From assembly GCF_032854445.1 (NCBI RefSeq), contig NC_088295.1:74428028-74492027 (forward strand): 64,000 nucleotides of DNA, read 5' to 3'. Below, piece by piece: positions 1 to 64,000 of this stretch. A program made the position numbers and the translations under genes. The notes under the pieces were generated by a model. It was not told the origin of the DNA and ran no database searches. It worked only from the letters and a program-made list of their open reading frames with translations. Position 1 is the first letter of the stretch; each line of letters starts with the position of its first letter. The stretch comes from Liolophura sinensis (Eukaryota; Mollusca; Polyplacophora; Chitonida; Chitonidae).

Positions 1-52
1 GAAATATTCTTGAGTACGGCGTAAAACACCAATCAAATAAATAAATAAATAT
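1..52 (+). mobile_element. SINE-A, 3' end cut by the window edge
   Basis: Ends with the family's characteristic 3' part (GAAATATTCTTGAGTACGGC, then AAAACACCAATC) and an (AATA)n tail. The head lies outside the window. Confidence 0.85.
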
Positions 53-107
53 TGCTCAAGACCAAATCTGAGAGAGGGGGCAAACAAAACAACCCCAGAC
101 TAGCCAT

Positions 108-142
108 TGTGCGTGTGCGTGTGCGTTGCTGTGTGTGTGCAG
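108..142. repeat. GT-rich simple repeat
   Basis: A short tract of TGTGCG and TGTG units. Nothing suggests coding. Confidence 0.6.
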
Positions 143-204
143 CGGGTCGGGGGATGGGTGGTGGAGGGTGGGGCATCTTCCGTCCCTTCCGCCTTCCCCA
201 TTTT

Positions 205-655
205 ACTTATGATTGAGTGCTTGGCGTTTAACGTCGTGCTTATCAATTTTTCTGTCATATCACGACGAAGGAATCCTGAGAGTGCACGTAATGTGCCTCC
301 TTGTTGCAGGACGGATTTCCACCGTTCTTAGAGTCAGTGCTTGGGGTTTAACGTCATGTTCAACAATTTTTCAGTCATATGACGACGAAGGAATCCCTAG
401 TGTGTATGTAATGTACCTCCTTGTTGCAGGACTGATTTCCACCGCTCTTAGATCTAGTGCTGCTTCACTGAGACGCCTTACGGAATGCAAGTAAGTCGCC
501 CGAGCCATTATACTGATACGAATCAACCAGTCGTTCATGCTGAACGCCAAGCGAGGAAGTTACAACTTTCTCTTTAAAGGTCTTAGGTGTGATTCGATCT
601 AAGATTGAGCCTGCATCTACCGCTCCGGAAGCGGACGCTCTACCAACTATTGGTC
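205..655 (-). mobile_element. SINE-C, minus, with duplicated 3' part
   Basis: The tRNA-like head lies at the right end (about 600-655; on the minus strand TTGGTAGAGCG, then GGCTCAATC). The 3' domain, marked by GTTTAACGTC and CATATGACGACGAAGGAATC, is present twice in tandem (about 213-336 and 337-460), so the copy carries a duplicated tail domain of about 124 bp. A related plus-strand copy is at 21758. Confidence 0.7.
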
Positions 656-1725
656 ATTTCGCTTAAGAATTGTCGTAATTATATTCATTTTCAAATGAAG
701 AACTATCTATAGTGATCTAGTAGACTTATGGTGTTTCATTAACTAAAGATAGCCATAGTTACTCAATGCAGAAGCAGTTTATTTAGGTGTTCTTTGTTAT
801 GTAGGCTTATATGTCAATTTACCAGTAATTAAAATTAATATACATTTCTTCCGAACAAACGCACGAACATGCAAAGAAACAATGGAAATGGCCAAGAGAG
901 TTTATACAGCAGCCTACGACATTATGCTATTAACAGCAGGTTGACATGATGAAAAGCATACGCGCAAAGACAAAGGCGAAAGAAAAGATAAAAAATGAAT
1001 AAAATAGACCTTTTGAATAGGCAATAACCTTGTCCGATACATGGTTAATATATCTGGGCATCGTATCAGATCTTTGTGTACCAATCTTCAAACGTCCAGT
1101 CATACGTTTTCATTCATTCAATCGTCCAGAATGAAGATTAAATGTCAATAATCGCATTGTCAAATTTCCAAAACAAGAAAAACCACCAAAGAAATATAAC
1201 GCATATCAATTTATAAATTAATACGGAGCCATGTAAAGAGAAACAGTGTCTGTATCAAACACTATGATAGTTTATAAGTTGTCTTTAATCGAAATACATT
1301 TATCTATCTCACATATGCCACATACCCAACGTAGCGATTGTGTTCAATGCGATGCATAGATGCAGCCCTCAAAACCTCGTTTTCAGTGTATTTAGGCACA
1401 GCTTTGAAGCGGCAAAATATCTGGACGGAAGAAGGAATTGTTCTCATTGTAAAAGTTAAGAAACTCTCAAGGAAGGCGTTTGATAGAAAATCCAATATTT
1501 TACAATTAAACACATGTTTTATTCACACACAGGCATGTATCTAGACATTTGCATCGTTCCATAAAATGTACACCAAAACAACAATCCTCCTTGTCATAAT
1601 TCATTGGAATACAATCCAATGACCCAACAAAAGTATGTTGTTTTCTACAGTCAAGGTCGCCTAAAATTCGACTTGTACTATGCACCTAATTTACATTATA
1701 ATTATTTCATTATAGGTATTTATAG
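656..1725. other. Intergenic, no gene seen
   Basis: AT-rich DNA without a convincing exon. The part around 1080-1250 shares short blocks (TCAATAATCGC, AAACCACCAA) with repeat R1 and may be a decayed copy. Confidence 0.5.
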
Positions 1726-2028
1726 TCAGTCAGTATTAACTGATCGAATTCGTAACTTCACTTTTCGATCCCTGTGTGTGTGAAAACATCTGTGCAGATA
1801 GGTGCATGGGTCTGTGAAGGTGTGTCCTGGCGATTTTCGTCTGGCCAGACTACTCCGCCCAATTGTATCACCAGTATCACACGCCGTCACATATCTGTCT
1901 TCAGATGTCCTTGCCAGTTCCTCTTTTAAGTTAAATCCAGATTTATACCCACTTGATACATTTGAAAATATCAACGGCGATACACATAGCAATTCTAGGC
2001 ATGCGATTGTAACTGATTTACGACTCAT
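1726..2028 (-). CDS. Possible small secreted protein, unrecognised
   Basis: A 100-residue open frame. Its N-terminus (MSRKSVTIACLELLCVSPLI) could be a weak signal peptide. The rest is charged, with a basic stretch (SSLARRKS) and four cysteines, two of them in PCTYLHRC. It has no recognised domain. No TATA box, splice sites or poly(A) signal were found at useful distances, and an antisense frame of similar length overlaps it. It may be chance. Confidence 0.22.
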   Translation of the reverse strand: MSRKSVTIACLELLCVSPLIFSNVSSGYKSGFNLKEELARTSEDRYVTACDTGDTIGRSSLARRKSPGHTFTDPCTYLHRCFHTHRDRKVKLRIRSVNTD

Positions 2029-2325
2029 CAGATTACTGACGAAACTAAATTATTATTATAATATAAGCGCTATGAATTTAATGTTATATATCTGTTTTTC
2101 AACATTAGCTCAGATCACATGAAGTCACGTTCAGCCACGTTATATATTACCTATTAGGAAATAAAAACCGAGCGTCTCATGTAACCTTTAATACTGCATG
2201 CAATACTTAGGTTTTGTACATGTCTCTTATTTGTGGCACACACTATTCTGTTCTATCTCATTTGTCCGTCCGCTAATGTTCTCGATTCTCTATGAAAGGC
2301 TTGAGAATAAAACCACTTGAATCTA

Positions 2326-2565
2326 CGCGTCGAAATAGACATTCGTATACCAGCCGTCAACCATTAAGGACATTCCAGGTCAATAATCGCAAGGCCAGTT
2401 TCCTAAATCGACGGTAAAATACAAAAATAGGACGAAATTCTGCAAAGAGAAGCAGCCGACAGTTTTAAATGATGTTAGAAAGACGCAAGGTAGACCTATG
2501 TTCTCGGCGACTGAGTGAAATCAGTATTCAGCTAGAATATTCCATGCTAGAATATCAGTTGTCGA
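2326..2565 (+). repeat. Dispersed repeat R1, copy 1
   Basis: Shares ordered blocks with 19560-19830 (same strand) and 16885-17100 (opposite strand): ATACCAGCCGTCAACCA, then AAGGACATTCCAGGT, and GACTGAGTGAAATCAGTATT near the 3' end. No tRNA-like A/B boxes or terminal inverted repeats were seen, so the class is unknown. Confidence 0.65.
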
Positions 2566-3029
2566 TAACAAAATTGAATTCAGTAGAATTCACTGAACGA
2601 TAGATGTTGTATATAGTTTTCGCAGTATCACAGCTATACATGTGAATTTGCGTCATATACAGGGCATGTGCACAGAGAACTACAGTCACAAGCCGGAAAC
2701 AATACAAATGTGACAATAAGAACTGGTAGTATGCATACAACTGGGCTTATCTGTTGAACAGTATTTTGTTCTGTTGTCCGTGTTTTGACGTGAATGGATT
2801 CATTTATGAACTGAGCACACCTGTACAACTTTGACATCTGTATTTTCGTGGCGATATGACAGAGTGTGGCCCCAGGTTGGTCAGTTAGTACTCAATCATT
2901 ACACAGTAGGTCCTACGACTGTACAAGATCCCCATTGTTGGAGACAGATTAAAGTCTTACAAATGTAAACAAAAACATGTGGTTACTATAGATTGTTGCA
3001 ACATTATAAGCAGTTTCACGAATTTCCTT
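2566..3029. other. Intergenic, no gene seen
   Basis: Short open frames on the minus strand have no signal, splice or promoter support. Confidence 0.5.
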
Positions 3030-3155
3030 CTTTCTTTATTTGATTGGGGTTTTACGCAGTGGGCCGTACTCAAGAATATTTCACTTATACGCCAGCGGCC
3101 AGCATTATGTTGGGAAGAAACCGGACAGAGCCCGGGGGAAACCCAGATTTTCTTT
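3030..3155 (-). mobile_element. SINE-A, minus, 5'-truncated
   Basis: Tail and central domain only (TTTGATTGGGGTTTTACGCA through GGACAGAGCCCGGGGGAAAC). No tRNA-like head. Confidence 0.85.
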
Positions 3156-3785
3156 CGCATACTGCTTGTATTTTATGTATACATCCTTAGTTGTACAGGC
3201 CACAGCCTTAGTCAAGTTGAATTTTTGTCGGCACTGGTGTAATTTGAAGTTTTAGTATTACAGTTCATGTATATATGTCCAGTGTTGGCAGCTTGTCGTA
3301 AAACTTTTTAGCTGTAACGCTGTGGACTGGTATGGACATAACAATATCTGCACTCTTCTTCCTAGGGTTTGAAGATTATGTGTGGGTGATGTTGAAAAAA
3401 CCATTTGAAACATAGTTGTGTTCTTCGGAAGAGTTGTTAAGCGATTACTTAATCAATAAATACTTTTTGATCACGAGCGTTGAAGGAGTTTATCTTGTAT
3501 AATTTTTACGTTTACAAATGACAAATATTCAGTTTTTAAATATATTATAAAGTTAACTAATAAAATATATACTTCGGGTTAAAAGAAACACAATATGAAA
3601 GATTCCTCGGTTGTATGAATATTTCACACCTGGAAGTCAAGAAAGGGCATAGCTTTGGGAATATCCATTTCTTTCCTGTTTTCCTTTTTTCTTTACCTAT
3701 ATAAAGACCAGCGCATGAAATTGGTCGTGCGTGAAATCTGGAGTATCTCGTCAACCCATTGAGGAATGATAATAATCTGTATACA

Positions 3786-4360
3786 TAACTTTCTTCGTTT
3801 TACTGATTGATTTTTTGTAAACATTGTACTCTTGCGATAGATTTATTTATTTATTTGATTGGTGTTTTACGCCGTACTCAAGAATATTTCACTTATACGA
3901 CGGCGGCCAGCATCATGGTGGGTGGAAACCGGGCACAGCCCGGGGGAAACCCACGACCATCCGCAGGTTGCTGTAGGACCTTCCCACTTACGGCCGGAGA
4001 GGAAGCCAGCATAAGCTGGACTTGAACTCACAGCGACCGCATTGGTGAGAGGCTCCTGGGTCATTACGCTGCGCTAGCGCGCTAACCGGCTGAGCCACGG
4101 AGGCCCCTCTCTTGCGATAGAGGACAGTTTAATAAATGAGGAAACTAAATGCCGGGGTAAACCATTGACATTTGGCAAGTTACTGACGGACTTTCCGAGA
4201 TGTGACGTACATATGTGCACGCCATTTGAGTAGTCTAACTATGGCAGCCACGCGATCGTCTTTGACAAAGACGTCTCCAGAGGCCATACGAACTCTGAGG
4301 TGGAGAATTCTGCAGTCCCTGTCCAAGGGCGGAAATAAAACCGCACCTCGTGTTGCGCTT
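3786..4360 (-). mobile_element. SINE-B, minus, interrupted by a SINE-A
   Basis: The two halves, 3786-3840 and 4109-4360, together align in order with the fuller SINE-B copy at 38745-39085 (GCGAT..GG.CAGTTT, GTAAACCA, then TTTGGCAAGTTACTGACG). The interruption is the complete SINE-A at 3841-4108. Confidence 0.6.
3841..4108 (-). mobile_element. SINE-A, minus, full length, nested
   Basis: Complete copy of about 268 bp. The (AAAT)n tail is at the left, then the central domain, and the tRNA-like head at the right (reverse of GGCCTCCGTGGCTCAGCCGG). It is flanked by a 12-bp target duplication CTCTTGCGATAG at 3829-3840 and 4109-4120, the mark of L1-type target-primed insertion. Confidence 0.95.
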
Positions 4361-4837
4361 TTTGTTTTTGTTTTTGTTTATTGGACCCAAACGTTGTAAG
4401 TATAAACAAAATGGCAGCGGCCATGTTGCGGTCACATAACCTTGACCGTATCGTGCTTGTCTGCTAAAATCGTTTTTGGACAACAATTTCAAATGTTTGC
4501 CACGAGTATTCTGGCCGACACCGGGGTCTGAAAATCCTCTTTTCGTCGACAAATGTTTGTGTGCTGGTAAATTCTATAGCAAACAGTAGTGTAAGTATAG
4601 TCGTCATTGTAGTTACGAGCACTTAGCTCTACGTACGCTTTGTCGCCACGATATGCCTGAAATACTGCCTATGTGGTATTAAACCCCAATCATCCGTATG
4701 TTCACGTACGCTTTCTGAAATAGGCTCCTCTGGTCCTCTGGTAAGAGATACAAAATACGCCCTTTTTTAAACTTTGCATTTACCATATTTGAATAAAACA
4801 CAAGTAAATAAAACAACCAGAAATAAAACACAAAATT
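4361..4837. other. Intergenic downstream of gene A
   Basis: Mostly AT-rich. No exon recognised on either strand. Confidence 0.5.
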
Positions 4838-4843
4838 TTTATT
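4838..4843 (-). terminator. Poly(A) signal of gene A
   Basis: AATAAA on the minus strand, about 160 bp after the gene A stop codon. Confidence 0.6.
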
Positions 4844-5004
4844 ATGGAAGATGTACCGTTTGTAAAAACACATAGCAAAATATACTGCCGTTTAACATAT
4901 GTAAATGCGAATAAAGAATGGTTGCATTTGCTTTTCCAATATCGTTATTAGTTTTATATTGCCTGGAAGGACCCTCATTTCATCTCATGGCATGTTGGCG
5001 TTGA

Positions 5005-5928
5005 CTATGTTGACAGACAGCAAGAACCAACGGCGCAGGACAATGACGATGCCACAGTGAAAGTCCCCAAAGTACAGGATGCCGTGCACATGCCCCCAGA
5101 ACTTATACAAGCTACAAAAGAGGACAACAAAACAGTTATTTATCGGCTGATGTTGGTGTATATGTAATTATTGTTATCGCTTTGGTAAAAGACAGGCTGT
5201 AATACATGAAGACACTCACAGAAACATATCTGAAGCTATTGCTGAGATACATGTAAATACATTCTATTTTCTAGTACTACTGAAAAATTGCAAGGATTTA
5301 CAGCGTTTGTTAATACACATCGATGCACACAGAATTCCATGAAATGTATTACATTCAGTTTAACATGACAACAAAATACGTAAAACGTCCGTGGTCACGT
5401 CGTTGGCAAGAATGAAAAACTTGCATAAGATGACAATATTGGCACGCAAAATGACAATATTGGCATGGCCCATGTTTGTGTACACGGAGGACGTCTTACC
5501 TCCAAACGCAGACTTAGATTTCAGCAGGGTTGGACATGTACTATAATTGCAATAACATTTCTTACCAAGTGATCGATGAAAACTCAAATAAAGCAGAAAA
5601 TTTTACAACTACCAATACATCTTACAGTGTGTCAGATTGGACAAATACTACGTGATCTAGTCCTAACGGAGTAGCTCTTCCCTTACTTTAGACGGAAAAG
5701 GTTCCCAATTATATAATGATGGCAATTCAACTTACTGGCCGTCACGACTGGTGCAGGAGTTGGAGCCGGGACGGGAGCTGGGACGGGAGCCGGGACCGGA
5801 GCTGGGGCGTTGTTATAATTACCACCTTGGTATCCGTAACCACCGCCTTTGTAACCACCATAACCTCCTCCAGCGGATACAAGCGCCACACACGTGGCCA
5901 GGATAAACGATATCAGCAGTCTGTCCAT
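5005..5928 (-). CDS. Gene A: secreted Gly/Tyr and Ala-Pro protein with C-terminal defensin-like Cys module
   Basis: Two exons, about 99 residues. Exon 1 (5928-5736) starts at MDRLLISFILATCVALVSA, a clear signal peptide. The ATG at 5928 was chosen because the upstream in-frame ATG lies at the TATA box. A Gly/Tyr stretch (GGYGGYKGGGYGYQGG) and an Ala-Pro-Val repeat follow. The exon ends at A|GTAAGT in phase 1. Exon 2 (5111-5005), after TTTTGTAG, also reads in phase 1 and encodes CISSGGMC, TASC, TLGTF, then SCAVGSCCLST and a stop. Cysteine spacing is C-x6-C-x3-C-x12-C-x4-CC, the closest in the window to beta-defensin and big-defensin spacing. All six mature cysteines lie in exon 2. The Gly/Tyr part resembles structural secreted proteins of molluscs. 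Function is inferred only: shell, mucus or defence. Genes B, C, D, E and G share the plan. Confidence 0.85.
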
Positions 5929-5996
5929 GGTGGAATGAGCAAGTTGACTGCCGGGAAAGATGGTCGAGTCAGTGAGAGACAAAGAGAGCGACGCCA

Positions 5997-6004
5997 TATT
6001 AATA
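5997..6004 (-). promoter_or_regulatory. TATA-like box of gene A
   Basis: TATTAATA about 70 bp upstream of the gene A ATG, matching the spacing in the sister genes. Confidence 0.55.
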
Positions 6005-6449
6005 CACGGAGGGATGGGTCATTCAGCCCCCGGGCTATTGGAAATCGTTATCATAGGACAGACGAACTTGCTAAGTGGCTCCTTAATGAGTATACATAAA
6101 GAGTGTATTGCTACATACAGGGCGCACCTGTAGAAAAGTCACCAAATCGATAAAACAATCCCAAAAGTACTTTAACAACTTAGTTAGTGCAAGATCGCTT
6201 ATTGGTGCTTGTCATAAGATGATATTTGTAGCGTTGGTGGCCTGTCCGAGCAATACAATTATTAAAAGAGGTGCCCATATAAATAAATGTTAGTATGACG
6301 AACGGTGATCTTGGTGATTAGACAGTTAATCTGAGATTTCCTCGTGGCATTTTGAAATCTGATCTTTGCTGCTGTTCGGGCATTTGCGCTCTCATCTCAT
6401 CTTCATAGCTGCTATAGTCACCACTCTTTTGCATTCTTGTTTTTATTGA

Positions 6450-6700
6450 TTTCACTCATTGTTATTTACCGCTATTCTCGAGTATTGTTCACTTCTTCGA
6501 TGGTGGTCAGTTTCAGGAGCGGAGGAAACCAGAATGCTAGGATTAAACCATCGAGCTTTGGCCAGATATTGGCGAACACTTCCACATGACACAGACACAT
6601 GAACAACACATGAGGGGGAAGAAAGTGGTTTTGAACTGATGTTAGGTCCCCAGAGGGAGCGAGAGCGGGAAGAGTGTACAGATTTCTTGTCCAATCTCAC
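6450..6700 (-). mobile_element. SINE-B-like, minus, diverged
   Basis: Shares the order of short blocks seen in other SINE-B copies: a TTATTTACCGCTATTCTCGA-like tail, GATGGTGGTCAGTTT, AACCATCGAG, then CACATGACACA. Confidence 0.5.
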
Positions 6701-6864
6701 CTTGTTTGTCCTATCGATTGTAAAGCAAGCACATTTAACCATTAGAAAACGACACACTCTCTAGTAAAATTTTAAAGCTATAAAATTATCTCTTAGTCAG
6801 TTATTTGTGACATATGGTCATATATGTTTTTAATATTAAAACCCCTACGTACAACTCCTTAGTG

Positions 6865-6992
6865 GCGCAGAACCTGTGGATGGTCGTGGGTTTCCCCGGG
6901 GTTCTGCTCGGTTTCCTCCCAACATAATGTTGGCCGCCGTCGTATAAGTGAAATATTCTTGAGTACGGCGTAAAACACCAATAAAATAAATA
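6865..6992 (+). mobile_element. SINE-A, plus, 5'-truncated
   Basis: Central domain (GGATGGTCGTGGGTTTCCCC) through the AATA tail. No head. Confidence 0.85.
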
Positions 6993-8394
6993 ACGCGGAA
7001 ATTATTTGAAACTAACTAATATTCACTCCTACCAGGCAGAATGTGTTCCTGGCACACATGTCTTTCATGTGGTACATAGTAATATTCTCCAGCTTTTGGT
7101 CCCGATGAAATAAGTCTATTGAAATATAGCATAAATGTTTCTAAGTCTGATCATGAATGTAAATTGCCATTCCTGTATAAAAATGATCAGTTTTAATTGA
7201 ACTACAGTTTATTAAATGTGCATAGCTGTCCTGGTCATTTTACTTTGAAAATAATGCTGTGAATAAAACGGAAAAACGACTGCTTGGATTTGACCCTTTT
7301 GTATACACGGTAGAGCAAATTAAGATCTGATTTTTAGCACGTCTAAATTTTACTAACACATTTTGCAGTATCTGTTTTCTGTATTTACAATGTCCAATAA
7401 CGTTTCACAATGGTGAACAATCGTTTAAAAATCACCTGGAAAGAAAGTGTGCTTGGCTCAAGGCTAAGACAAAGTAGAATCTGCACCAAATATCTTGCTG
7501 TTCAAAACATTTTCCATTTTTAAAGTTGTTAAAAGACGGAGAGACAGAGTAAAATGCGCCAACAAAAATAACCAAGGAAAAGCCGTGCCTCTATTGGGGT
7601 GACCATATTGTGAACTAATATGATTAGATATTTGATTCTTTAGGATAGGAGAAAGGAGAATCTCGCAATCTTTTACGCCATAGGCACAAAGACAGCGTGG
7701 TCAATACTATTTAATGATCTATTGGAGTTCATACAATATTACCTCCTGACACTGAAGACTACCGGACTAGTTTGTGAGTCCAGCCAAAGTGGGTTGGGCT
7801 CGTGCATTTATATTTCAACCGTATTTAATGCATACTGCATATTAAGTGAACATTTACGGGAAATAAGCGTAAAACACCACGAAACCGGTCAGCAAGAACT
7901 TTGAATATTCCAATTTTGTTTCCTTTCGGTTATGTTTGGTTTTGTCCATCGGCAAGCGTGGCTGACGCTGTTTAGATCATATTTTTAGTTATTTGTGCTT
8001 CCTGTTTCGCGCTCTCATTTGTCTTAGGGCACTGGCGATACATACGAGTTGTGCACGAATTTTATGTCGGCAATGTCACAATGGGGTCTTCTTTCAGCGG
8101 ATGTATAGTAAGGCGGGGAATCGACTCCAGTACATGGAACTGTGGACGTCTAGTGCCTAAGCTGACTATAGATGAGGCTGACATCTGCTCACACACTCAT
8201 AATGACGCTACACTTTTTAGTTGTTTCACTCATAACAGTATCACAAATGTAACTTAAATTATGAAACAACAGTCAAACAACTTAATGATAGACGTAAATT
8301 TAAGCCGTATAATACCATTCATTTGCATGTTAAATTACGCATTTCCATACATGTGCCTTAATTATCAATTCTAATTCATGGTAACACAGGCTTA
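6993..8394. other. Intergenic, no gene seen
   Basis: AT-rich. The small open frames at 7722 and 8051 lack signal peptides, splice sites and promoters. Confidence 0.5.
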
Positions 8395-8995
8395 ATACAA
8401 CTGGGCCTATCTTTTTACTCATACAAAAACACGTTTCAAATGAAAAAAAAAACTACTAGGATCTGAACTACATGTTCTCCAGAGCGACTTTGTTAAATCA
8501 TTGTGCTATCTAGGGCACAGTCTCAAAATGAACAGAAATGTGGATGATAAATTTGCCAAAATATGACAAATCTAATCACTGTATAAGGCTAATGTTTTTC
8601 CTGTGAAGACAAGTGTTAACCAAAACAAAAATTAGAATGGACTCAGAAATACTGACGTGCGTGAAAGTTTCAGTAAAAACATTTTTTTGTGGTTAAGGTC
8701 GATCTTCACATAGTAAATTTAAAACATACTACCTCATTTCAGCCAAAAATTATGATTTGTGATCGAGAATGCATTTTTTGCGGATTATTACTATGCAACA
8801 ATCTCTTCTACTTTCATAAAACTTTATGAGCGTTTCGAACAAGTTACATATTTCTTATTTGGAAATTTAATTGTAATAGGATCGGAGAATTTGCACCTCC
8901 TTATTTGTACCTCTCTAAGGCTGATTCACCGCCATACAAAACCAGATCCTTTTATAGCATTGCCTTAGTTAAACGACATTGCAATGGCAACAGAT
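8395..8995 (+). repeat. Dispersed repeat R2, copy 1
   Basis: Aligns end to end with 13012-13500: GTGAAAGTTTCAGTAA, then GATCTTCA, GAGTGCATTTT or GAATGCATTTT, TTATTACTATGCAAC, and a right part with TGCCTCTCT or TACCTCTCT. The copies are well diverged. No coding potential or terminal repeats seen. Confidence 0.65.
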
Positions 8996-9104
8996 ATGAC
9001 CAAGTCAAGTTATACCGACACCAGAAAGGCCTTTTTTTTCGCACATGTTCGGGTATTGTAAGCGCCAATACTGAAGTATCAAATTTACAGTCAATTATAT
9101 CTTG

Positions 9105-9325
9105 TCTGGCTCAGATGATTAAGTGCTGGCTCGCTGGGGCCGGCAGTCTGTTGACCAGTGAGATGTTCGAATCCAGTTCTTACTGTTTCGGCTGCGGTTT
9201 TAAGTCAAGAGGTTTGTGAGGTACCTGGCAAAGATCGGTTGTTTACACAGAGCAATCCGGTTTCCTCCATCCAAAAAAGCGGACTGCCTTCATATAAGTA
9301 AAAAGTACGATTAAAAACTAATCGT
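9105..9325 (+). mobile_element. tRNA-derived SINE, plus (family F)
   Basis: A-box-like CTGGCTCAGATGATTAAGTG at 9105 and a good B box GTTCGAATCC at 9165, about 60 bp apart as in a tRNA. A SINE-like body follows (GGTTTCCTCC, then CTTCATATAAGT). Confidence 0.6.
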
Positions 9326-9779
9326 ATAAGAAAATATCGTGTATTAAGTATGAACTAACGCGAGATTGAAAACCCGTCCGCAGCTAATAGCTGCAGGTTG
9401 TTCCACCCCTTACATAAAAGATAATAAGGAACGAATGAATGAATGAATGATTATGGCTTAGCGCCAAAGGGGCAACATTCCAACCATACCGTCGCGAGAA
9501 TAAGTTGAAAACACTAAGTACCGGTAACTAATAAAGGAATGTAACTAAACACTAACATAACAGTGATGCTGTTGCACTAGTTTCCTGCTAACATCGGGTC
9601 AACCAGTCATCAGCGCACCTGGCTTACTTGCCTTCTTTTCCACTGAAGATTAACAGCAGTCTGATATTATTATGTTATACGGCATAATTGTGCTGAGTAC
9701 ATGTATGGCAATACCAGGGCCTGTGTATACGTGGTCCGTTTGTAGTGTGGGTCAGTTATATCAGATTATTTCATTTTAT

Positions 9780-10030
9780 ATTTATTGCTTTCTCTAATTA
9801 GTCTATTACGCCGTTTCCAATGCCTCCAATGAAGGTTTATGAGGTTTGAAGGAGGATGAAACTGAGCAGAGCCCAAGACTAACCACCCGCACACCGATAG
9901 ATCCCTGGAAAAGCTTGTGACTTAATACCCCATCTGACACAGCAGTGACCAGATTTAAACTCACTATCTCATTGTCACCTTCTTCCTGTAGAAACAATCC
10001 CTCTCGACCACCCTCTGCCACGGTATTTTG
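9780..10030 (-). mobile_element. Diverged SINE-like segment, minus
   Basis: Carries GTCTATTACGCCGT and GGAGGATGAAACTGAGCAGA, which resemble the core blocks of SINE-A in the same order. Too diverged to assign firmly. Confidence 0.35.
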
Positions 10031-10089
10031 TAAGGTACCTATAACAAACCTCTAAGGCCTCTCGCCAATTCTCTGGTCGCTGCGAGTTA

Positions 10090-10312
10090 AAGCTCATACT
10101 GGCTTACTAAACGGTCGTGGGAAGGTCTGCTGCAGAAACTAGCGGATAGTCGTGGGTTTGTAAAAAAAAAAAAAAAGGACAAAATATAATACAAAGACGC
10201 GGTTTGTAACAGTTTTTCCCCGGGGCCCTGGCCGGTATCCCCCTACTGTTGTATCAGTGAAATATTCTTGAATACGTCGTAAAACACCAATCAAATCAAA
10301 TAAGTAAATAAA
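10090..10312 (+). mobile_element. SINE-A, plus, with internal insertion
   Basis: Central domain and tail of SINE-A. The domain is split after GGATAGTCGTGGGTTTG by an A-rich insert of roughly 50-60 bp (about 10159-10215) and resumes at CCCCGGGGCCCTGGCCGGT. Confidence 0.7.
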
Positions 10313-10684
10313 CATACATCTCGGGTATGTTGTATGGTTCCCAAGCGAATCGCTTTCGTATTCTGGGTGTACACTTATCAAGCAACTTAAGACTGAAAAC
10401 ATAAAATGTGCCCTTAATAAAAACTAAACTCAGAACAGGAAAAACTCAAATTGTGACTCTTACAGAAGTAAAGAATCAGTGTACAAATTTGGAATATACT
10501 GAAGTATTTTAATTGTAGCCGTATTTGAATTTTTGACCAGAGTCTGGACGTATGATAAATAACGGGCCCAAATTACCATATATCATAATAAACACTGAGC
10601 TATGTTAGATACATTTAGCTTACTGTAGTCTAAATAGTAGAATCATAAACATCGACAACACCATCATTGATTTTATACAACGAT

Positions 10685-10690
10685 TTTATT
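10685..10690 (-). terminator. Poly(A) signal of gene F
   Basis: AATAAA on the minus strand, about 150 bp after the predicted stop. Confidence 0.6.
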
Positions 10691-10835
10691 AACAGTTCAA
10701 AGAAATACAACATAAGCCGTTAAATCGTGTTGCAACGAAGCTTTCTTCTGTCCTGATTTGAGGACACTCGTTAACAGTTTGCTCATATGAACGCTTCACG
10801 TTTAATCAAGCTCTGGTCATCTGTGGCAATGTTAA

Positions 10836-11881
10836 TTACTTCTCTGTAAAAGAAATAAAGGTTATATACGTATGATTCTGTCATCTGCGCTTTTCATGTA
10901 ACCATACCAACAATAATATACCAACGACTTGAAATAAACATATAATATTTAATCTTTGAACATTAGGCTATAGAATAACAATTGTCCGGAATCAGCAATT
11001 AATTGTGGCTTCTTTGCAGCTTCTTTGTTACAGGCCCATGATTTCAATTTAAATGGGAGGATTTAATGGGAGTTACACAATAAGTGTAGGACATGCAACT
11101 TAGTCTAAATTTGAGTGTTCATTGCAGCCGTTCAAATGATAGATTCACTTACTCTGGCCTGCTGCCGCCAACAGTAAAGAGAGCACGTCTGGATCCATCT
11201 GTGACAACAGAGCTTTCATGCGTCGAAATCCTCTTCGGAACTACTGGATCGTTTGCTGAAACTGCCAGATCCAAAGAATTTTGCCAGGAGTCCTTTCAAA
11301 AAACTTTCTCCGGAACCACTGGATCTTTTCCTACTACTGCCAGACCCTGATCCTCCCATGTCCCCTACTTTACTGAGTAAGCTATCTAACATGGTAGTAG
11401 GCACACCTGGGAACATCTGTGAGAAAGAGCTTTCAATCGTCAAGTTCGCCAAGATCAAAACCTTCTCCGGAACCACTGGATCTTTTACTATTACTGCCAG
11501 ACCCTGATCCTCCCATGTCCCCTGCTTTACTGAGTAAGCTATCTAACATGGTAGTAGGCACACCTGGGAACATCTGTGAGAAAAGAGCTTTCAATCCGTC
11601 AAGTCCGCCGAGATCAAAACTTTCTGAGGACCCACTGGAACGTCTATCCTCTGTTAAGCCCAGAGCATTAAAATAAAAGTTTTGAGTTTGGTAGTTAAAA
11701 AATTATTATCTTACAAGGATGGAAGTCCTTAACTGAGGAAATCAAATTAACAAGAAATGCAAATTGTGATGAGACAATATATGCTTCGCTATACTATTTA
11801 CAAAAACACACAGACTTTCACGAAAAAGTTACCTGGCGTGGAAAGCGCCAACACTGCGCAGATCAGGAGAATGAAAGACAT
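10836..11881 (-). CDS. Gene F: secreted repeat protein with KR-SS processing-like sites
   Basis: Three exons. Exon 1 (11881-11833) encodes the signal peptide MSFILLICAVLALSTP and ends in phase 1 at G|GTAACT. Exon 2 (11650-11153) starts after CTTAACAG in phase 1. It holds two near-identical units (LKALFSQMFPGVPTTM, then LDSLLSK, then SGSGS), each followed by a basic site (NSKRSSGSG; SRKRSSGSG), then SFSKRSSSSEEDFD and a third diverged unit (MKALLSQMDPDVLSLLL). Exon 3 (from 10843, after TTCTTTTACAG) gives two lysines and a stop at 10836. Total coding length is 555 nt, a multiple of three, yet the frame is lost and regained inside exon 2. Unit 2 lacks one base in a GG and one in a TTTT relative to unit 1, and a third base is missing before unit 3. 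The literal reading stops at 11433 after about 88 residues. The three deficits sum to one codon, so a homopolymer assembly error is likely. The KR-SS sites echo gene G. Function unknown. Confidence 0.72.
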
Positions 11882-11937
11882 TTTCAGAATCTTGGTTCCT
11901 CTGGATTGAACACCCATCTGGCATTAGTATGTACAGG

Positions 11938-11945
11938 TATTTATA
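11938..11945 (-). promoter_or_regulatory. TATA box of gene F
   Basis: TATAAATA on the minus strand, about 57 bp upstream of the gene F ATG. Confidence 0.75.
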
Positions 11946-12242
11946 TGATTCGTCTATAATAAATCCATGCAACCAGGCAAAAGGTCGAGGAAAATAATTG
12001 GTAAAACAGGTGCTATCGACAAGCAGACTTTTTTTGTAACGCAGAAGTTACATCACGGTACAGTATAATAAAGTGACAAATAGGGTCAGCCATGTGTGGT
12101 ACGAAATGGACTGATTCTGTTCCATCCTCGTAATTATCTTCACTATAACTGAACACTAGCTCACGTATATGCCCTTCTGAATAACAGTTACGTGAACAGG
12201 TCCTTATTTTGCACTTCACAGTGGTGGTCATTCTCATAGATC

Positions 12243-12467
12243 TTTTTTTCTTTTTTATTTCTTTTTATTTTTTTTGATTGGTGTTTTACGCCGTACTCAA
12301 AGAATATTTCACTTATACCACGGCGGCCAGCATTATGGTGGGTGGAAACCGGGCACAGCCCAGGGGAAAGCCACGACCATCCGCAGGTTGCTGCAGACCT
12401 TCCCACTTACGGCCGGAGAGAAAGCCAGCATGAGCTGAACTTGAACTCACAGCGACCGCATTGGTGA
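12243..12467 (-). mobile_element. SINE-A, minus, head truncated
   Basis: Tail, central domain and part of the head. Flanked by a 14-bp direct repeat CATTCTCATAGATC (12229-12242 and 12468-12481), so it inserted already 5'-truncated. Confidence 0.92.
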
Positions 12468-12481
12468 CATTCTCATAGATC

Positions 12482-13011
12482 GAAGAACACTACTTAAAGG
12501 GCTTGGTATGATAAGGCGTATGATAAGGCGGGCAATCGGCTGTTCCCCTTAAGAAGGGAAACTGTGAGTGACACAGCTGTAAGGTTATTAGGTTTTTCAG
12601 TTCTGTTTTACTCTTCTTTTCCTATTACATGGCAAGCATGCACATACACTTAAGCAATGCATAGGTCATACAATCGAAAAATGGTAGCCTGTACCAGTCA
12701 CATTGGAATATTTTTTTTCTGACATTAGACACTGTACAGCAGGGAATATTACTGGACCACAAATGTAACTGTTCTGAAAAATTCTTGAGCACGCAGTTAT
12801 ACGTCAGTCAGTTAAATACATATATAACATGTTTTAAGCCCTATACCTCCGCTACACATAACATGTTAGTGTTAATGACAGCTAGAGAACCTCATGTACT
12901 CTCAACCAGGATTCACGTATAACCTCGGTATAGTTGCCATACGTTACGTAATACCATAGGTAAACAATTGTCCATTCTGTTTCATTATACTATCATACAC
13001 TTATTTAATGA
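12482..13011. other. Intergenic, no gene seen
   Basis: No exon or repeat recognised. Confidence 0.5.
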
Positions 13012-13510
13012 AAGACAGCCTATATCTTTACTCACACAAAATGTATTTTGAACAAAACCACCAAGATTCGAATTCTTCCTCGAGGTGCAATTAATTTTAT
13101 TTTTTGTTTATGAAAACAAACGTTAGCCAACACGAAACTTTGACAGCACGTAGAATTACAATCATGAAAGTTTCAGTAACGAAATTTTTCCGGTCAACTT
13201 TGATCTTCATGTTGTAAATTTAAGACACAATGCCTTGTCTGAACAAAAAAATTGACAATTTTGATTGAGAGTGCATTTTACGCTTACGGGTTATTACTAT
13301 GCAACCACCTCTTGTATAGCCATATAGCTTTTCTGGGTGGCTCGACCAAGTTTCATACTTCTGATTTGGAATTTACAGAATTGTACTGGGATTTTTAAAT
13401 TTGCCCTTTCTTATCGTGCCTCTCTGGGGTCAATTCTCCGCCTTACCGTACCAGGTCCTTTGCTCTTAACATGTATTGTGTGCCATGGTTACAATCCGTG
13501 TTGCTGGCGA
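13012..13510 (+). repeat. Dispersed repeat R2, copy 2
   Basis: The diverged partner of 8395-8995. Both copies contain GAAAGTTTCAGTAA and TTATTACTATGCAAC in the same order and at similar spacing. Confidence 0.65.
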
Positions 13511-13616
13511 TGTTGTGGATAGATATTTAAAATACATTTTTAACTTTATTGTATAAGTTCTCTGCAAAGGTCAGGAAGGTTTAACTGTAAAACCTTTATC
13601 CATCAGACGTACAATG

Positions 13617-13890
13617 CATTTATTTATTCATTTTATTTGATTGGTGTTTTACGCCGTACTCAAGAATATTTCACTGATATGACGGCGGCCAGCATTATGG
13701 TGGGTGGAAACCGGGCACAGCCCAGGGGAAAGCCACGACCATCCGCAGGTTGCTGGAAGACCTTCCCACGTACGGCCGGAGAGGAAGGCCAGCATGAGCT
13801 GGACTTGAACTCACAGCAACCGCATTGGTGAGAGACTCATGGGTCATTACGCTGCACTAGCGCGCTAACCGACTGAGCCACGGAGGCCCC
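13617..13890 (-). mobile_element. SINE-A, minus, full length
   Basis: About 274 bp with tail, central domain and intact tRNA-like head. Flanked by the 11-bp duplication GACGTACAATG (13606-13616 and 13891-13901). Confidence 0.95.
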
Positions 13891-14195
13891 GACGTACAAT
13901 GTATGTAGAGCAGATACCGGACACCATACCAACGAGGCGTGAACTCGGTTTTTACCAACAATCTCTTGTGATACACAATTTATGAAGTAATCAGGTTTTA
14001 TTGCTGTTGTCAGCTGGTGTGAGGCAAAATTCGGCTCAAGAACACAAGAATATGTAGTTTGATAAAATTCTCGGCACGGCAACGCGAAAGTCGAAAAACG
14101 CGCGAGATTTGAGTTATTCTGGCTCGTTTTTCTTTCACTGAGTAGTAATCTCTACTCAGTTTGGTTTCTATAACTTAAGGCACAGCTTTAAAACA

Positions 14196-16590
14196 GGAGA
14201 TTAATCAAACCTCGTGTTCTCAGCCGCACTTTGGGAGATGAATCAAACCTCGTGTTCTCCAGCCGTACTTTGGGACATTAATCAAACCTCGTGTTCTCAG
14301 CCGTACTTTGGGAGATGAATCAAACTTCGTGTTCTCAGCCGTACTTTGGGAGATGAATCAAACCTCGTTTTCTCCTGCTGTACATAGGGAGATGAATCAA
14401 ACCTCGTGTTCTCAGCCGTACTTTGGGAGATGAATCAAACATCGTGTTCTCCAGCCGTACTTAGGGAGATGAATCAAACCTCGTGTTTTCAGAAGTACTT
14501 AGGGAGATTAATCAAACCTCGTGTTCTCCAGCCGTACTTTGGGCGATGAATCAAATCTCGTGATCTCCAGCCGTACATAGGGAGATGAATCAAACCTCGT
14601 GTTCTCCGGTCGTACTTAGGGAGATGAATCAAACCTCGTGTTCTCAGCCGCACTTTGGGAGATGAATCAAACCTCGTGTTCTCAGCCGCATTTTGGGAGA
14701 TGAATCAAACATCGTGTTCTCCAGCCGTACTTAGGGAGATGAATCAAACCTCGTGTTTTCAGAAGTACTTAGGGAGATTAATCAAACCTCGTGTTCTCCA
14801 GCCGTACTATGGGACATTAATCAAACCTCGTGTTCTCAAGCCATACGTTGGGAGATGAATCAAACCTCGTGATCTCCAGCCGTACATAGGGAGATGAATC
14901 AAACCTCGTGTTCTCCGGTCGTACTTAGGGAGATGAATCAAACCTCGTGTTCTCAGCCGCATTTTGGGAGATGAATCAAACATCGTGTTCTCCAGCCGTA
15001 CTTAGGGAGATGAATCAAACCTCTTGATCTCCAGCCGTACATAGGGAGATAAATCAAACCTCGTGTTCTCCAGCCGTACTTTGGGACATTAATCAAACCT
15101 CGTGTTCTCAGCCGCGCTTTGGGAGATGAATCAAACCTCGTGTTCTCAGCCGTACTTTGGGAGATGAATCAAACCTCTTGATCTCCAGCCGTACTTAGGG
15201 AGATTAATCAAACCTCGTGTTGTCCAGCCGTACTTTGGGAGATGAATCAAACCTCGTGATCTCCAGCCGTACATAGGGAGATGAATCAAACCTCGTCTTG
15301 TCCAGCCGTACTTTGGGACATTAATCAAACCTGGTGTTCTCCAGCCGTACTTTGGGAGATGAATCAAACCTCGTGTTCTCCAGCCGTACTTTGGGAGATT
15401 AATCAAACCTCGTGTTCTCAGCCGCACTTTGGGAAAATAATCAAACCTCGTGTTCTCCAGCCGTACTTTGGGCGATGAATCAAACCTCGTGTTCTCCAGC
15501 CGTACTTTGGGAGATTAATCAAACCTCGTGTTCTCAGCCGCACTTTGGGAGATGAATCAAACCTCGTTTTCTCCTGCCGTACATAGGGAGATGAATCAAA
15601 CCTCGTGTTCTCAGCCGTACTTTGGGAGATGAATCAAACATCGTGTTCTCCAGCCGTACTTAGGGAGATGAATCAAACCTCGTGTTTTCAGAAGTACTTA
15701 GGGAGATTAATCAAACCTCGTGTTCTCCAGCCGTACTTTGGGCGATGAATCAAATCTCGTGATCTCCAGCCGTACATAGGGAGATGAATCAAACCTCGTG
15801 TTCTCCGGTCGTACTTAGGGAGATGAATCAAACCTCGTGTTCTCAGCCGCACTTTGGGAGATGAATCAAACCTCGTGTTCTCAGCCGCATTTTGGGAGAT
15901 GAATCAAACATCGTGTTCTCCAGCCGTACTTAGGGAGATGAATCAAACCTCGTGTTTTCAGAAGTACTTAGGGAGATTAATCAAACCTCGTGTTCTCCAG
16001 CCGTACTTTGGGACATTAATCAAACCTCGTGTTCTCAAGCCATACGTTGGGAGATGAATCAAACCTCGTGATCTCCAGCCGTACATAGGGAGATGAATCA
16101 AACCTCGTGTTCTCCGGTCGTACTTAGGGAGATGAATCAAACCTCGTGTTCTCAGCCGCATTTTGGGAGATGAATCAAACATCGTGTTCTCCAGCCGTAC
16201 TTAGGGAGATGAATCAAACCTCTTGATCTCCAGCCGTACATAGGGAGATAAATCAAACCTCGTGTTCTCCAGCCGTACTTTGGGACATTAATCAAACCTG
16301 GTGTTCTCCAGCCGTACTTTGGTAGATGAATCAAACCTCGTGTTCTCCAGCCGTACTTTGGGAGATGAATCAAACCTCGTGTTCTCCAGCCGTACTTTGG
16401 GAGATGAATCACACCTCGTGTTCTCAGCCGCACTTTGGGAAAATAATCAAACCTCGTGTTCTCAGCCGTACTTTGGGCGATGAATCAAACCTCGTGTTCT
16501 CCAGTCGTACTTTGGGAGATGAATCAAACCTCGTGATCTCCAGCCGTACATAGGGAGATGAATCAAACCTCGTGTTCTCCAGCCGCATTT
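14196..16590. repeat. 37-39 bp minisatellite, about 63 copies
   Basis: Units begin GATGAATCAAACCTCGTG, then TTCTCCAGCCGTACTTTGGG or variants (CTCAGCC, ACATAGGG, GACATTAATC). A block of about 750 bp (about 14345-15095) recurs almost unchanged 1199 bp downstream (15544-16294), so the array also grew by a large internal duplication. The unit length is not a multiple of three, and the small open frames in it are not genes. Confidence 0.97.
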
Positions 16591-16599
16591 GTCACCTTT

Positions 16600-16884
16600 C
16601 AGGTACCGGAACATGTCAATTCAAGGAGAACGTCCGCTTTTTCTCACCGCTTATTTTATCTAATTTAAGACCGGTGGGATTTATTTAAATGTGAGAATAA
16701 AAGAGCAGATTGCACATAAACATTTTCATATTGGGCAACTTTAACTATTTTCGCTTTTTTGTGTGCATGGAGTCAATTCCATCTTACATATCCTAATTTC
16801 CATGTATTGGCATTTATGACAATATTACAGGAAATTTTGACATTATTCATTATACACTGTATATGTTACGCACTGAATGTACAG
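16600..16884. other. Short intergenic stretch
   Basis: Nothing recognised. Confidence 0.5.
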
Positions 16885-17100
16885 TCGCCTAAAGCATACC
16901 TTGCGTCTTTCCAGCATCGTTGAAAACTGTTGACTGCCTCTCGTTGCATGACTTAGTCCTATTTTCGTATTTTATATACTTTCTTAGTTCTTTGGTGGTT
17001 TCTGTCACATTTCGTTTTGGGAGTTGACCTTGTGATTATTCACCTGGAGCGTCCTTATATGTTCGCAGCTGGTATACGAATGTCTGTTTGGACGCAGAGA
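16885..17100 (-). repeat. Dispersed repeat R1, inverted copy
   Basis: The reverse complement contains the R1 blocks: TATACCAGC near its start, AGGACGCTCCAGGTGAATAA, AACCACCAAAGAAC and AACAGTTTTCAACGATGCTG. Confidence 0.65.
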
Positions 17101-17544
17101 TTGTTATACCATCCTAGGTTTCGGTCAGAAACACAAATAGTGATGAGTATATTACTTTTCACATTCGCTTTTCTTCAGTCCTTATATGAATTATAAATAT
17201 CATGCTAGCACGATATTCAAATCTCGACTAACGTGACAGCAAAATAGAAGTTAGCACTGTATTTGTCTATCCTCATTAAAATAACAAATGTGGCGTGTGC
17301 TTGCACAACATTCGATTTTCAGATGTCAAATAACCTACTGCATATCTCTAGTAAACTTTTTGCTTCATTAGTAGTGTATGGCTTGAATAGTGTACTGTGT
17401 TTACACTATCTTTGTACAAAAATTTTATTTTATATTTACCTTGCTCTACATATGTGTATTATAAGCTTCTGTTACTCTGTATGTATCCCTGTTATCAGAC
17501 CTGTAAGTGGGCTCCTGGCCTGTTGGCCCTGAACATTAATAAAC

Positions 17545-18530
17545 TATAAACCATACACTCGCCATTTCCGTGGTGGAATACCGAATGCTCTGCTGCCGTT
17601 AGGGAACGTAAACGTCTCAAGAATCGAGCACGTCGTACACGACATTACGATGATATTATATTGTACAAGAGGGCGAAGGCTGTAGCTGAACGAACAATCA
17701 AACGAGCTCAGAAAGATCATTGGCGGCAATTTTGTAATAATTTATCCGAGACTACACCAATCAAAAACGTTTGGGTTCAAATTAAATCCATGAATGGCAA
17801 GGGGAAATCTAAAGCTATTCCCACCATTGTTCATAACGATTCTGAATATGTCACCAATTCAGATAAATGCAACATTTTAGCTGACAGCTTTTCCTATGTC
17901 TCCAGCTCGAGGAATTATTGCCCAGAATTTATTTCTCATAGGAAAGAAATAGAGAAAGCTTTATTTGGAATAAGTCCACAGCGTTTGTGTATGAAATACT
18001 GTATATCTGTATTATATAGTGCTACCAAGGTGTATCTGTGGCGTTTGAATGGGTGCCGGCCCACATTGGTGTTGACGGAAATGAGATGGCCGACAAACTG
18101 GCCAAAAAGGCCCTCGATCTACCCAATATATCCCTCACCACCCCCTTGTCCGTACAAGAAGCTATTAGTTATGTCAAACCGAAATTTATACCAGTATGGC
18201 AAAATGAATGGGATAACTCTGTTACAGGGAGATTCTTTTATTCTCACAACCTTCAAATCTCTGTAAGCTGCAATCTCTCAACTGTCGCTGTGACGAAATA
18301 CTCGTATTTAGACTCTTGTCTGGTCACATTAAAACAAACAGCTATTTGCATAAATTCAATCTCAGTGACACGAGTCTTTGTGAGGAATGTTTTGTAGAAG
18401 ATACTGTTACGCATGTTCTTTTTCGTTGTAGACGTCATATTGACGCCATGCGCGTATTTTACGCAGAATTAACTCGTATTGGTGTTAGGAACCCGTCAGA
18501 AAACACGGTTTTATAACCGGTGAGAAATCA
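17545..18530 (+). mobile_element. LINE fragment with RNase H end, internally deleted
   Basis: The left part (about 17545-17980) encodes the endonuclease-RT linker of a non-LTR retrotransposon: PWWNTECSAAVRERKRLK, then ERTIKRAQKDHWRQF and SSSRNYCPEF. The right part (about 18030-18250), in another frame, encodes an RNase H C-terminus (WVPAHIGVDGNEMADKLAKK). Then comes a Cys/His tail (LCEECF..HVLFRC) ending at 18516. The whole reverse transcriptase domain is missing between them. RNase H plus a Cys/His tail fits the I/Nimb/Jockey-like group (family knowledge). It is dead: frames are broken and nearly all of ORF2 is absent. Confidence 0.88.
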
Positions 18531-18639
18531 CAATAAAGTTTTTCAGGCTGTTGCCAATTTTCTTTCTCGCTGCTACAGATCCTAACACTTAAAATGTGTA
18601 CTTAACGGTGTGTTGCTTGAACATGCGTAATTTGTCAAG

Positions 18640-19350
18640 GGCCAAAGCCTAGCATTTTCTGTGGACTCAATGTGTTAACATTCCCCCTCTTTACTGTCAA
18701 CGCGTGTATACTTATACCATCGGTGTTCTTTACGATAGCTGTGTAAAGGTTTAGTTCTCTTGAGTACTGGACATTTATTTAAAGCAGCCTCAATTGGCAG
18801 TAAACAATTTATTCAACGTTTCGTTACTGGCGTGCATCATTCGAATGCATGATGGAAACGCCATTATTAACTAATCCCCCCTACACTAGCCATTTGGGTT
18901 GTAAATAAGACTTGTTGCTAGCATGTTTTCCGTTATTTTGCTCTTCAAAATAACGCATTTGCTTGAAAACAGTGCTCGCAAGTTATTCGTTATTTGAATA
19001 AACTTGTTATCGAAATGCTATTCTAGCCACTGCATTATTGAAAAACCGAACAACGAAGCTGTTATGACAGAATATTCCAGTAGACTTGTAATTTAACATC
19101 CAGTTAATGAGTAACGCGATAACACCACGGTTAGGGAGATATGAATTGTACCTAGCACGATATTCTTTGTGCGTACAACGAAGTTTTCAAAGCTACAATA
19201 AGGTGACGGGCTAAATCCTTACAGACATTACATGCAACAAAAGTTTCGCGATTAATATCACCAGCAATGCATCTGTCAGGTTTTGTTACGGTGCTATGTG
19301 AGCTTTGCTGACGCGATGAAACAGATTGTCATTTGCAAATACAACCAACA
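18640..19350. other. Intergenic, no gene seen
   Basis: AT-rich. Could include LINE 3' sequence near its left end. No exon recognised. Confidence 0.45.
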
Positions 19351-19360
19351 AGTGATGGAA

Positions 19361-19442
19361 ATGCTACGTTTCTTTGCAGCACAAAACATGTGGTTACAGA
19401 TGCTACGTTTCTCTGCAGCACAAAACATTTGGTTACAGATAG
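19361..19442. repeat. Tandem duplication of about 36 bp
   Basis: GCTACGTTTCTTTGCAGCAC plus AAAACATGTGGTTACAGAT occurs twice with few changes. Confidence 0.8.
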
Positions 19443-19559
19443 GTTTTACGTGGCATTTCCTCAACGACGTTTTCTATAGCATATCTCGCAATAAAAGGGC
19501 CTGGTTTATTTTAGGAAAGTCATGAAAAACTGATCGATGAAGATTTACAAAATTTACTC

Positions 19560-19830
19560 ATGCTGTGAATCTATGCGTGGAAACAGGCATTCATATACCA
19601 GCCGTCAACCAATAAGGAGGTTCCAGGTTAACTAATGGCAAGCCAACCACCAAAACGACGTACAGCATAAACCACCAAGGAACCGAAAAAGTATATTAAG
19701 TACGAAAACAGAACGGAATCAAGGACAGAGTGGCAGTCAACAGTTTTCAATGCTGCTGGAAAGATGTTTATGTTCTAGGTGACTGAGTGAAATCAGTATT
19801 CAAATTCTGTACTTAGCTGGAATATCACTT
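19560..19830 (+). repeat. Dispersed repeat R1, copy 3
   Basis: Shares ATACCAGCCGTCAACCA and GACTGAGTGAAATCAGTATT with 2326-2565. It is slightly longer because of an extra internal stretch. Confidence 0.65.
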
Positions 19831-20489
19831 ACCAACAATAAACCATGTATCTCAACTTCGCTTTGCAAGTGTTCATATATATTTTTGACTATCTAATTTA
19901 TCACGAGGAATAGACTGCCCCTGGCCCCGGAAGAAGCGGAATTAGACACAATCATGAAGCAGAGCGCCAGAGATTCTGAACGTTCTGTTCATATTTACTT
20001 ACAAGATAATCATACTCATACGTAATACGTCATTGACAAAAATAAAAAAGGAAAAAAATGCAAGTAATGCAAAAATGTAGATATTTCCACAAATTTTATT
20101 AGTGATCTTGAGGACAAATAAAAGTTTGTCGAAATATTCCAACGTCAAATATGTGACTTCTCCGTTTTTTCGGAGTATCCATGTTTTTTCATTATGCTAA
20201 GCTTATTGGTGGATTAACACTTATCTTTGTTCATTGATGACATTTTTTTCCCGTTGAGTACAACCCATCACGGTTTTATACTAGACTGTCTACATTCTGT
20301 GCCGGAATTTTCACACGAGGTTGTAATCGTAAGAAGGTGTGTATGGGTTCACGGTTCACGGGTGACAACCGGCAATGGACTGCCGGCGATACATTATCGT
20401 CGGTATAGCCGTTTCCCATATGATCTATGTGGCTTCTCGCCAGTTTTATGAGAACATGAATGTGTATTTTTGTACACGAGATTTTAGAT
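19831..20489. other. Intergenic, no gene seen
   Basis: No supported exon. The 74-residue frame at 20227 has no signal or splice context. Confidence 0.45.
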
Positions 20490-20606
20490 GGTATATTTAT
20501 GTATTTATTTGATTGGTGTTTTACACCGTATTCAAGAATATTTCACTTATACGACGGCAGTTAGCATTATGGTGGTAGGAAGCCGGACAGAGCCCGGGTG
20601 AAACCC
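20490..20606 (-). mobile_element. SINE-A, minus, 5'-truncated
   Basis: Tail and central domain end at GAAACCC. Flanked by a short ATTTTAGA repeat (right copy 20607-20614), a likely target duplication. It lies just beyond the 3' end of gene G. Confidence 0.85.
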
Positions 20607-20668
20607 ATTTTAGACAGTGTTAGCTATTCGGACAAAACACACAAACCAGTGATATAGCTCAGTACAAC

Positions 20669-20674
20669 TTTAAT
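20669..20674 (-). terminator. Possible poly(A) signal of gene G
   Basis: ATTAAA variant on the minus strand, about 75 bp after the exon 3 stop. Confidence 0.45.
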
Positions 20675-20746
20675 ATTAAATCAAACGGCGCACAAGACCG
20701 TTGGTCGCAATGGTTGCGCGGATATAGTGTCTCTCTCAGCCTATCT

Positions 20747-23700
20747 CTACGGACCCAAGGCGCAGCAGACACCAGTTTCACAAGAATAGTTGGGTGTTGG
20801 TGTGCCTTTGAGATCAGTACATGCGGAAGCGGACTCCAAGCAGAAGCGTCCCGCAAACCTAAGGCACTCTAGAAAAAGGAAAAAAATGCATCAAGCACAT
20901 TGTCAAGCTGGTTAATACATTGGCACAACCGTCCAATATAGACTGTTGATTGATTGGTGTCATGTAAATAGCACGTTGTGCGTGATAATGTCCAAGGCAA
21001 CTCATCTTTCTCGGGGTCATGTACACAATTGCACATGCGCGATGACATCAATTCGTGTGCATCGTAGTTAAAGGATCATAATTCAGTGTATATTAACGGA
21101 GAGCTACAGAGTGAAAGCCAAAGACACTGGGCGGTTCCAGTCCAATCAAAAAAACAAGGCTATAAGGAAAATATGCTTTTTTTAAGGTGGAGAAGAGGAT
21201 GTCTTATCTGGAGCTTAAACCTTAACAGTACATGGCAGCTGTTATATTAGTCTCAACACAAAACATACCTTTATTCAGAACAGGCGATTTTATTACCAGC
21301 CAAATTTAGTTAACTTTCACTGTAGCTCTTCAGAATAATGTGATGTTCTCATGTCAACTGATTGCTTCGTCTCCTTTTGAAAAGCCTGTATTTCATTTTT
21401 GTGCTGATCTGGAATATTACATGTAGCATTGTCTGGTCGAAAAGCCATAACAGTTTCCTTTTTGTAACATTTCCCCCTCAATGGTATGATGTGGCGTTAA
21501 ACCGTTATCATTCATTCATCCATTCTCCCCAAGTAAGGACCCTTACCATACAACTTGTTTATCCTCCCTTACCTGGATCTGGAAGAACAGGTGGTCCGGA
21601 GTTGGATGTCGAGTCGGATTCAGATCCAGATCCAGATCCGGAGTCAGATCCTGAGCTAGAACCTGAGCTGCTGCTGCCTCGTCTGTCTGAAATCGACAAC
21701 GCGTACATAACAATTGATATCGTCTGGTAAACTTTTATTTTGCTTGTCTTTGTAGTTTCGCCGGCCCCGATAGCTCAGGTGGTAGAGCGTTCTCTTCGGG
21801 AACGGTAGATCCAGCGTCAATGCTGGATCGACCTTAAAACAGGAAGTTGTAACTTCCTCAACATGGTGTTCATCGTTAAGGGGATAGTGCAACGACTGGT
21901 TGACACGTATCAATATAATATATCTGACGAGGAGGCTTACCTGCCCTCGGTGAGTCGTCTCAGTGAAGCAGTACTAGATAAGAGAGCGGTGGTAATCCGC
22001 CCTGCAGGAAAGAGGCACATGACACATACATGCACTCTAAGAACTCATTTGTCGTCACAAAAATTGTTAAGTACGACGTTAAACCCAAAGCACTCACTCA
22101 CTCACACACTCTTTGTAGTTATATATTTGTATTTTTGCCGTTTTCACAAGGAATCATCTTCGCTATGATATGCCTGCCAGGTTGAGCTATTTAACTAATA
22201 CTCTTTTATATGCCTAATCTGAGTAAGCACTAGAGACGTTGGTGTCCATCTTATGACATCGCTGTCGAGGATCTTTACTTACTGAGACAGCAAGCATTTA
22301 ATTCCGCTTGTTGACTTGGTGCAAGAGTGTCTGTTTACTAGAATAATAGCAACATCAAATCCTGAGGGAGCCTAATTTAGATGTCATTGTTGTAATCAAT
22401 CTTTTATTCATTTGAGGAAGGATGGCTCGTTTGCCGCAACAACAATATCTTAATATGGTCACTGAACGCAAATTGTTTCACCCGAGGTGGTATTACGTGG
22501 GAAAAAATACGTTTAGATTCATGGTATACATAAAATACATTTTGAAACCATTATTACTTAGGTGAGGATTTCGCAATCACTTTTACAAACATTATCGTTA
22601 CATCACTATTAACTTCTTCTACGAGAAAATCCGCTTTAATCCTTATTGCATGATTATTGGATCCCAAAGGTAAACAATGAAAATCGAACGCCTATATTCT
22701 GTGCAACAACCAATAACTTAGACTTGATATCTTCTTAGATAATTCCTCAAAAATATGATATATCGTCCAGAGCAAATTCTCCTTCAGTCATAATCACATT
22801 TCAAACCAACTAAGTCAACGAAACATTTTAATAACTACCTCTGCTTCTAACACTGGACCGTGTTCTTCGGCTGTCGCTTCCACTTCCACTGCCGCTACTA
22901 CTTTCACTGTCGGCTTCAGCAGCTGCTGTATCAGCATTTGTGGCGTCTCCTGTGGGAGCTGCTGTATCGTCTTCAGCTGCGGCGTCTTCTTCGTCGCTCT
23001 CGCTGCTACTGCTGCTGCTACTGCTGCTGCTGCTAGAACTGCTTCGTTTTCTTCGGCTGTCACTTCCACTTTCACTATCGCTACCACTTTCACTGCCAGT
23101 CGCAGCAGCTGCTGTATCAGCATTTGTGGCGTCCCCTGTGGGAGCTGCTGTATCGTCTTCAGCTGCGGCGTCTTCTTCGTCGCTCTCGCTGCTACTGCTG
23201 CTGCTGGAACTGCTTCGTTTTCTTCGGCTGTCGCTATCACTTCCACTGTCGCTACCACTTTCACTGCCAGTCGCAGCAGCCGCTGTATCAGCATTTGTGG
23301 CGTCTCCTGTGGGAGCTGCTGTATCGTCTTCAGCTGCGGCGTCTTCTTCGTCGCTCTCGCTGCTACTGCTGCTGCTACTGCTGCTGCTGCTAGAACTGCT
23401 TCGTTTTCTTCGGCTGTCGCTATCACTTCCACTGTCGCTACCACTTTCACTGCCAGTCGCAGCAGCTGCTGTATCAGCATTTGTGGCGTCCCCTGTGGGA
23501 GCTGCTGTATCGTCTTCAGCTGCGGCGTCTTCTTCGTCGCTCTCGCTGCTACTGCTGCTGCTGCTAGAACTGCTTCGTTTTCTTCGGCTGTCGCTATCAC
23601 TTCCACTGTCGCTACCACTTTCACTGCCAGTCGCAGCAGCTGCTGTATCAGCATTTGTGGCGTCCCCTGTGGTATCTACTGTATCGTCTTCAGCTGCGGC

Positions 23701-25470
23701 GTCTTCTTCGTCGCTCTCGCTGCTACTGCTGCTGCTACTGCTGCTGCTGCTAGAACTGCTTCGTTTTCTTCGGCTGTCACTTCCACTTTCACTATCGCTA
23801 CCACTTTCACTGCCAGTCGCAGCAGCTGCTGTATCAGCATTTGTGGCGTCCCCTGTGGGAGCTGCTGTATCGTCTTCAGCTGCGGCGTCTTCTTCGTCGC
23901 TCTCGCTGCTACTGCTGCTGCTGCTAGAACTGCTTCGTTTTCTTCGGCTGTCGCTATCACTTCCACTGTCGCTACCACTTTCACTGCCAGTCGCAGCAGC
24001 CGCTGTATCAGCATTTGTGGCGTCTCCTGTGGGAGCTGCTGTATCGTCTTCAGCTGCGGCGTCTTCTTCGTCGCTCTCGCTGCTACTGCTGCTGCTACTG
24101 CTGCTGCTGCTAGAACTGCTTCGTTTTCTTCGGCTGTCGCTATCACTTCCACTGTCGCTACCACTTTCACTGCCAGTCGCAGCAGCTGCTGTATCAGCAT
24201 TTGTGGCGTCCCCTGTGGGAGCTGCTGTATCGTCTTCAGCTGCGGCGTCTTCTTCGTCGCTCTCGCTGCTACTGCTGCTGCTGCTAGAACTGCTTCGTTT
24301 TCTTCGGCTGTCGCTATCACTTCCACTGTCGCTACCACTTTCACTGCCAGTCGCAGCAGCTGCTGTATCAGCATTTGTGGCGTCCCCTGTGGTATCTACT
24401 GTATCGTCTTCAGCTGCGGCGTCTTCTTCGTCGCTCTCGCTGCTACTGCTGCTGCTACTGCTGCTGCTGCTAGAACTGCTTCGTTTTCTTCGGCTGTCAC
24501 TTCCACTTCCACTGTCGCTACCACTTTCACTGCCAGTCGCAGCAGCTGCTGTATCAGCATTTGTGGCGTCCCCTGTGGTATCTACTATATCGTCTTCAGC
24601 TGCGGCGTCTTCTTCGTCGCTCTCGCTGCTACTGCTGCTGCTGCTGCTAGAACTGCTTCGTTTTCTTCGGCTGTCGCTATCACTTCCACTGTCGCTATCA
24701 CTTTCACTGCCAGTCGCAGCAGCTGCTGTATCAGCATTTGTGGCGTCCCCTGTGGTATCTGCTGTATCGCCTTCAGCTGCGGCGTCTTCTTCGTCGCTCT
24801 CGCTGCTACTGCTGCTGCTGCTGCTGCTAGAACTGCTTCGTTTTCTTCGGCTGTCGCTATCACTTCCACTGTCGCTATCACTTTCACTGCCAGTCGCAGC
24901 AGCTACTGTATCAGCATTTGTGGCGTCCCCTGTGGTATCTGCTGTATCGTCTTCAGCTGCGGCGTCTTCTTCGTCGCTCTCGCTGCTACTGCTGCTGCTG
25001 CTGCTGCTAGAACTGCTTCGTTTTCTTCGGCTGTCGCTATCACTTCCACTGTCGCTACCACTTTCACTGCCAGTCGCAGCAGCTACTGTATCAGCATTTG
25101 TGGCGTCCCCTGTGGCATCTACTGTATCGTCTGCGGCGTCTTCTTCGTCGCTCTCACTGCTGCTGCTACTGCTGGAACTGCTACGTTTCCTTCGGCTGTC
25201 ACTCCCGCTATCGCTATCACTTTCACTTTCGCTACCACTTTCACTGTCGGCGTCAGCGGCTGCTGTATTAGCATTTGTATTAGCCGCAGTGGCGTCTCCT
25301 GTGGTATCTACTGCATTGTTTGGAGATGCAGCGTCTTCATCGCTCTCGTCGGTACTGCTACTGCTGCTGCTGCTGCTAGAGCTGCTTCGTTTATTTATCC
25401 ATCTGGTTTCGATGCTGGCAAAAAAAATGCAAAGAAGTAACGCCGGAAGTAAAAGTCGAGTAGCATTCAT
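20747..25470 (-). CDS. Gene G: large secreted Ser/Asp repeat protein with furin-like sites and C-terminal Cys module
   Basis: Predicted three exons, 955 residues. Exon 1 (25470-22839) encodes the signal peptide MNATRLLLPALLLCIFFASI. Thirteen units follow, each with an RRKR site, a run of 9-14 serines, ESDEEDAAAEDD, TGDATNAD and a Ser/Gly/Asp stretch. RRKR followed by serine fits the furin consensus R-x-K/R-R, so the chain could be cut into acidic peptides. It ends RRTRSSVRSR, at G|GTAGTT in phase 1. Exon 2 (21686-21573), after GATTTCAG, gives RRGSSSSGSSSGSDSGSGSG and a Pro tail, phase 1 to phase 1. Exon 3 (20868-20747), after TTTTTCTAG, encodes CLRFAGRFC, six residues, C, twelve residues, then CETGVCCALGP and a stop: C-x7-C-x6-C-x12-C-x4-CC. 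The exon 1 donor is weak. Without that splice the frame ends three residues later. The matching phase and RR-Ser composition support the join. Such acidic Ser/Asp proteins bind calcium and occur in mollusc shell matrices (family knowledge); the role here is inferred. Confidence 0.82.
21758..22109 (+). mobile_element. SINE-C, plus, in gene G intron 1
   Basis: tRNA-like head GGCCCCGATAGCTCAGGTGG, then TAGAGCG, a body, the 3' part TAAGTACGACGTTAAACCCA and a (CACT)n tail. Flanked by an 11-bp direct repeat TCTTTGTAGTT (21747-21757 and 22110-22120). Confidence 0.92.
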
Positions 25471-25518
25471 TTTTATGCTTGAGATTTGAAACTGGTGACA
25501 GCCAAAAAAAAATCCCGC

Positions 25519-25525
25519 ATTTATA
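25519..25525 (-). promoter_or_regulatory. TATA box of gene G
   Basis: TATAAAT on the minus strand, about 50 bp upstream of the gene G ATG. Confidence 0.75.
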
Positions 25526-26157
25526 CTACCATGATAATGAGCATGACCTAAATCGATCTGTCATCAAAATTTTGACAAGTAACAGGTAGAAAAACAGATG
25601 GTGTGCAAGACCCGGTAATTGGAGAGGAGCGTCCGGAGACCCGATATGTAGCTGTTGTACAGATGAGTCAGTGCATGTACCGCGTAAGGGTTGTGGTCAA
25701 GAGATTAGCACCTGGCAAGGACAGATTCATTTGCATTACTTTACTGAATGTAAGGCAATGTCCGAAATGTCTGTTGACAAACCTATGCCTCTTTTTAAAA
25801 ACATAACAAATGGCCAGTTTGTGGCACGAAAAACGTCTGCGCCGTGATGTCATATTCATATTTTGGCGCTTTGCTTTCTCCTTGACTCTTTTCAATCCAC
25901 CAAGAAAACTTTACTATTTGTTTAAATGAACTTGTTTACAGTGAATCTGTTTACAGTGTCAAGGTGTGCACAATGTGCACAAAAGCTGATGTGTAGGCCT
26001 ACTGTGTTTTTGATGAACCTCTTTTCGAAGGTATTCAATTGTCCCTACCTTTGTTCAAACGAAAAAAAAAAAAACAGAAGGACTAAGAGACAAACTTCTA
26101 TTCCAATTTATTTCATATAATCATATTGTTCGAAAAGATCCTACATGACTTTGTACA
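25526..26157. other. Intergenic between gene G and the cyclophilin gene
   Basis: No exon recognised. Presumably holds the upstream control region of gene G and the 3' end of the cyclophilin gene. Confidence 0.45.
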
Positions 26158-26163
26158 TTTAAT
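26158..26163 (-). terminator. Possible poly(A) signal of the cyclophilin gene
   Basis: ATTAAA variant on the minus strand, about 145 bp after the stop codon. Confidence 0.45.
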
Positions 26164-26305
26164 AAACAAGCATTTGAGCACATCGCTCTTTATCATCACA
26201 ATGTGTAGCCTTGATTTTAAACATTGATTCAAAACACACTTAAATGTGGTGCCCGAGTTATCAGACCGAGTTAAGACGCCCGCTTTAAGACGGAAATTGT
26301 ACATT

Positions 26306-28545
26306 CTAAATCAATGATAAATCTTTCGTGCGTAAAGGTACGTTTAGTCCCTCGTCAGACTTGGCCTCGGTCTCTGTCAGTGTGTACTTCTTCGCTACGT
26401 CATCACATCCACAGTCAATGATCTTCACACGGTGTTTGGGCCTGGCACTATCGTCTGTCTTTACGTCACCAATAGCACGGACGGTATCCTGCAGAACAGA
26501 CAAAAAGCATTATTGACTTTATTTATTTGATCTGTGTTCAAAGCCGTACGTTTACTGCGACCCAAAAATATTTCAGTGAATACAAAAGTGAATACAAAAA
26601 GCATTCACTTTTTATTCAAATGCAATGTTGTAAAGCAATGCCTTGTGGAAATTGTGTGATATATTGTGTCCACATTGATGTGCATATGTTTCACTGATGA
26701 AAATTTCACTGAATTTGTAGCCAGTTGTTCAAAGTAACAAATACAATCCTATAAACAGTGTGCCCTGCAACATTGTAAGTATTTTATAAAGTTTTATGTT
26801 TCATATGTCGTCATTCACCTCTTATCTAACGCTTTAAACCACCACTGAAAAAATATGCCAGGTATCATTCATTCTCTACCAAGACGTTAAGGGACAAATT
26901 GCGCTTTGGCTACTGCTGGTTGCTTTAAGTGTGTTATTTTCTTGTATTATATCTGAATGCAGCCAAGACGTTACCAAGGGAATTTATATGTCTATTTCTA
27001 GCTAATGAGGTGATCTTACCATTCCTTTCACGACCTTGCCGAAGACGACATGTTTGTTGTCCAACCACCTTGCTTTGGTCAACATGACGAAGAACTGGGA
27101 TCCATTTGTATCTGTACCGTGGTTAGCCATGGACACGTAACCGGCAGCCTTGTGACTCAGGATGAAGTTTTCGTCAACGAATTTGGAGCCGTAGATGCTT
27201 TTACCTGTTGATTGAAAAGAAGCACAAAGTTACGCAGAGCTCGTACTCAATTATTTCTGCAGAAATCTCTTTGAAATTAATATCCCAGAAATTGAAAACA
27301 ACATTAACATTCATAAATATATAGTAGCGTCGTCCTGTGTTAAATGTGTTTGACAACACAGCATTTTGAATAATTCCAAACCCGTGACGTCTAATAAATT
27401 ACAATTGTTTTTTACCTAATTCTGTTTAAGCGATGGTGCTATAGGGCTGGTAAGTTGCTTCTATTTAAGCATTTAAACGAACAGTTAGAATAAACAGTTA
27501 ATGGAGGTAATTTAACAGTCCGGATTTTACGGCACTTCTTAGTTGTAAGTCTTATTTAGATACATATACCACTTTACCTTAAAATATAAAAAAGTAATTT
27601 TCCAATGTTACAATAAATCTAGATCATAATCTTAATTTTGAATGCTTTTCAATCTTATCACCCACCTCCTGTTCCATCTCCTACAGTAATGTCCCCTCCT
27701 TGAATGACGAAATCGGACACGACCCGGTGGAAGTTAGTGTTCTTGTAAGTAAGTTTCTCCTTTCTCTGCAAAAAAGGAAGATACATCTTCGTAAGAAAGG
27801 ATGCAATAGTCAGTGAAAATGGCAGTGTGCATACATGCTATTTTATTTCAAAGAACTTACGCTTAGTACACAATTGATAGGGCGTTTAAAGTGTTGGTAA
27901 ATATAAACTGAATGGGGCCATGAGAATACGTACACTACATGTTGCTAATCTAGAATTGTTTTTTTTTGTATTAATGTATGTCCAATCTAAGCGTGCAAAC
28001 TCATACATTCTCATTGCAGTTCTGAGTTTATTTATTTATTTATTTATTTGCTTTTCCTATCTATCTTAATGGAGTTTTATAGCGTACCCAAGAACACATG
28101 TATTTCACTAATACGACGGCGACCACCATTAGGGTAGGAGGAAACCTGGCAGAGCCCGCTAGAAACCCATGACGATATTCAATTTTAATAATTCTCTCTG
28201 TCTAATTGTCATATTTATCATGCTTCTGGTATTGCAGCATACTAGGTAGCTTTTTCATTTAACTTTACGTAGTCATTTCTTTAATTTTTAACATTTTAAT
28301 TAATTTCATCTTACCCCGCTTTCCATTTTTCTTTCAAATCCGTTAGTAATTGAAGCAAAGTTCATGACAGTCATTGGTGTGGTTTCGCCGAAGAGACCAA
28401 TCACAAAGCGACCTCGGTAGTCCTCGCCTGGCCCGTCATAGTCGCGGATTTCAATATCAAACCATGCCTCTTTGGTAACTGTGAGGTTGTCACAGTAACC
28501 AAGGGAGAGAATAGAAGCAAAGACAGCTAATAGGAAAAACGCCAT
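26306..28545 (-). CDS. Secreted cyclophilin-type peptidyl-prolyl cis-trans isomerase
   Basis: Four coding exons, 232 residues: 28545-28315, 27765-27666, 27204-27020, 26488-26306, all with GT-AG borders (phases 0, 1, 0). It catalyses cis-trans isomerisation of X-Pro peptide bonds. The signal peptide [18 protein letters not shown] sends it to the secretory route. The cyclophilin core is intact: FHRV with the catalytic Arg, [31 protein letters not shown] and [13 protein letters not shown] with the Trp that marks cyclosporin-sensitive forms. The usual Met two residues before the motif Gln is Val here. The C-terminus runs about 35 residues past CGC and ends KDLSLI, with no KDEL-type retention signal, so export rather than ER residence is likely. 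A 5' noncoding exon (about 29297-29249) is spliced to 28556. Secreted cyclophilins have been reported from limpet shell matrix (recalled, not checked). The Pro-rich neighbours would be natural substrates (inference). Confidence 0.96.
28025..28172 (-). mobile_element. SINE-A, minus, diverged, in a cyclophilin intron
   Basis: (TTTA)n tail, a diverged TAATGGAGTTTTATAGCGTA, then AATACGACGGCGACCACCAT and AGAGCCCG. Confidence 0.75.
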
Positions 28546-29029
28546 ACCGGCTGAATCTGTAAACAAAACAAAACATTTTTTTCGAAATACTTGTAAATAT
28601 GTGTTAAATTGAAAATGTTTGAATAAAAAAAAATTAGTCACGTCTGAAAGCCGGTAAAATTTGTCAATTATGGACATTCAAATGGCCTAAACAGAAAGGC
28701 ATAGGAATGAAATGGCTACAGGTAAACAAACAAAACATCCATGCAATTAGACAGTAGAATGGATTTCTGTCGTGTACTACGTAAGGCGAGGAACATATCC
28801 AGAAAAAATTGGCACATCCAAATTGCTGAAACATACATCAGGTAAATCCACATTTCTTCCCAGGCGATTCAAAGTATTTACTTGAAAACTTGATAGAATA
28901 TGCACTTCTAAAGAACAAACAACTTTAATATAGTCGAATTCAAATAAATAAAGTTGGTCTTTGCAGTCTAAAGGTTAATATTTCATAACTGTATTTCACA
29001 ATTATATTATTAAAATATTAACCATAAGT

Positions 29030-29181
29030 TAAGGTCCGGCCGTACGTGGGAAGGTCTTCCAGCAACCTGCGAATGTTCGTGGGTTTCCCCAGGGCTCTGT
29101 CCGGTTTCCTCCCACCACAATGCTGGCCGCCGTGGTATAAGTGAAATATACTTGTACGGCGTAAAATACCAATCAAATATA

Positions 29182-29216
<35 letters not shown>

Positions 29217-29218
29217 GC
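29030..29218 (+). mobile_element. SINE-A, plus, in the cyclophilin 5' intron
   Basis: 5'-truncated copy starting in GGCCGTACGTGGGAAGGTCT and ending in a long (AAAT)n tail. Confidence 0.9.
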
Positions 29219-29248
29219 TAAAAATAGCAAAATAACACCAGTACTTAC

Positions 29249-29297
29249 ATATTTGGCACTGTGTTGTCTGGAAATTTGATGTTCGGCAAACTCATCT
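29249..29297 (-). other. 5' noncoding exon of the cyclophilin gene
   Basis: Lies about 25 bp downstream of the TATA box and ends CCAAATAT|GTAAGT, a strong donor that pairs with the acceptor TTTGTTTACAG just before 28556. An ATG at 29295 is out of frame with the cyclophilin start and would be an upstream ORF if the transcript includes it. Confidence 0.6.
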
Positions 29298-29320
29298 GGA
29301 TTCCTAATTTTTGCGTGCTG

Positions 29321-29327
29321 TTATATA
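29321..29327 (-). promoter_or_regulatory. TATA box of the cyclophilin gene
   Basis: TATATAA on the minus strand, suitably placed before the 5' exon. Confidence 0.6.
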
Positions 29328-29340
29328 CAAGATGGTTAGC

Positions 29341-30171
29341 ATATATTGACCAATCAATGGCCTGTTAACTGTTGACTCCTGTGTTAATGGCCTCCACGTG
29401 TAAACGTTTTAGTCGTGTGCGTTTGACTCCCTATGGTTTTCAGGCTATATGCAGTTTAGAAAGCTATTACATCATTGCCAGAGGGACTATATGTGTTCCC
29501 AATCTACTAATCGTTTTTTTTGTTTATTATCGTCCCAGGGCATGAACTCCCATTGGTTATGTTTTACATTCTTGGTCTCCAGCATGCTTGAGATCACTCC
29601 TGTCTGCTTAGTACATGTTGTTGTTGTGAATTTGTATTTTTGATCAAACACTTATGAAGCGGAACGTGTAATTTTCATAACTAATGAAAATTCTTTTTAA
29701 GTCTTGCTTGGAAAATTATACCGGAGATCATGCTGTAAATTCAAAAACCCATCAATTTATTGTAATTTATTGGATTATCCGCATTACTAATATTTTGCTT
29801 ATGTGATGATAACAAATCTTTACAATCGAGAGCTGATCTTTTCATCTTGCAATTTTTTTCTTCATTTTTTTTTCAATAGCCTTAATAAAATAGTTTCAAG
29901 AAGACGCTAAGATGCTTCTTTGCAAACACTATGAAGTTGAGCTTAGGCCCTCAATACAATATCCATGGTTACTAATCTGAAAATTACGTCTGACCTGGCT
30001 TGCCTTCATCTTCTGTGTCATTTATCAATGCTTTACTGTTAACATATTTGAGCTTCATATGTACTTTCCAGAAAGTAATATAAAACACAACGTACTATTT
30101 TGTGGAAACAAAAATTTGTAATTATTGTAAAGTAATATTTAGATCAATAAACAAATGAAAACTTTAGCTAT
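29341..30171. other. Intergenic upstream of the cyclophilin gene
   Basis: AT-rich, no exon recognised. Confidence 0.45.
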
Positions 30172-30482
30172 CCCAAAGTATCTAGTTATTTGACAAAAAT
30201 ATCTAACTACTCCTTTCTATGAGTTATCTCAAAGTATCTAGTTATTTAGCTCAAAATATCTTATTACTTCTTTCGGTAAGTTACCTCAAAATATCTAACT
30301 ACTTCTTTCTCTGAGTTACCTCAAACTATCTAGTTATTTAGCTCAAAATATCTAACTACTTCTTTCTCTGAGTTACCTCAAACTATCTAGTTATTTAGCT
30401 CAAAATATCTAACTACTTCTTTCTCTGAGTTACCTCAAAGTGTCTAGCTATTTAGCTCAAAATATCTAATTACTTCTTTCTC
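30172..30482. repeat. 57-bp tandem repeat, about 5 copies
   Basis: Unit: TATCTAGTTATTTAGCTCAA, then AATATCTAACTACTTCTTTC and TCTGAGTTACCTCAA. The two halves of the unit resemble each other (ATCTAGTTATTT and ATCTAACTACTT). Confidence 0.9.
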
Positions 30483-31664
30483 CCAGTTTCATGCAGAAAT
30501 CAAAAGAAAACGTTTTAAGAGCTAGTTTGAAAATGTTAATTGAAGTGACGTAACGACCATATTTACATATTTATTCACCTGAAAATTATGTTCTCTTTCA
30601 ACATTCTCATGAAATTTATTTCACGGGTACAGACTAGCCACTCAGGAGGACGTCATTAACAGTGTCGAAAAATTCATCGTTGGACAATAAAACATTTTGT
30701 TGAAAAAAAAAAAAAAAGAAAGTTAAATGAAAAACAGTTAACTACAGGCATACTTCATGCTTGACTTTTTCAGTTTATGTCAACCATAATGTTAAACCAA
30801 CTAGAGGTCTTTTCTTATAAGTTAGCTTTTGTTTTTATATATTCTTTTCTTATCGCTGAAAACAAATAAAAGTGCTCACTGATCGAACAAACGCTCTATT
30901 AAAGATGTAATCTTTTAAACTCGAATTATTTGTTCAAGTGCTCTATTAATTCTGAAGGAAAGGTTAGATAAGTTTTTTTTTCAGATCTCGCGAAAGTTCA
31001 CACCTGGCCCCTTCTGCGATAGCCGGCCACAGATGTTGCCAGAGCGCCGTCGGTTAAGAGGCTCTAATTAACCGATAAAACAGTGTGAGTTCTCTCCCCT
31101 ACCCCCCATCGGTATGTTAACTGAAGTCAATGTCCTTATTACCAAAATATAGATCTAGGACATTGTTAGGACTTATTACAGAGGGATGGTGAGAAATGAA
31201 GTCAGCATTTCTACGAATTATGGATTTGCTCCATTTATAGACCCACTTTCCAACAAACACATGGTTAAATATACACCAGGGTCACATAAATACCACAAAG
31301 ACACATAATTTAATATTATTACATAATGAAATGCAGATAATGCATAATGGGATGCATAAAATGCATAATGTATTGCATACATGTACGATGTCTGCATTGT
31401 GAATAAAAATGTCATATAACATACCTATGCATAGAATATATAATGTGCTCGTTACTTTTAAAGAGAATTGAATTCATCCAAATAATCTATACCAGTAGGC
31501 CTATATCTCGTTAAGTCTTCTCAACTTCATCGAACCGACCTACTAACCATTTATGTAGAAAGTGCTCCTAGCGATTTATGAAAAAAGCCATGATAAAAAT
31601 CAAATATTTGTAAAATTAGTGCAATTCTGCGGATTTCGGGTATCGATGTACAAGGTTGGACTAC
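30483..31664. other. Intergenic, no gene seen
   Basis: Includes short A runs and a TGCATAATG-rich stretch near 31320-31380. No exon recognised. Confidence 0.45.
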
Positions 31665-31867
31665 TTAAGTCCGGGTTCTGTCAGGAAACCAATACGACCA
31701 CATATTGTCACAATAAGCCCCTAGTACATGAACTTTAGGAAAAGTCATTGGCTGAAGTTTGTGATAATTTTCACACCTTTGGTGAGATGCCTGTAACTGC
31801 TGAAACAAATATGTGGCATTTTGGTTCAAGAGAGTGTCCATTAATTGATTTGCCTGTGCGTCGGATA
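31665..31867 (-). CDS. Orphan last exon of an unrecognised protein
   Basis: An open exon of 203 nt follows the acceptor AACATTATTAG. In phase 1 it gives SDAQANQLMDTLLNQ, NATYLFQQLQ, then CENYHKLQPM and YCDNMWSYWFPDRTRT before the stop. Codon use and residue mix look natural, with an N-glycosylation site (NAT), two cysteines and an aromatic end. No matching upstream exon or signal peptide was found on the minus strand up to 34.9 kb. A truncated gene or a distant first exon are both possible. The phase-1 border matches the secreted family around it, but there is no CC module. Confidence 0.4.
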
Positions 31868-32152
31868 CTAATAATGTTAAAAACATAGATATCTATAGTC
31901 AAAAGTCCTTTAAAACACGCTTTAACCTAACTAGCTTATGAACAAGATGTGCATTTTAATGTGTATTAGTACGTAGTATACAAATCCAGGCGGCAATAAC
32001 CTACCCAGGAATGTACGACATTTAAGTGCGTGCAAGATTTTCAAAGACAAAATTATATCTGCATAAGGCTTTAACCTTATCTAATTTAATATTGCATCCA
32101 AAACGGGTTTGTTTGGTCACAACCATTTATTGCTGTCTCTCGTTTTTGTGAG

Positions 32153-32350
32153 GGGCCTGTTAGTCGATTGATCTAGACTGTTGGCATGTTTTGATGTGGA
32201 TTAGATGCCCAACTCTAGCATCCCTAGTTCAAAACCTGCAGTGGCCTATCTATTTTAACTTTAGAATCGGTTCTGTGCTCCAGAAAATCAAATCCTTAAG
32301 AACGATAAAAATCCACTTTCTAATTCCATCTTCCGTTCGGAATTCCCTGG
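32153..32350 (+). mobile_element. SINE-D, plus
   Basis: tRNA-like head GGGGCCTGTTAGTCGATTGA, with a B box near AGTTCAAAACCTGCAGTGG, and a 3' part (GAATCGGTTCTGTGCTCCAG) matching both copies at 44045-44480. Confidence 0.75.
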
Positions 32351-32869
32351 TTTGTCATCGACATCAACCTACATGTATATAGGCCTACGTGTATTAGACC
32401 ATGACTTACACCTTCTGTTTGCACATATTTGATATGATATCAAGGACAGAGGTTTAATCCTGTGTGTTCTTTGTAAATGTTGTGACTATTTGTGCCATAG
32501 CAGATATAACTCTTAATTGTCTTTAAAGCTGTCTTTAAATGATAACCTGAAAGAACTGGCCGTTGCTTTTTACCATTTATGAACTGATTTAACAAACAGA
32601 TAAAAATAGGTTGCTAGACGTGCATGATTCCAACGAGAAAAATAGATGATTGTTTTATTTATGCTGGATGTTGGATTGTATGGCAGCAGTATACAAATTA
32701 CCTATTATATACAACTTTTATATACAACAGACTGAAGTGACAGAAATTAATTTCTAACAATATAACTTCAGTTAGCTTTGAAAATGTGGCGTATGTTCAG
32801 ACACTGACATTTCCGCCACAGATATAATTTAACCAGGAAAGCTCGGAACACTTCAATGATGATATAAGA

Positions 32870-33050
32870 GGGAGGTAACCGAGGCAAGGTTGTCCGCCTG
32901 CACCTGGTGCCAAATTGTACCGCAGGTAGTCGGTGACCGACCAGGAGGTCATATGTCGGTCGGTGAGGTCACCAGGACGTCAAAGCCACTCGCTGATCAC
33001 GGGCGAACGTGTCACGTGACAGCTGATACTTAAAGCAGGGCATTGTATTT
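32870..33050. promoter_or_regulatory. GC-rich block with palindromes; possible control region
   Basis: Stands out from its AT-rich surroundings. Contains the perfect 12-bp palindrome TGTCACGTGACA (an E-box of the CLEAR/bHLH type), two AGGTCA nuclear-receptor half-sites, and TGACC with an inverted GGTCA. No gene start was recognised beside it, so the role is a guess. Confidence 0.3.
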
Positions 33051-34534
33051 GCTGTGAGCATTTAACATGTTAAGCACATTCACGATATGTAACTTCCTTA
33101 TATTTACAGGCCACAGTTACGAGTTTATCGAACTCAGTAAATCTGTTTGAAGTTGATTAATATACACGATTTTTAAAAAGTGATAAGGAGGTATTTTGCA
33201 AATAAATGAGCCACTGATATTTATACCCAAAACATGTATTTAAATAAACAATTTATCAGCAATACTGAGACACCTAATGTAGAACTGATATACACAAACA
33301 GGTTAAATCTGTAAAATGTAAATACAAACTAACAAGTTTGAATACAAATTTCAAATACACATACAAATCCGATTCACTCGTATGTCACACAAAACACCAG
33401 CGCATTTGATTTGTGCGTTTTGGTGATTGTCACGCCATGTTTTGAAACTACCCTATGTCCTATTCCTTCACATTTAGAAAAACAATCATATATGTTTGAG
33501 AAATATCAACATTAACGGGAGTTGTCCTACTCTAGTTTAATAGTATAGCGAAGATTATAGTTTCCCTATATCCACTTTCTTGCACATAAAACAAGTTTTC
33601 GGGAAAGTTTTAAAGACAATGAAAGATCAAGTTTGAAGATTAACTAATAAGAAATGCCTTATGCATTTAGGGGCAACGGATCGGTTGCATGAGAAAAGCA
33701 ACGAAAAAAGCGTTGGGTATCAATCTTTGTTTAGGAAAAAAAGGCTAAACTTGTATGGTTATTTTATATTCGAATAATATCAAATCTGGTTTATATCAAG
33801 CGCAACCGTAAGCGATTTGTAATGATTGTGTGATCAGAACTGTTATATTGGATTGTATAAAATGACCGTTTATTCTTCGCCGACATATTAATATTTCATC
33901 CTGATATTCATCATGGGTAAATTAACAAATGTGAACACGCTAAAGCGAGAAATACGATGACATCTGCGTTAATAAATTTGTAAAATCACCTTAAATGGTA
34001 TCGGACCCAGGCACAAATGATTCACAGTAATTCAGGGGCAACTTTTCAAGGGCTTCAATTTTAAATTTTTAAGTGTTTAATATCCATTATGCGTGCATGT
34101 GATTTCCCTGATGAGTTATCTCCCCTTAACTTGAAAGCTAATCGCGAACTGTAAATGAATGAAAGAAGCTCGTAGAAAAATTATACCTGTGGTTTTAAAT
34201 ATTATAAACCATCAATACTGTAATAACACCTCCTGCTTCATTTAGCTCTTTGTGTAAAACTAGACTTAATTTACGAAAAAGAATCAATATTTTTACTAGG
34301 ATTTATTATTCATGTTTAAATACCAACAAATAAATGTGGAAGTTTTATCTTAGTGTTTATGAGCCGTTTCGACATTAGCAAGCATTGATAACTAATTAGA
34401 AGCTGTAGATTTTGACTATGGGTATGAATTTTCTGACCATCATTGAGACAAAAGTTGAATGCTTGAAACAAAAACTTTATAATTATCACAATTTGTGGAT
34501 TTTTGTTGTACATGTATATTGTTTCGACCACACT
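33051..34534. other. Intergenic, no gene seen
   Basis: AT-rich without supported exons or clear repeats. Confidence 0.45.
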
Positions 34535-34625
34535 ATGTATTTATTTGTTTACGCCGATGTTTTGCGCCGTTCTCAAGAATTTTACACTTATACGACAGCG
34601 GTACAGCATTATGGTGGGAGGAAAA
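34535..34625 (-). mobile_element. SINE-A, minus, short fragment
   Basis: Tail-side part: TTTGCGCCGTTCTCAAGAAT, then TTATACGACAGC and CATTATGGTGGGAGGAAA. Confidence 0.8.
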
Positions 34626-34926
34626 AAACAATTTCTTGATATCTGATCATAGACGTCGTGGGATACGACTATACTAAAGCCTGCGCACCTGTACATGTTT
34701 ACTGGCGTTAAATATTTGATGACAAAATAAAGATATTTGAGTCAGAGTACGTTTATATTGAAAATATCTATTTACATTCACGTCCTTGTACTAAAATTAC
34801 AAAACATGAATGATAATGTATGACTATATGGCGCCTCCTATATACGTACAGAAATTGAGATATACGTGGTTTCATTCAATACGTGATTTTGATGTCGAAC
34901 TTAGAGTTTGCTATCATATAGATAAG

Positions 34927-35164
34927 TTATTGAAGTAAACAATCAGAGATTTGAAACCTCTCGAGGATATCCAACAGAGCATTCATAGCCGTTTGTACAT
35001 CACCTGATGTTGCTTTTCTTTGAAAAGCTTGTAACTTCCGTAAAATGTCCTCATCCACCCAACCAGCTGGGCATATGTCTGTCCAGTCGTGATGGTCAGT
35101 CCTATAGCAGGCACCCAGCCCGTCAACACCAACACTTCTCTCATTGTCATTAGTTTCCTGGCAA
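34927..35164 (-). CDS. Orphan last exon of an unrecognised protein
   Basis: After an acceptor-like TTATTTGCCAG, one frame gives ETNDNERSVGVDGLG, ACYRTDHHDWTDICPAGWVD, EDILRKLQAFQRKATSG, then DVQTAMNALLDILERF and a stop at 34927. The residue mix (Trp, His and Cys spacing, amphipathic helix) looks like real coding sequence and is no known family to me. A different frame runs open upstream (KSQSDKKPGGREGIIELFA), so either an intron ends here or a frame break does. It lies divergently upstream of gene B. Confidence 0.42.
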
Positions 35165-35457
35165 ATAATTCAATTATACCCTCTCTCCCACCCGGCTTCT
35201 TATCTGACTGGGATTTAGGCTCTACTGAATCGTAACAATAAAATAGGCGGTGTTGCAGTATGTATTCCGACGTATGTTTAACAGGATATGACGACAAAAT
35301 GGAAAATTTATGCATTATTTGAGAGACCAACGTGCGAAACACAATAGTACTAAATTCACTCGTATATATCACTGGCCGATGTCAGAGTAATCACAATGAA
35401 AGAATTCTTTTGTTTTAAAACAATGCTCTCTTCCTCGCTCTCTGTTTTTTTATAGAG

Positions 35458-35465
35458 TATAAATA
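35458..35465 (+). promoter_or_regulatory. TATA box of gene B
   Basis: TATAAATA 95 bp upstream of the gene B ATG. Confidence 0.8.
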
Positions 35466-35552
35466 CTAGCTGACTGTTTTTTTCTTCAGTCACTCATATA
35501 TGTATCTGGATTTACACTGACTCAGTTTATATCGAAAGTAATCTTTGACGCC

Positions 35553-38380
35553 ATGAGGAGTTTACTGCTTCTGGCATTGCTGGCCACAATTGGCAGTTTG
35601 GAGGCCAAGAGATATTTCTATAGATCGCGTTACAGCTGGAAGCCTAAACACCCTGCGCCCCCACCACCACCAGCTGTTATGTACAAACCAGCACCAGCCC
35701 CGGCGCCGACACCATGTCCAACACCAGCTCCAACACCGGCACCTACGCCAGCACCGACACCGGCACCGACACCAGCTCCAACACCGGCACCGACACCGGC
35801 GCCGACACCAGCGCCGACTACAACGGCATCTGCAACGACAACGGCTCCGGCGCCGACGACGACGGCACAGCAAAGTAAGAACTGGTGCATGAGTAAGCCT
35901 ACGGTCTTAAGGGGCGTACATTTATGTGCTGTTATATTCAGTTGCCGTGGGATATTTATATTTTTGTTTTATATTCGGGGTGGGAGTGGAGGGATCCGTG
36001 TCTTAGAGCAGACGGGTTATTGCGTTTGGAAATGTGTAAGTTTTCAACAGCTTTCTCATAAGAAAACCACCAATACACCTGTATGTTGTCTCGCTGACGA
36101 TGGTCATAGGCTCTAAATATGCATCTGATATTTTCCCATTTCTGTGAATAAGGTAGAACTTAAAACGTTTCAAATTAATTGTATGTACATGGTTGGAAGA
36201 TGGTAACCTTCTACGGTTAAGTTGTCTGCTACTAGTAAATCGCTAAGCTGTCTCATGCCAAACCCTCTCGGCCCAAACCGCAATCATCGCGCTGTTCAGG
36301 TTATACAAATACATCTTTTGTGGTTCATTTTAGCGATTAATCGGCAGTTTCTATATAACAAATGTCACAGTCAGTGAAAAATTCATTAGGGATTCCGAAG
36401 GTTTATATGGGAATGAGAATCAGCACCGAACAATGCTTAAAATTAACTAATTTTTATGATGTAATTTTTTCTGTAATTTTTTTTGAAGTGAAGAATTTAA
36501 AGTTTGCTCCTTTGTCTTTCTCGCATACAAGGGGTGGCTTTTATCCTGTTTTCTCTTATAAAATACAGTAAAATTATTGAAACGCCATGCTCAAGCAGAG
36601 ACCTGTGCTTTCTGTGACGTTCGCGATTACTAGGTCAGCACTGTTCTCATTCTAGAAGTCATCACCACAAAACTGAAGCAGTCGAACCGACAGTCGAATG
36701 CCTACATCAGCCTCAGTGGTGCTTAGATTTATTTCCATTTGTTTCAGAGTCTAATGAATCTAGTTGTGCAAAGATCCTGTTGTAATTTTGTAAATATTTA
36801 ACAGTGGTCCAAATCACCAGCACAACACCTCCGGAAGCTACGACCTGAACCAGGACTACCCGGCCGTGCATCTGCAGGCCACTTAAACTGCAAATGATAT
36901 AGCAGGCTTATTGTATCAACAGTTCAAGCAGTGGAAGAACTATCCTTCCAGTATGTCCAATTTCCGAGAATGCTATTTATCACTTGGTCCTTCATCGCCG
37001 AAGTCCACAACTGCTTAGACTATTATCGACGTTGGAGACCTAGAGGAAACGTGACGTCACCTTGCTTGATAATGGTGGCGCTGAAAATGTGTCAAGACGA
37101 AATTTCACTAAACTTTTTCACTAAACCTCAAAAAAAATCTTAAAAACTTTGTAATGGTAGTCTTTCAGCGCACAAAAAAAACATAAGTCAGGCGCTGTCT
37201 TTCACTTTAACGGATTTTACAATGGTCTCGTTTATGACTAAGGTATTAATCAAGCTATCGATGAGTTAATCAAGGATTGACACCAGGAGATTTACCAGGC
37301 ATGCGGCTAGGAACTATAGTGGGGCATTCATCCGCTTAACCACTGATACATACACTGGTGAAGCAGTGTGCTAAATGAAGTAAATCATAACCAAAAGCTC
37401 GAAATTTTTTTTAAAATTATCTGTGCATACAATATTTTCTAGTCCCCAGTTTCTAGTCATATTCCTACTAATTTGTTTTGCCTTACAAGTGCCCCATTTT
37501 TATCAGCTACTGGAAACTGGATTTAAGAATGAATTATTAAAGAATGTTGTGCGGTTGATAAATTTTGAAAATTAAACTCTTAAGGCACATAAAATAATTG
37601 TAACATATCTGTACACCTTAATGAGCTTACGTGAAGGTCTTTCTTTGGGAAGATTTTCTGTATTCAGATAATTCAAAGTTGTTCTTTGTTCAATCAAGGC
37701 TAACCTTCCGGGTATTACAGGTTGTTCTGAAAATTGATCGGGCTATTATGTAGTCTAAACGTCCTTCGTCTTTTACTACTGATATACATATGTGAACGTC
37801 GGACTTGGCGCTTAGAACTAATTAACTTCTTTGTGCATTATGAAATACCGTGGATCTATTTTTCATTCAAATGGATATAAGCATTAAATGATATTCGGTC
37901 TGAAACTCATCTGTGAAAACGTGCATTGTTTGCATTCATATCCTGCAATATTAGAAACTAGAAAAACTCTTTCTAAAAAGTAATTAATCTTTAATTATAC
38001 ATACATGTATTCGACCTGGATTTTTTTTAATCTATTCATTTCATTCATTGTTTGCTAAGTCTTTGCTTGTTTTTCTGTGTTAACTTGCAGGGTGTATAGC
38101 AGATGCCGGCGGCATTTGTGCCGAGTCGTGTAACATCGGAACTTTTACGGAAGAAGATTCTTCCCTGTCTTGTGAAGGGAACCAGGGCACGGTGTGCTGT
38201 CTGGAGCCTGGCACTCGACGAGGGCTGATACTCGGCAGACGAAACCGTCAACTTAATAGAGCAAACAACCGAGGACGGAACAGTCGACGGAATGGTAGAC
38301 GGAACGGAAGACGAAATGGAAGGCGGAACGGCAGACGGAATTCCAGGCGTAACAGTGGATTTAGTCAGAGAGCTGGATAG
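35553..38380 (+). CDS. Gene B: secreted Ala-Pro-Thr protein with Cys module and basic RRN tail
   Basis: Two exons, 203 residues. Exon 1 (35553-35874) encodes the signal peptide [18 protein letters not shown] and the motif [10 protein letters not shown] shared with genes C and D. A proline run and about ten APTP repeats (threonine also as TTT) follow. It ends CAGCAAA|GTAAGA in phase 1. Exon 2 (38091-38380), after TAACTTGCAG, is also phase 1 and encodes [27 protein letters not shown], then [10 protein letters not shown]-x7-C-x3-C-x13-C-x7-CC. It adds a strongly basic tail of RRNG/RRNS repeats (about 38270-38370). One extra cysteine in the repeat body (TPCPTP) makes the total odd, so linkage to another chain is possible. 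The Thr/Pro body is a likely O-glycosylation substrate. Family: sister of A, C, D, E and G. Function not proven. Confidence 0.9.
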
Positions 38381-38580
38381 AGTTAGAATCAACTAATGTT
38401 TAGACAGTACGAGACTGCTGCAAACACTGCAAGCCTCGAACTGACACTAGATTTCCGTTATACATGTAGTTGCAAATCAGAAATTTAACGGTCTTGCCTC
38501 GCTTTGCGATATGGATGACATACATTTTCATTATATTAGAACATATATTACTATAGACAAAGATAGATTTATTGTTGTCT

Positions 38581-38586
38581 AATAAA
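38581..38586 (+). terminator. Poly(A) signal of gene B
   Basis: AATAAA about 200 bp after the stop. Confidence 0.65.
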
Positions 38587-38744
38587 ATTGTTTCAAATTT
38601 GCTTGGATTTCTTTGCTGATTTGTTTCACGTTTCATCTGAGAATGACGGAAAGATATAGTATGGCCTGTTATTGTAGACTTACTTACATACGTACACATA
38701 GACATATACATGTGAGATGAAACACACACCTGCAATTATGAATA

Positions 38745-39085
38745 TTTATTTATTTGTTGATATGATGGATGGTTAACGTCATGCGCGAGATTTTTTCACT
38801 TATGCGATGGCGGTCAGTTTTATGAGTAACGGTATTGCCCGGCGTAAACCACCGACATCTGACAATTTTATGACAAACTTTCCCACATGTGACATACATA
38901 AATGCACACCCTATTGGTGGAAAGCAAATTGTTTTGAACGAACGTTAGATTGCACAAACCCTCCCCTCAAGCACTGATAGCGGAGAAACTTACAACTTCG
39001 CTGTCCAAGGCCAGGATTGAACCGGTGCCTCGTGTGCTCTATCTGTCGTAACAACTTAAAGCACTAGACCACAGCCCGCTCCCCT
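38745..39085 (-). mobile_element. SINE-B, minus, nearly complete
   Basis: Tail at the left (ATTTATTTATTTG), body with ATGGCGGTCAGTTTTATGAG and GCGTAAACCACCGACATCTG, and a tRNA-like head at the right. On the minus strand this reads GGGCTGTGGTCTAGTGC, with box B GGTTCAATCCTGG. The best reference copy for the other SINE-B fragments. Confidence 0.8.
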
Positions 39086-39474
39086 ATCCATGAATAAGGT
39101 GAGGTGTCCATCTCTTTCTGGAAATTAAGGATGTTTTTCTCTTTTACTCTCAAGTTAGAACCGTGAGTGAGCTGGAGCTCACGTGGTTCCGCGCAATACG
39201 CCAGGCTAGCTGCTGTTAGAATAGTAATGATGGCACAGATCACTGAACACTTACCTGTTCGTGGTGAAGATGATGGGTGTGTAATGATCAGAAAATTCCC
39301 CTTGATATGTAACTCACAGATCATATTTCCCCGTGTCAGGACCCAAGTCTTGTGTTTAGACATAGCGAATCGCTCCGGTGGCTGTAGGTTGAAGTCAGTG
39401 AATGGTGGAATGTATTTAGACCAATATTAAGGATTTTAAATGATGCATTCATATAAAAATATCTTAGTACATGA

Positions 39475-39620
39475 CACACCTAAAGACGTGTACAGCAACC
39501 TAGTGATGGTCGTGGGTTTCCTCCAGGCTGTGCCCGGTTTCCTCTCACCATTATGCTGGCCGCCGTGAAATAAGTGATAATATCCTTGAGTACGACGTAA
39601 AACCACAATCAAATTTGCAA
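39475..39620 (+). mobile_element. SINE-A, plus, 5'-truncated
   Basis: GATGGTCGTGGGTTTCCTCC through a diverged AATCAAA tail. Confidence 0.85.
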
Positions 39621-41689
39621 TCGCAATCAATAAATCAACCCATGTACACGAAACGAAAGGAGTACGATTTCCTAAAAAGATGTTCATTCCTAAGGACATT
39701 CCAAACTAATTATCAGTAAATCAGTCATTTAGTTAGTCAGGCGACAGCTTTGGCTTAAACCATGGTGCTATGGAGCCTGCAAGTTGCTACCATTTAAGCA
39801 TTTACACAAAGAGTTAAAATCAAGTCGCAAGTAGTAAGCAAGGTGAGATATGTACACATCATATGCAGAACCCTTTGATATATTTGCTGATCGCACAGAA
39901 CAGCAGCGTCCTTCAAAAGGTCTCTGAAAAATGAAGCTTAAAACTTTTTTCACATCAAACCGTTGATAAGGTTATGTGAGGAAAAAGGGTTTTATCCTTT
40001 ATTATGTCCTTGGCACTCCGGCTTAATCGATCCATAAACTTGACCGTCAACGTATTAGCGAAAAATCCTTGAATACAGCATTAATACAACAATCAGATCA
40101 ACTGATAGTCTGAATTTTTGACCGATGACTGCGGTAGAGCCCTTTATGGTTCTTGGTAGAGCCCTTTCAGGTGGGTTCTGTATGCAACCATTTTAAACTG
40201 TAGGCCTACATATAGATTGTCTACATGCAGATAACAAACAACACAACTAATCATTTTAAATGGTTATTTGGTAGAAACCCTAATATATCACATGTGTTTT
40301 ACTTATGCGACCAGTAATTTGGTTTCTCAAAGCATTTGAATTTGATTAATGCGGCAAGAATGGTACCAATACGCCCCCGTGCTATGGCATCCTCTAGTTT
40401 GCACTAAATGTTAAATGTATTGACAACACAACATTTCGTTACACCATGGCTCGCATAGAATCAAACCTATCGGGTTTTAAATAACTTATTTTTATGCCAG
40501 CGCAAGGTAAGTAATTGAACTGATCATCGTAGAAGCCACTGGTCACTTTTTCACACTTCTTTCTATACTTGAGATTTTATTTGCATTGCTTTTATGTAGT
40601 ATTGATGTCACCGAATAAAAAGGCATCCGTATCTTTTGTGATGTAACTTACAATATTTGTTTAAGTATTTCATGGTAGACATTATGCCACAGTGCATAGC
40701 AAGGTACAAGCTGCTCAAGTCCCGGACAGGGAACAATATCCACCTTTGTAACAACACATCATCTTTGATGCCATTAATTATAGGAGCTCACAGTGTTTGA
40801 TGTAAGAGGGTTGTTTACAGAAAGTCGCTATTTTATCTCGGGATGGACAAAGTGCTCTTTTAAACCATGCAGATCAAAGTCTGATGGTGTAGAGAGTTTA
40901 TTTGTTCCACTAGCCATGCCTTATTTACACTCAGAAATTGAAACTAAATGCATCTATTGTATTAGGCCTTGAATGGTTTTTGCCTTTGTCTCTGTCTATA
41001 TTAAGTTTTTCTGTATCACCAGGATACTCGACACGGATGGTCAGTATGTTGGGATAATGGGCAGAGAACTTTGTGTTATTAAAGCCAAAGGAAAGGCTGA
41101 CATACAGCCTGTCAGATGAACGACCATTAAACAAACTTCAGGAATATAGCTGGATTTTTTTATCCTTTTTATTGTATTTTTTTTTACAAAGTACAAAGTG
41201 CATTTGAAACCATGGATTCTACGATGGTCATTTCTGATCACATGTCAAGATTAGGTTTTTGCCACTCGACACAAAATGATGGCGAGACTTCTGCTTTCAA
41301 AGTATGCATAAAATTAGGGCTATGAATGCATTCCCGGAATTTATAGAAATATTTTCCGGGGCAGTGGTAATTCATACTTCATGTTAATGTTTTCTGTGCT
41401 TCTCACAGTACATTTCTCCTATATTAAAGTGCATGATCCTCCAATGTGCAAGTCATCACGGATATATGCACATAAACTGTTATATGCTTATTCACTGTTT
41501 GGTCAACCATAAAAGGTCACGACTGTGATTCTGTAATTGTTTGGTCATCTTTAGTATAAGGTATATGCCATCTGTTGTTATTATGGACGACTTGATCCGT
41601 GTTTTATATCAGGACTTCATCGGGTATCAAATATATCCAGGAGAGGAAACAAAACTAACTTACTAACTTAACATTACGAATATCCACGA
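39621..41689. other. Intergenic, no gene seen
   Basis: About 2 kb of AT-rich sequence. The open frames at 40931 and 41041 lack signal, promoter or splice support. Confidence 0.45.
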
Positions 41690-42560
41690 GGAGGGTTGGA
41701 GGGTGATGAGGTAGGGGTGTTTGGGTTCGGAGTCGGGGCTGAAACACCTTACTGACTTGATAACTTTACATTAGGGATATCCACGAGGAGGGTTGGAGGG
41801 TGATGAGGTAGATGTGTTTGGGTTGGGAGTCGGGGCTGAAACACCTTACTGACTTGATAACTTTACATTAGGGATATCCACGATGAGGGTTGGAGGGTTA
41901 CGAGGTAGATGTGTTTGGGTTGGGAGTCGGGGCTGAAACACCTTACTGATTACATTAGGGATATCCACGATGAGGGTTGGAGGGTGATGAGGTAGATGTG
42001 TTTGGGTTGGGAGTCGGGGCTGAAACACCTTACTGATTACATTAGGGATATCCACGATGAGGGTTGGAGGGTGATGAGGTAGATGTGTTTGGGTTGGGAG
42101 TCGGGGCTGAAACACCTTACTGATTACATTAGGGATATCCACGATGAGGGTTGGAGGGTTACGAGGTAGATGTGTTTGGGTTGGGAGTCGGGGCTGAAAC
42201 ACCTTACTGATTACATTAGGGATATCCGCGATGAGGGTTGGAGGGTGATGAGGTAGATGTGTTTGGGTTGGGAGTCGGGGCTGAAGCACCTTACTGATTA
42301 CATTAGGGATATCCACGATGAGGGTTGGAGGGTTACGAGGTAGATGTGTTTGGGTTGGGAGTCGGGGCTGAAACACCTTACTGACTTGATAACTTTACAT
42401 TAGGGATATCCACGATGAGGGTTGGAGGGTTACGAGGTAGATGTGTTTGGGTTGGGAGTCGGGGCTGAAACACCTTACTGATTACATAAGGGATATCCAC
42501 GAGAAGGGTTGGGGGGATAGGAGGTAGGGGTGTTTGGGTCGGGGTCGGGTTAGGGGGGGG
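41670..42560. repeat. 87/97-bp G-rich minisatellite, about 10 copies
   Basis: Unit: GGGATATCCACGATGAGGGT, then TGGAGGGTGATGAGGTAGAT, GTGTTTGGGTTGGGAGTCGG and GGCTGAAACACCTTACTGA. Some units carry an extra CTTGATAACT and are 97 bp. Several 87-bp units keep one minus-strand frame open (176 residues), which follows from the unit length and is not evidence of a gene. Confidence 0.95.
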
Positions 42561-43530
42561 GGTAGTTGAAACACTTTACTACCGACGATAACTTTACATT
42601 AGGGATATCCACGAATACGGTTGGGTGTTTGGGGGCTGGGGGAGGGAAATACCACATGTATGGGCATATCAACAAAAGTAGCAACAACGCCCAATTTACT
42701 TGGCATCTGTACAACAGGGATATTTACGCGGGAAAGCAAAAACACCATAGGTCTTTTGCCTATACAGCAGAAACATCCACCAGTCCCTGACAATGAATAA
42801 ATAAATACATTATAAACAGACTACACCATAGAGAATAAAGTCAAAGCAGCAATGACAGTCTGGTAGATGGCAAATGGCCACATTTAAACAGTGAAATACG
42901 GTCTCAATTTACCTTAGTTAGAGTATTATTCTAACTGTTGATGTGAATTACACGGGGTTCTGGATCTTTCACCAGTGTGCGTGCACGCCTTTACGTTGCA
43001 GTGAGAAAGTTTGTCAGTAGCTTGCTAATTGAAACCTGTTTAAAAAAATTAGGTTTCCTATTTGTTGAATATCTATTTGCAGAAAATATGCTTTACCACA
43101 GTAACTACGCATTCAAACACGGTTCTTCCCCATATGCCCGTGTTGTCACATCACACCTTGTGGTCCATTTCCGGTTGTTTGATCGGGTGATATTTTTATA
43201 ACAGCTTCCTGGCTGGATACATAGTGTCCACCGGAGACATACCCAGACGATTCATTGAAGCCAGGGAATTTGACGCAAGCGGATAATGCATGCCTTTAAC
43301 GAGTATCTATGCCGTTTGTCTTGTCTTAAAGATTAAAGCTTTCCTTAACGGCTTGAGTGTCAAATAAAGAGTAATATTTTATGAATGAAAGCTCGCAGGT
43401 CTTTATGGGGAAGAGGCTGCAAACATAAAACTGCGAAAATATCTCGCTTTAAAATTCGAAATGTGTCAGATTCCTGTGAGACTCACTTTGTCGGATGTCA
43501 GAACTAAAAGAAATAAAAATACAACATTGC
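42561..43530. other. Intergenic upstream of gene C
   Basis: A decayed minisatellite edge, then unique AT-rich DNA. No exon recognised. Confidence 0.45.
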
Positions 43531-43538
43531 TATATAAA
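43531..43538 (+). promoter_or_regulatory. TATA box of gene C
   Basis: TATATAAA 82 bp upstream of the gene C ATG. Confidence 0.75.
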
Positions 43539-43612
43539 TGTGATTTCAAACCATAATACTCTTTTGATATCGATTAAGGCTTAATATTGCCATTTGAATT
43601 AAGACCAGGAAT

Positions 43613-46268
43613 ATGTACAGTTTTGTGTGCATGCTCATAAGCTCCAGCTTAATAACAGTAGCATCTGGGGGAATATATCCGTATGTCTCACGTTATAACT
43701 GGAAACCTAGTTTTATTCCACCGCCTGCACCATACAATAACGATGCTGTGTCACCCCCATGTTCAGCCCAAGATGCCACACCGTGCCCTGATTCCTCCAT
43801 CACAACGACACCCGCGACGGAACCACCTTCGTCAACGACACCCGATTCTTCAGTTTCCGCTGAAGCATCAACAACAACCGTAACGGCGTCGTCCACGGCT
43901 GCACCAACCAGCACAGTACTGGCACCATCGACAGCTGCACCTTCCACCAGCACACCATCATTACCAGGTTAGTTCTGCAATTACTTGTTTTTTGTAGAGA
44001 ATCTGTGATTTCAGTACTTCACTAGTGAGAAACAATGCGACAAAAAACACTTTAACAGTATTATCGTTAATCTGGATTACACTTTCTGAATATAGCACAG
44101 ATTCTAAAGCTGAAAAAAGTGGCTGAGACCACTACGGGTTTCGAACCAGCGATCTCAGAGTCAGAGACCAAATCGACCACTGGAGCAACAGGCCGTCTGA
44201 TATATTCAACTAAGGGAGCGGTGTCATTTGTCATTTGTGATCATCAGAGGGGTAATGCATGTTCGTGGTAAAGTCTACCTGTCAACTGCCTTCTATTTTG
44301 TTGGAAGGCCTGTTGGTCGAGTGGTCTAGACATTTGACATGTATTGCTGGTGATTTGGTGCCTGACTCTGAGTTCGCTGGTTCAAAACCCGCAGTGGTCC
44401 CAACCAATTTTGGGCACTAGAATCTGTGCTATATTCAGAAAGTGTAATCCCTATTAACGATAACACTGTTACTTATTCCACTTTCTAAATGACATCTTCT
44501 GCCGTGCGTGGGAAGGTCTGCCAACAACCTGCGGATGGTTGTGCCCGGTTTCCTCCTACCATAAGGTTGGCCGCCGTCCTATGAGTGAAATATTCTTGAG
44601 TACGGCGTAAAACACCAATCAAATAAATAAATAAATTCTAAATGACATCTATACCTGTCTGAAAAAAAAAACACTTTGTACCACCATGATCTACAGTTCC
44701 CACTTTACCTGGTCATGGGGAAAAGCACTCTCCCAAAGCTAGTAACACAGGATCATGTTGTACAAAGTATTTTTTGTCGCGTTATTTCTCGCTACTTTAG
44801 TACTTTAACTCCACTGAATCTACGTATCGTGCCAAACTTATATACATTTATCACGAGGGAATATCATTGCCAATCATTGCCTGGAGCACAGTAATGGTCA
44901 AGTACCACAGTTATGTATAGAGTATTACTAGGTCGTGTCGTTGTGCTTACAAGCTATCTGTCGTTAAATTCACAACATTCATATTTAGCTGTTGGCCCAG
45001 TTTACTCCGCCGCAGGTTATCAGTATATAGTTTGAATGTCTGGTATATTCGGTGTGACTTTCAGTTCCTCTTTGTACTGCTATTAGGGTCTGTATAAGCG
45101 TACATGTTTATTACGTCGAAATGATGCTTTTATGATTTGTGTCATTGGTGTTTTGTGCCGTACTCACGATGATACTTTTATGAACGGTCGCAATCAAAGC
45201 TCAAGTGAGATACCTATATATTCGCATTTGACCTGAAAATAATTCACCGCCTATAGGCCTATGAGTACGAGGACTATCCGTGTAATCACTGAATACCAGC
45301 TTTACTTACCATTTACACTGATAATTTTTGCATATTCCTTGCGGAACTGGTTTTGAAGGATTTGGTACCGGATTTTGCGATTACCTACTTGGAAGGCCCT
45401 TCATGCTTTATGTTGTTGCATTTCACTGTCGGATTTGACACTTATTTCATACGCATATTGCCATTGCTTTGCCAAGAGCCTTGCGCAGTATTCATATCGT
45501 TTAATTATATAATTTATTATAACCCATTTTATAAATTTCCTTGACTAAAATAGCTTTTAAAAACAAACAAAAGTAATTTTGTGGAATAATTATTTTCGGC
45601 AATAAGGTACGAATGGTTAATGCGTAACGATAGAAGACAAACCCTTTAACCATACGGATGTATTTGGTAATTCTTTGTCTAATAACCTACACTGATTCAC
45701 TGAATATGGGTAACGAATGAATGTAATTACAGCGATTCGGTGTAAGCGGAAGTTCTCTATCAGTGCATCAGTAATATACCTTACATTTATTTAATGGTTT
45801 GATTGGAGTTGAGCATTGTACTCAGTATTTCGCTTATAGAACGGCGGTCAGCAACCGGGAAAAACCCGGTGCAAACCGTCGAGCAGAACCCGGTGCAAAC
45901 CCTCGAATATCCGCAGGTTGCTGACAGACATTCCCACTTAAGATAATTCGTTACAAGTTTGCCTACAAACGTTATCGCAAAAGCAGGAATAAATAATAGA
46001 CTACACAGATGGGGCCCGTATTGTTTTAGGCAGGGAAAGTTCTTATTTATACTGATGGATGACAGCAATTTATCAACCTTAAACTTTCCATTGATTGAGT
46101 ACAGTATCACATTGTGTCCGTATATGTTTGCCTGCAGATTGCATCTCAGACGGAGGGGGTATCTGCACAGCGTCATGTAACATCGGTACGTTCACGGAGC
46201 AGGATTCCAGCTACAGCTGCGAGGGAAATGGGCTGGGGTCTGTGTGCTGTCTGGAACCCGTGGGTTAA
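43613..46268 (+). CDS. Gene C: secreted Ser/Thr-rich protein with C-terminal defensin-like Cys module
   Basis: Two exons, 161 residues. Exon 1 (43613-43967) encodes the signal peptide MYSFVCMLISSSLITVASG and PYVSRYNWKPSFIPPPAP, clearly related to the gene B and D motif. A Ser/Thr/Pro/Ala-rich, mucin-like body carries two further cysteines (PPCSAQDATPCPD). The exon ends CCAG|GTTAGT in phase 1. Exon 2 (46138-46268), after TTTGCCTGCAG, gives [27 protein letters not shown], then GSVCCLEPVG and a stop: C-x7-C-x3-C-x13-C-x8-CC. The 2.2-kb intron holds an inverted SINE-D pair and two SINE-A copies. Gene D lies 1.3 kb downstream on the same strand and has the closest module, so tandem duplication is likely. 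Confidence 0.9.
44045..44480. mobile_element. Inverted pair of SINE-D copies in the gene C intron
   Basis: The left arm is SINE-D in minus orientation, the right arm in plus, with heads facing inwards across a spacer of about 100 bp. The outer ends match closely: the left arm has GATTACACTTTCTGAATATA, and the right arm has the same read in reverse. The plus head is GGCCTGTTGGTCGAGTGGTC, with box B GGTTCAAAACCC. Confidence 0.85.
44498..44635 (+). mobile_element. SINE-A, plus, 5'-truncated
   Basis: Begins at TCTGCCGTGCGTGGGAAGGT. Flanked by the 15-bp direct repeat TTCTAAATGACATCT (44483-44497 and 44636-44650). Confidence 0.93.
45785..45945 (-). mobile_element. SINE-A-like, minus, diverged
   Basis: TTTATTTAATGGTTTGATTG tail, GAACGGCGGTCAGCAACCGG, then an internal duplication of the AACCCGGTGCAAACC block and ATCCGCAGGTTGCTGACAGA. 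Confidence 0.7.
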
Positions 46269-46731
46269 CCAAGAATTGCTGTGAGAACATAAATCCAGCA
46301 TAGGGAAAGGAAGAATGGGTGACGTCACACGCACGAGGCAAATCAGAAACAAATGTTTCAACATTATTGAACACACTGCGCGTGGCTAATGAATCATATC
46401 AGACAGTCGTGGGTTAACTGTTCACAAAACTCCAACCGGAAATGCAAACATTTATTCAGTCAAGGCATTAAAGTAATCCATGCGTTTTGGTCGAAATATG
46501 GAATGCGATGACGAAATTATACGGTATCACGTAATAATGTACATTTTTAAATAGCGAATGTATTCATATTAACAGAAAAATATACACAAAAAGTGCAGAC
46601 GGATTAGTTAGAAGGACGCATGTGTTTAGAATTTCTTAATCTACATGTATACTTTGAATAATGTGATATATATATACATGTGATTATATATTCGGTCCTT
46701 GTATATTGATTATCTTGTTATTCAGATCTAA

Positions 46732-46737
46732 AATAAA
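46732..46737 (+). terminator. Possible poly(A) signal of gene C
   Basis: AATAAA about 460 bp after the stop. Confidence 0.45.
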
Positions 46738-47464
46738 TTTTAGGTTTTACTTTGTTATATTTCCGTGTTTTTTTTTTGTCTTTATTTATTTAACAATATT
46801 GATCTATTCCTTTATCATTATATATGCCATGCAGCAGGTGTATTAAATTAATAAAAGTCAACAGTGGTGATAGTGGCCTAATGCTTATAACTACAGTTTT
46901 TATTGAAAACATACCTACAAAAGCAGATTTCCATTCGTATCACAATGGATGACTGATATTAGCTTGTGGGTCATCTGCGGGACTTGCAAGTATACGTCCA
47001 CATTGATGATACACCACGAGAGGTCATGCAGACCGTAATACAAGCTAAATCGTCACTTTTGCACACAAAATTTAGTCCCATGATTGAAGTTCCTACAATC
47101 AGGGATTTAGTAGAACAGCACAACTCATTTGTCTCTATACAACGAGTGCAAACTCATTTGTAAAACAATGGTGTTTTGAAGTGTGGTTTATGTAACAGTG
47201 TTTCCTGGTTGATACGGCGGTGTTACTAACATGAGTCCGTTCTTTCAAAACCAGCAAATAACACCCACATTATCTCTGCAACCAACAGAATTTCCTTTAA
47301 CCGGACTTGAAAACAAAAAGGAGCATGTTACCTCCATTACATTTACAAAAACCACTTCAAACCACATGTTAACTTTGTCTTATCTTACCACATTACATGT
47401 TTAACGTGATTAATGTTAAATAGTCTGGACAACCGTTATAACTTTGCTCTTTGTTTATACTCAC
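46738..47464. other. Intergenic between genes C and D
   Basis: No exon or named repeat recognised. Confidence 0.45.
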
Positions 47465-47471
47465 TATAAAA
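47465..47471 (+). promoter_or_regulatory. TATA box of gene D
   Basis: TATAAAA 56 bp upstream of the ATG at 47521. Confidence 0.75.
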
Positions 47472-47520
47472 CCGAGGACAAGCCTATGTTGAAACTGGTA
47501 CCAAATGTACTGTGTCGACG

Positions 47521-48355
47521 ATGGTTGTTAAGGTAAAACTTGCTATAACGGTGTTTGGTTTGTGCTCGTGGGTAGTATTATGGTGTGTCTGGCAGGCTAT
47601 GGAAACCGGTACTCCCGATCTCGGTACAACTGGAAACCAAAGAGGCCCCCGATGCAGAGCCCACCCCAGAACAGACCCCCGATGCAAAGACCCCCGCAGC
47701 ATAGCCCTCCACCGCCTGGTTTCCAGCCCCAGTTATGTAAGGCTAAGTTTTTATACGACAACTTTGATGCACAAAAGGTTGCCGAGTGTTTTGCCATATA
47801 TGTACTATTGTATTCTGAGATTATTCTGTGATGTTCCTATTCGATCCGTTGATCTTGAATATTAAGCCTTGGCATGAAAACCTGTCTTTTTCCAAAGTTC
47901 ATATGTTAATCAAATATGATCAGTCCCATGTTGTTAATTTTTTAATAAAGTATTCACTGTCAGTTTCCATGTATAAAAAAGGCTATTTATACAAAGCTGT
48001 AGATGTTATCTGCATTATATGATCTGACTGTTTTAATATCATCCCATGACCCACACAGGGCACTTGCTTGTATTGCTGCCCACCTCAACAAACCTCGATT
48101 ATACTACAATGTTTGTTGCATCCAAGAGTATTAACAGTACATGTGTATTGCCAAAGAATGATATCGCAGTTTTCGCAAACATTTATTTAATTCGTCCTCA
48201 TTTGAAAACAAGATAATGCATCCTCTTTCAGCTTGTATCCGCGATGCTGGGGAATCTGCGCGGCATCCTGTACCATCGGAATATTTACCATTCAGGACAC
48301 GAGTTACAGCTGTGCCGGTGATGGAGTTGGAAGCGTTTGTTGTTTGGCGTCGTGA
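47521..48355 (+). CDS. Gene D: Pro-rich member of the Cys-module family, frame-broken in this assembly
   Basis: The promoter, exon order and phase-1 splice match genes B and C. The ATG at 47521 starts a hydrophobic leader (MVVKVKLAITVFGLCSWVVL), but the mature part (YGNRYSRSRYNWKPKRPP and PPMQ repeats) lies in another frame. The join needs one base more. Exon 1 ends CAGTTAT|GTAAGG at 47736 in phase 1. Exon 2 (48232-48355), after CCTCTTTCAG, starts in frame as CIRDAG, then needs one more G in a GGGG run to give GICAASC, TIGIFTIQDTSYSC and GSVCCLAS before a stop at 48355: C-x7-C-x3-C-x13-C-x8-CC. The Cys module is otherwise intact. Both breaks are single missing bases, the second in a homopolymer, so assembly error competes with recent decay into a pseudogene. 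Read literally, neither reading would make a secreted Cys-module protein. Confidence 0.7.
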
Positions 48356-48626
48356 TATGGACAAATACTTGTTCCCAGTACATCTAGTGGCCTGTTTCAT
48401 GCTTCTGGCGGACTGGAAGCATTAATGTTTCTAGTGTATATTGGGTTATCCAACTGGTCAATTCTCCAGACGCAAGATTTTGCAGTTTTCGCGGTTTATT
48501 GCATACTTGGTTGACATTAAATGGCAGGATGTACAATAATGTTATTTCCAGGTAGATTAGTTTAAGGCAGTCTACACCTTATGACCAGTGCAGAAACTTT
48601 TGTTCACTTATACAGGTCTACAATGA

Positions 48627-48632
48627 AATAAA
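48627..48632 (+). terminator. Poly(A) signal of gene D
   Basis: AATAAA about 270 bp after the stop. Confidence 0.5.
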
Positions 48633-48708
48633 GACAAGGAGATCACGTTTTCTATCAGGAAGTGTCTTTATTATACTGTATACATTATGGTTAATATATA
48701 TATATAAG

Positions 48709-48923
48709 GGGTCTCCGTGGCTCAGTCGGTTAGCGCCCTAGCGCAGCGTAATGAACCAGGAGCCTCTCCAATGCGGTCGTTGTGAGTTCAAGTCCAGTTC
48801 ATGCTTGCCCTCCTTTCCGCCGTAAGTGGGAAGGTCTGACAGGCAACCTGCGGATGGTCGTGGGTTTCCACCCACCATAATCGTATAAGTGAAATATTCA
48901 TGAGTACGGCGTAAAACACTAAT

Positions 48924-48929
<6 letters not shown>
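48709..48929 (+). mobile_element. SINE-A, plus, full-length type
   Basis: Intact tRNA-like head (GGTCTCCGTGGCTCAGTCGG) through CACTAATCAAAT. A gap of about 25 bp lies in the central domain, where the Pro-like GGGCTCTGCCCGG part is missing. Confidence 0.93.

Positions 48930-49008
<79 letters not shown>
48930..49008. repeat. (AT)n microsatellite, about 80 bp
   Basis: Pure AT dinucleotides directly joined to the SINE-A tail, so it probably grew from the tail. Confidence 0.95.
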
Positions 49009-49010
<2 letters not shown>

Positions 49011-49040
49011 CTATTTATATAGTATAACATATTGTCAGCT

Positions 49041-49173
49041 GGCAGTACGTGAGAAGGTCTCCCAGCAGCCAGATGGTCATGGGTTTTCGCCAACCATAAA
49101 TTCTGGCCGCCGTCGTATAAGTGAAATATGCTTGAGTACGGCGTAAAACACCAATCAAATAAACAAAAATAAA
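49041..49173 (+). mobile_element. SINE-A, plus, 5'-truncated
   Basis: Starts in GGCAGTACGTGAGAAGGTCT. Flanked by ATATTGTCAGCT (49029-49040) and ATATCGTCAGCT (49174-49185), a target duplication with one change. Confidence 0.9.
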
Positions 49174-49570
49174 ATATCGTCAGCTACATCTGATTTTTAT
49201 ATGTCAGAGGGGTGTGTCGCTGATTACTGTGTGATATACATGTACCGGCCCTAACACAATGAAAGGTCTTTTCTTCAAGGAAATGGAATAGTGCAATTAG
49301 GCTGTGTTCAGTTGATTTTGCTTTTCTTGTCATTTGTCCTCTCAGGTTCAGATGGGTGTGTTCCTACCAGGTCGTTTTGACATAAACAACTTATTATTTA
49401 CAATGTGTGCTGCTCGTAGTACATGGAGAATTACAATTAATTTCAAGAGAACTGGTGCAGCACAACAATGTGTGGTAAAAATTGCGTCTTATGTTGTATA
49501 TAGGTGCCTCTTCACAACCCGTGCATAATGGACATCGTCATCTTTCAGATAGTCGGTATGTTTGTGTACA

Positions 49571-51328
49571 TCAGTTGCGCCCCCGTAGTCGCACTCGCCG
49601 ACGATGGGATCTACGAGCTGACTCCACACAACACACTGTACCGGGGTTACTCTCGCACGAGAACGACGTGTCCTCTACTCTGAAGGTGCCGATGTTACAG
49701 GTTACCGCACATATACCGTTACCATCTGATATACACCCTGGGGAACAAAAATGACAATAGCATTACTATAGGTCTCACAGGCATTTAGATGATTCAAACT
49801 CATACTGGCACTGTACGTAATGATTAATTATGGGACTATGGCTGAACAGTGTATCAACACATCACTACAAAAATATTTCAGGTTATATATTATAGGTTCA
49901 TATGTCCGTGAACACAAACATATGGTATCTCTCCAGCGGCCACTTTCACAAAATTTCTTAAATCATAATTCTCGCAACTTTCTTTGATGTTGTTTAGATC
50001 ATTGCACCATAAGGTAACATGATTTACGAGAAAAGTCACAAAAATATTACTTACAAATTTTTATGAAAGTGCGCGGGCCCTTGAGTCTATGTCTCAAACC
50101 GCCCTAACACAAACTAAATTTATACGTTTTGAAAGCAACAAATGCCACCCCCTCCCACCCCCTACCCCCTACCTTGTTTTAGATTTCTGTCCTTTTTTCA
50201 TCACGAAGATGTTAATTGTAGCAGTTATTCACTGTCTGCTAGCAAAAAGAAAGATAACGGCACTATTATTTTAACCTGCCGTCAAGAAAAGTTGATGACA
50301 GAAGAAATAATCTTGACTTTCTTATTGGTGCTAAATCCAAATGAGGAACTTGTGATTGGCAATGAAATGCGTCGCCTAGGGTAAAGTTTCACATCTTAAA
50401 AAACGTTTTTAGATTATATAATGCTGTTAAAAAAGGATTTTTGCTCACTTTGTTGTATAGTAGTCGTGGGTTCAGGTGTTGTTGTTGTAGTGGTCGTAGT
50501 GGTCGTTGTTGTAGCCTCTGTAGTTGTGGTTGTTGTCGTCGTTGTTGTTTCTTCTGTAGTGGTAGCTTCTTCTGTGGTTGTCATTTCTTCTGTGGTTGTC
50601 ATTTCTTCTGTTGTTGTTTCTTCTTCCGTTGTTGTCATTTCTTCGCTCTCCATCATTTCGGTTGTCATTTCTTCCGTAGTTGTCATTTCTTCAGTAGTCG
50701 TCATTTCTTCCGTTGTTGTAGTTTCTTCTGTTGTAGTCTCTTCTTCTGTAGTAGTCACTTCTTCTGTAGTAGTCATTTCTTCCGTTGTAGTTATTTCCTC
50801 TGTTGTGGTCATTTCTTCTGTCATTTGTTCTATTGTCATTTGTTTTATAACTATCACACAATCCGCCTCTTCTGTTGTTGTCATTTCTTCACTTTCCATC
50901 ATTTCTGTTGTTTGTTCTTCTGTTGTCGTTTCTTCTTCAGTGGTCGTCATTTCTTCTGTTGTCGTTACTTCTTCAGTGGTCGTCATTTCTTCTGTTGTCG
51001 TCGCTTCTTCAGTGGTCGTCATTTCTTCTGTTGTCGTCGCTTCTTCTGTGGTCGTCATTTCTTCAGTTGTAGTCATTTCCTCTGTTGTAGTAACCTTCTC
51101 AGTTGTCGTCATTTCTTCAGTGGTTGTCATTTCTTCTGTTGTCGTCATTTCTTCCGTCCTTGTCATTTCTTCAGTTGTTGTCATTTCTTCCGTTGTCGTA
51201 TCCTCTGCATTTTCAACGTAAGAGACTGAAATGGTATTTTCATTATATATTGACCCGGATATCGCCACATGCAGCACAGACATGAGCAGCATAAAAACCA
51301 GTGTCACTCTCATCATGGCTGTTTTCAT
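49571..51328 (-). CDS. Gene E: secreted Thr-Glu-Met repeat protein with Cys module and basic tail
   Basis: Two exons, about 348 residues. Exon 1 (51328-50449): the start is taken at 51328 or the Met pair at 51316/51313, because the longer frame's first ATG sits at the TATA box. Signal peptide core MMRVTLVFMLLMSVLHVAIS. The body is a hexapeptide array of TTTEEM and TTTEEA/V/E, interrupted once by a segment with one cysteine (EADCVIVIKQM), then a poly-Thr run. The exon ends ACAACAA|GTGAGC in phase 1. Exon 2 (49737-49571), after TTTGTTCCCCAG, gives CISDGNGIC, AVTC, NIGTFRVEDTSFSC, then GTVCCVES: C-x7-C-x3-C-x13-C-x7-CC. It closes with the basic tail RRSHRRRVRLRGRN. An acidic, probably O-glycosylated body with a basic tail suggests charge-driven assembly (inference). 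It faces gene D tail to tail. Confidence 0.87.
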
Positions 51329-51353
51329 CTGTCTCACAGATGATTCTAGCAAT

Positions 51354-51361
51354 CTTTTATA
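51354..51361 (-). promoter_or_regulatory. TATA box of gene E
   Basis: TATAAAAG on the minus strand, 26-45 bp upstream of the candidate start codons. Confidence 0.75.
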
Positions 51362-51732
51362 CGTGTTGCATAACCTGTTAAATTTGTTGGATTAAATATT
51401 TCAAATAACAATACATACCGGAAAAGCCGTTCCCATCGTCTAAGATGAAAACTTCTGCGCGTGTTCTTGGCTAAAAAATGTTTGCTAAACTAACAACGCC
51501 TAAATGTACGAGCCTCCTATTGTTATTCCCTGTAAAGCGTCTTTATTGATACGTGCTAAATCTGCATCATTAGCACAAAAGTCTGGGGGAAATAATAACC
51601 GAAAATCTCCTGACCGTTAAATTGTGGAGGTTTCTCTCTCAGGGTAAATACTGATTGTGGGAGAAAATAGGTGCTGTTTCATCTTAGATTTAAATAAAAC
51701 TTTTAATAGTGCGTTTTGATTGAGAAAATATA

Positions 51733-51862
51733 AGCAACTGAATACAAAACCATTGGAGAGCTCGTCTGTAACTGGCCAAAGGCCAGCGGCTGAATACAAA
51801 ACCATTGGAGAGCTCGTCTGTAACTGGCCAAACGCCGGCGGCTGAATACAAAACCGGAACAC
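51733..51862. repeat. 52-bp tandem repeat, 2.3 copies
   Basis: GAATACAAAACCATTGGAGA, then GCTCGTCTGTAACTGGCCAA repeats at 52-bp spacing. The CTGTAACTGGCCAAAGGC part also occurs in the SINE-E 3' region near 52910. Confidence 0.9.
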
Positions 51863-52144
51863 CAAAGACATTATGACATATACATGTAGCTGGCAAACTG
51901 CTCACGTAAATGTTTGCATATTAGCAACTGCGATACCGCGATAGCACCATGCCTTTGGCTAAATTAGATAAACAAAGAAACAAAGTGATAATAAAATACA
52001 CTTTAATAAACGTAACTGATTTTTAAAGAAAAAATAACATATAAGCAACTTTTTTACGATATTGCAGTTTACAAGAAATTGCTCACTTTTACTTTACCAT
52101 GTTATCTGTGGCTGGAAGTGCTAAGGCACATTCTCTCTTTACGT

Positions 52145-52405
52145 ATATTGTTTTATTTTGATTTGTTTATAACGCTATACTTCAGAACTTTCTCCTACAC
52201 CATTCTGGCTAGTTTTATGAGTTGAAGAAACCGTAGTGCTCGGAGAAAACCATCGAATTGTGGGCAAGTTACTGACAAACATTCCTTTGTGTGACATACG
52301 TCATATTGGTGGAAGGCTTGTGATCGAACTTCGTGTAAGATCCCACAAAAGGGCACCGCTGATCGCTGAACAACAGAAACAGAGGAATTTTGAAAATTTC
52401 TTTCC
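52145..52405 (-). mobile_element. SINE-B, minus
   Basis: TTTGATTTGTTTATAACGCT tail side, TAGTTTTATGAGTTG, GTGGGCAAGTTACTGACAAA, then TGTGACATACGTCATATTGG, in the order of the 38745 copy. Confidence 0.65.
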
Positions 52406-52756
52406 CAAGAGTGGGCTTTGGTCCACAACACAGCTACAGGTTACCTTTGCCGCACAATGGCGAATCTGTTCCAAGCTGATTGGACTACTGTTCTCTTGCG
52501 ATGAATGAGTACTATGTTACCAGTTTGCCCATAAAACATCACGGCAAAGGCAGAGAAGAACAACAGACACGTACAGTTCACACTAAAATTAGCTTAGGAA
52601 GGAAAGTTTCCCCAATGAAAGGCATAACTTTGTTAAGCAGCCACCATCCATTCAATGGCTCCATGTAAAGAACTGTATTTAGGCTTACAAACACATAATT
52701 TTTACCAAGATCATATTTCATACTTGACAGATATACCATTTACCCCATGAATGTGG

Positions 52757-52980
52757 AGTGGGGTGCTGTCCGAGTGGTTTAAATGCTTTCCTTTCAATCG
52801 CCTGGTCACACGAGGCGTGTGTTCAGTCCCAAAAGGGGTCGTGGTGGCAAGATGGTATTTCTTGGAGGGCGCAAATAACCACTTGCCTTCCAGCCATATA
52901 GAAGCTAGGCTGTAACTGGCCAAAGGCTGGCGGCCGAGCCCATGCATTATTGAGTGTGGACTCAAGTAACAAATACATAA
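52757..52980 (+). mobile_element. tRNA-derived SINE-E, plus
   Basis: Head GGGTGCTGTCCGAGTGGTTT with B-box-like GTGTTCAGTCCC, typical of a Ser/Leu-type tRNA origin. The 3' part contains CTGTAACTGGCCAAAGGCTG and ends AACAAATACATAAATAGG. Confidence 0.65.
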
Positions 52981-53029
52981 ATAGGTTTAATCATTTCATG
53001 ACCTTTGGCTATGACACCACTTGAAACAC

Positions 53030-53245
53030 TGTGGAGCTCTCGTTGGTCGTCTAATTGCGTTCGTGGTGAGTTTAAGTCCAGCTCGTGCTGGCTTCTTCTC
53101 CGTGAGTGCGTGAGAAGGTCCGCCAGCAGCCTGCGGATGGTCTTGGATTTCCCCCTCGGCTTTGCCCTGTTTCCTCCCACTGTAACGCTGGCCACCGCCG
53201 TATGAGTGAAATATTCTTGAGTACTGCCTAAAACATCATTCATAA
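53030..53245 (+). mobile_element. SINE-A, plus, partial head
   Basis: GAGTTTAAGTCCAGCTCGTG, then the central domain and the 3' part GAAATATTCTTGAGTACTGC. The tail is decayed. Confidence 0.9.
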
Positions 53246-53399
53246 ATCAGTAGTCGACTGCAGATAGGCACTGTGGATCTAATCCGATACGTCTGATCAC
53301 TAAGGGATGCTACTTGCGGTGAATCCGCCTCCCACTGACTCCACCACAGGTGGAATACAATGTGTGTATAATTAAAATGCAGATCGAACAACAAAAGTG

Positions 53400-53452
53400 T
53401 TGTATAAGTGAAATATTCTTGACTACGGCGTGAAATAAATAAATAAATAAAT
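53400..53452 (+). mobile_element. SINE-A 3' fragment
   Basis: GTATAAGTGAAATATTCTTG through an (AAAT)n tail only. Confidence 0.75.
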
Positions 53453-54224
53453 CTCATCGCATTCTCTGGTGAAGACATTTTGGTGAGTTACATAGTCAGA
53501 AATTGTTTAATACAGATGTATAATATCCCATTGACCAGATTTAGTGTTTTGTGTAATCTACTTTATCCAGATGGCTCAAAATATTATTTTCAACAGTATG
53601 TTTGTTGGTTTACTAGGGACTAATTGACATCTTCTGACACAAAACTGCACTCACTCGACACAGCTAGAACTGGATTCGAGCCCACAACCTTATTTGTTTG
53701 CATTTTGATCGTTATGTTGGGCAATGAGAAATATACAAACTACTGCTTAGTGAGGGACCTTCATGGCATGTGGATTTATAGTCCAGTACAAGATCTTGAA
53801 TTAGAACTATGACTGTACCGTGGGTAATGGAATATTTGGATGTAATTACTTCTAGGATACTGCTTCTGTGAATCTTCGAAGGTTCTATGAAGCAAATAAA
53901 TCTATTAAGTGATAATCTATTCCAGTCTTGATGTCTAATATCATATTACTATTTTAAGAATATTTCATAAATAGTTGTTTATATTAGAGGCTCTGGGGTT
54001 GGGAATATCACTCTACTGTCGTCCTCAGAATGTTTTGCTGTTCTTTCTTCTAGAAAATTGTTTTTGTGAAATTTAGATAGCAACTTTTTCAGTACACAAA
54101 TACGGTATAATATGTTTCTTTGAAAGAGATTTGAGTCAGGCGATCGTGTGTTTCAGTCCTAATGTGACTTTTTAGATTATTTCCCCTTTCCATGTTTTCC
54201 CTCCGATTTGCATTCATTTATATA
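53453..54224. other. Intergenic, no gene seen
   Basis: No exon recognised. Confidence 0.45.
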
Positions 54225-54430
54225 TTTCATTGGGGTATAAAACTGCATCAGATTTGCTTTTATTTACATATATCGTTGATGTTTAAAGCTGCGTGTACTA
54301 GTTTTCACTGACGGCGGTCAGTTTGATGAGTAGCAGAAAGCAGAGTGAAAACCCTGCCCTTCGCCAGGTATCTGACCTCTGATATTAAAGCCGCAGTCAA
54401 ACCAGCGGCAGCTTGATCCTGGTACCTCAT
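54225..54430 (-). mobile_element. SINE-B fragment, minus
   Basis: TGACGGCGGTCAGTTTGATG and AACCCTGCCC, then AGGTATCTGACCTCTG, similar to the SINE-B body. Confidence 0.5.
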
Positions 54431-55079
54431 TCAGTTCAGGGGCCGACTGGTTGTAGTGAAAACATTTTTCTCTATCTCAGCCACTGAATGCATTTCACCG
54501 GTTACATGTGACCATTTGCCAGCTATCACACTATCCTTGGTGCTCTGTTTTTCTTTCTATGCTTTAATTAATTAGTCTTTAATTATATCTAAATATATCA
54601 GGGTTTTCTCGTTTTTCCATATTGCCATGAATGTGTGCCCCACACAGTGATTGGTCGGGAAGATGTTTCACGATTTAAACCTGTAATATGATTTTCTCTG
54701 TTTCCACACGGACTGGATTCATTACTACCTCTTAATCTAATATATTACAGGAAAGTATATAAGTGTGAATTGTCCCAATTTCCCCCGTCACCTTAAATAT
54801 AAATTCCTTTCTCCGCTCTTTTGTTGAGTTAGTGGTTTACATACAACCGAATGTCCGCGAGGTTGTCCGTGTGACGACGCCATTGTTTTACGTCGTGTCA
54901 AAGGTGGGTTCTCGCACAGATGTGTTAAAATGACGATGTCTTTGTGATCAGCCACGACTAGACAGGCTATTTAAGGAAGTCAGCGCCAGTGCACGACGAA
55001 GGGCATGAACAGCTTAATAGCAGCTGGCTCCACATTCAGGTGTAAAATATTCTCTGTTTTATCTGGATAGCAAAGTAGT
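54431..55079. other. Intergenic; contains a promoter-like start
   Basis: Near 54968 a TATTTAAGG box is followed about 35 bp later by an ATG (54.99-55.0 kb) whose short frame (MNSLIAAGSTF) meets a donor-like CAG|GTGTAA. Could be a small first exon. No partner exon found. Confidence 0.25.
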
Positions 55080-55440
55080 AACGCGCGCTGTGGTGCTGTG
55101 ATCTAACTGAGAGTGGGACGCACGGTTACTGTGCCTTTCTTACAATCTTACACGAGGTGTTGGTTCAATCCCTGCCGTATGCAATTTGTGTATTTTCCTG
55201 CCCACGCTGTTGGTTAGGCCTTGTTGAAAGTTAGGCGGTCATTGACACTCATGTGGCTCTGTTAAATCTAACGTATGTGGTAAATTACTTATCTTCTACT
55301 TATACAGCCTCCATGTGTACATTTATGTACGTCACTCACAGGATAGATTTTCACTAATATGTACTTTTTTGGTGATTTTGGTTTTCTTTCAATCGTAAAG
55401 AAACGTTATTAAACAAATGAATAAATCAAATTGGGGGAGA
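55080..55440 (+). mobile_element. SINE-B-type element, plus
   Basis: Head GCTGTGGTGCTGTGATCTAA, B box GGTTCAATCCCTGCC near 55160, a body with GTGTACATTTATGTACGTCA, and a tail AACAAATGAATAAATCAAA. Confidence 0.55.
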
Positions 55441-56059
55441 CGTTTAAATAACTTTTATGCTTCAATTTGCTTTTCTCTTGTTTAGAACCTCACAGAATCC
55501 CAACTGTGATTTCTTATCAAAAGTGCTGTTGTATAACACATTGGCATTATGCAAACGAATGGCCGAATGACATAAAGTATCGAAACCAATACATTCAAAA
55601 AATTGGTATGAAATGATATCTATATATTTGCTTCGACAATAACATCATTTTGAAATAGACAACAATTGTGTTTACCAGTGTATACATCAATAATGGGACA
55701 AAGATATGCATTTAACACTATGCAGACACTCGCAGTAGAGTAAGGTCAATACTATGCACAGCACACTGAGATTTCAGCAGGTGAATAAATAAAGAAAACC
55801 AAAACGTATTATGGAGTCATTTGCAAAAATGCTGTCGTAAACACATCTACTATATATGATGATCATACAATTTGATTGTGATATAAATATAACAGCGCTT
55901 GTTTACGATAATCTTCAACCTTACTGGACTATTTACGTGGGTCATAAAATAATATTGTTCTTAAAATTGCAAAGTAGACGTCCGAAACTTTAAGTCCAAA
56001 ACAAAGCGTTATATGCTGTTTGAAAATTCTCTGGACCATCACGTGACCTCATCCACGAG
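55441..56059. other. Intergenic, no gene seen
   Basis: AT-rich; nothing recognised. Probably includes the 3' end of gene I. Confidence 0.45.
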
Positions 56060-59000
56060 TCAGTTACTAGGTGTTGATCGTTTGGAGCAATTTGTTCTTA
56101 CATCACTTGGGATATTTGGCATTCTGAAACAAGAAACAAATCCAATGTGCGATCAAAATCAACCACGCATGCGCACTTCAAACACAATCGCAGAACGACA
56201 ACTACGCCGTCTTACAATAGTTCCGCTCGTTGCATGTAAAAATCAACAGCCATAATGTACGTGGAAAAGCTGTCAGTTCTCTGCTATGTGTTAGTTAAAC
56301 AGTTTTACTAACTTTGCTCCTTTTAAGGCTATTTGTGGATTTGTAGCCAATTTTTGCAAACGTTGAAAATTATCAAGAAACGGTCTCAGAAGGTGACACA
56401 AAAAGTAAATCTTTGCGGAGTATTCTTGGTTTGTGTCTGTAACAGTTGCAAAACTGCTTCATTCTAAATTACATGCTCTACAGTGTATTTCCGATGCACG
56501 TTTCTGTAACAGCTAACATATATACGTTGCCTATATACGTATTGGCATTCCGTGCAAGACAGTTCCCTACAGATTAGCGTTAGCTCTGTTACTCCACTTA
56601 CGTTTTGTATTTCAAATACATAACCATCCTCACCTTTGACATTTTGCTGAGAATACCGGCTTACATATCTTCCATTCCCTCGGTGTTTTCCTCGTTGCAG
56701 TCGGTAACGTCTGTCTCTTCACCGTCGGTTGAATCTTCTGCATATTCAGCAGTTGTATCTTCTTTCTCATCGTATTGTTCTGTGTCGTCAGTATCTTCTC
56801 CGTCAGTTGAATCTTCGGCATCCTCAGTCATTCCCATTTCAGCCATTTCTGTGCCTTCCTCTTCATCGTCTTGTTCTGTGGCCTCAGTATCTTCTCCATC
56901 AGTTGAATCTTCAGCATCTTCAGTCATTTCCATTTCAGACATTTCTGTGCCTCCCTCTTCATCGTATCGCTCTGTGGCCCCAGTTTCTTCTCCGTCAGTA
57001 CAATCTTCCGCATCCTCAGTCATTCCCATTTCAGACATTTCTGTGCCTCCTTCTGCATCATACTGTTCGGTGGCCTCAGTTTCTTCTCCGTCAGTTGAAT
57101 CGTCGACACCCTCAGTCATTCCCGTTTCAGCCATTTCTGTGCCTTCCTCTTCATCGTATTGTTCCGTGGCCCCAGTTTCTTGTCCGTCAGTTGAATCTTC
57201 GGCATCTTCAGTCATTCCCATGTCGGCCATTTCTGTGCCTTTTTCTTCATCGTATTGTTCCGTGGCCCCAGTTTCTTCTCCGTCAGTACAATCTTCCGCA
57301 TCCTCAGTCATTTCCATTTCAGACATTTCTGTGCCCCCTTCTTCATCGTATTGTTCCGTGGCCTCAGTTTCTTCTCCGTCAGTTGAATCTTCAGCATCCG
57401 CAGTCATTCCCATTTCAGCCATTTCTGTGCCTTCCTCTTCATCGTATTGTTCGGTGGCTCCAGTTTCTTCTCCGTCAGTTGAATCGTCAACACCCTCAGT
57501 CATTCCCGTTTCAGCCATTTCTGTGTCTTCACCTTCATCGTATTGTTCTGTGGCCCCAGTGTCTTCTCCATCAGTTGAATCTTCGGCACCCTCAGTCATT
57601 CCCATTTCAGCCATTTCTGTGCCTTCCTCTTCATCGTATTGTTCTGTGGCCCCAGTTTCTTCTCCGTCCGTTGAATCTTCGGCATCCTCAGTCATTCCCA
57701 TTTCAGCCATTTCTGTGCCTTCCTCTTCATCGTATTGTTCCGTGGCCCCAGTTTCTTCTCCGTCAGTTGAATCGTCAACACCCTCAGTCATTCCCGTTTC
57801 AGCCATTTCTGTGTCTTCACCTTCATCGTATTGTTCTGTGGCCCCAGTGTCTTCTCCATCAGTTGAATCTTCGGCACCCTCAGTCATTCCCATTTCAGCC
57901 ATTTCTGTGCCTTCCTCTTCATCGTATTGTTCTGTGGCCCCAGTTTCTTCTCCGTCCGTTGAATCTTCGGCATCCTCAGTCATTCCCATTTCAGCCATTT
58001 CTGTGCCTTCCTCTTCATCGTATTGTTCTGTGGCCCCAGTTTCTTCTCCGTCAGTTGAATCTTCGGCATCCGCAGTCATTCCCATTTCAGTCATTTCTGT
58101 GCCTTCTTCTTCATCGTCTTGTTCTGTGACCCCAGTTTCTTCTCCGTCCGTTGAATCTTCGGCATCCTCAGTCATTCCCATTTCAGCCATTTCTGTGCCT
58201 TCCTCTTCGTCGTCTTGTTCTGTGGCCCAAGTTTCTTCTCCGTCCGTTGAATCTTCGGCATCCTCAGTCATTTCCATTTCAGACATTTCTGTGCCTTCCT
58301 CTTCATCGTATTGTTCGGTGGCCTCAGTTGCTTCTCCGTCAGTTGAATCTTCGGCATCCTCAGTCATTTCCATTTCAGACATTTCTGTGCCTCCTTCTTC
58401 ATCGTCTTGTTCCGTGGCCCCAGTTTCTTCTCCGTCAGTACAATCTTCCGCATCCTCAGTCATTTCCATTTCGGCCATTTCTGTGCCTCCTTCTTCATCG
58501 TATTGTTCGGTGGCCTCGGTTTCTTCACCATCAGTTGAATCGTCGACACCCTCAGTCATTCCCGTTTCAGCCATTTCTGTGCCTTCCTCTTCATCGTATT
58601 GTTCTGTGGCAGTTTCTTCTCCGTCAGTTGAATCTTCGGCATCCTCAGTCATTCCCATTTCAGCCATTTCTGTGCCTTTTTCTTCATTGTATTGTTCTGT
58701 GGCCCCAGTTTCTTCTCCGTCAGTACAATCTTCCGCATCCTCAGTCATTTCCATTTCGGCCATTTCTGTGCCCCCTTCTTCATCGTATTGTTCGGTGGCT
58801 CCAGTTTCTTCTCCGTCAGTTGAATCTTCGGCATCCTCAGTCATTCCCATTTCAGCCATTTCTGTGCCTTCATATTCTTCTGTTTCTTCGGTTTCCTCTC
58901 CGTTAGTTGAATCTTCAGTACGTTCAGCCATTGAGGTATCTTCCTCTTCGTCATATTTTTCTATTTCCTCCGTTGTTGCGTATTCCTCGTTTTCTTGTTC

Positions 59001-59576
59001 TTCCGTTGTTGCCATCCCGTCCATCATTTCAGAAAGTGCGTGGATGTTTCCTTCTTTACCTTCCCTAATAGTTTGTGATCCATCAGTTTCACTAGATTTC
59101 ATCCAAGAAATAAGTTTCATTTCTGCTGAAGTACCTTTCGTGCCTTTAGTCTTAGGTGGCTGTAGTTGGTCTGGAGATCTGATTTGTCCTCTGCTGTTAT
59201 CAGTTTCCTTTGATTCAGATAGTTTTCGATGGAGTTTGGGACTGGAAAAATGCTTTCCTCTATGTTTAGAGACATCTTCCCGGACACTTTTTCTTTTCCG
59301 TATTGGCCGCGGAACGCGTGCCATGGGGTTTTCGAGAAAAGTTCCCTCTGTTTCTTGCAAAATCATTTGCCATATTGATTGTCCTTTAGGGGACTTTTTT
59401 GTAGTAATTCCAAAGTCAGAAGCGACGTTCCTTTTCTCGTCGTCGTTTAGGATCAAATTTGCTCTAGCCTTACCGTTTCCCTTCAAGACGGATCTGGACA
59501 CGGGTTCAACCGCCCTGCCGTCTGAATTCAGTACCATAACGGACAGAAACAATAGCGCTACTGACAGTGCCGTCAT
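56060..59576 (-). CDS. Gene I: secreted polyampholyte with about 24 acidic 32-residue repeats
   Basis: Start taken at 59576 (signal peptide MTALSVALLFLSVMVLNSDG), because the in-frame ATG at 59639 is beside the TATA box. A basic, non-repetitive N-terminal domain of about 150 residues follows (RPIRKRKSVRE, KHRGKHFSSPKLHRK), with a furin-like RKRK site. A spacer leads to about 24 tandem 96-bp repeats. Each reads roughly MAEMGMTEDAEDSTDGEE, then T-x-ATEQYDEEEGTE, and is very acidic. The open frame ends at 56661. A donor AT|GTAAGC at 56665 (phase 2) matches an acceptor TTTCTTGTTTCAG before 56123. That would replace the end with MPNIPSDVRTNCSKRS and a stop at 56060. Exon 1 is firm, the last exon tentative. 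There is no CC module. Basic head and acidic tail could drive assembly or calcium binding, as in acidic matrix proteins (inference). Confidence 0.8.
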
Positions 59577-59645
59577 TTTCCCACCTGAACGACGTTCTTT
59601 TAGCAGCAATATTACAAGTGCACAAATTTTGTTGGACAAGTCGGA

Positions 59646-59653
59646 CTTTTATA
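59646..59653 (-). promoter_or_regulatory. TATA box of gene I
   Basis: TATAAAAG on the minus strand, about 70 bp upstream of the chosen ATG. Confidence 0.75.
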
Positions 59654-60534
59654 CTAATATTTAACAATTCCCCTATGGACAAATTAAAAAAACTTAAAAT
59701 ATCTTATGATAAGTTTACCGCAAATATAGAAACAGGAGCTGTTCTTACGCATGTATGATGGGCTCAGGACGCACGAGCATCGACAGGGTACGAGGAAACT
59801 CCACAGTTGAGATATTTTTCGTTCTTTCTTCTCACACGTCCACGCGCATTGTTTGTTGTGTGATATTTAAATGGTTCAACGGAAACAATGGAACAAACCG
59901 CCGACTAGGAAAAGCAGTAGCTGCTAAACGCCCGCTTGTGGGTTGACGGCTGGTAAGAGGATTAAATTGACAACAATACACAGACTACTTTGACAAATTT
60001 CAATGTATTATAATGAGGCGTATGTTTACTCGTTGCTCTCGGATGGATACAGAAATGTATTTTTATTATATATTAGCTAATTTCTGGTGCGGTTTTGATG
60101 TCCAAACCCTGCGGTACACCAACTCCCGAAAAAAAAGTCGGCTCCACCCGTAACCTGTCTGCCCTAACGTTCACTGAGAACAGTTCAATTATTCACAGCA
60201 ACTTGATCAATGATATCTTAAACGGTGAACGCAACACTTTCTGTTGAAGTTTTAGCTTTTTTTTGTCTAACAATTTGGATTATCTTGCTGTGTTATTAAC
60301 GAAATAAAGGTACGAAAGTATATTGAAAAATCGGAAATAATTCAGAACTAACCATTTAGTCTAGACAGTCATACTTGTCCTTATGTGTTCGTATGCCACT
60401 TCATTTCATTAGGCACATTTCATGTTTTAAACGTTACATATGTAGATAATTTAAACATCTGAACAATATTTGTGATCAGGGGATGACTCGAAGAATCTAA
60501 GCATGTATCAAAAGAGTTTACCTAAAATGTTGAT
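59654..60534. other. Intergenic upstream of gene I
   Basis: No exon recognised. Confidence 0.45.
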
Positions 60535-60785
60535 ATATATTTATTTACAGATTTGATTGGTGTTTTTCACCGTACATACAACGTTGATAATGTTGATACA
60601 GAAAATAATATTAACTCTGACTTACAGTTTGCACTTGACGACGCTTGTTTGTTTGTACACAGTCATTTTTGTTTATCTATTCGGTTCTCCTCCCCCCTCT
60701 CCATGATGACGGGCGTCGTATAAGTAGGCTTAAAATATTCTTGAGTACGACGTGAAACACCAATCAAATAAGTAAGTAAACATTT
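60535..60785. mobile_element. Two SINE-A fragments in inverted orientation
   Basis: The left piece (about 60535-60580, minus) has TTTGATTGGTGTTTTTCACC. The right piece (about 60680-60782, plus) has GGCGTCGTATAAGTAGGCTT, then AATATTCTTGAGTACGACGT and an (AAGT)n tail. Confidence 0.75.
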
Positions 60786-61164
60786 TTATTTATGATTTTT
60801 GATCATGATTTTTAACGAATATGAGATTAATTTAGGCACACAGTGCGTTTTACCAATACCGTATCTTCAGTACACTGAACATTGCAATCCATGACAGAAT
60901 AAGAGGCATTAGTACTAAACTGTACAACTCTGGATCAGAATCTGTCTGAACAGTAGTATGTTTATCTTCACAAAACAATTCTTGCTTCAGCCATCACGTG
61001 GCAGACGCCATGGATACAGCCGTTATTTCAACTAGACTCTTATGGCTGTGACGTTCCGTTTGCACGTCTTGCAAAGCTGACACAACACTACTCGGCGCAC
61101 ATGACGTTTGTTTCCCTTTACTATATGCTCGCATATGCTAAGGCGTGGCGCGTGTTGCGCGTGT
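60786..61164. other. Intergenic, no gene seen
   Basis: Nothing recognised. Confidence 0.45.
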
Positions 61165-61235
61165 ATGAGAAATGTGTTTTGATTTGACTGGTGTTTTACG
61201 TCGTAGTCAAGAATATTTCACTTATACGACGACGT
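61165..61235 (-). mobile_element. SINE-A 3' fragment, minus
   Basis: TTTGACTGGTGTTTTACGTC through CACTTATACGACGACG. Confidence 0.8.
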
Positions 61236-61714
61236 CTCGTTTATAAGCGGTAGACATTGTAAATTGAGATGATCTGGTACTAATATTACTTCACAGTCTG
61301 ACATGTTGTGATAGTCAGCCTTTATTGTGTGGGAAAATCAACATAAGGAAAAGTAATTATTGTTTATAATCATGGATTGATTGAAGCATTCATTGGTTGG
61401 ACCTTCACCTCAGGGCGTCATTGATCATTCGATGGATCGACTGATTCATTGTTCAATAGATCGGTTGGTTGTTTAGTTTTTACAGCTTTCACAGAAAAAA
61501 TGAGGAAAGAAATGTACCAGAATTTGTTTTCAACGACAGATATATCCTTTATTATAGGACTGAAAACTCATAAATACATGTACATATGTATAGTATAGCC
61601 TACAATTGCTAATTGCTTGCTTGTTGTATTCAACGTCCATGTTTTGTTTTGATCCCTTCCTTGACTGAATACCGAGAGCTTACAATACAGCACACAACGT
61701 GATCCGTTTCACGG
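61236..61714. other. Intergenic, no gene seen
   Basis: Includes degenerate ATTCATTGGTT/GATTGATT-type short repeats around 61370-61470. No exon recognised. Confidence 0.45.
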
Positions 61715-62075
61715 CAATGAATACCGAGTGCATACGTACAATACGGAACATAACCGGATCCTCTTTTTTAGCAATGAATACCGAGAGAGTATAATAAATG
61801 TATAGCACACTTCCCTATCCTGCACGTATAATACAGCACACATCCCCATTCCGCCCTTATAATACAGCACACATCCCCATCCCGCCCGTATAATACACCA
61901 TACATCCCCATTCGGCTGGTTTAATACAGTACACACCCCTTTCCGCCTGTACAATACAGCAAGCATCCCCTTTTCGCCGGTATAATACAGCACACATGCC
62001 CATCCCGCCCGTATAATACAGCACACATCCCCTTTCCACCGACTGCAGTGACTACCCGACGGGTATAATACAACA
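61715..62075. repeat. 31-bp minisatellite, about 8-10 copies
   Basis: Unit: TATAATACAGCACACATCCC, then CATCCCGCCCG. The left edge is preceded by a second short repeat around GAATACCGAGAG. Confidence 0.9.
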
Positions 62076-62297
62076 TACATCGCCGTGTATTCCGCAGGTG
62101 AAGCGATCTGATGCGTCTTCAGTAAATCCAGTCACATTACAGGCCAAGGCACAAATCCCTCCTCCATGTTGGGTACATTCTGAAATATACAAAAACCAAA
62201 AATCAATTTCAGATAGCCCTCACCGTGACGGAATCATTTTTGAACAATTTAGATAGTCTTATTGGTTAAGATGTCCACTTTAAAAAAAACTTACAAG

Positions 62298-63067
62298 TGT
62301 TATGTGCACGACTGCCGTCAGTTTCTAAATTTAGCTTGCCACTGTTTACATACGCTGAGTTCAGCGCCTGCTGTCTGCCTCTACCTTAGAATATTCCAGA
62401 TTGCGCGCAGTTCGGTGCCTGTTTGTTTACATCAAGTGTTCAGGAATTTTCTTATTCCAGACAATTCCACCAGTCTATATAAGACCTATGAAAGCAGGTC
62501 AAACGGAGAGAACAGAGGACGGAGAGAAAGGAGAATTATTGAGAGTTTGGATGCTTTTGCTGTGTATTACTTTAGTAGGCCTTTTGTGCTGAATTTTGGT
62601 GTCTTTATAGCCTCTGGCTTTGTTATATCCTATCTCCACCGAGCACTTGTTCAGTCTGAACTTGTATGTTTAATTTGTGCTCTTGTATACACAGTGCCTA
62701 TTAGTACACGGACCCTGTCTGTGGAATTTTGTTTATATTTCGTCATACACTCAGTTATACTGTGGATTTTCCCTCTTGTGAATTTGCCTCTGAGCATTTA
62801 TGCCTGTGTGACATATATATTGTGAAATATATGCGTCCGTTTGGATTTAGTAAGTAAGTACTTTAGTATTTGTATAGATACTGCTATCCTTTCTTGTTAA
62901 ACTTAAGTACTTTAGTATTTGTATAAGTCTTATTATCTGTTCTTGTTAAGCTAATAAATTGTTGTAAAATAAAATCTGCTGGTTTTGGTTACTTTTTTGT
63001 GCGGCTAAACTGTCGTGTATTTCGAACAAGCCATCTCTTTATAATACAGACAGTTTGGGTCGTAACA
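62298..63067 (+). mobile_element. Solo LTR of an LTR retrotransposon (Gypsy-like, probable)
   Basis: About 770 bp, bounded by TGTTA...TAACA ends and a 4-bp direct repeat CAAG (62294-62297 and 63068-63071). Inside are a TATA box (TATATAAGACC near 62476) and AATAAA signals near 62950-62970, in the order expected of U3-R-U5. No internal region or second LTR is in the window, and the flanking duplication shows it is a solo LTR fossil. The family is a guess from the ends and duplication length. Confidence 0.7.
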
Positions 63068-63288
63068 CAAGGTTCTTTAAGTTTCAGTTATTTTAAATCA
63101 AACTTTTGCCTTTATTACTGTACTTAGGATAAAGCACACGGCGCATTTCCTGTCCATCGTGTCGTGTCCATCGGTTTGCCTAGAATATAGAAATTGGTAC
63201 GATCCCATAGGAGTCAATCAGGTACCATTTGATACTTTACCACTCGAGGGTTTTATTTAACATTTGTCGCCCTTCCTAAATAATAGTC

Positions 63289-63548
63289 GGGGGCCTCCGT
63301 GGCTCAGTCGGTTAGGGTGCGAGCGCAGCATAATGACCCATGAGTCTCTCACCAATGCGGTCGCTGTGAGTTCAAGTCCAGCTCATGCTTGCTTCCTCTC
63401 CGGCTGTACGAGGGAAGGTCTGTCAGCAACCTACGGATGGTCGTGGGTTTCTCTCGGGCTCTGCCCGGTTTCCTCCCACCATAATGCTGGCCGCCGTCGT
63501 ATAAGTGAAATATTCTTGAGTACGGCGTAAAACACCAAGCAAATAAAT
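63289..63548 (+). mobile_element. SINE-A, plus, full length
   Basis: The best complete plus-strand copy: head GGGCCTCCGTGGCTCAGTCG, box B GAGTTCAAGTCC, central domain, 3' part and AATA tail. Flanked by an 11-bp duplication AAATAATAGTC (63278-63288 and 63549-63559). Confidence 0.96.
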
Positions 63549-63599
63549 AAATAATAGTCACGGGTAAGATTTGATGTTGTTCCATAGAACATATTTTTT

Positions 63600-64000
63600 T
63601 TTAAATTCTCAGGTAGAAGTTGGCGTCTTTTCTCAGAACAGCTTAAGGTATTATTGGCGCCTTTTCTTAGAACAGTCCTCTGTAACATTTGGCGCCTTTT
63701 CTCAGAAAAGTCTATGCTTGCATTTGGCAGCTTTGCTCAGAACAGCCTGAGGTATTATTGGCGCCTTTTCTCAGAAGTTTCCTGTAGCATATGGCGACGT
63801 TTTTTAGGACACTCTCATGTAGCATGTGGCGCCCTTTCTCAGAGCACTCTTCTGTAGCGTTTGGCAGCTTATCTCAGAACAGCCTAAGGTATCATTGACG
63901 CCTTTTCTCAAAACAGTCTCTTGTGTTATTTGTTGCCGTTACTCAGAACGGCCTCATGTAACATTTGGCACCTTCACTCAGAAAAGTCTCTGTTAGCATT
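63600..64000. repeat. Tandem repeat of about 36-40 bp, running off the window
   Basis: Units built of GGCGCCTTTTCTCAGAACAG and a variable CTGAGGTATTATT, CTCTGTAACATTT or CATGTAGCATGT part. More than ten copies are visible and the array continues past 64000. Confidence 0.92.

What the first reader, a model, noticed from the sequence alone, without database searches (positions are those of the whole stretch)
5005..51328. A six-gene family pairing one conserved Cys-module last exon with six unrelated low-complexity bodies
Seen: genes A, B, C, D, E and G (both strands) each have a TATA box, a signal peptide, a low-complexity exon, a phase-1 intron and a last exon encoding a six-cysteine module ending in CC. 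Five share C-x6/7-C-x3-C-x12/13-C-x4..8-CC with an invariant G(G/N)x-C and (I/L)G-(T/I)F core. G is more diverged. The bodies (Gly-Tyr, Ala-Pro-Thr, Ser-Thr, Pro, Thr-Glu, Ser-Asp) do not align with each other. Known: this spacing and terminal CC are those of beta-defensins and big defensins. Inferred: the module is a fixed targeting, cross-linking or antimicrobial head carried by rapidly replaced polymer-like bodies, a possibly undescribed secreted protein family in mollusc mantle or mucus.
Basis: partly seen in the sequence, partly recalled or inferred. Interest (0 to 1): 0.92.

Follow-up and report, generated by a model that had tools for sequence, protein, structure and literature searches.

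The report
Chiton secreted proteins sharing cysteine module
A stretch of chiton chromosome beside the Hox genes carries a tandem cluster of about ten secreted-protein genes that join one conserved six-cysteine module, spaced like a beta-defensin, to very different repetitive bodies; it looks like a new lineage-specific family whose function is untested.

Summary
The window lies on scaffold 1 of the chiton Liolophura sinensis. A profile of six window modules finds ten modules in 264 kb, all within about 86.5 kb, with a score gap from 37.3 to 9.8 bits. In all ten the splice acceptor lies two bases before the first Cys codon; nine join a leader exon in an open, phase-1 frame and D is frame-broken. 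Bodies are not all unrelated: A'/A, B/C/D and H/J share motifs. Modules are neutral to acidic and conserved.

Spacing and intron phase resemble big defensins, but a canonical big defensin sits elsewhere in this genome, the cluster genes lack its N-terminal domain, and similarity beyond cysteines is weak. Structure prediction was inconclusive. Two genome-wide module searches found only this cluster plus one weak hit. Best reading: a tandem family of secreted epithelial matrix or mucus proteins with a defensin-like disulfide anchor; host defence is the main functional rival. No expression data were available.

The parts
5736..5928 (-). gene A exon 1: leader, Gly-Tyr-Lys body, Ala-Pro repeats; phase-1 donor GTAAGT
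5005..5111 (-). gene A last exon: module (first Cys codon at 5109), stop
22839..25470 (-). gene G exon 1: leader and Ser/Asp/Glu repeats with 13 RRKR sites (donor is weak, GTAGTT)
21573..21686 (-). gene G exon 2: Ser-Gly-Asp linker
20747..20868 (-). gene G last exon: diverged module (C-x7-C-x6-C-x12-C-x4-CC)
35553..35874 (+). gene B exon 1: leader, SRYSWKP motif, Pro-Ala-Thr body
38091..38380 (+). gene B last exon: module then Arg-Asn-rich tail (net +20)
43613..43967 (+). gene C exon 1: leader, SRYNWKP motif, Ser/Thr/Pro body
46138..46268 (+). gene C last exon: module
47521..47736 (+). gene D exon 1: leader-like ATG out of frame with the SRYNWKP/Pro-Arg body
48232..48355 (+). gene D last exon: module with a frame break between Cys1 and Cys2 near a GGGG run
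50449..51328 (-). gene E exon 1: leader, Thr-Glu repeat body
49571..49737 (-). gene E last exon: module then Arg-rich tail (net +7)
62052..62179 (-). gene H last exon: module; its first exon lies beyond the window (67028-66731 in window coordinates)

Best explanation
This is a tandemly duplicated chiton gene family of about ten members. Each gene has an exon with a hydrophobic leader and a low-complexity body, and a last exon with a six-cysteine module (anatomy read here; leader judged by hydropathy only; one copy, D, is frame-broken). I infer that the proteins are secreted by epithelia into mucus, cuticle or another extracellular matrix. The Pro/Thr/Ser-, Gly/Tyr- or acidic bodies would give the polymer-like bulk, perhaps glycosylated or phosphorylated, and the disulfide-closed module would be the fixed element that anchors or packs the molecules. 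The module has beta-defensin-type spacing; descent from a defensin exon is plausible but not shown.
For: Ten modules, each with an acceptor two bases before Cys1; nine of ten models open. Module protein sequence is kept: dN/dS 0.12-0.47 in the 14 of 36 pairs where dS could be computed, dS saturated in the other 22, D left out. In 4 of 5 module-exon DNA matches the similarity starts at the acceptor; in B-C it reaches about 65 bases into the intron. Bodies are low-complexity, Pro+Thr+Ser 25-58% (leaders cut off by eye). Modules carry net charge 0 to -7, which speaks against attack on membranes by the module itself. [quoted passage not shown] a Gly/Tyr region of an oyster matrix protein binds chitin (PMC4498902, passages).
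Against: No transcript, protein or tissue evidence was available; [quoted passage not shown] B and E carry strongly basic tails, which a host-defence reading would expect. Secretion, modification and disulfides are inferred. Two AlphaFold2 runs gave mean pLDDT 68.1 and 67.0, so even a stable fold is not shown.
Confidence: 0.5

Rival explanations
1. The genes are host-defence effectors: non-canonical big/beta-defensins in which the N-terminal assembly domain was replaced by low-complexity bodies, working as two-domain antimicrobials or nets at the body surface.
For: Phase-1 intron at the 5' edge of the Cys region, as described for big and beta-defensins (PMC7203481, passages). Spacing close to C-X6-C-X3-C-X13(14)-C-X4-CC (PMC2958110, passages); J is x7-x3-x13-x4. 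Gly two before Cys2 and an aromatic five after Cys3 in 9 of 10 modules, as in three solved big defensins (sequences; read by eye). J aligns ungapped from Cys2 to Cys6 with the chiton big defensin, E 0.007 for that one comparison. B and E have Arg-rich tails. Big defensins range from anionic to cationic.
Against: Profile comparison 1.1% probability. Against the chiton's own big defensin 111 to 519 of 1000 Cys-fixed shuffles score as well as the module, while three known big defensins score 0 of 1000. That chiton big defensin has Val, not an aromatic, five after Cys3. No hydrophobic N-terminal domain. Modules are not cationic. The genome keeps a canonical big defensin elsewhere.
Confidence: 0.25
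2. On ancestry (this can hold together with the matrix reading): the module is unrelated to defensins, a lineage-specific disulfide module whose spacing converged.
For: Weak or absent similarity beyond cysteines; no relevant Pfam match and no PDB sequence match; phase-1 introns flank many extracellular modules (recalled), so the phase is not diagnostic.
Against: Cys-fixed shuffles against three oyster/horseshoe-crab big defensins: 8 of 9 modules above their shuffle mean, J at 5 of 1000; against the chiton gene 8 of 9 are also slightly above the mean, none rare. A big-defensin profile itself reached only one other PDB defensin, at E 2.1, and Pfam Defensin_big misses its own cut-off on Cg-BigDef1, so such misses mean little.
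Confidence: 0.4
3. Reproductive coat proteins (egg hull or sperm surface), comparable in use to the sperm-coat beta-defensin DEFB126.
For: DEFB126, a beta-defensin whose tail has 17 predicted O-glycosylation sites, coats mammalian sperm (PMC4735291, passages); mucin-like bodies would fit.
Against: Nothing in the locus points to gonad; in DEFB126 the glycosylated stretch follows the module, here it precedes it.
Confidence: 0.08

Closest known systems
Big defensins (e.g. Cg-BigDef1; canonical copy at C1:48.155 Mb of this genome)
   Same: Last exon with a six-Cys domain ending in CC; phase-1 intron near its 5' edge; similar spacing; Gly two before Cys2
   Different: No hydrophobic N-terminal domain, low-complexity bodies instead; acceptor two bases before Cys1, against five codons plus two bases in the chiton big defensin (by eye); modules neutral to acidic; little similarity beyond Cys
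Mollusc repetitive low-complexity matrix proteins (silk-like proteins, KRMP)
   Same: Leader plus Gly/Tyr- or Pro-rich repeats in a matrix-protein setting
   Different: KRMP pairs a Lys-rich basic domain with a Gly/Tyr domain (PMC4498902, passages); no six-Cys CC module of this kind was seen in the passages read
Penaeidins and hyastatins of crustaceans
   Same: Pro- or Gly-rich N-terminal part plus six-Cys C-terminal domain
   Different: Cys array C-x2-3-C-x9-10-CC-x5-CC (PMC4954822, passages), not met here
DEFB126 sperm-coat beta-defensin
   Same: Defensin module joined to a Ser/Thr-bearing stretch with predicted O-glycosylation
   Different: Order reversed; vertebrate; no sequence test made

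Membership tests
Big defensin | Hydrophobic N-terminal beta1-alpha1-alpha2-beta2 domain | tested here: not met
   Bodies are low-complexity; a genome search with whole Cg-BigDef1 gave 3 matches, none in the cluster
Big defensin | Spacing C-X6-C-X3-C-X13(14)-C-X4-CC | tested here: inconclusive
   None of 9 intact modules is exact; J (7,3,13,4) and A (6,3,12,4) differ in one loop by one residue (pattern)
Big defensin | Phase-1 intron at 5' end of the Cys-rich region | tested here: met
   10 of 10 acceptors two bases before Cys1, donors phase 1 in the models; definition. Not diagnostic alone
Big defensin | Sequence similarity of the Cys domain beyond cysteines | tested here: inconclusive
   Weak excess, not rare, hhalign 1.1%, J E 0.007
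Beta-defensin fold | C1-C5, C2-C4, C3-C6 pairing on a beta-defensin fold | tested here: inconclusive
Antimicrobial peptide | Kills or binds microbes | not testable with these tools
   Needs a bench assay
Penaeidin/hyastatin | Cys array C-x2-3-C-x9-10-CC-x5-CC | tested here: not met
   Spacings; definition
RTMP1 (chiton radular teeth matrix protein 1) | Gly/Ser-rich, Trp/Phe-rich and His-rich regions | tested here: not met
   Bodies and modules, compared by eye with the description (no sequence comparison made)
Repetitive low-complexity secreted matrix protein | Leader plus low-complexity repeats | tested here: met
   (leader by hydropathy only)
Repetitive low-complexity secreted matrix protein | Present in a mineralised or cuticular matrix | not testable with these tools
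   Needs proteomics

The most novel reading that the evidence does not exclude
A defensin exon was captured in the chiton lineage and, by tandem duplication beside the Hox cluster, became the shared anchor of a whole family of extracellular polymers, with module-body pairs perhaps exchanged between copies. The hint for exchange is slight: at DNA level the A' module is closest to D and B to E, while D's and B's leaders share a motif with C; protein identities instead put A' and B nearest C. It would be a natural case of the exon-shuffling route proposed for defensin origins, but leading from immunity to material.
Probability: 0.17. Interest if true: 0.75.

Novelty: new variant of a known kind. 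Interest (0 to 1): 0.5.

Why it matters
If the exons are expressed as modelled, chitons have a compact, easily located family in which a constant module can be followed while the attached polymer changes. The Hox1 anchor (homeobox about 88 kb from gene A') lets the locus be sought in other chiton genomes even where bodies cannot be aligned, so it can test whether bodies turn over by repeat expansion or by exon exchange. It also bears on whether defensin exons are re-used outside immunity.

Tried and rejected
Rejected: RTMP1 (described regions differ); penaeidin-type array; chance occurrence; gene F (59576-56661) as a member: the profile found no module between it and E's own, and the one donor-like site I looked at, overlapping its stop codon, is phase 2 by eye. 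Led nowhere: Rfam at gathering scores and tRNA scans (none); Pfam on six and three further chiton sequences (nothing relevant); PDB sequence searches with modules (none); protein database searches with the C and A' modules (no candidate sharing three words); two structure predictions and their structural look-ups; module tree with no supported inner branch, D left out. The weak C9 hit (E 5.2): in the locus cut out there, the two frames of 40 or more residues with at least 5 Cys do not show the module. Genome-wide searches with the J and G modules and with the chiton big-defensin exon did not complete, so members that only they could reach may be missed; the C module missed A, G and K, the K module missed A', D, E, G and J.

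Limits: first exons of A', H, J and K were picked with the help of hydropathy and low complexity, so their low complexity is partly by choice. Six modules built the profile and match by construction; A', D, J and K did not.
Full report
WHERE IT IS. The window is G000:C1:74428028-74492027 in an assembly of 609,464,459 bases and 632 contigs; C1 is 96,433,062 bases. The published chiton assembly has 632 scaffolds, 609,495,693 bases and a scaffold_1 of 96,433,062 bases (PMC11068029, passages). Its correction states that the species is Liolophura sinensis, not L. japonica (PMC12441733, whole text). Total lengths differ by 31,234 bases, which I did not explain. Homeobox exons of Hox1/labial and Hox2 type (named from recall of such sequences) lie about 90 and 138 kb to the left, so the cluster sits outside the Hox1 end of the Hox cluster.

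THE MODULES. A Cys-spacing pattern, written after seeing the modules, hits five times in the window and never in 60 random Markov-1 sequences of the same length. A profile built from six window modules was run over 264 kb (window plus 100 kb each side). Ten matches score 78.1 to 37.3 bits; the next is 9.8. Four of the ten (A', D, J, K) were not in the profile. A further 40 kb on the left gave nothing above 8.4 bits. Genome-wide, the C module gave 8 matches, 7 in the cluster and one at E 5.2 elsewhere; the K module gave 5, all in the cluster. The family looks like a single locus within the limits of those two queries; each missed known members, and queries with J and G did not complete.

GENE MODELS. 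All ten last exons begin two bases before the Cys1 codon after an AG (D's acceptor). Nine models are open from ATG to stop with phase-1 entry into the module. G has an extra middle exon, and three ends of it were tried before one read open. D leaves frame inside its module and in its leader. TATAWA boxes: of the ten starts eight were scanned; found for B, C, D, E and G but not A in 160 bases, and for A' and J; K has one by eye; H was not reported on.

CONSTRAINT. Nine intact modules were compared pairwise (D left out). Of 36 pairs, 22 have saturated synonymous change; the other 14 have dS 1.0-3.4 and dN/dS 0.12-0.47. With 33-39 codons these values are rough, but they agree that protein sequence is kept. 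At DNA level five pairs of module exons match (A'-D, B-E, B-C, A'-C, C-D); four matches start at the acceptor, and B-C reaches about 65 bases into the intron. Most other rows between these genes are repeats in introns and flanks or Pro-Ala-Thr arrays (my reading of the 35 rows). The duplications are thus old. Module identities run from 31% to 79%, D compared in part. The tree resolves nothing.

BODIES. They range from 45 residues (A) to 855 (G exon 1) (leaders cut by eye). Motifs found in two or three of the genes and nowhere else in 264 kb are GGYKGGG (A', A), SRY(S/N)WKP (B, C, D), NILRPGxG (H, J) and TTTxQQ (B, E). Pro-Ala-Thr arrays of B and K match. So the bodies are diverged relatives in at least three groups, with E, G and K less clearly placed. 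B and E carry Arg-rich tails after the module, +20 and +7; module cores carry 0 to -7.

IS IT A DEFENSIN? For: the phase-1 intron at the edge of the Cys region is described as shared by big and beta-defensins (PMC7203481, passages); spacing is close to the big-defensin pattern (PMC2958110, passages); 9 of 10 modules have Gly two before Cys2 and an aromatic five after Cys3, as do three solved big-defensin sequences (G lacks both; read by eye). Cys-fixed shuffles against those three give 8 of 9 modules above the null mean, J at 5 of 1000, and the sum at 1 of 1000, though the modules are not independent. J aligns ungapped from Cys2 to Cys6 with the chiton big defensin, E 0.007 for that single comparison. 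Against: hhalign probability 1.1%, E 0.048; no relevant Pfam and no PDB match; against the chiton's own big defensin 111 to 519 of 1000 shuffles do as well as each module (8 of 9 slightly above the mean, none rare), while oyster and horseshoe-crab big defensins score 0 of 1000; that chiton gene has Val where the modules have the aromatic. The canonical gene, found with Cg-BigDef1 at C1:48155967 (E 5.5e-6, 44% identity), has an upstream exon resembling the hydrophobic domain and, by my reading, a phase-1 junction five codons plus two bases before Cys1. Structure prediction could not settle it: mean pLDDT 68.1 and 67.0, with only a weak match to a sea anemone peptide for one model and nothing to compare for the other. 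I therefore call the module beta-defensin-like in spacing and gene anatomy, not a big defensin.

FUNCTION. Read from sequence: anatomy, clustering, conservation of the module. Inferred: secretion, disulfides, modification of bodies, matrix or mucus use. I favour a secreted epithelial matrix role because of the polymer-like bodies, non-cationic modules and long-kept module sequence. The basic tails of B and E, and the defensin-like anatomy, keep a host-defence role open.

PRINT. Searches of the held library listed no description of such a family; the library holds open-licence papers only, I saw listings and passages rather than whole papers (except the correction), and supplementary files could not be searched.

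Noticed in passing
window coordinates -90744 to -90295 (+) and -138426 (+): Homeobox exons of Hox1/labial and Hox2 type left of the window, so the cluster flanks the Hox1 end of the Hox cluster.
   Followed up: partly
L041 (C1:48153600-48156600): A canonical big defensin gene with a hydrophobic-domain exon and a C-x6-C-x3-C-x13-C-x4-CC last exon.
   Followed up: partly
11881-11216 (-): A leader exon followed by RRSSGSSESFD repeats of about 157 bases resembling gene G's middle exon, with stops between copies (by eye) and no module: perhaps a decayed G relative.
   Followed up: partly
59576-56661 (-): A 971-residue leader-bearing protein with acidic 32-residue repeats, without a module.
   Followed up: partly
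25470-22839 (-): Gene G exon 1 carries 13 RRKR sites between Ser/acidic blocks, so the protein may be cut by furin-like proteases into many pieces.
   Followed up: no
window coordinates -29894 to -29265 (-): A leader-bearing precursor with many GFGDKR repeats, like a neuropeptide precursor.
   Followed up: no
28306-28677 (-): A leader followed by a cyclophilin-like first exon (by eye).
   Followed up: no
17550-18397 (+); window coordinates 74018-75144 (-): Pieces that look like a non-LTR retroelement and a Tc1/mariner-type transposase (by eye), plus repeated SINE-like stretches in introns of the cluster genes.
   Followed up: no
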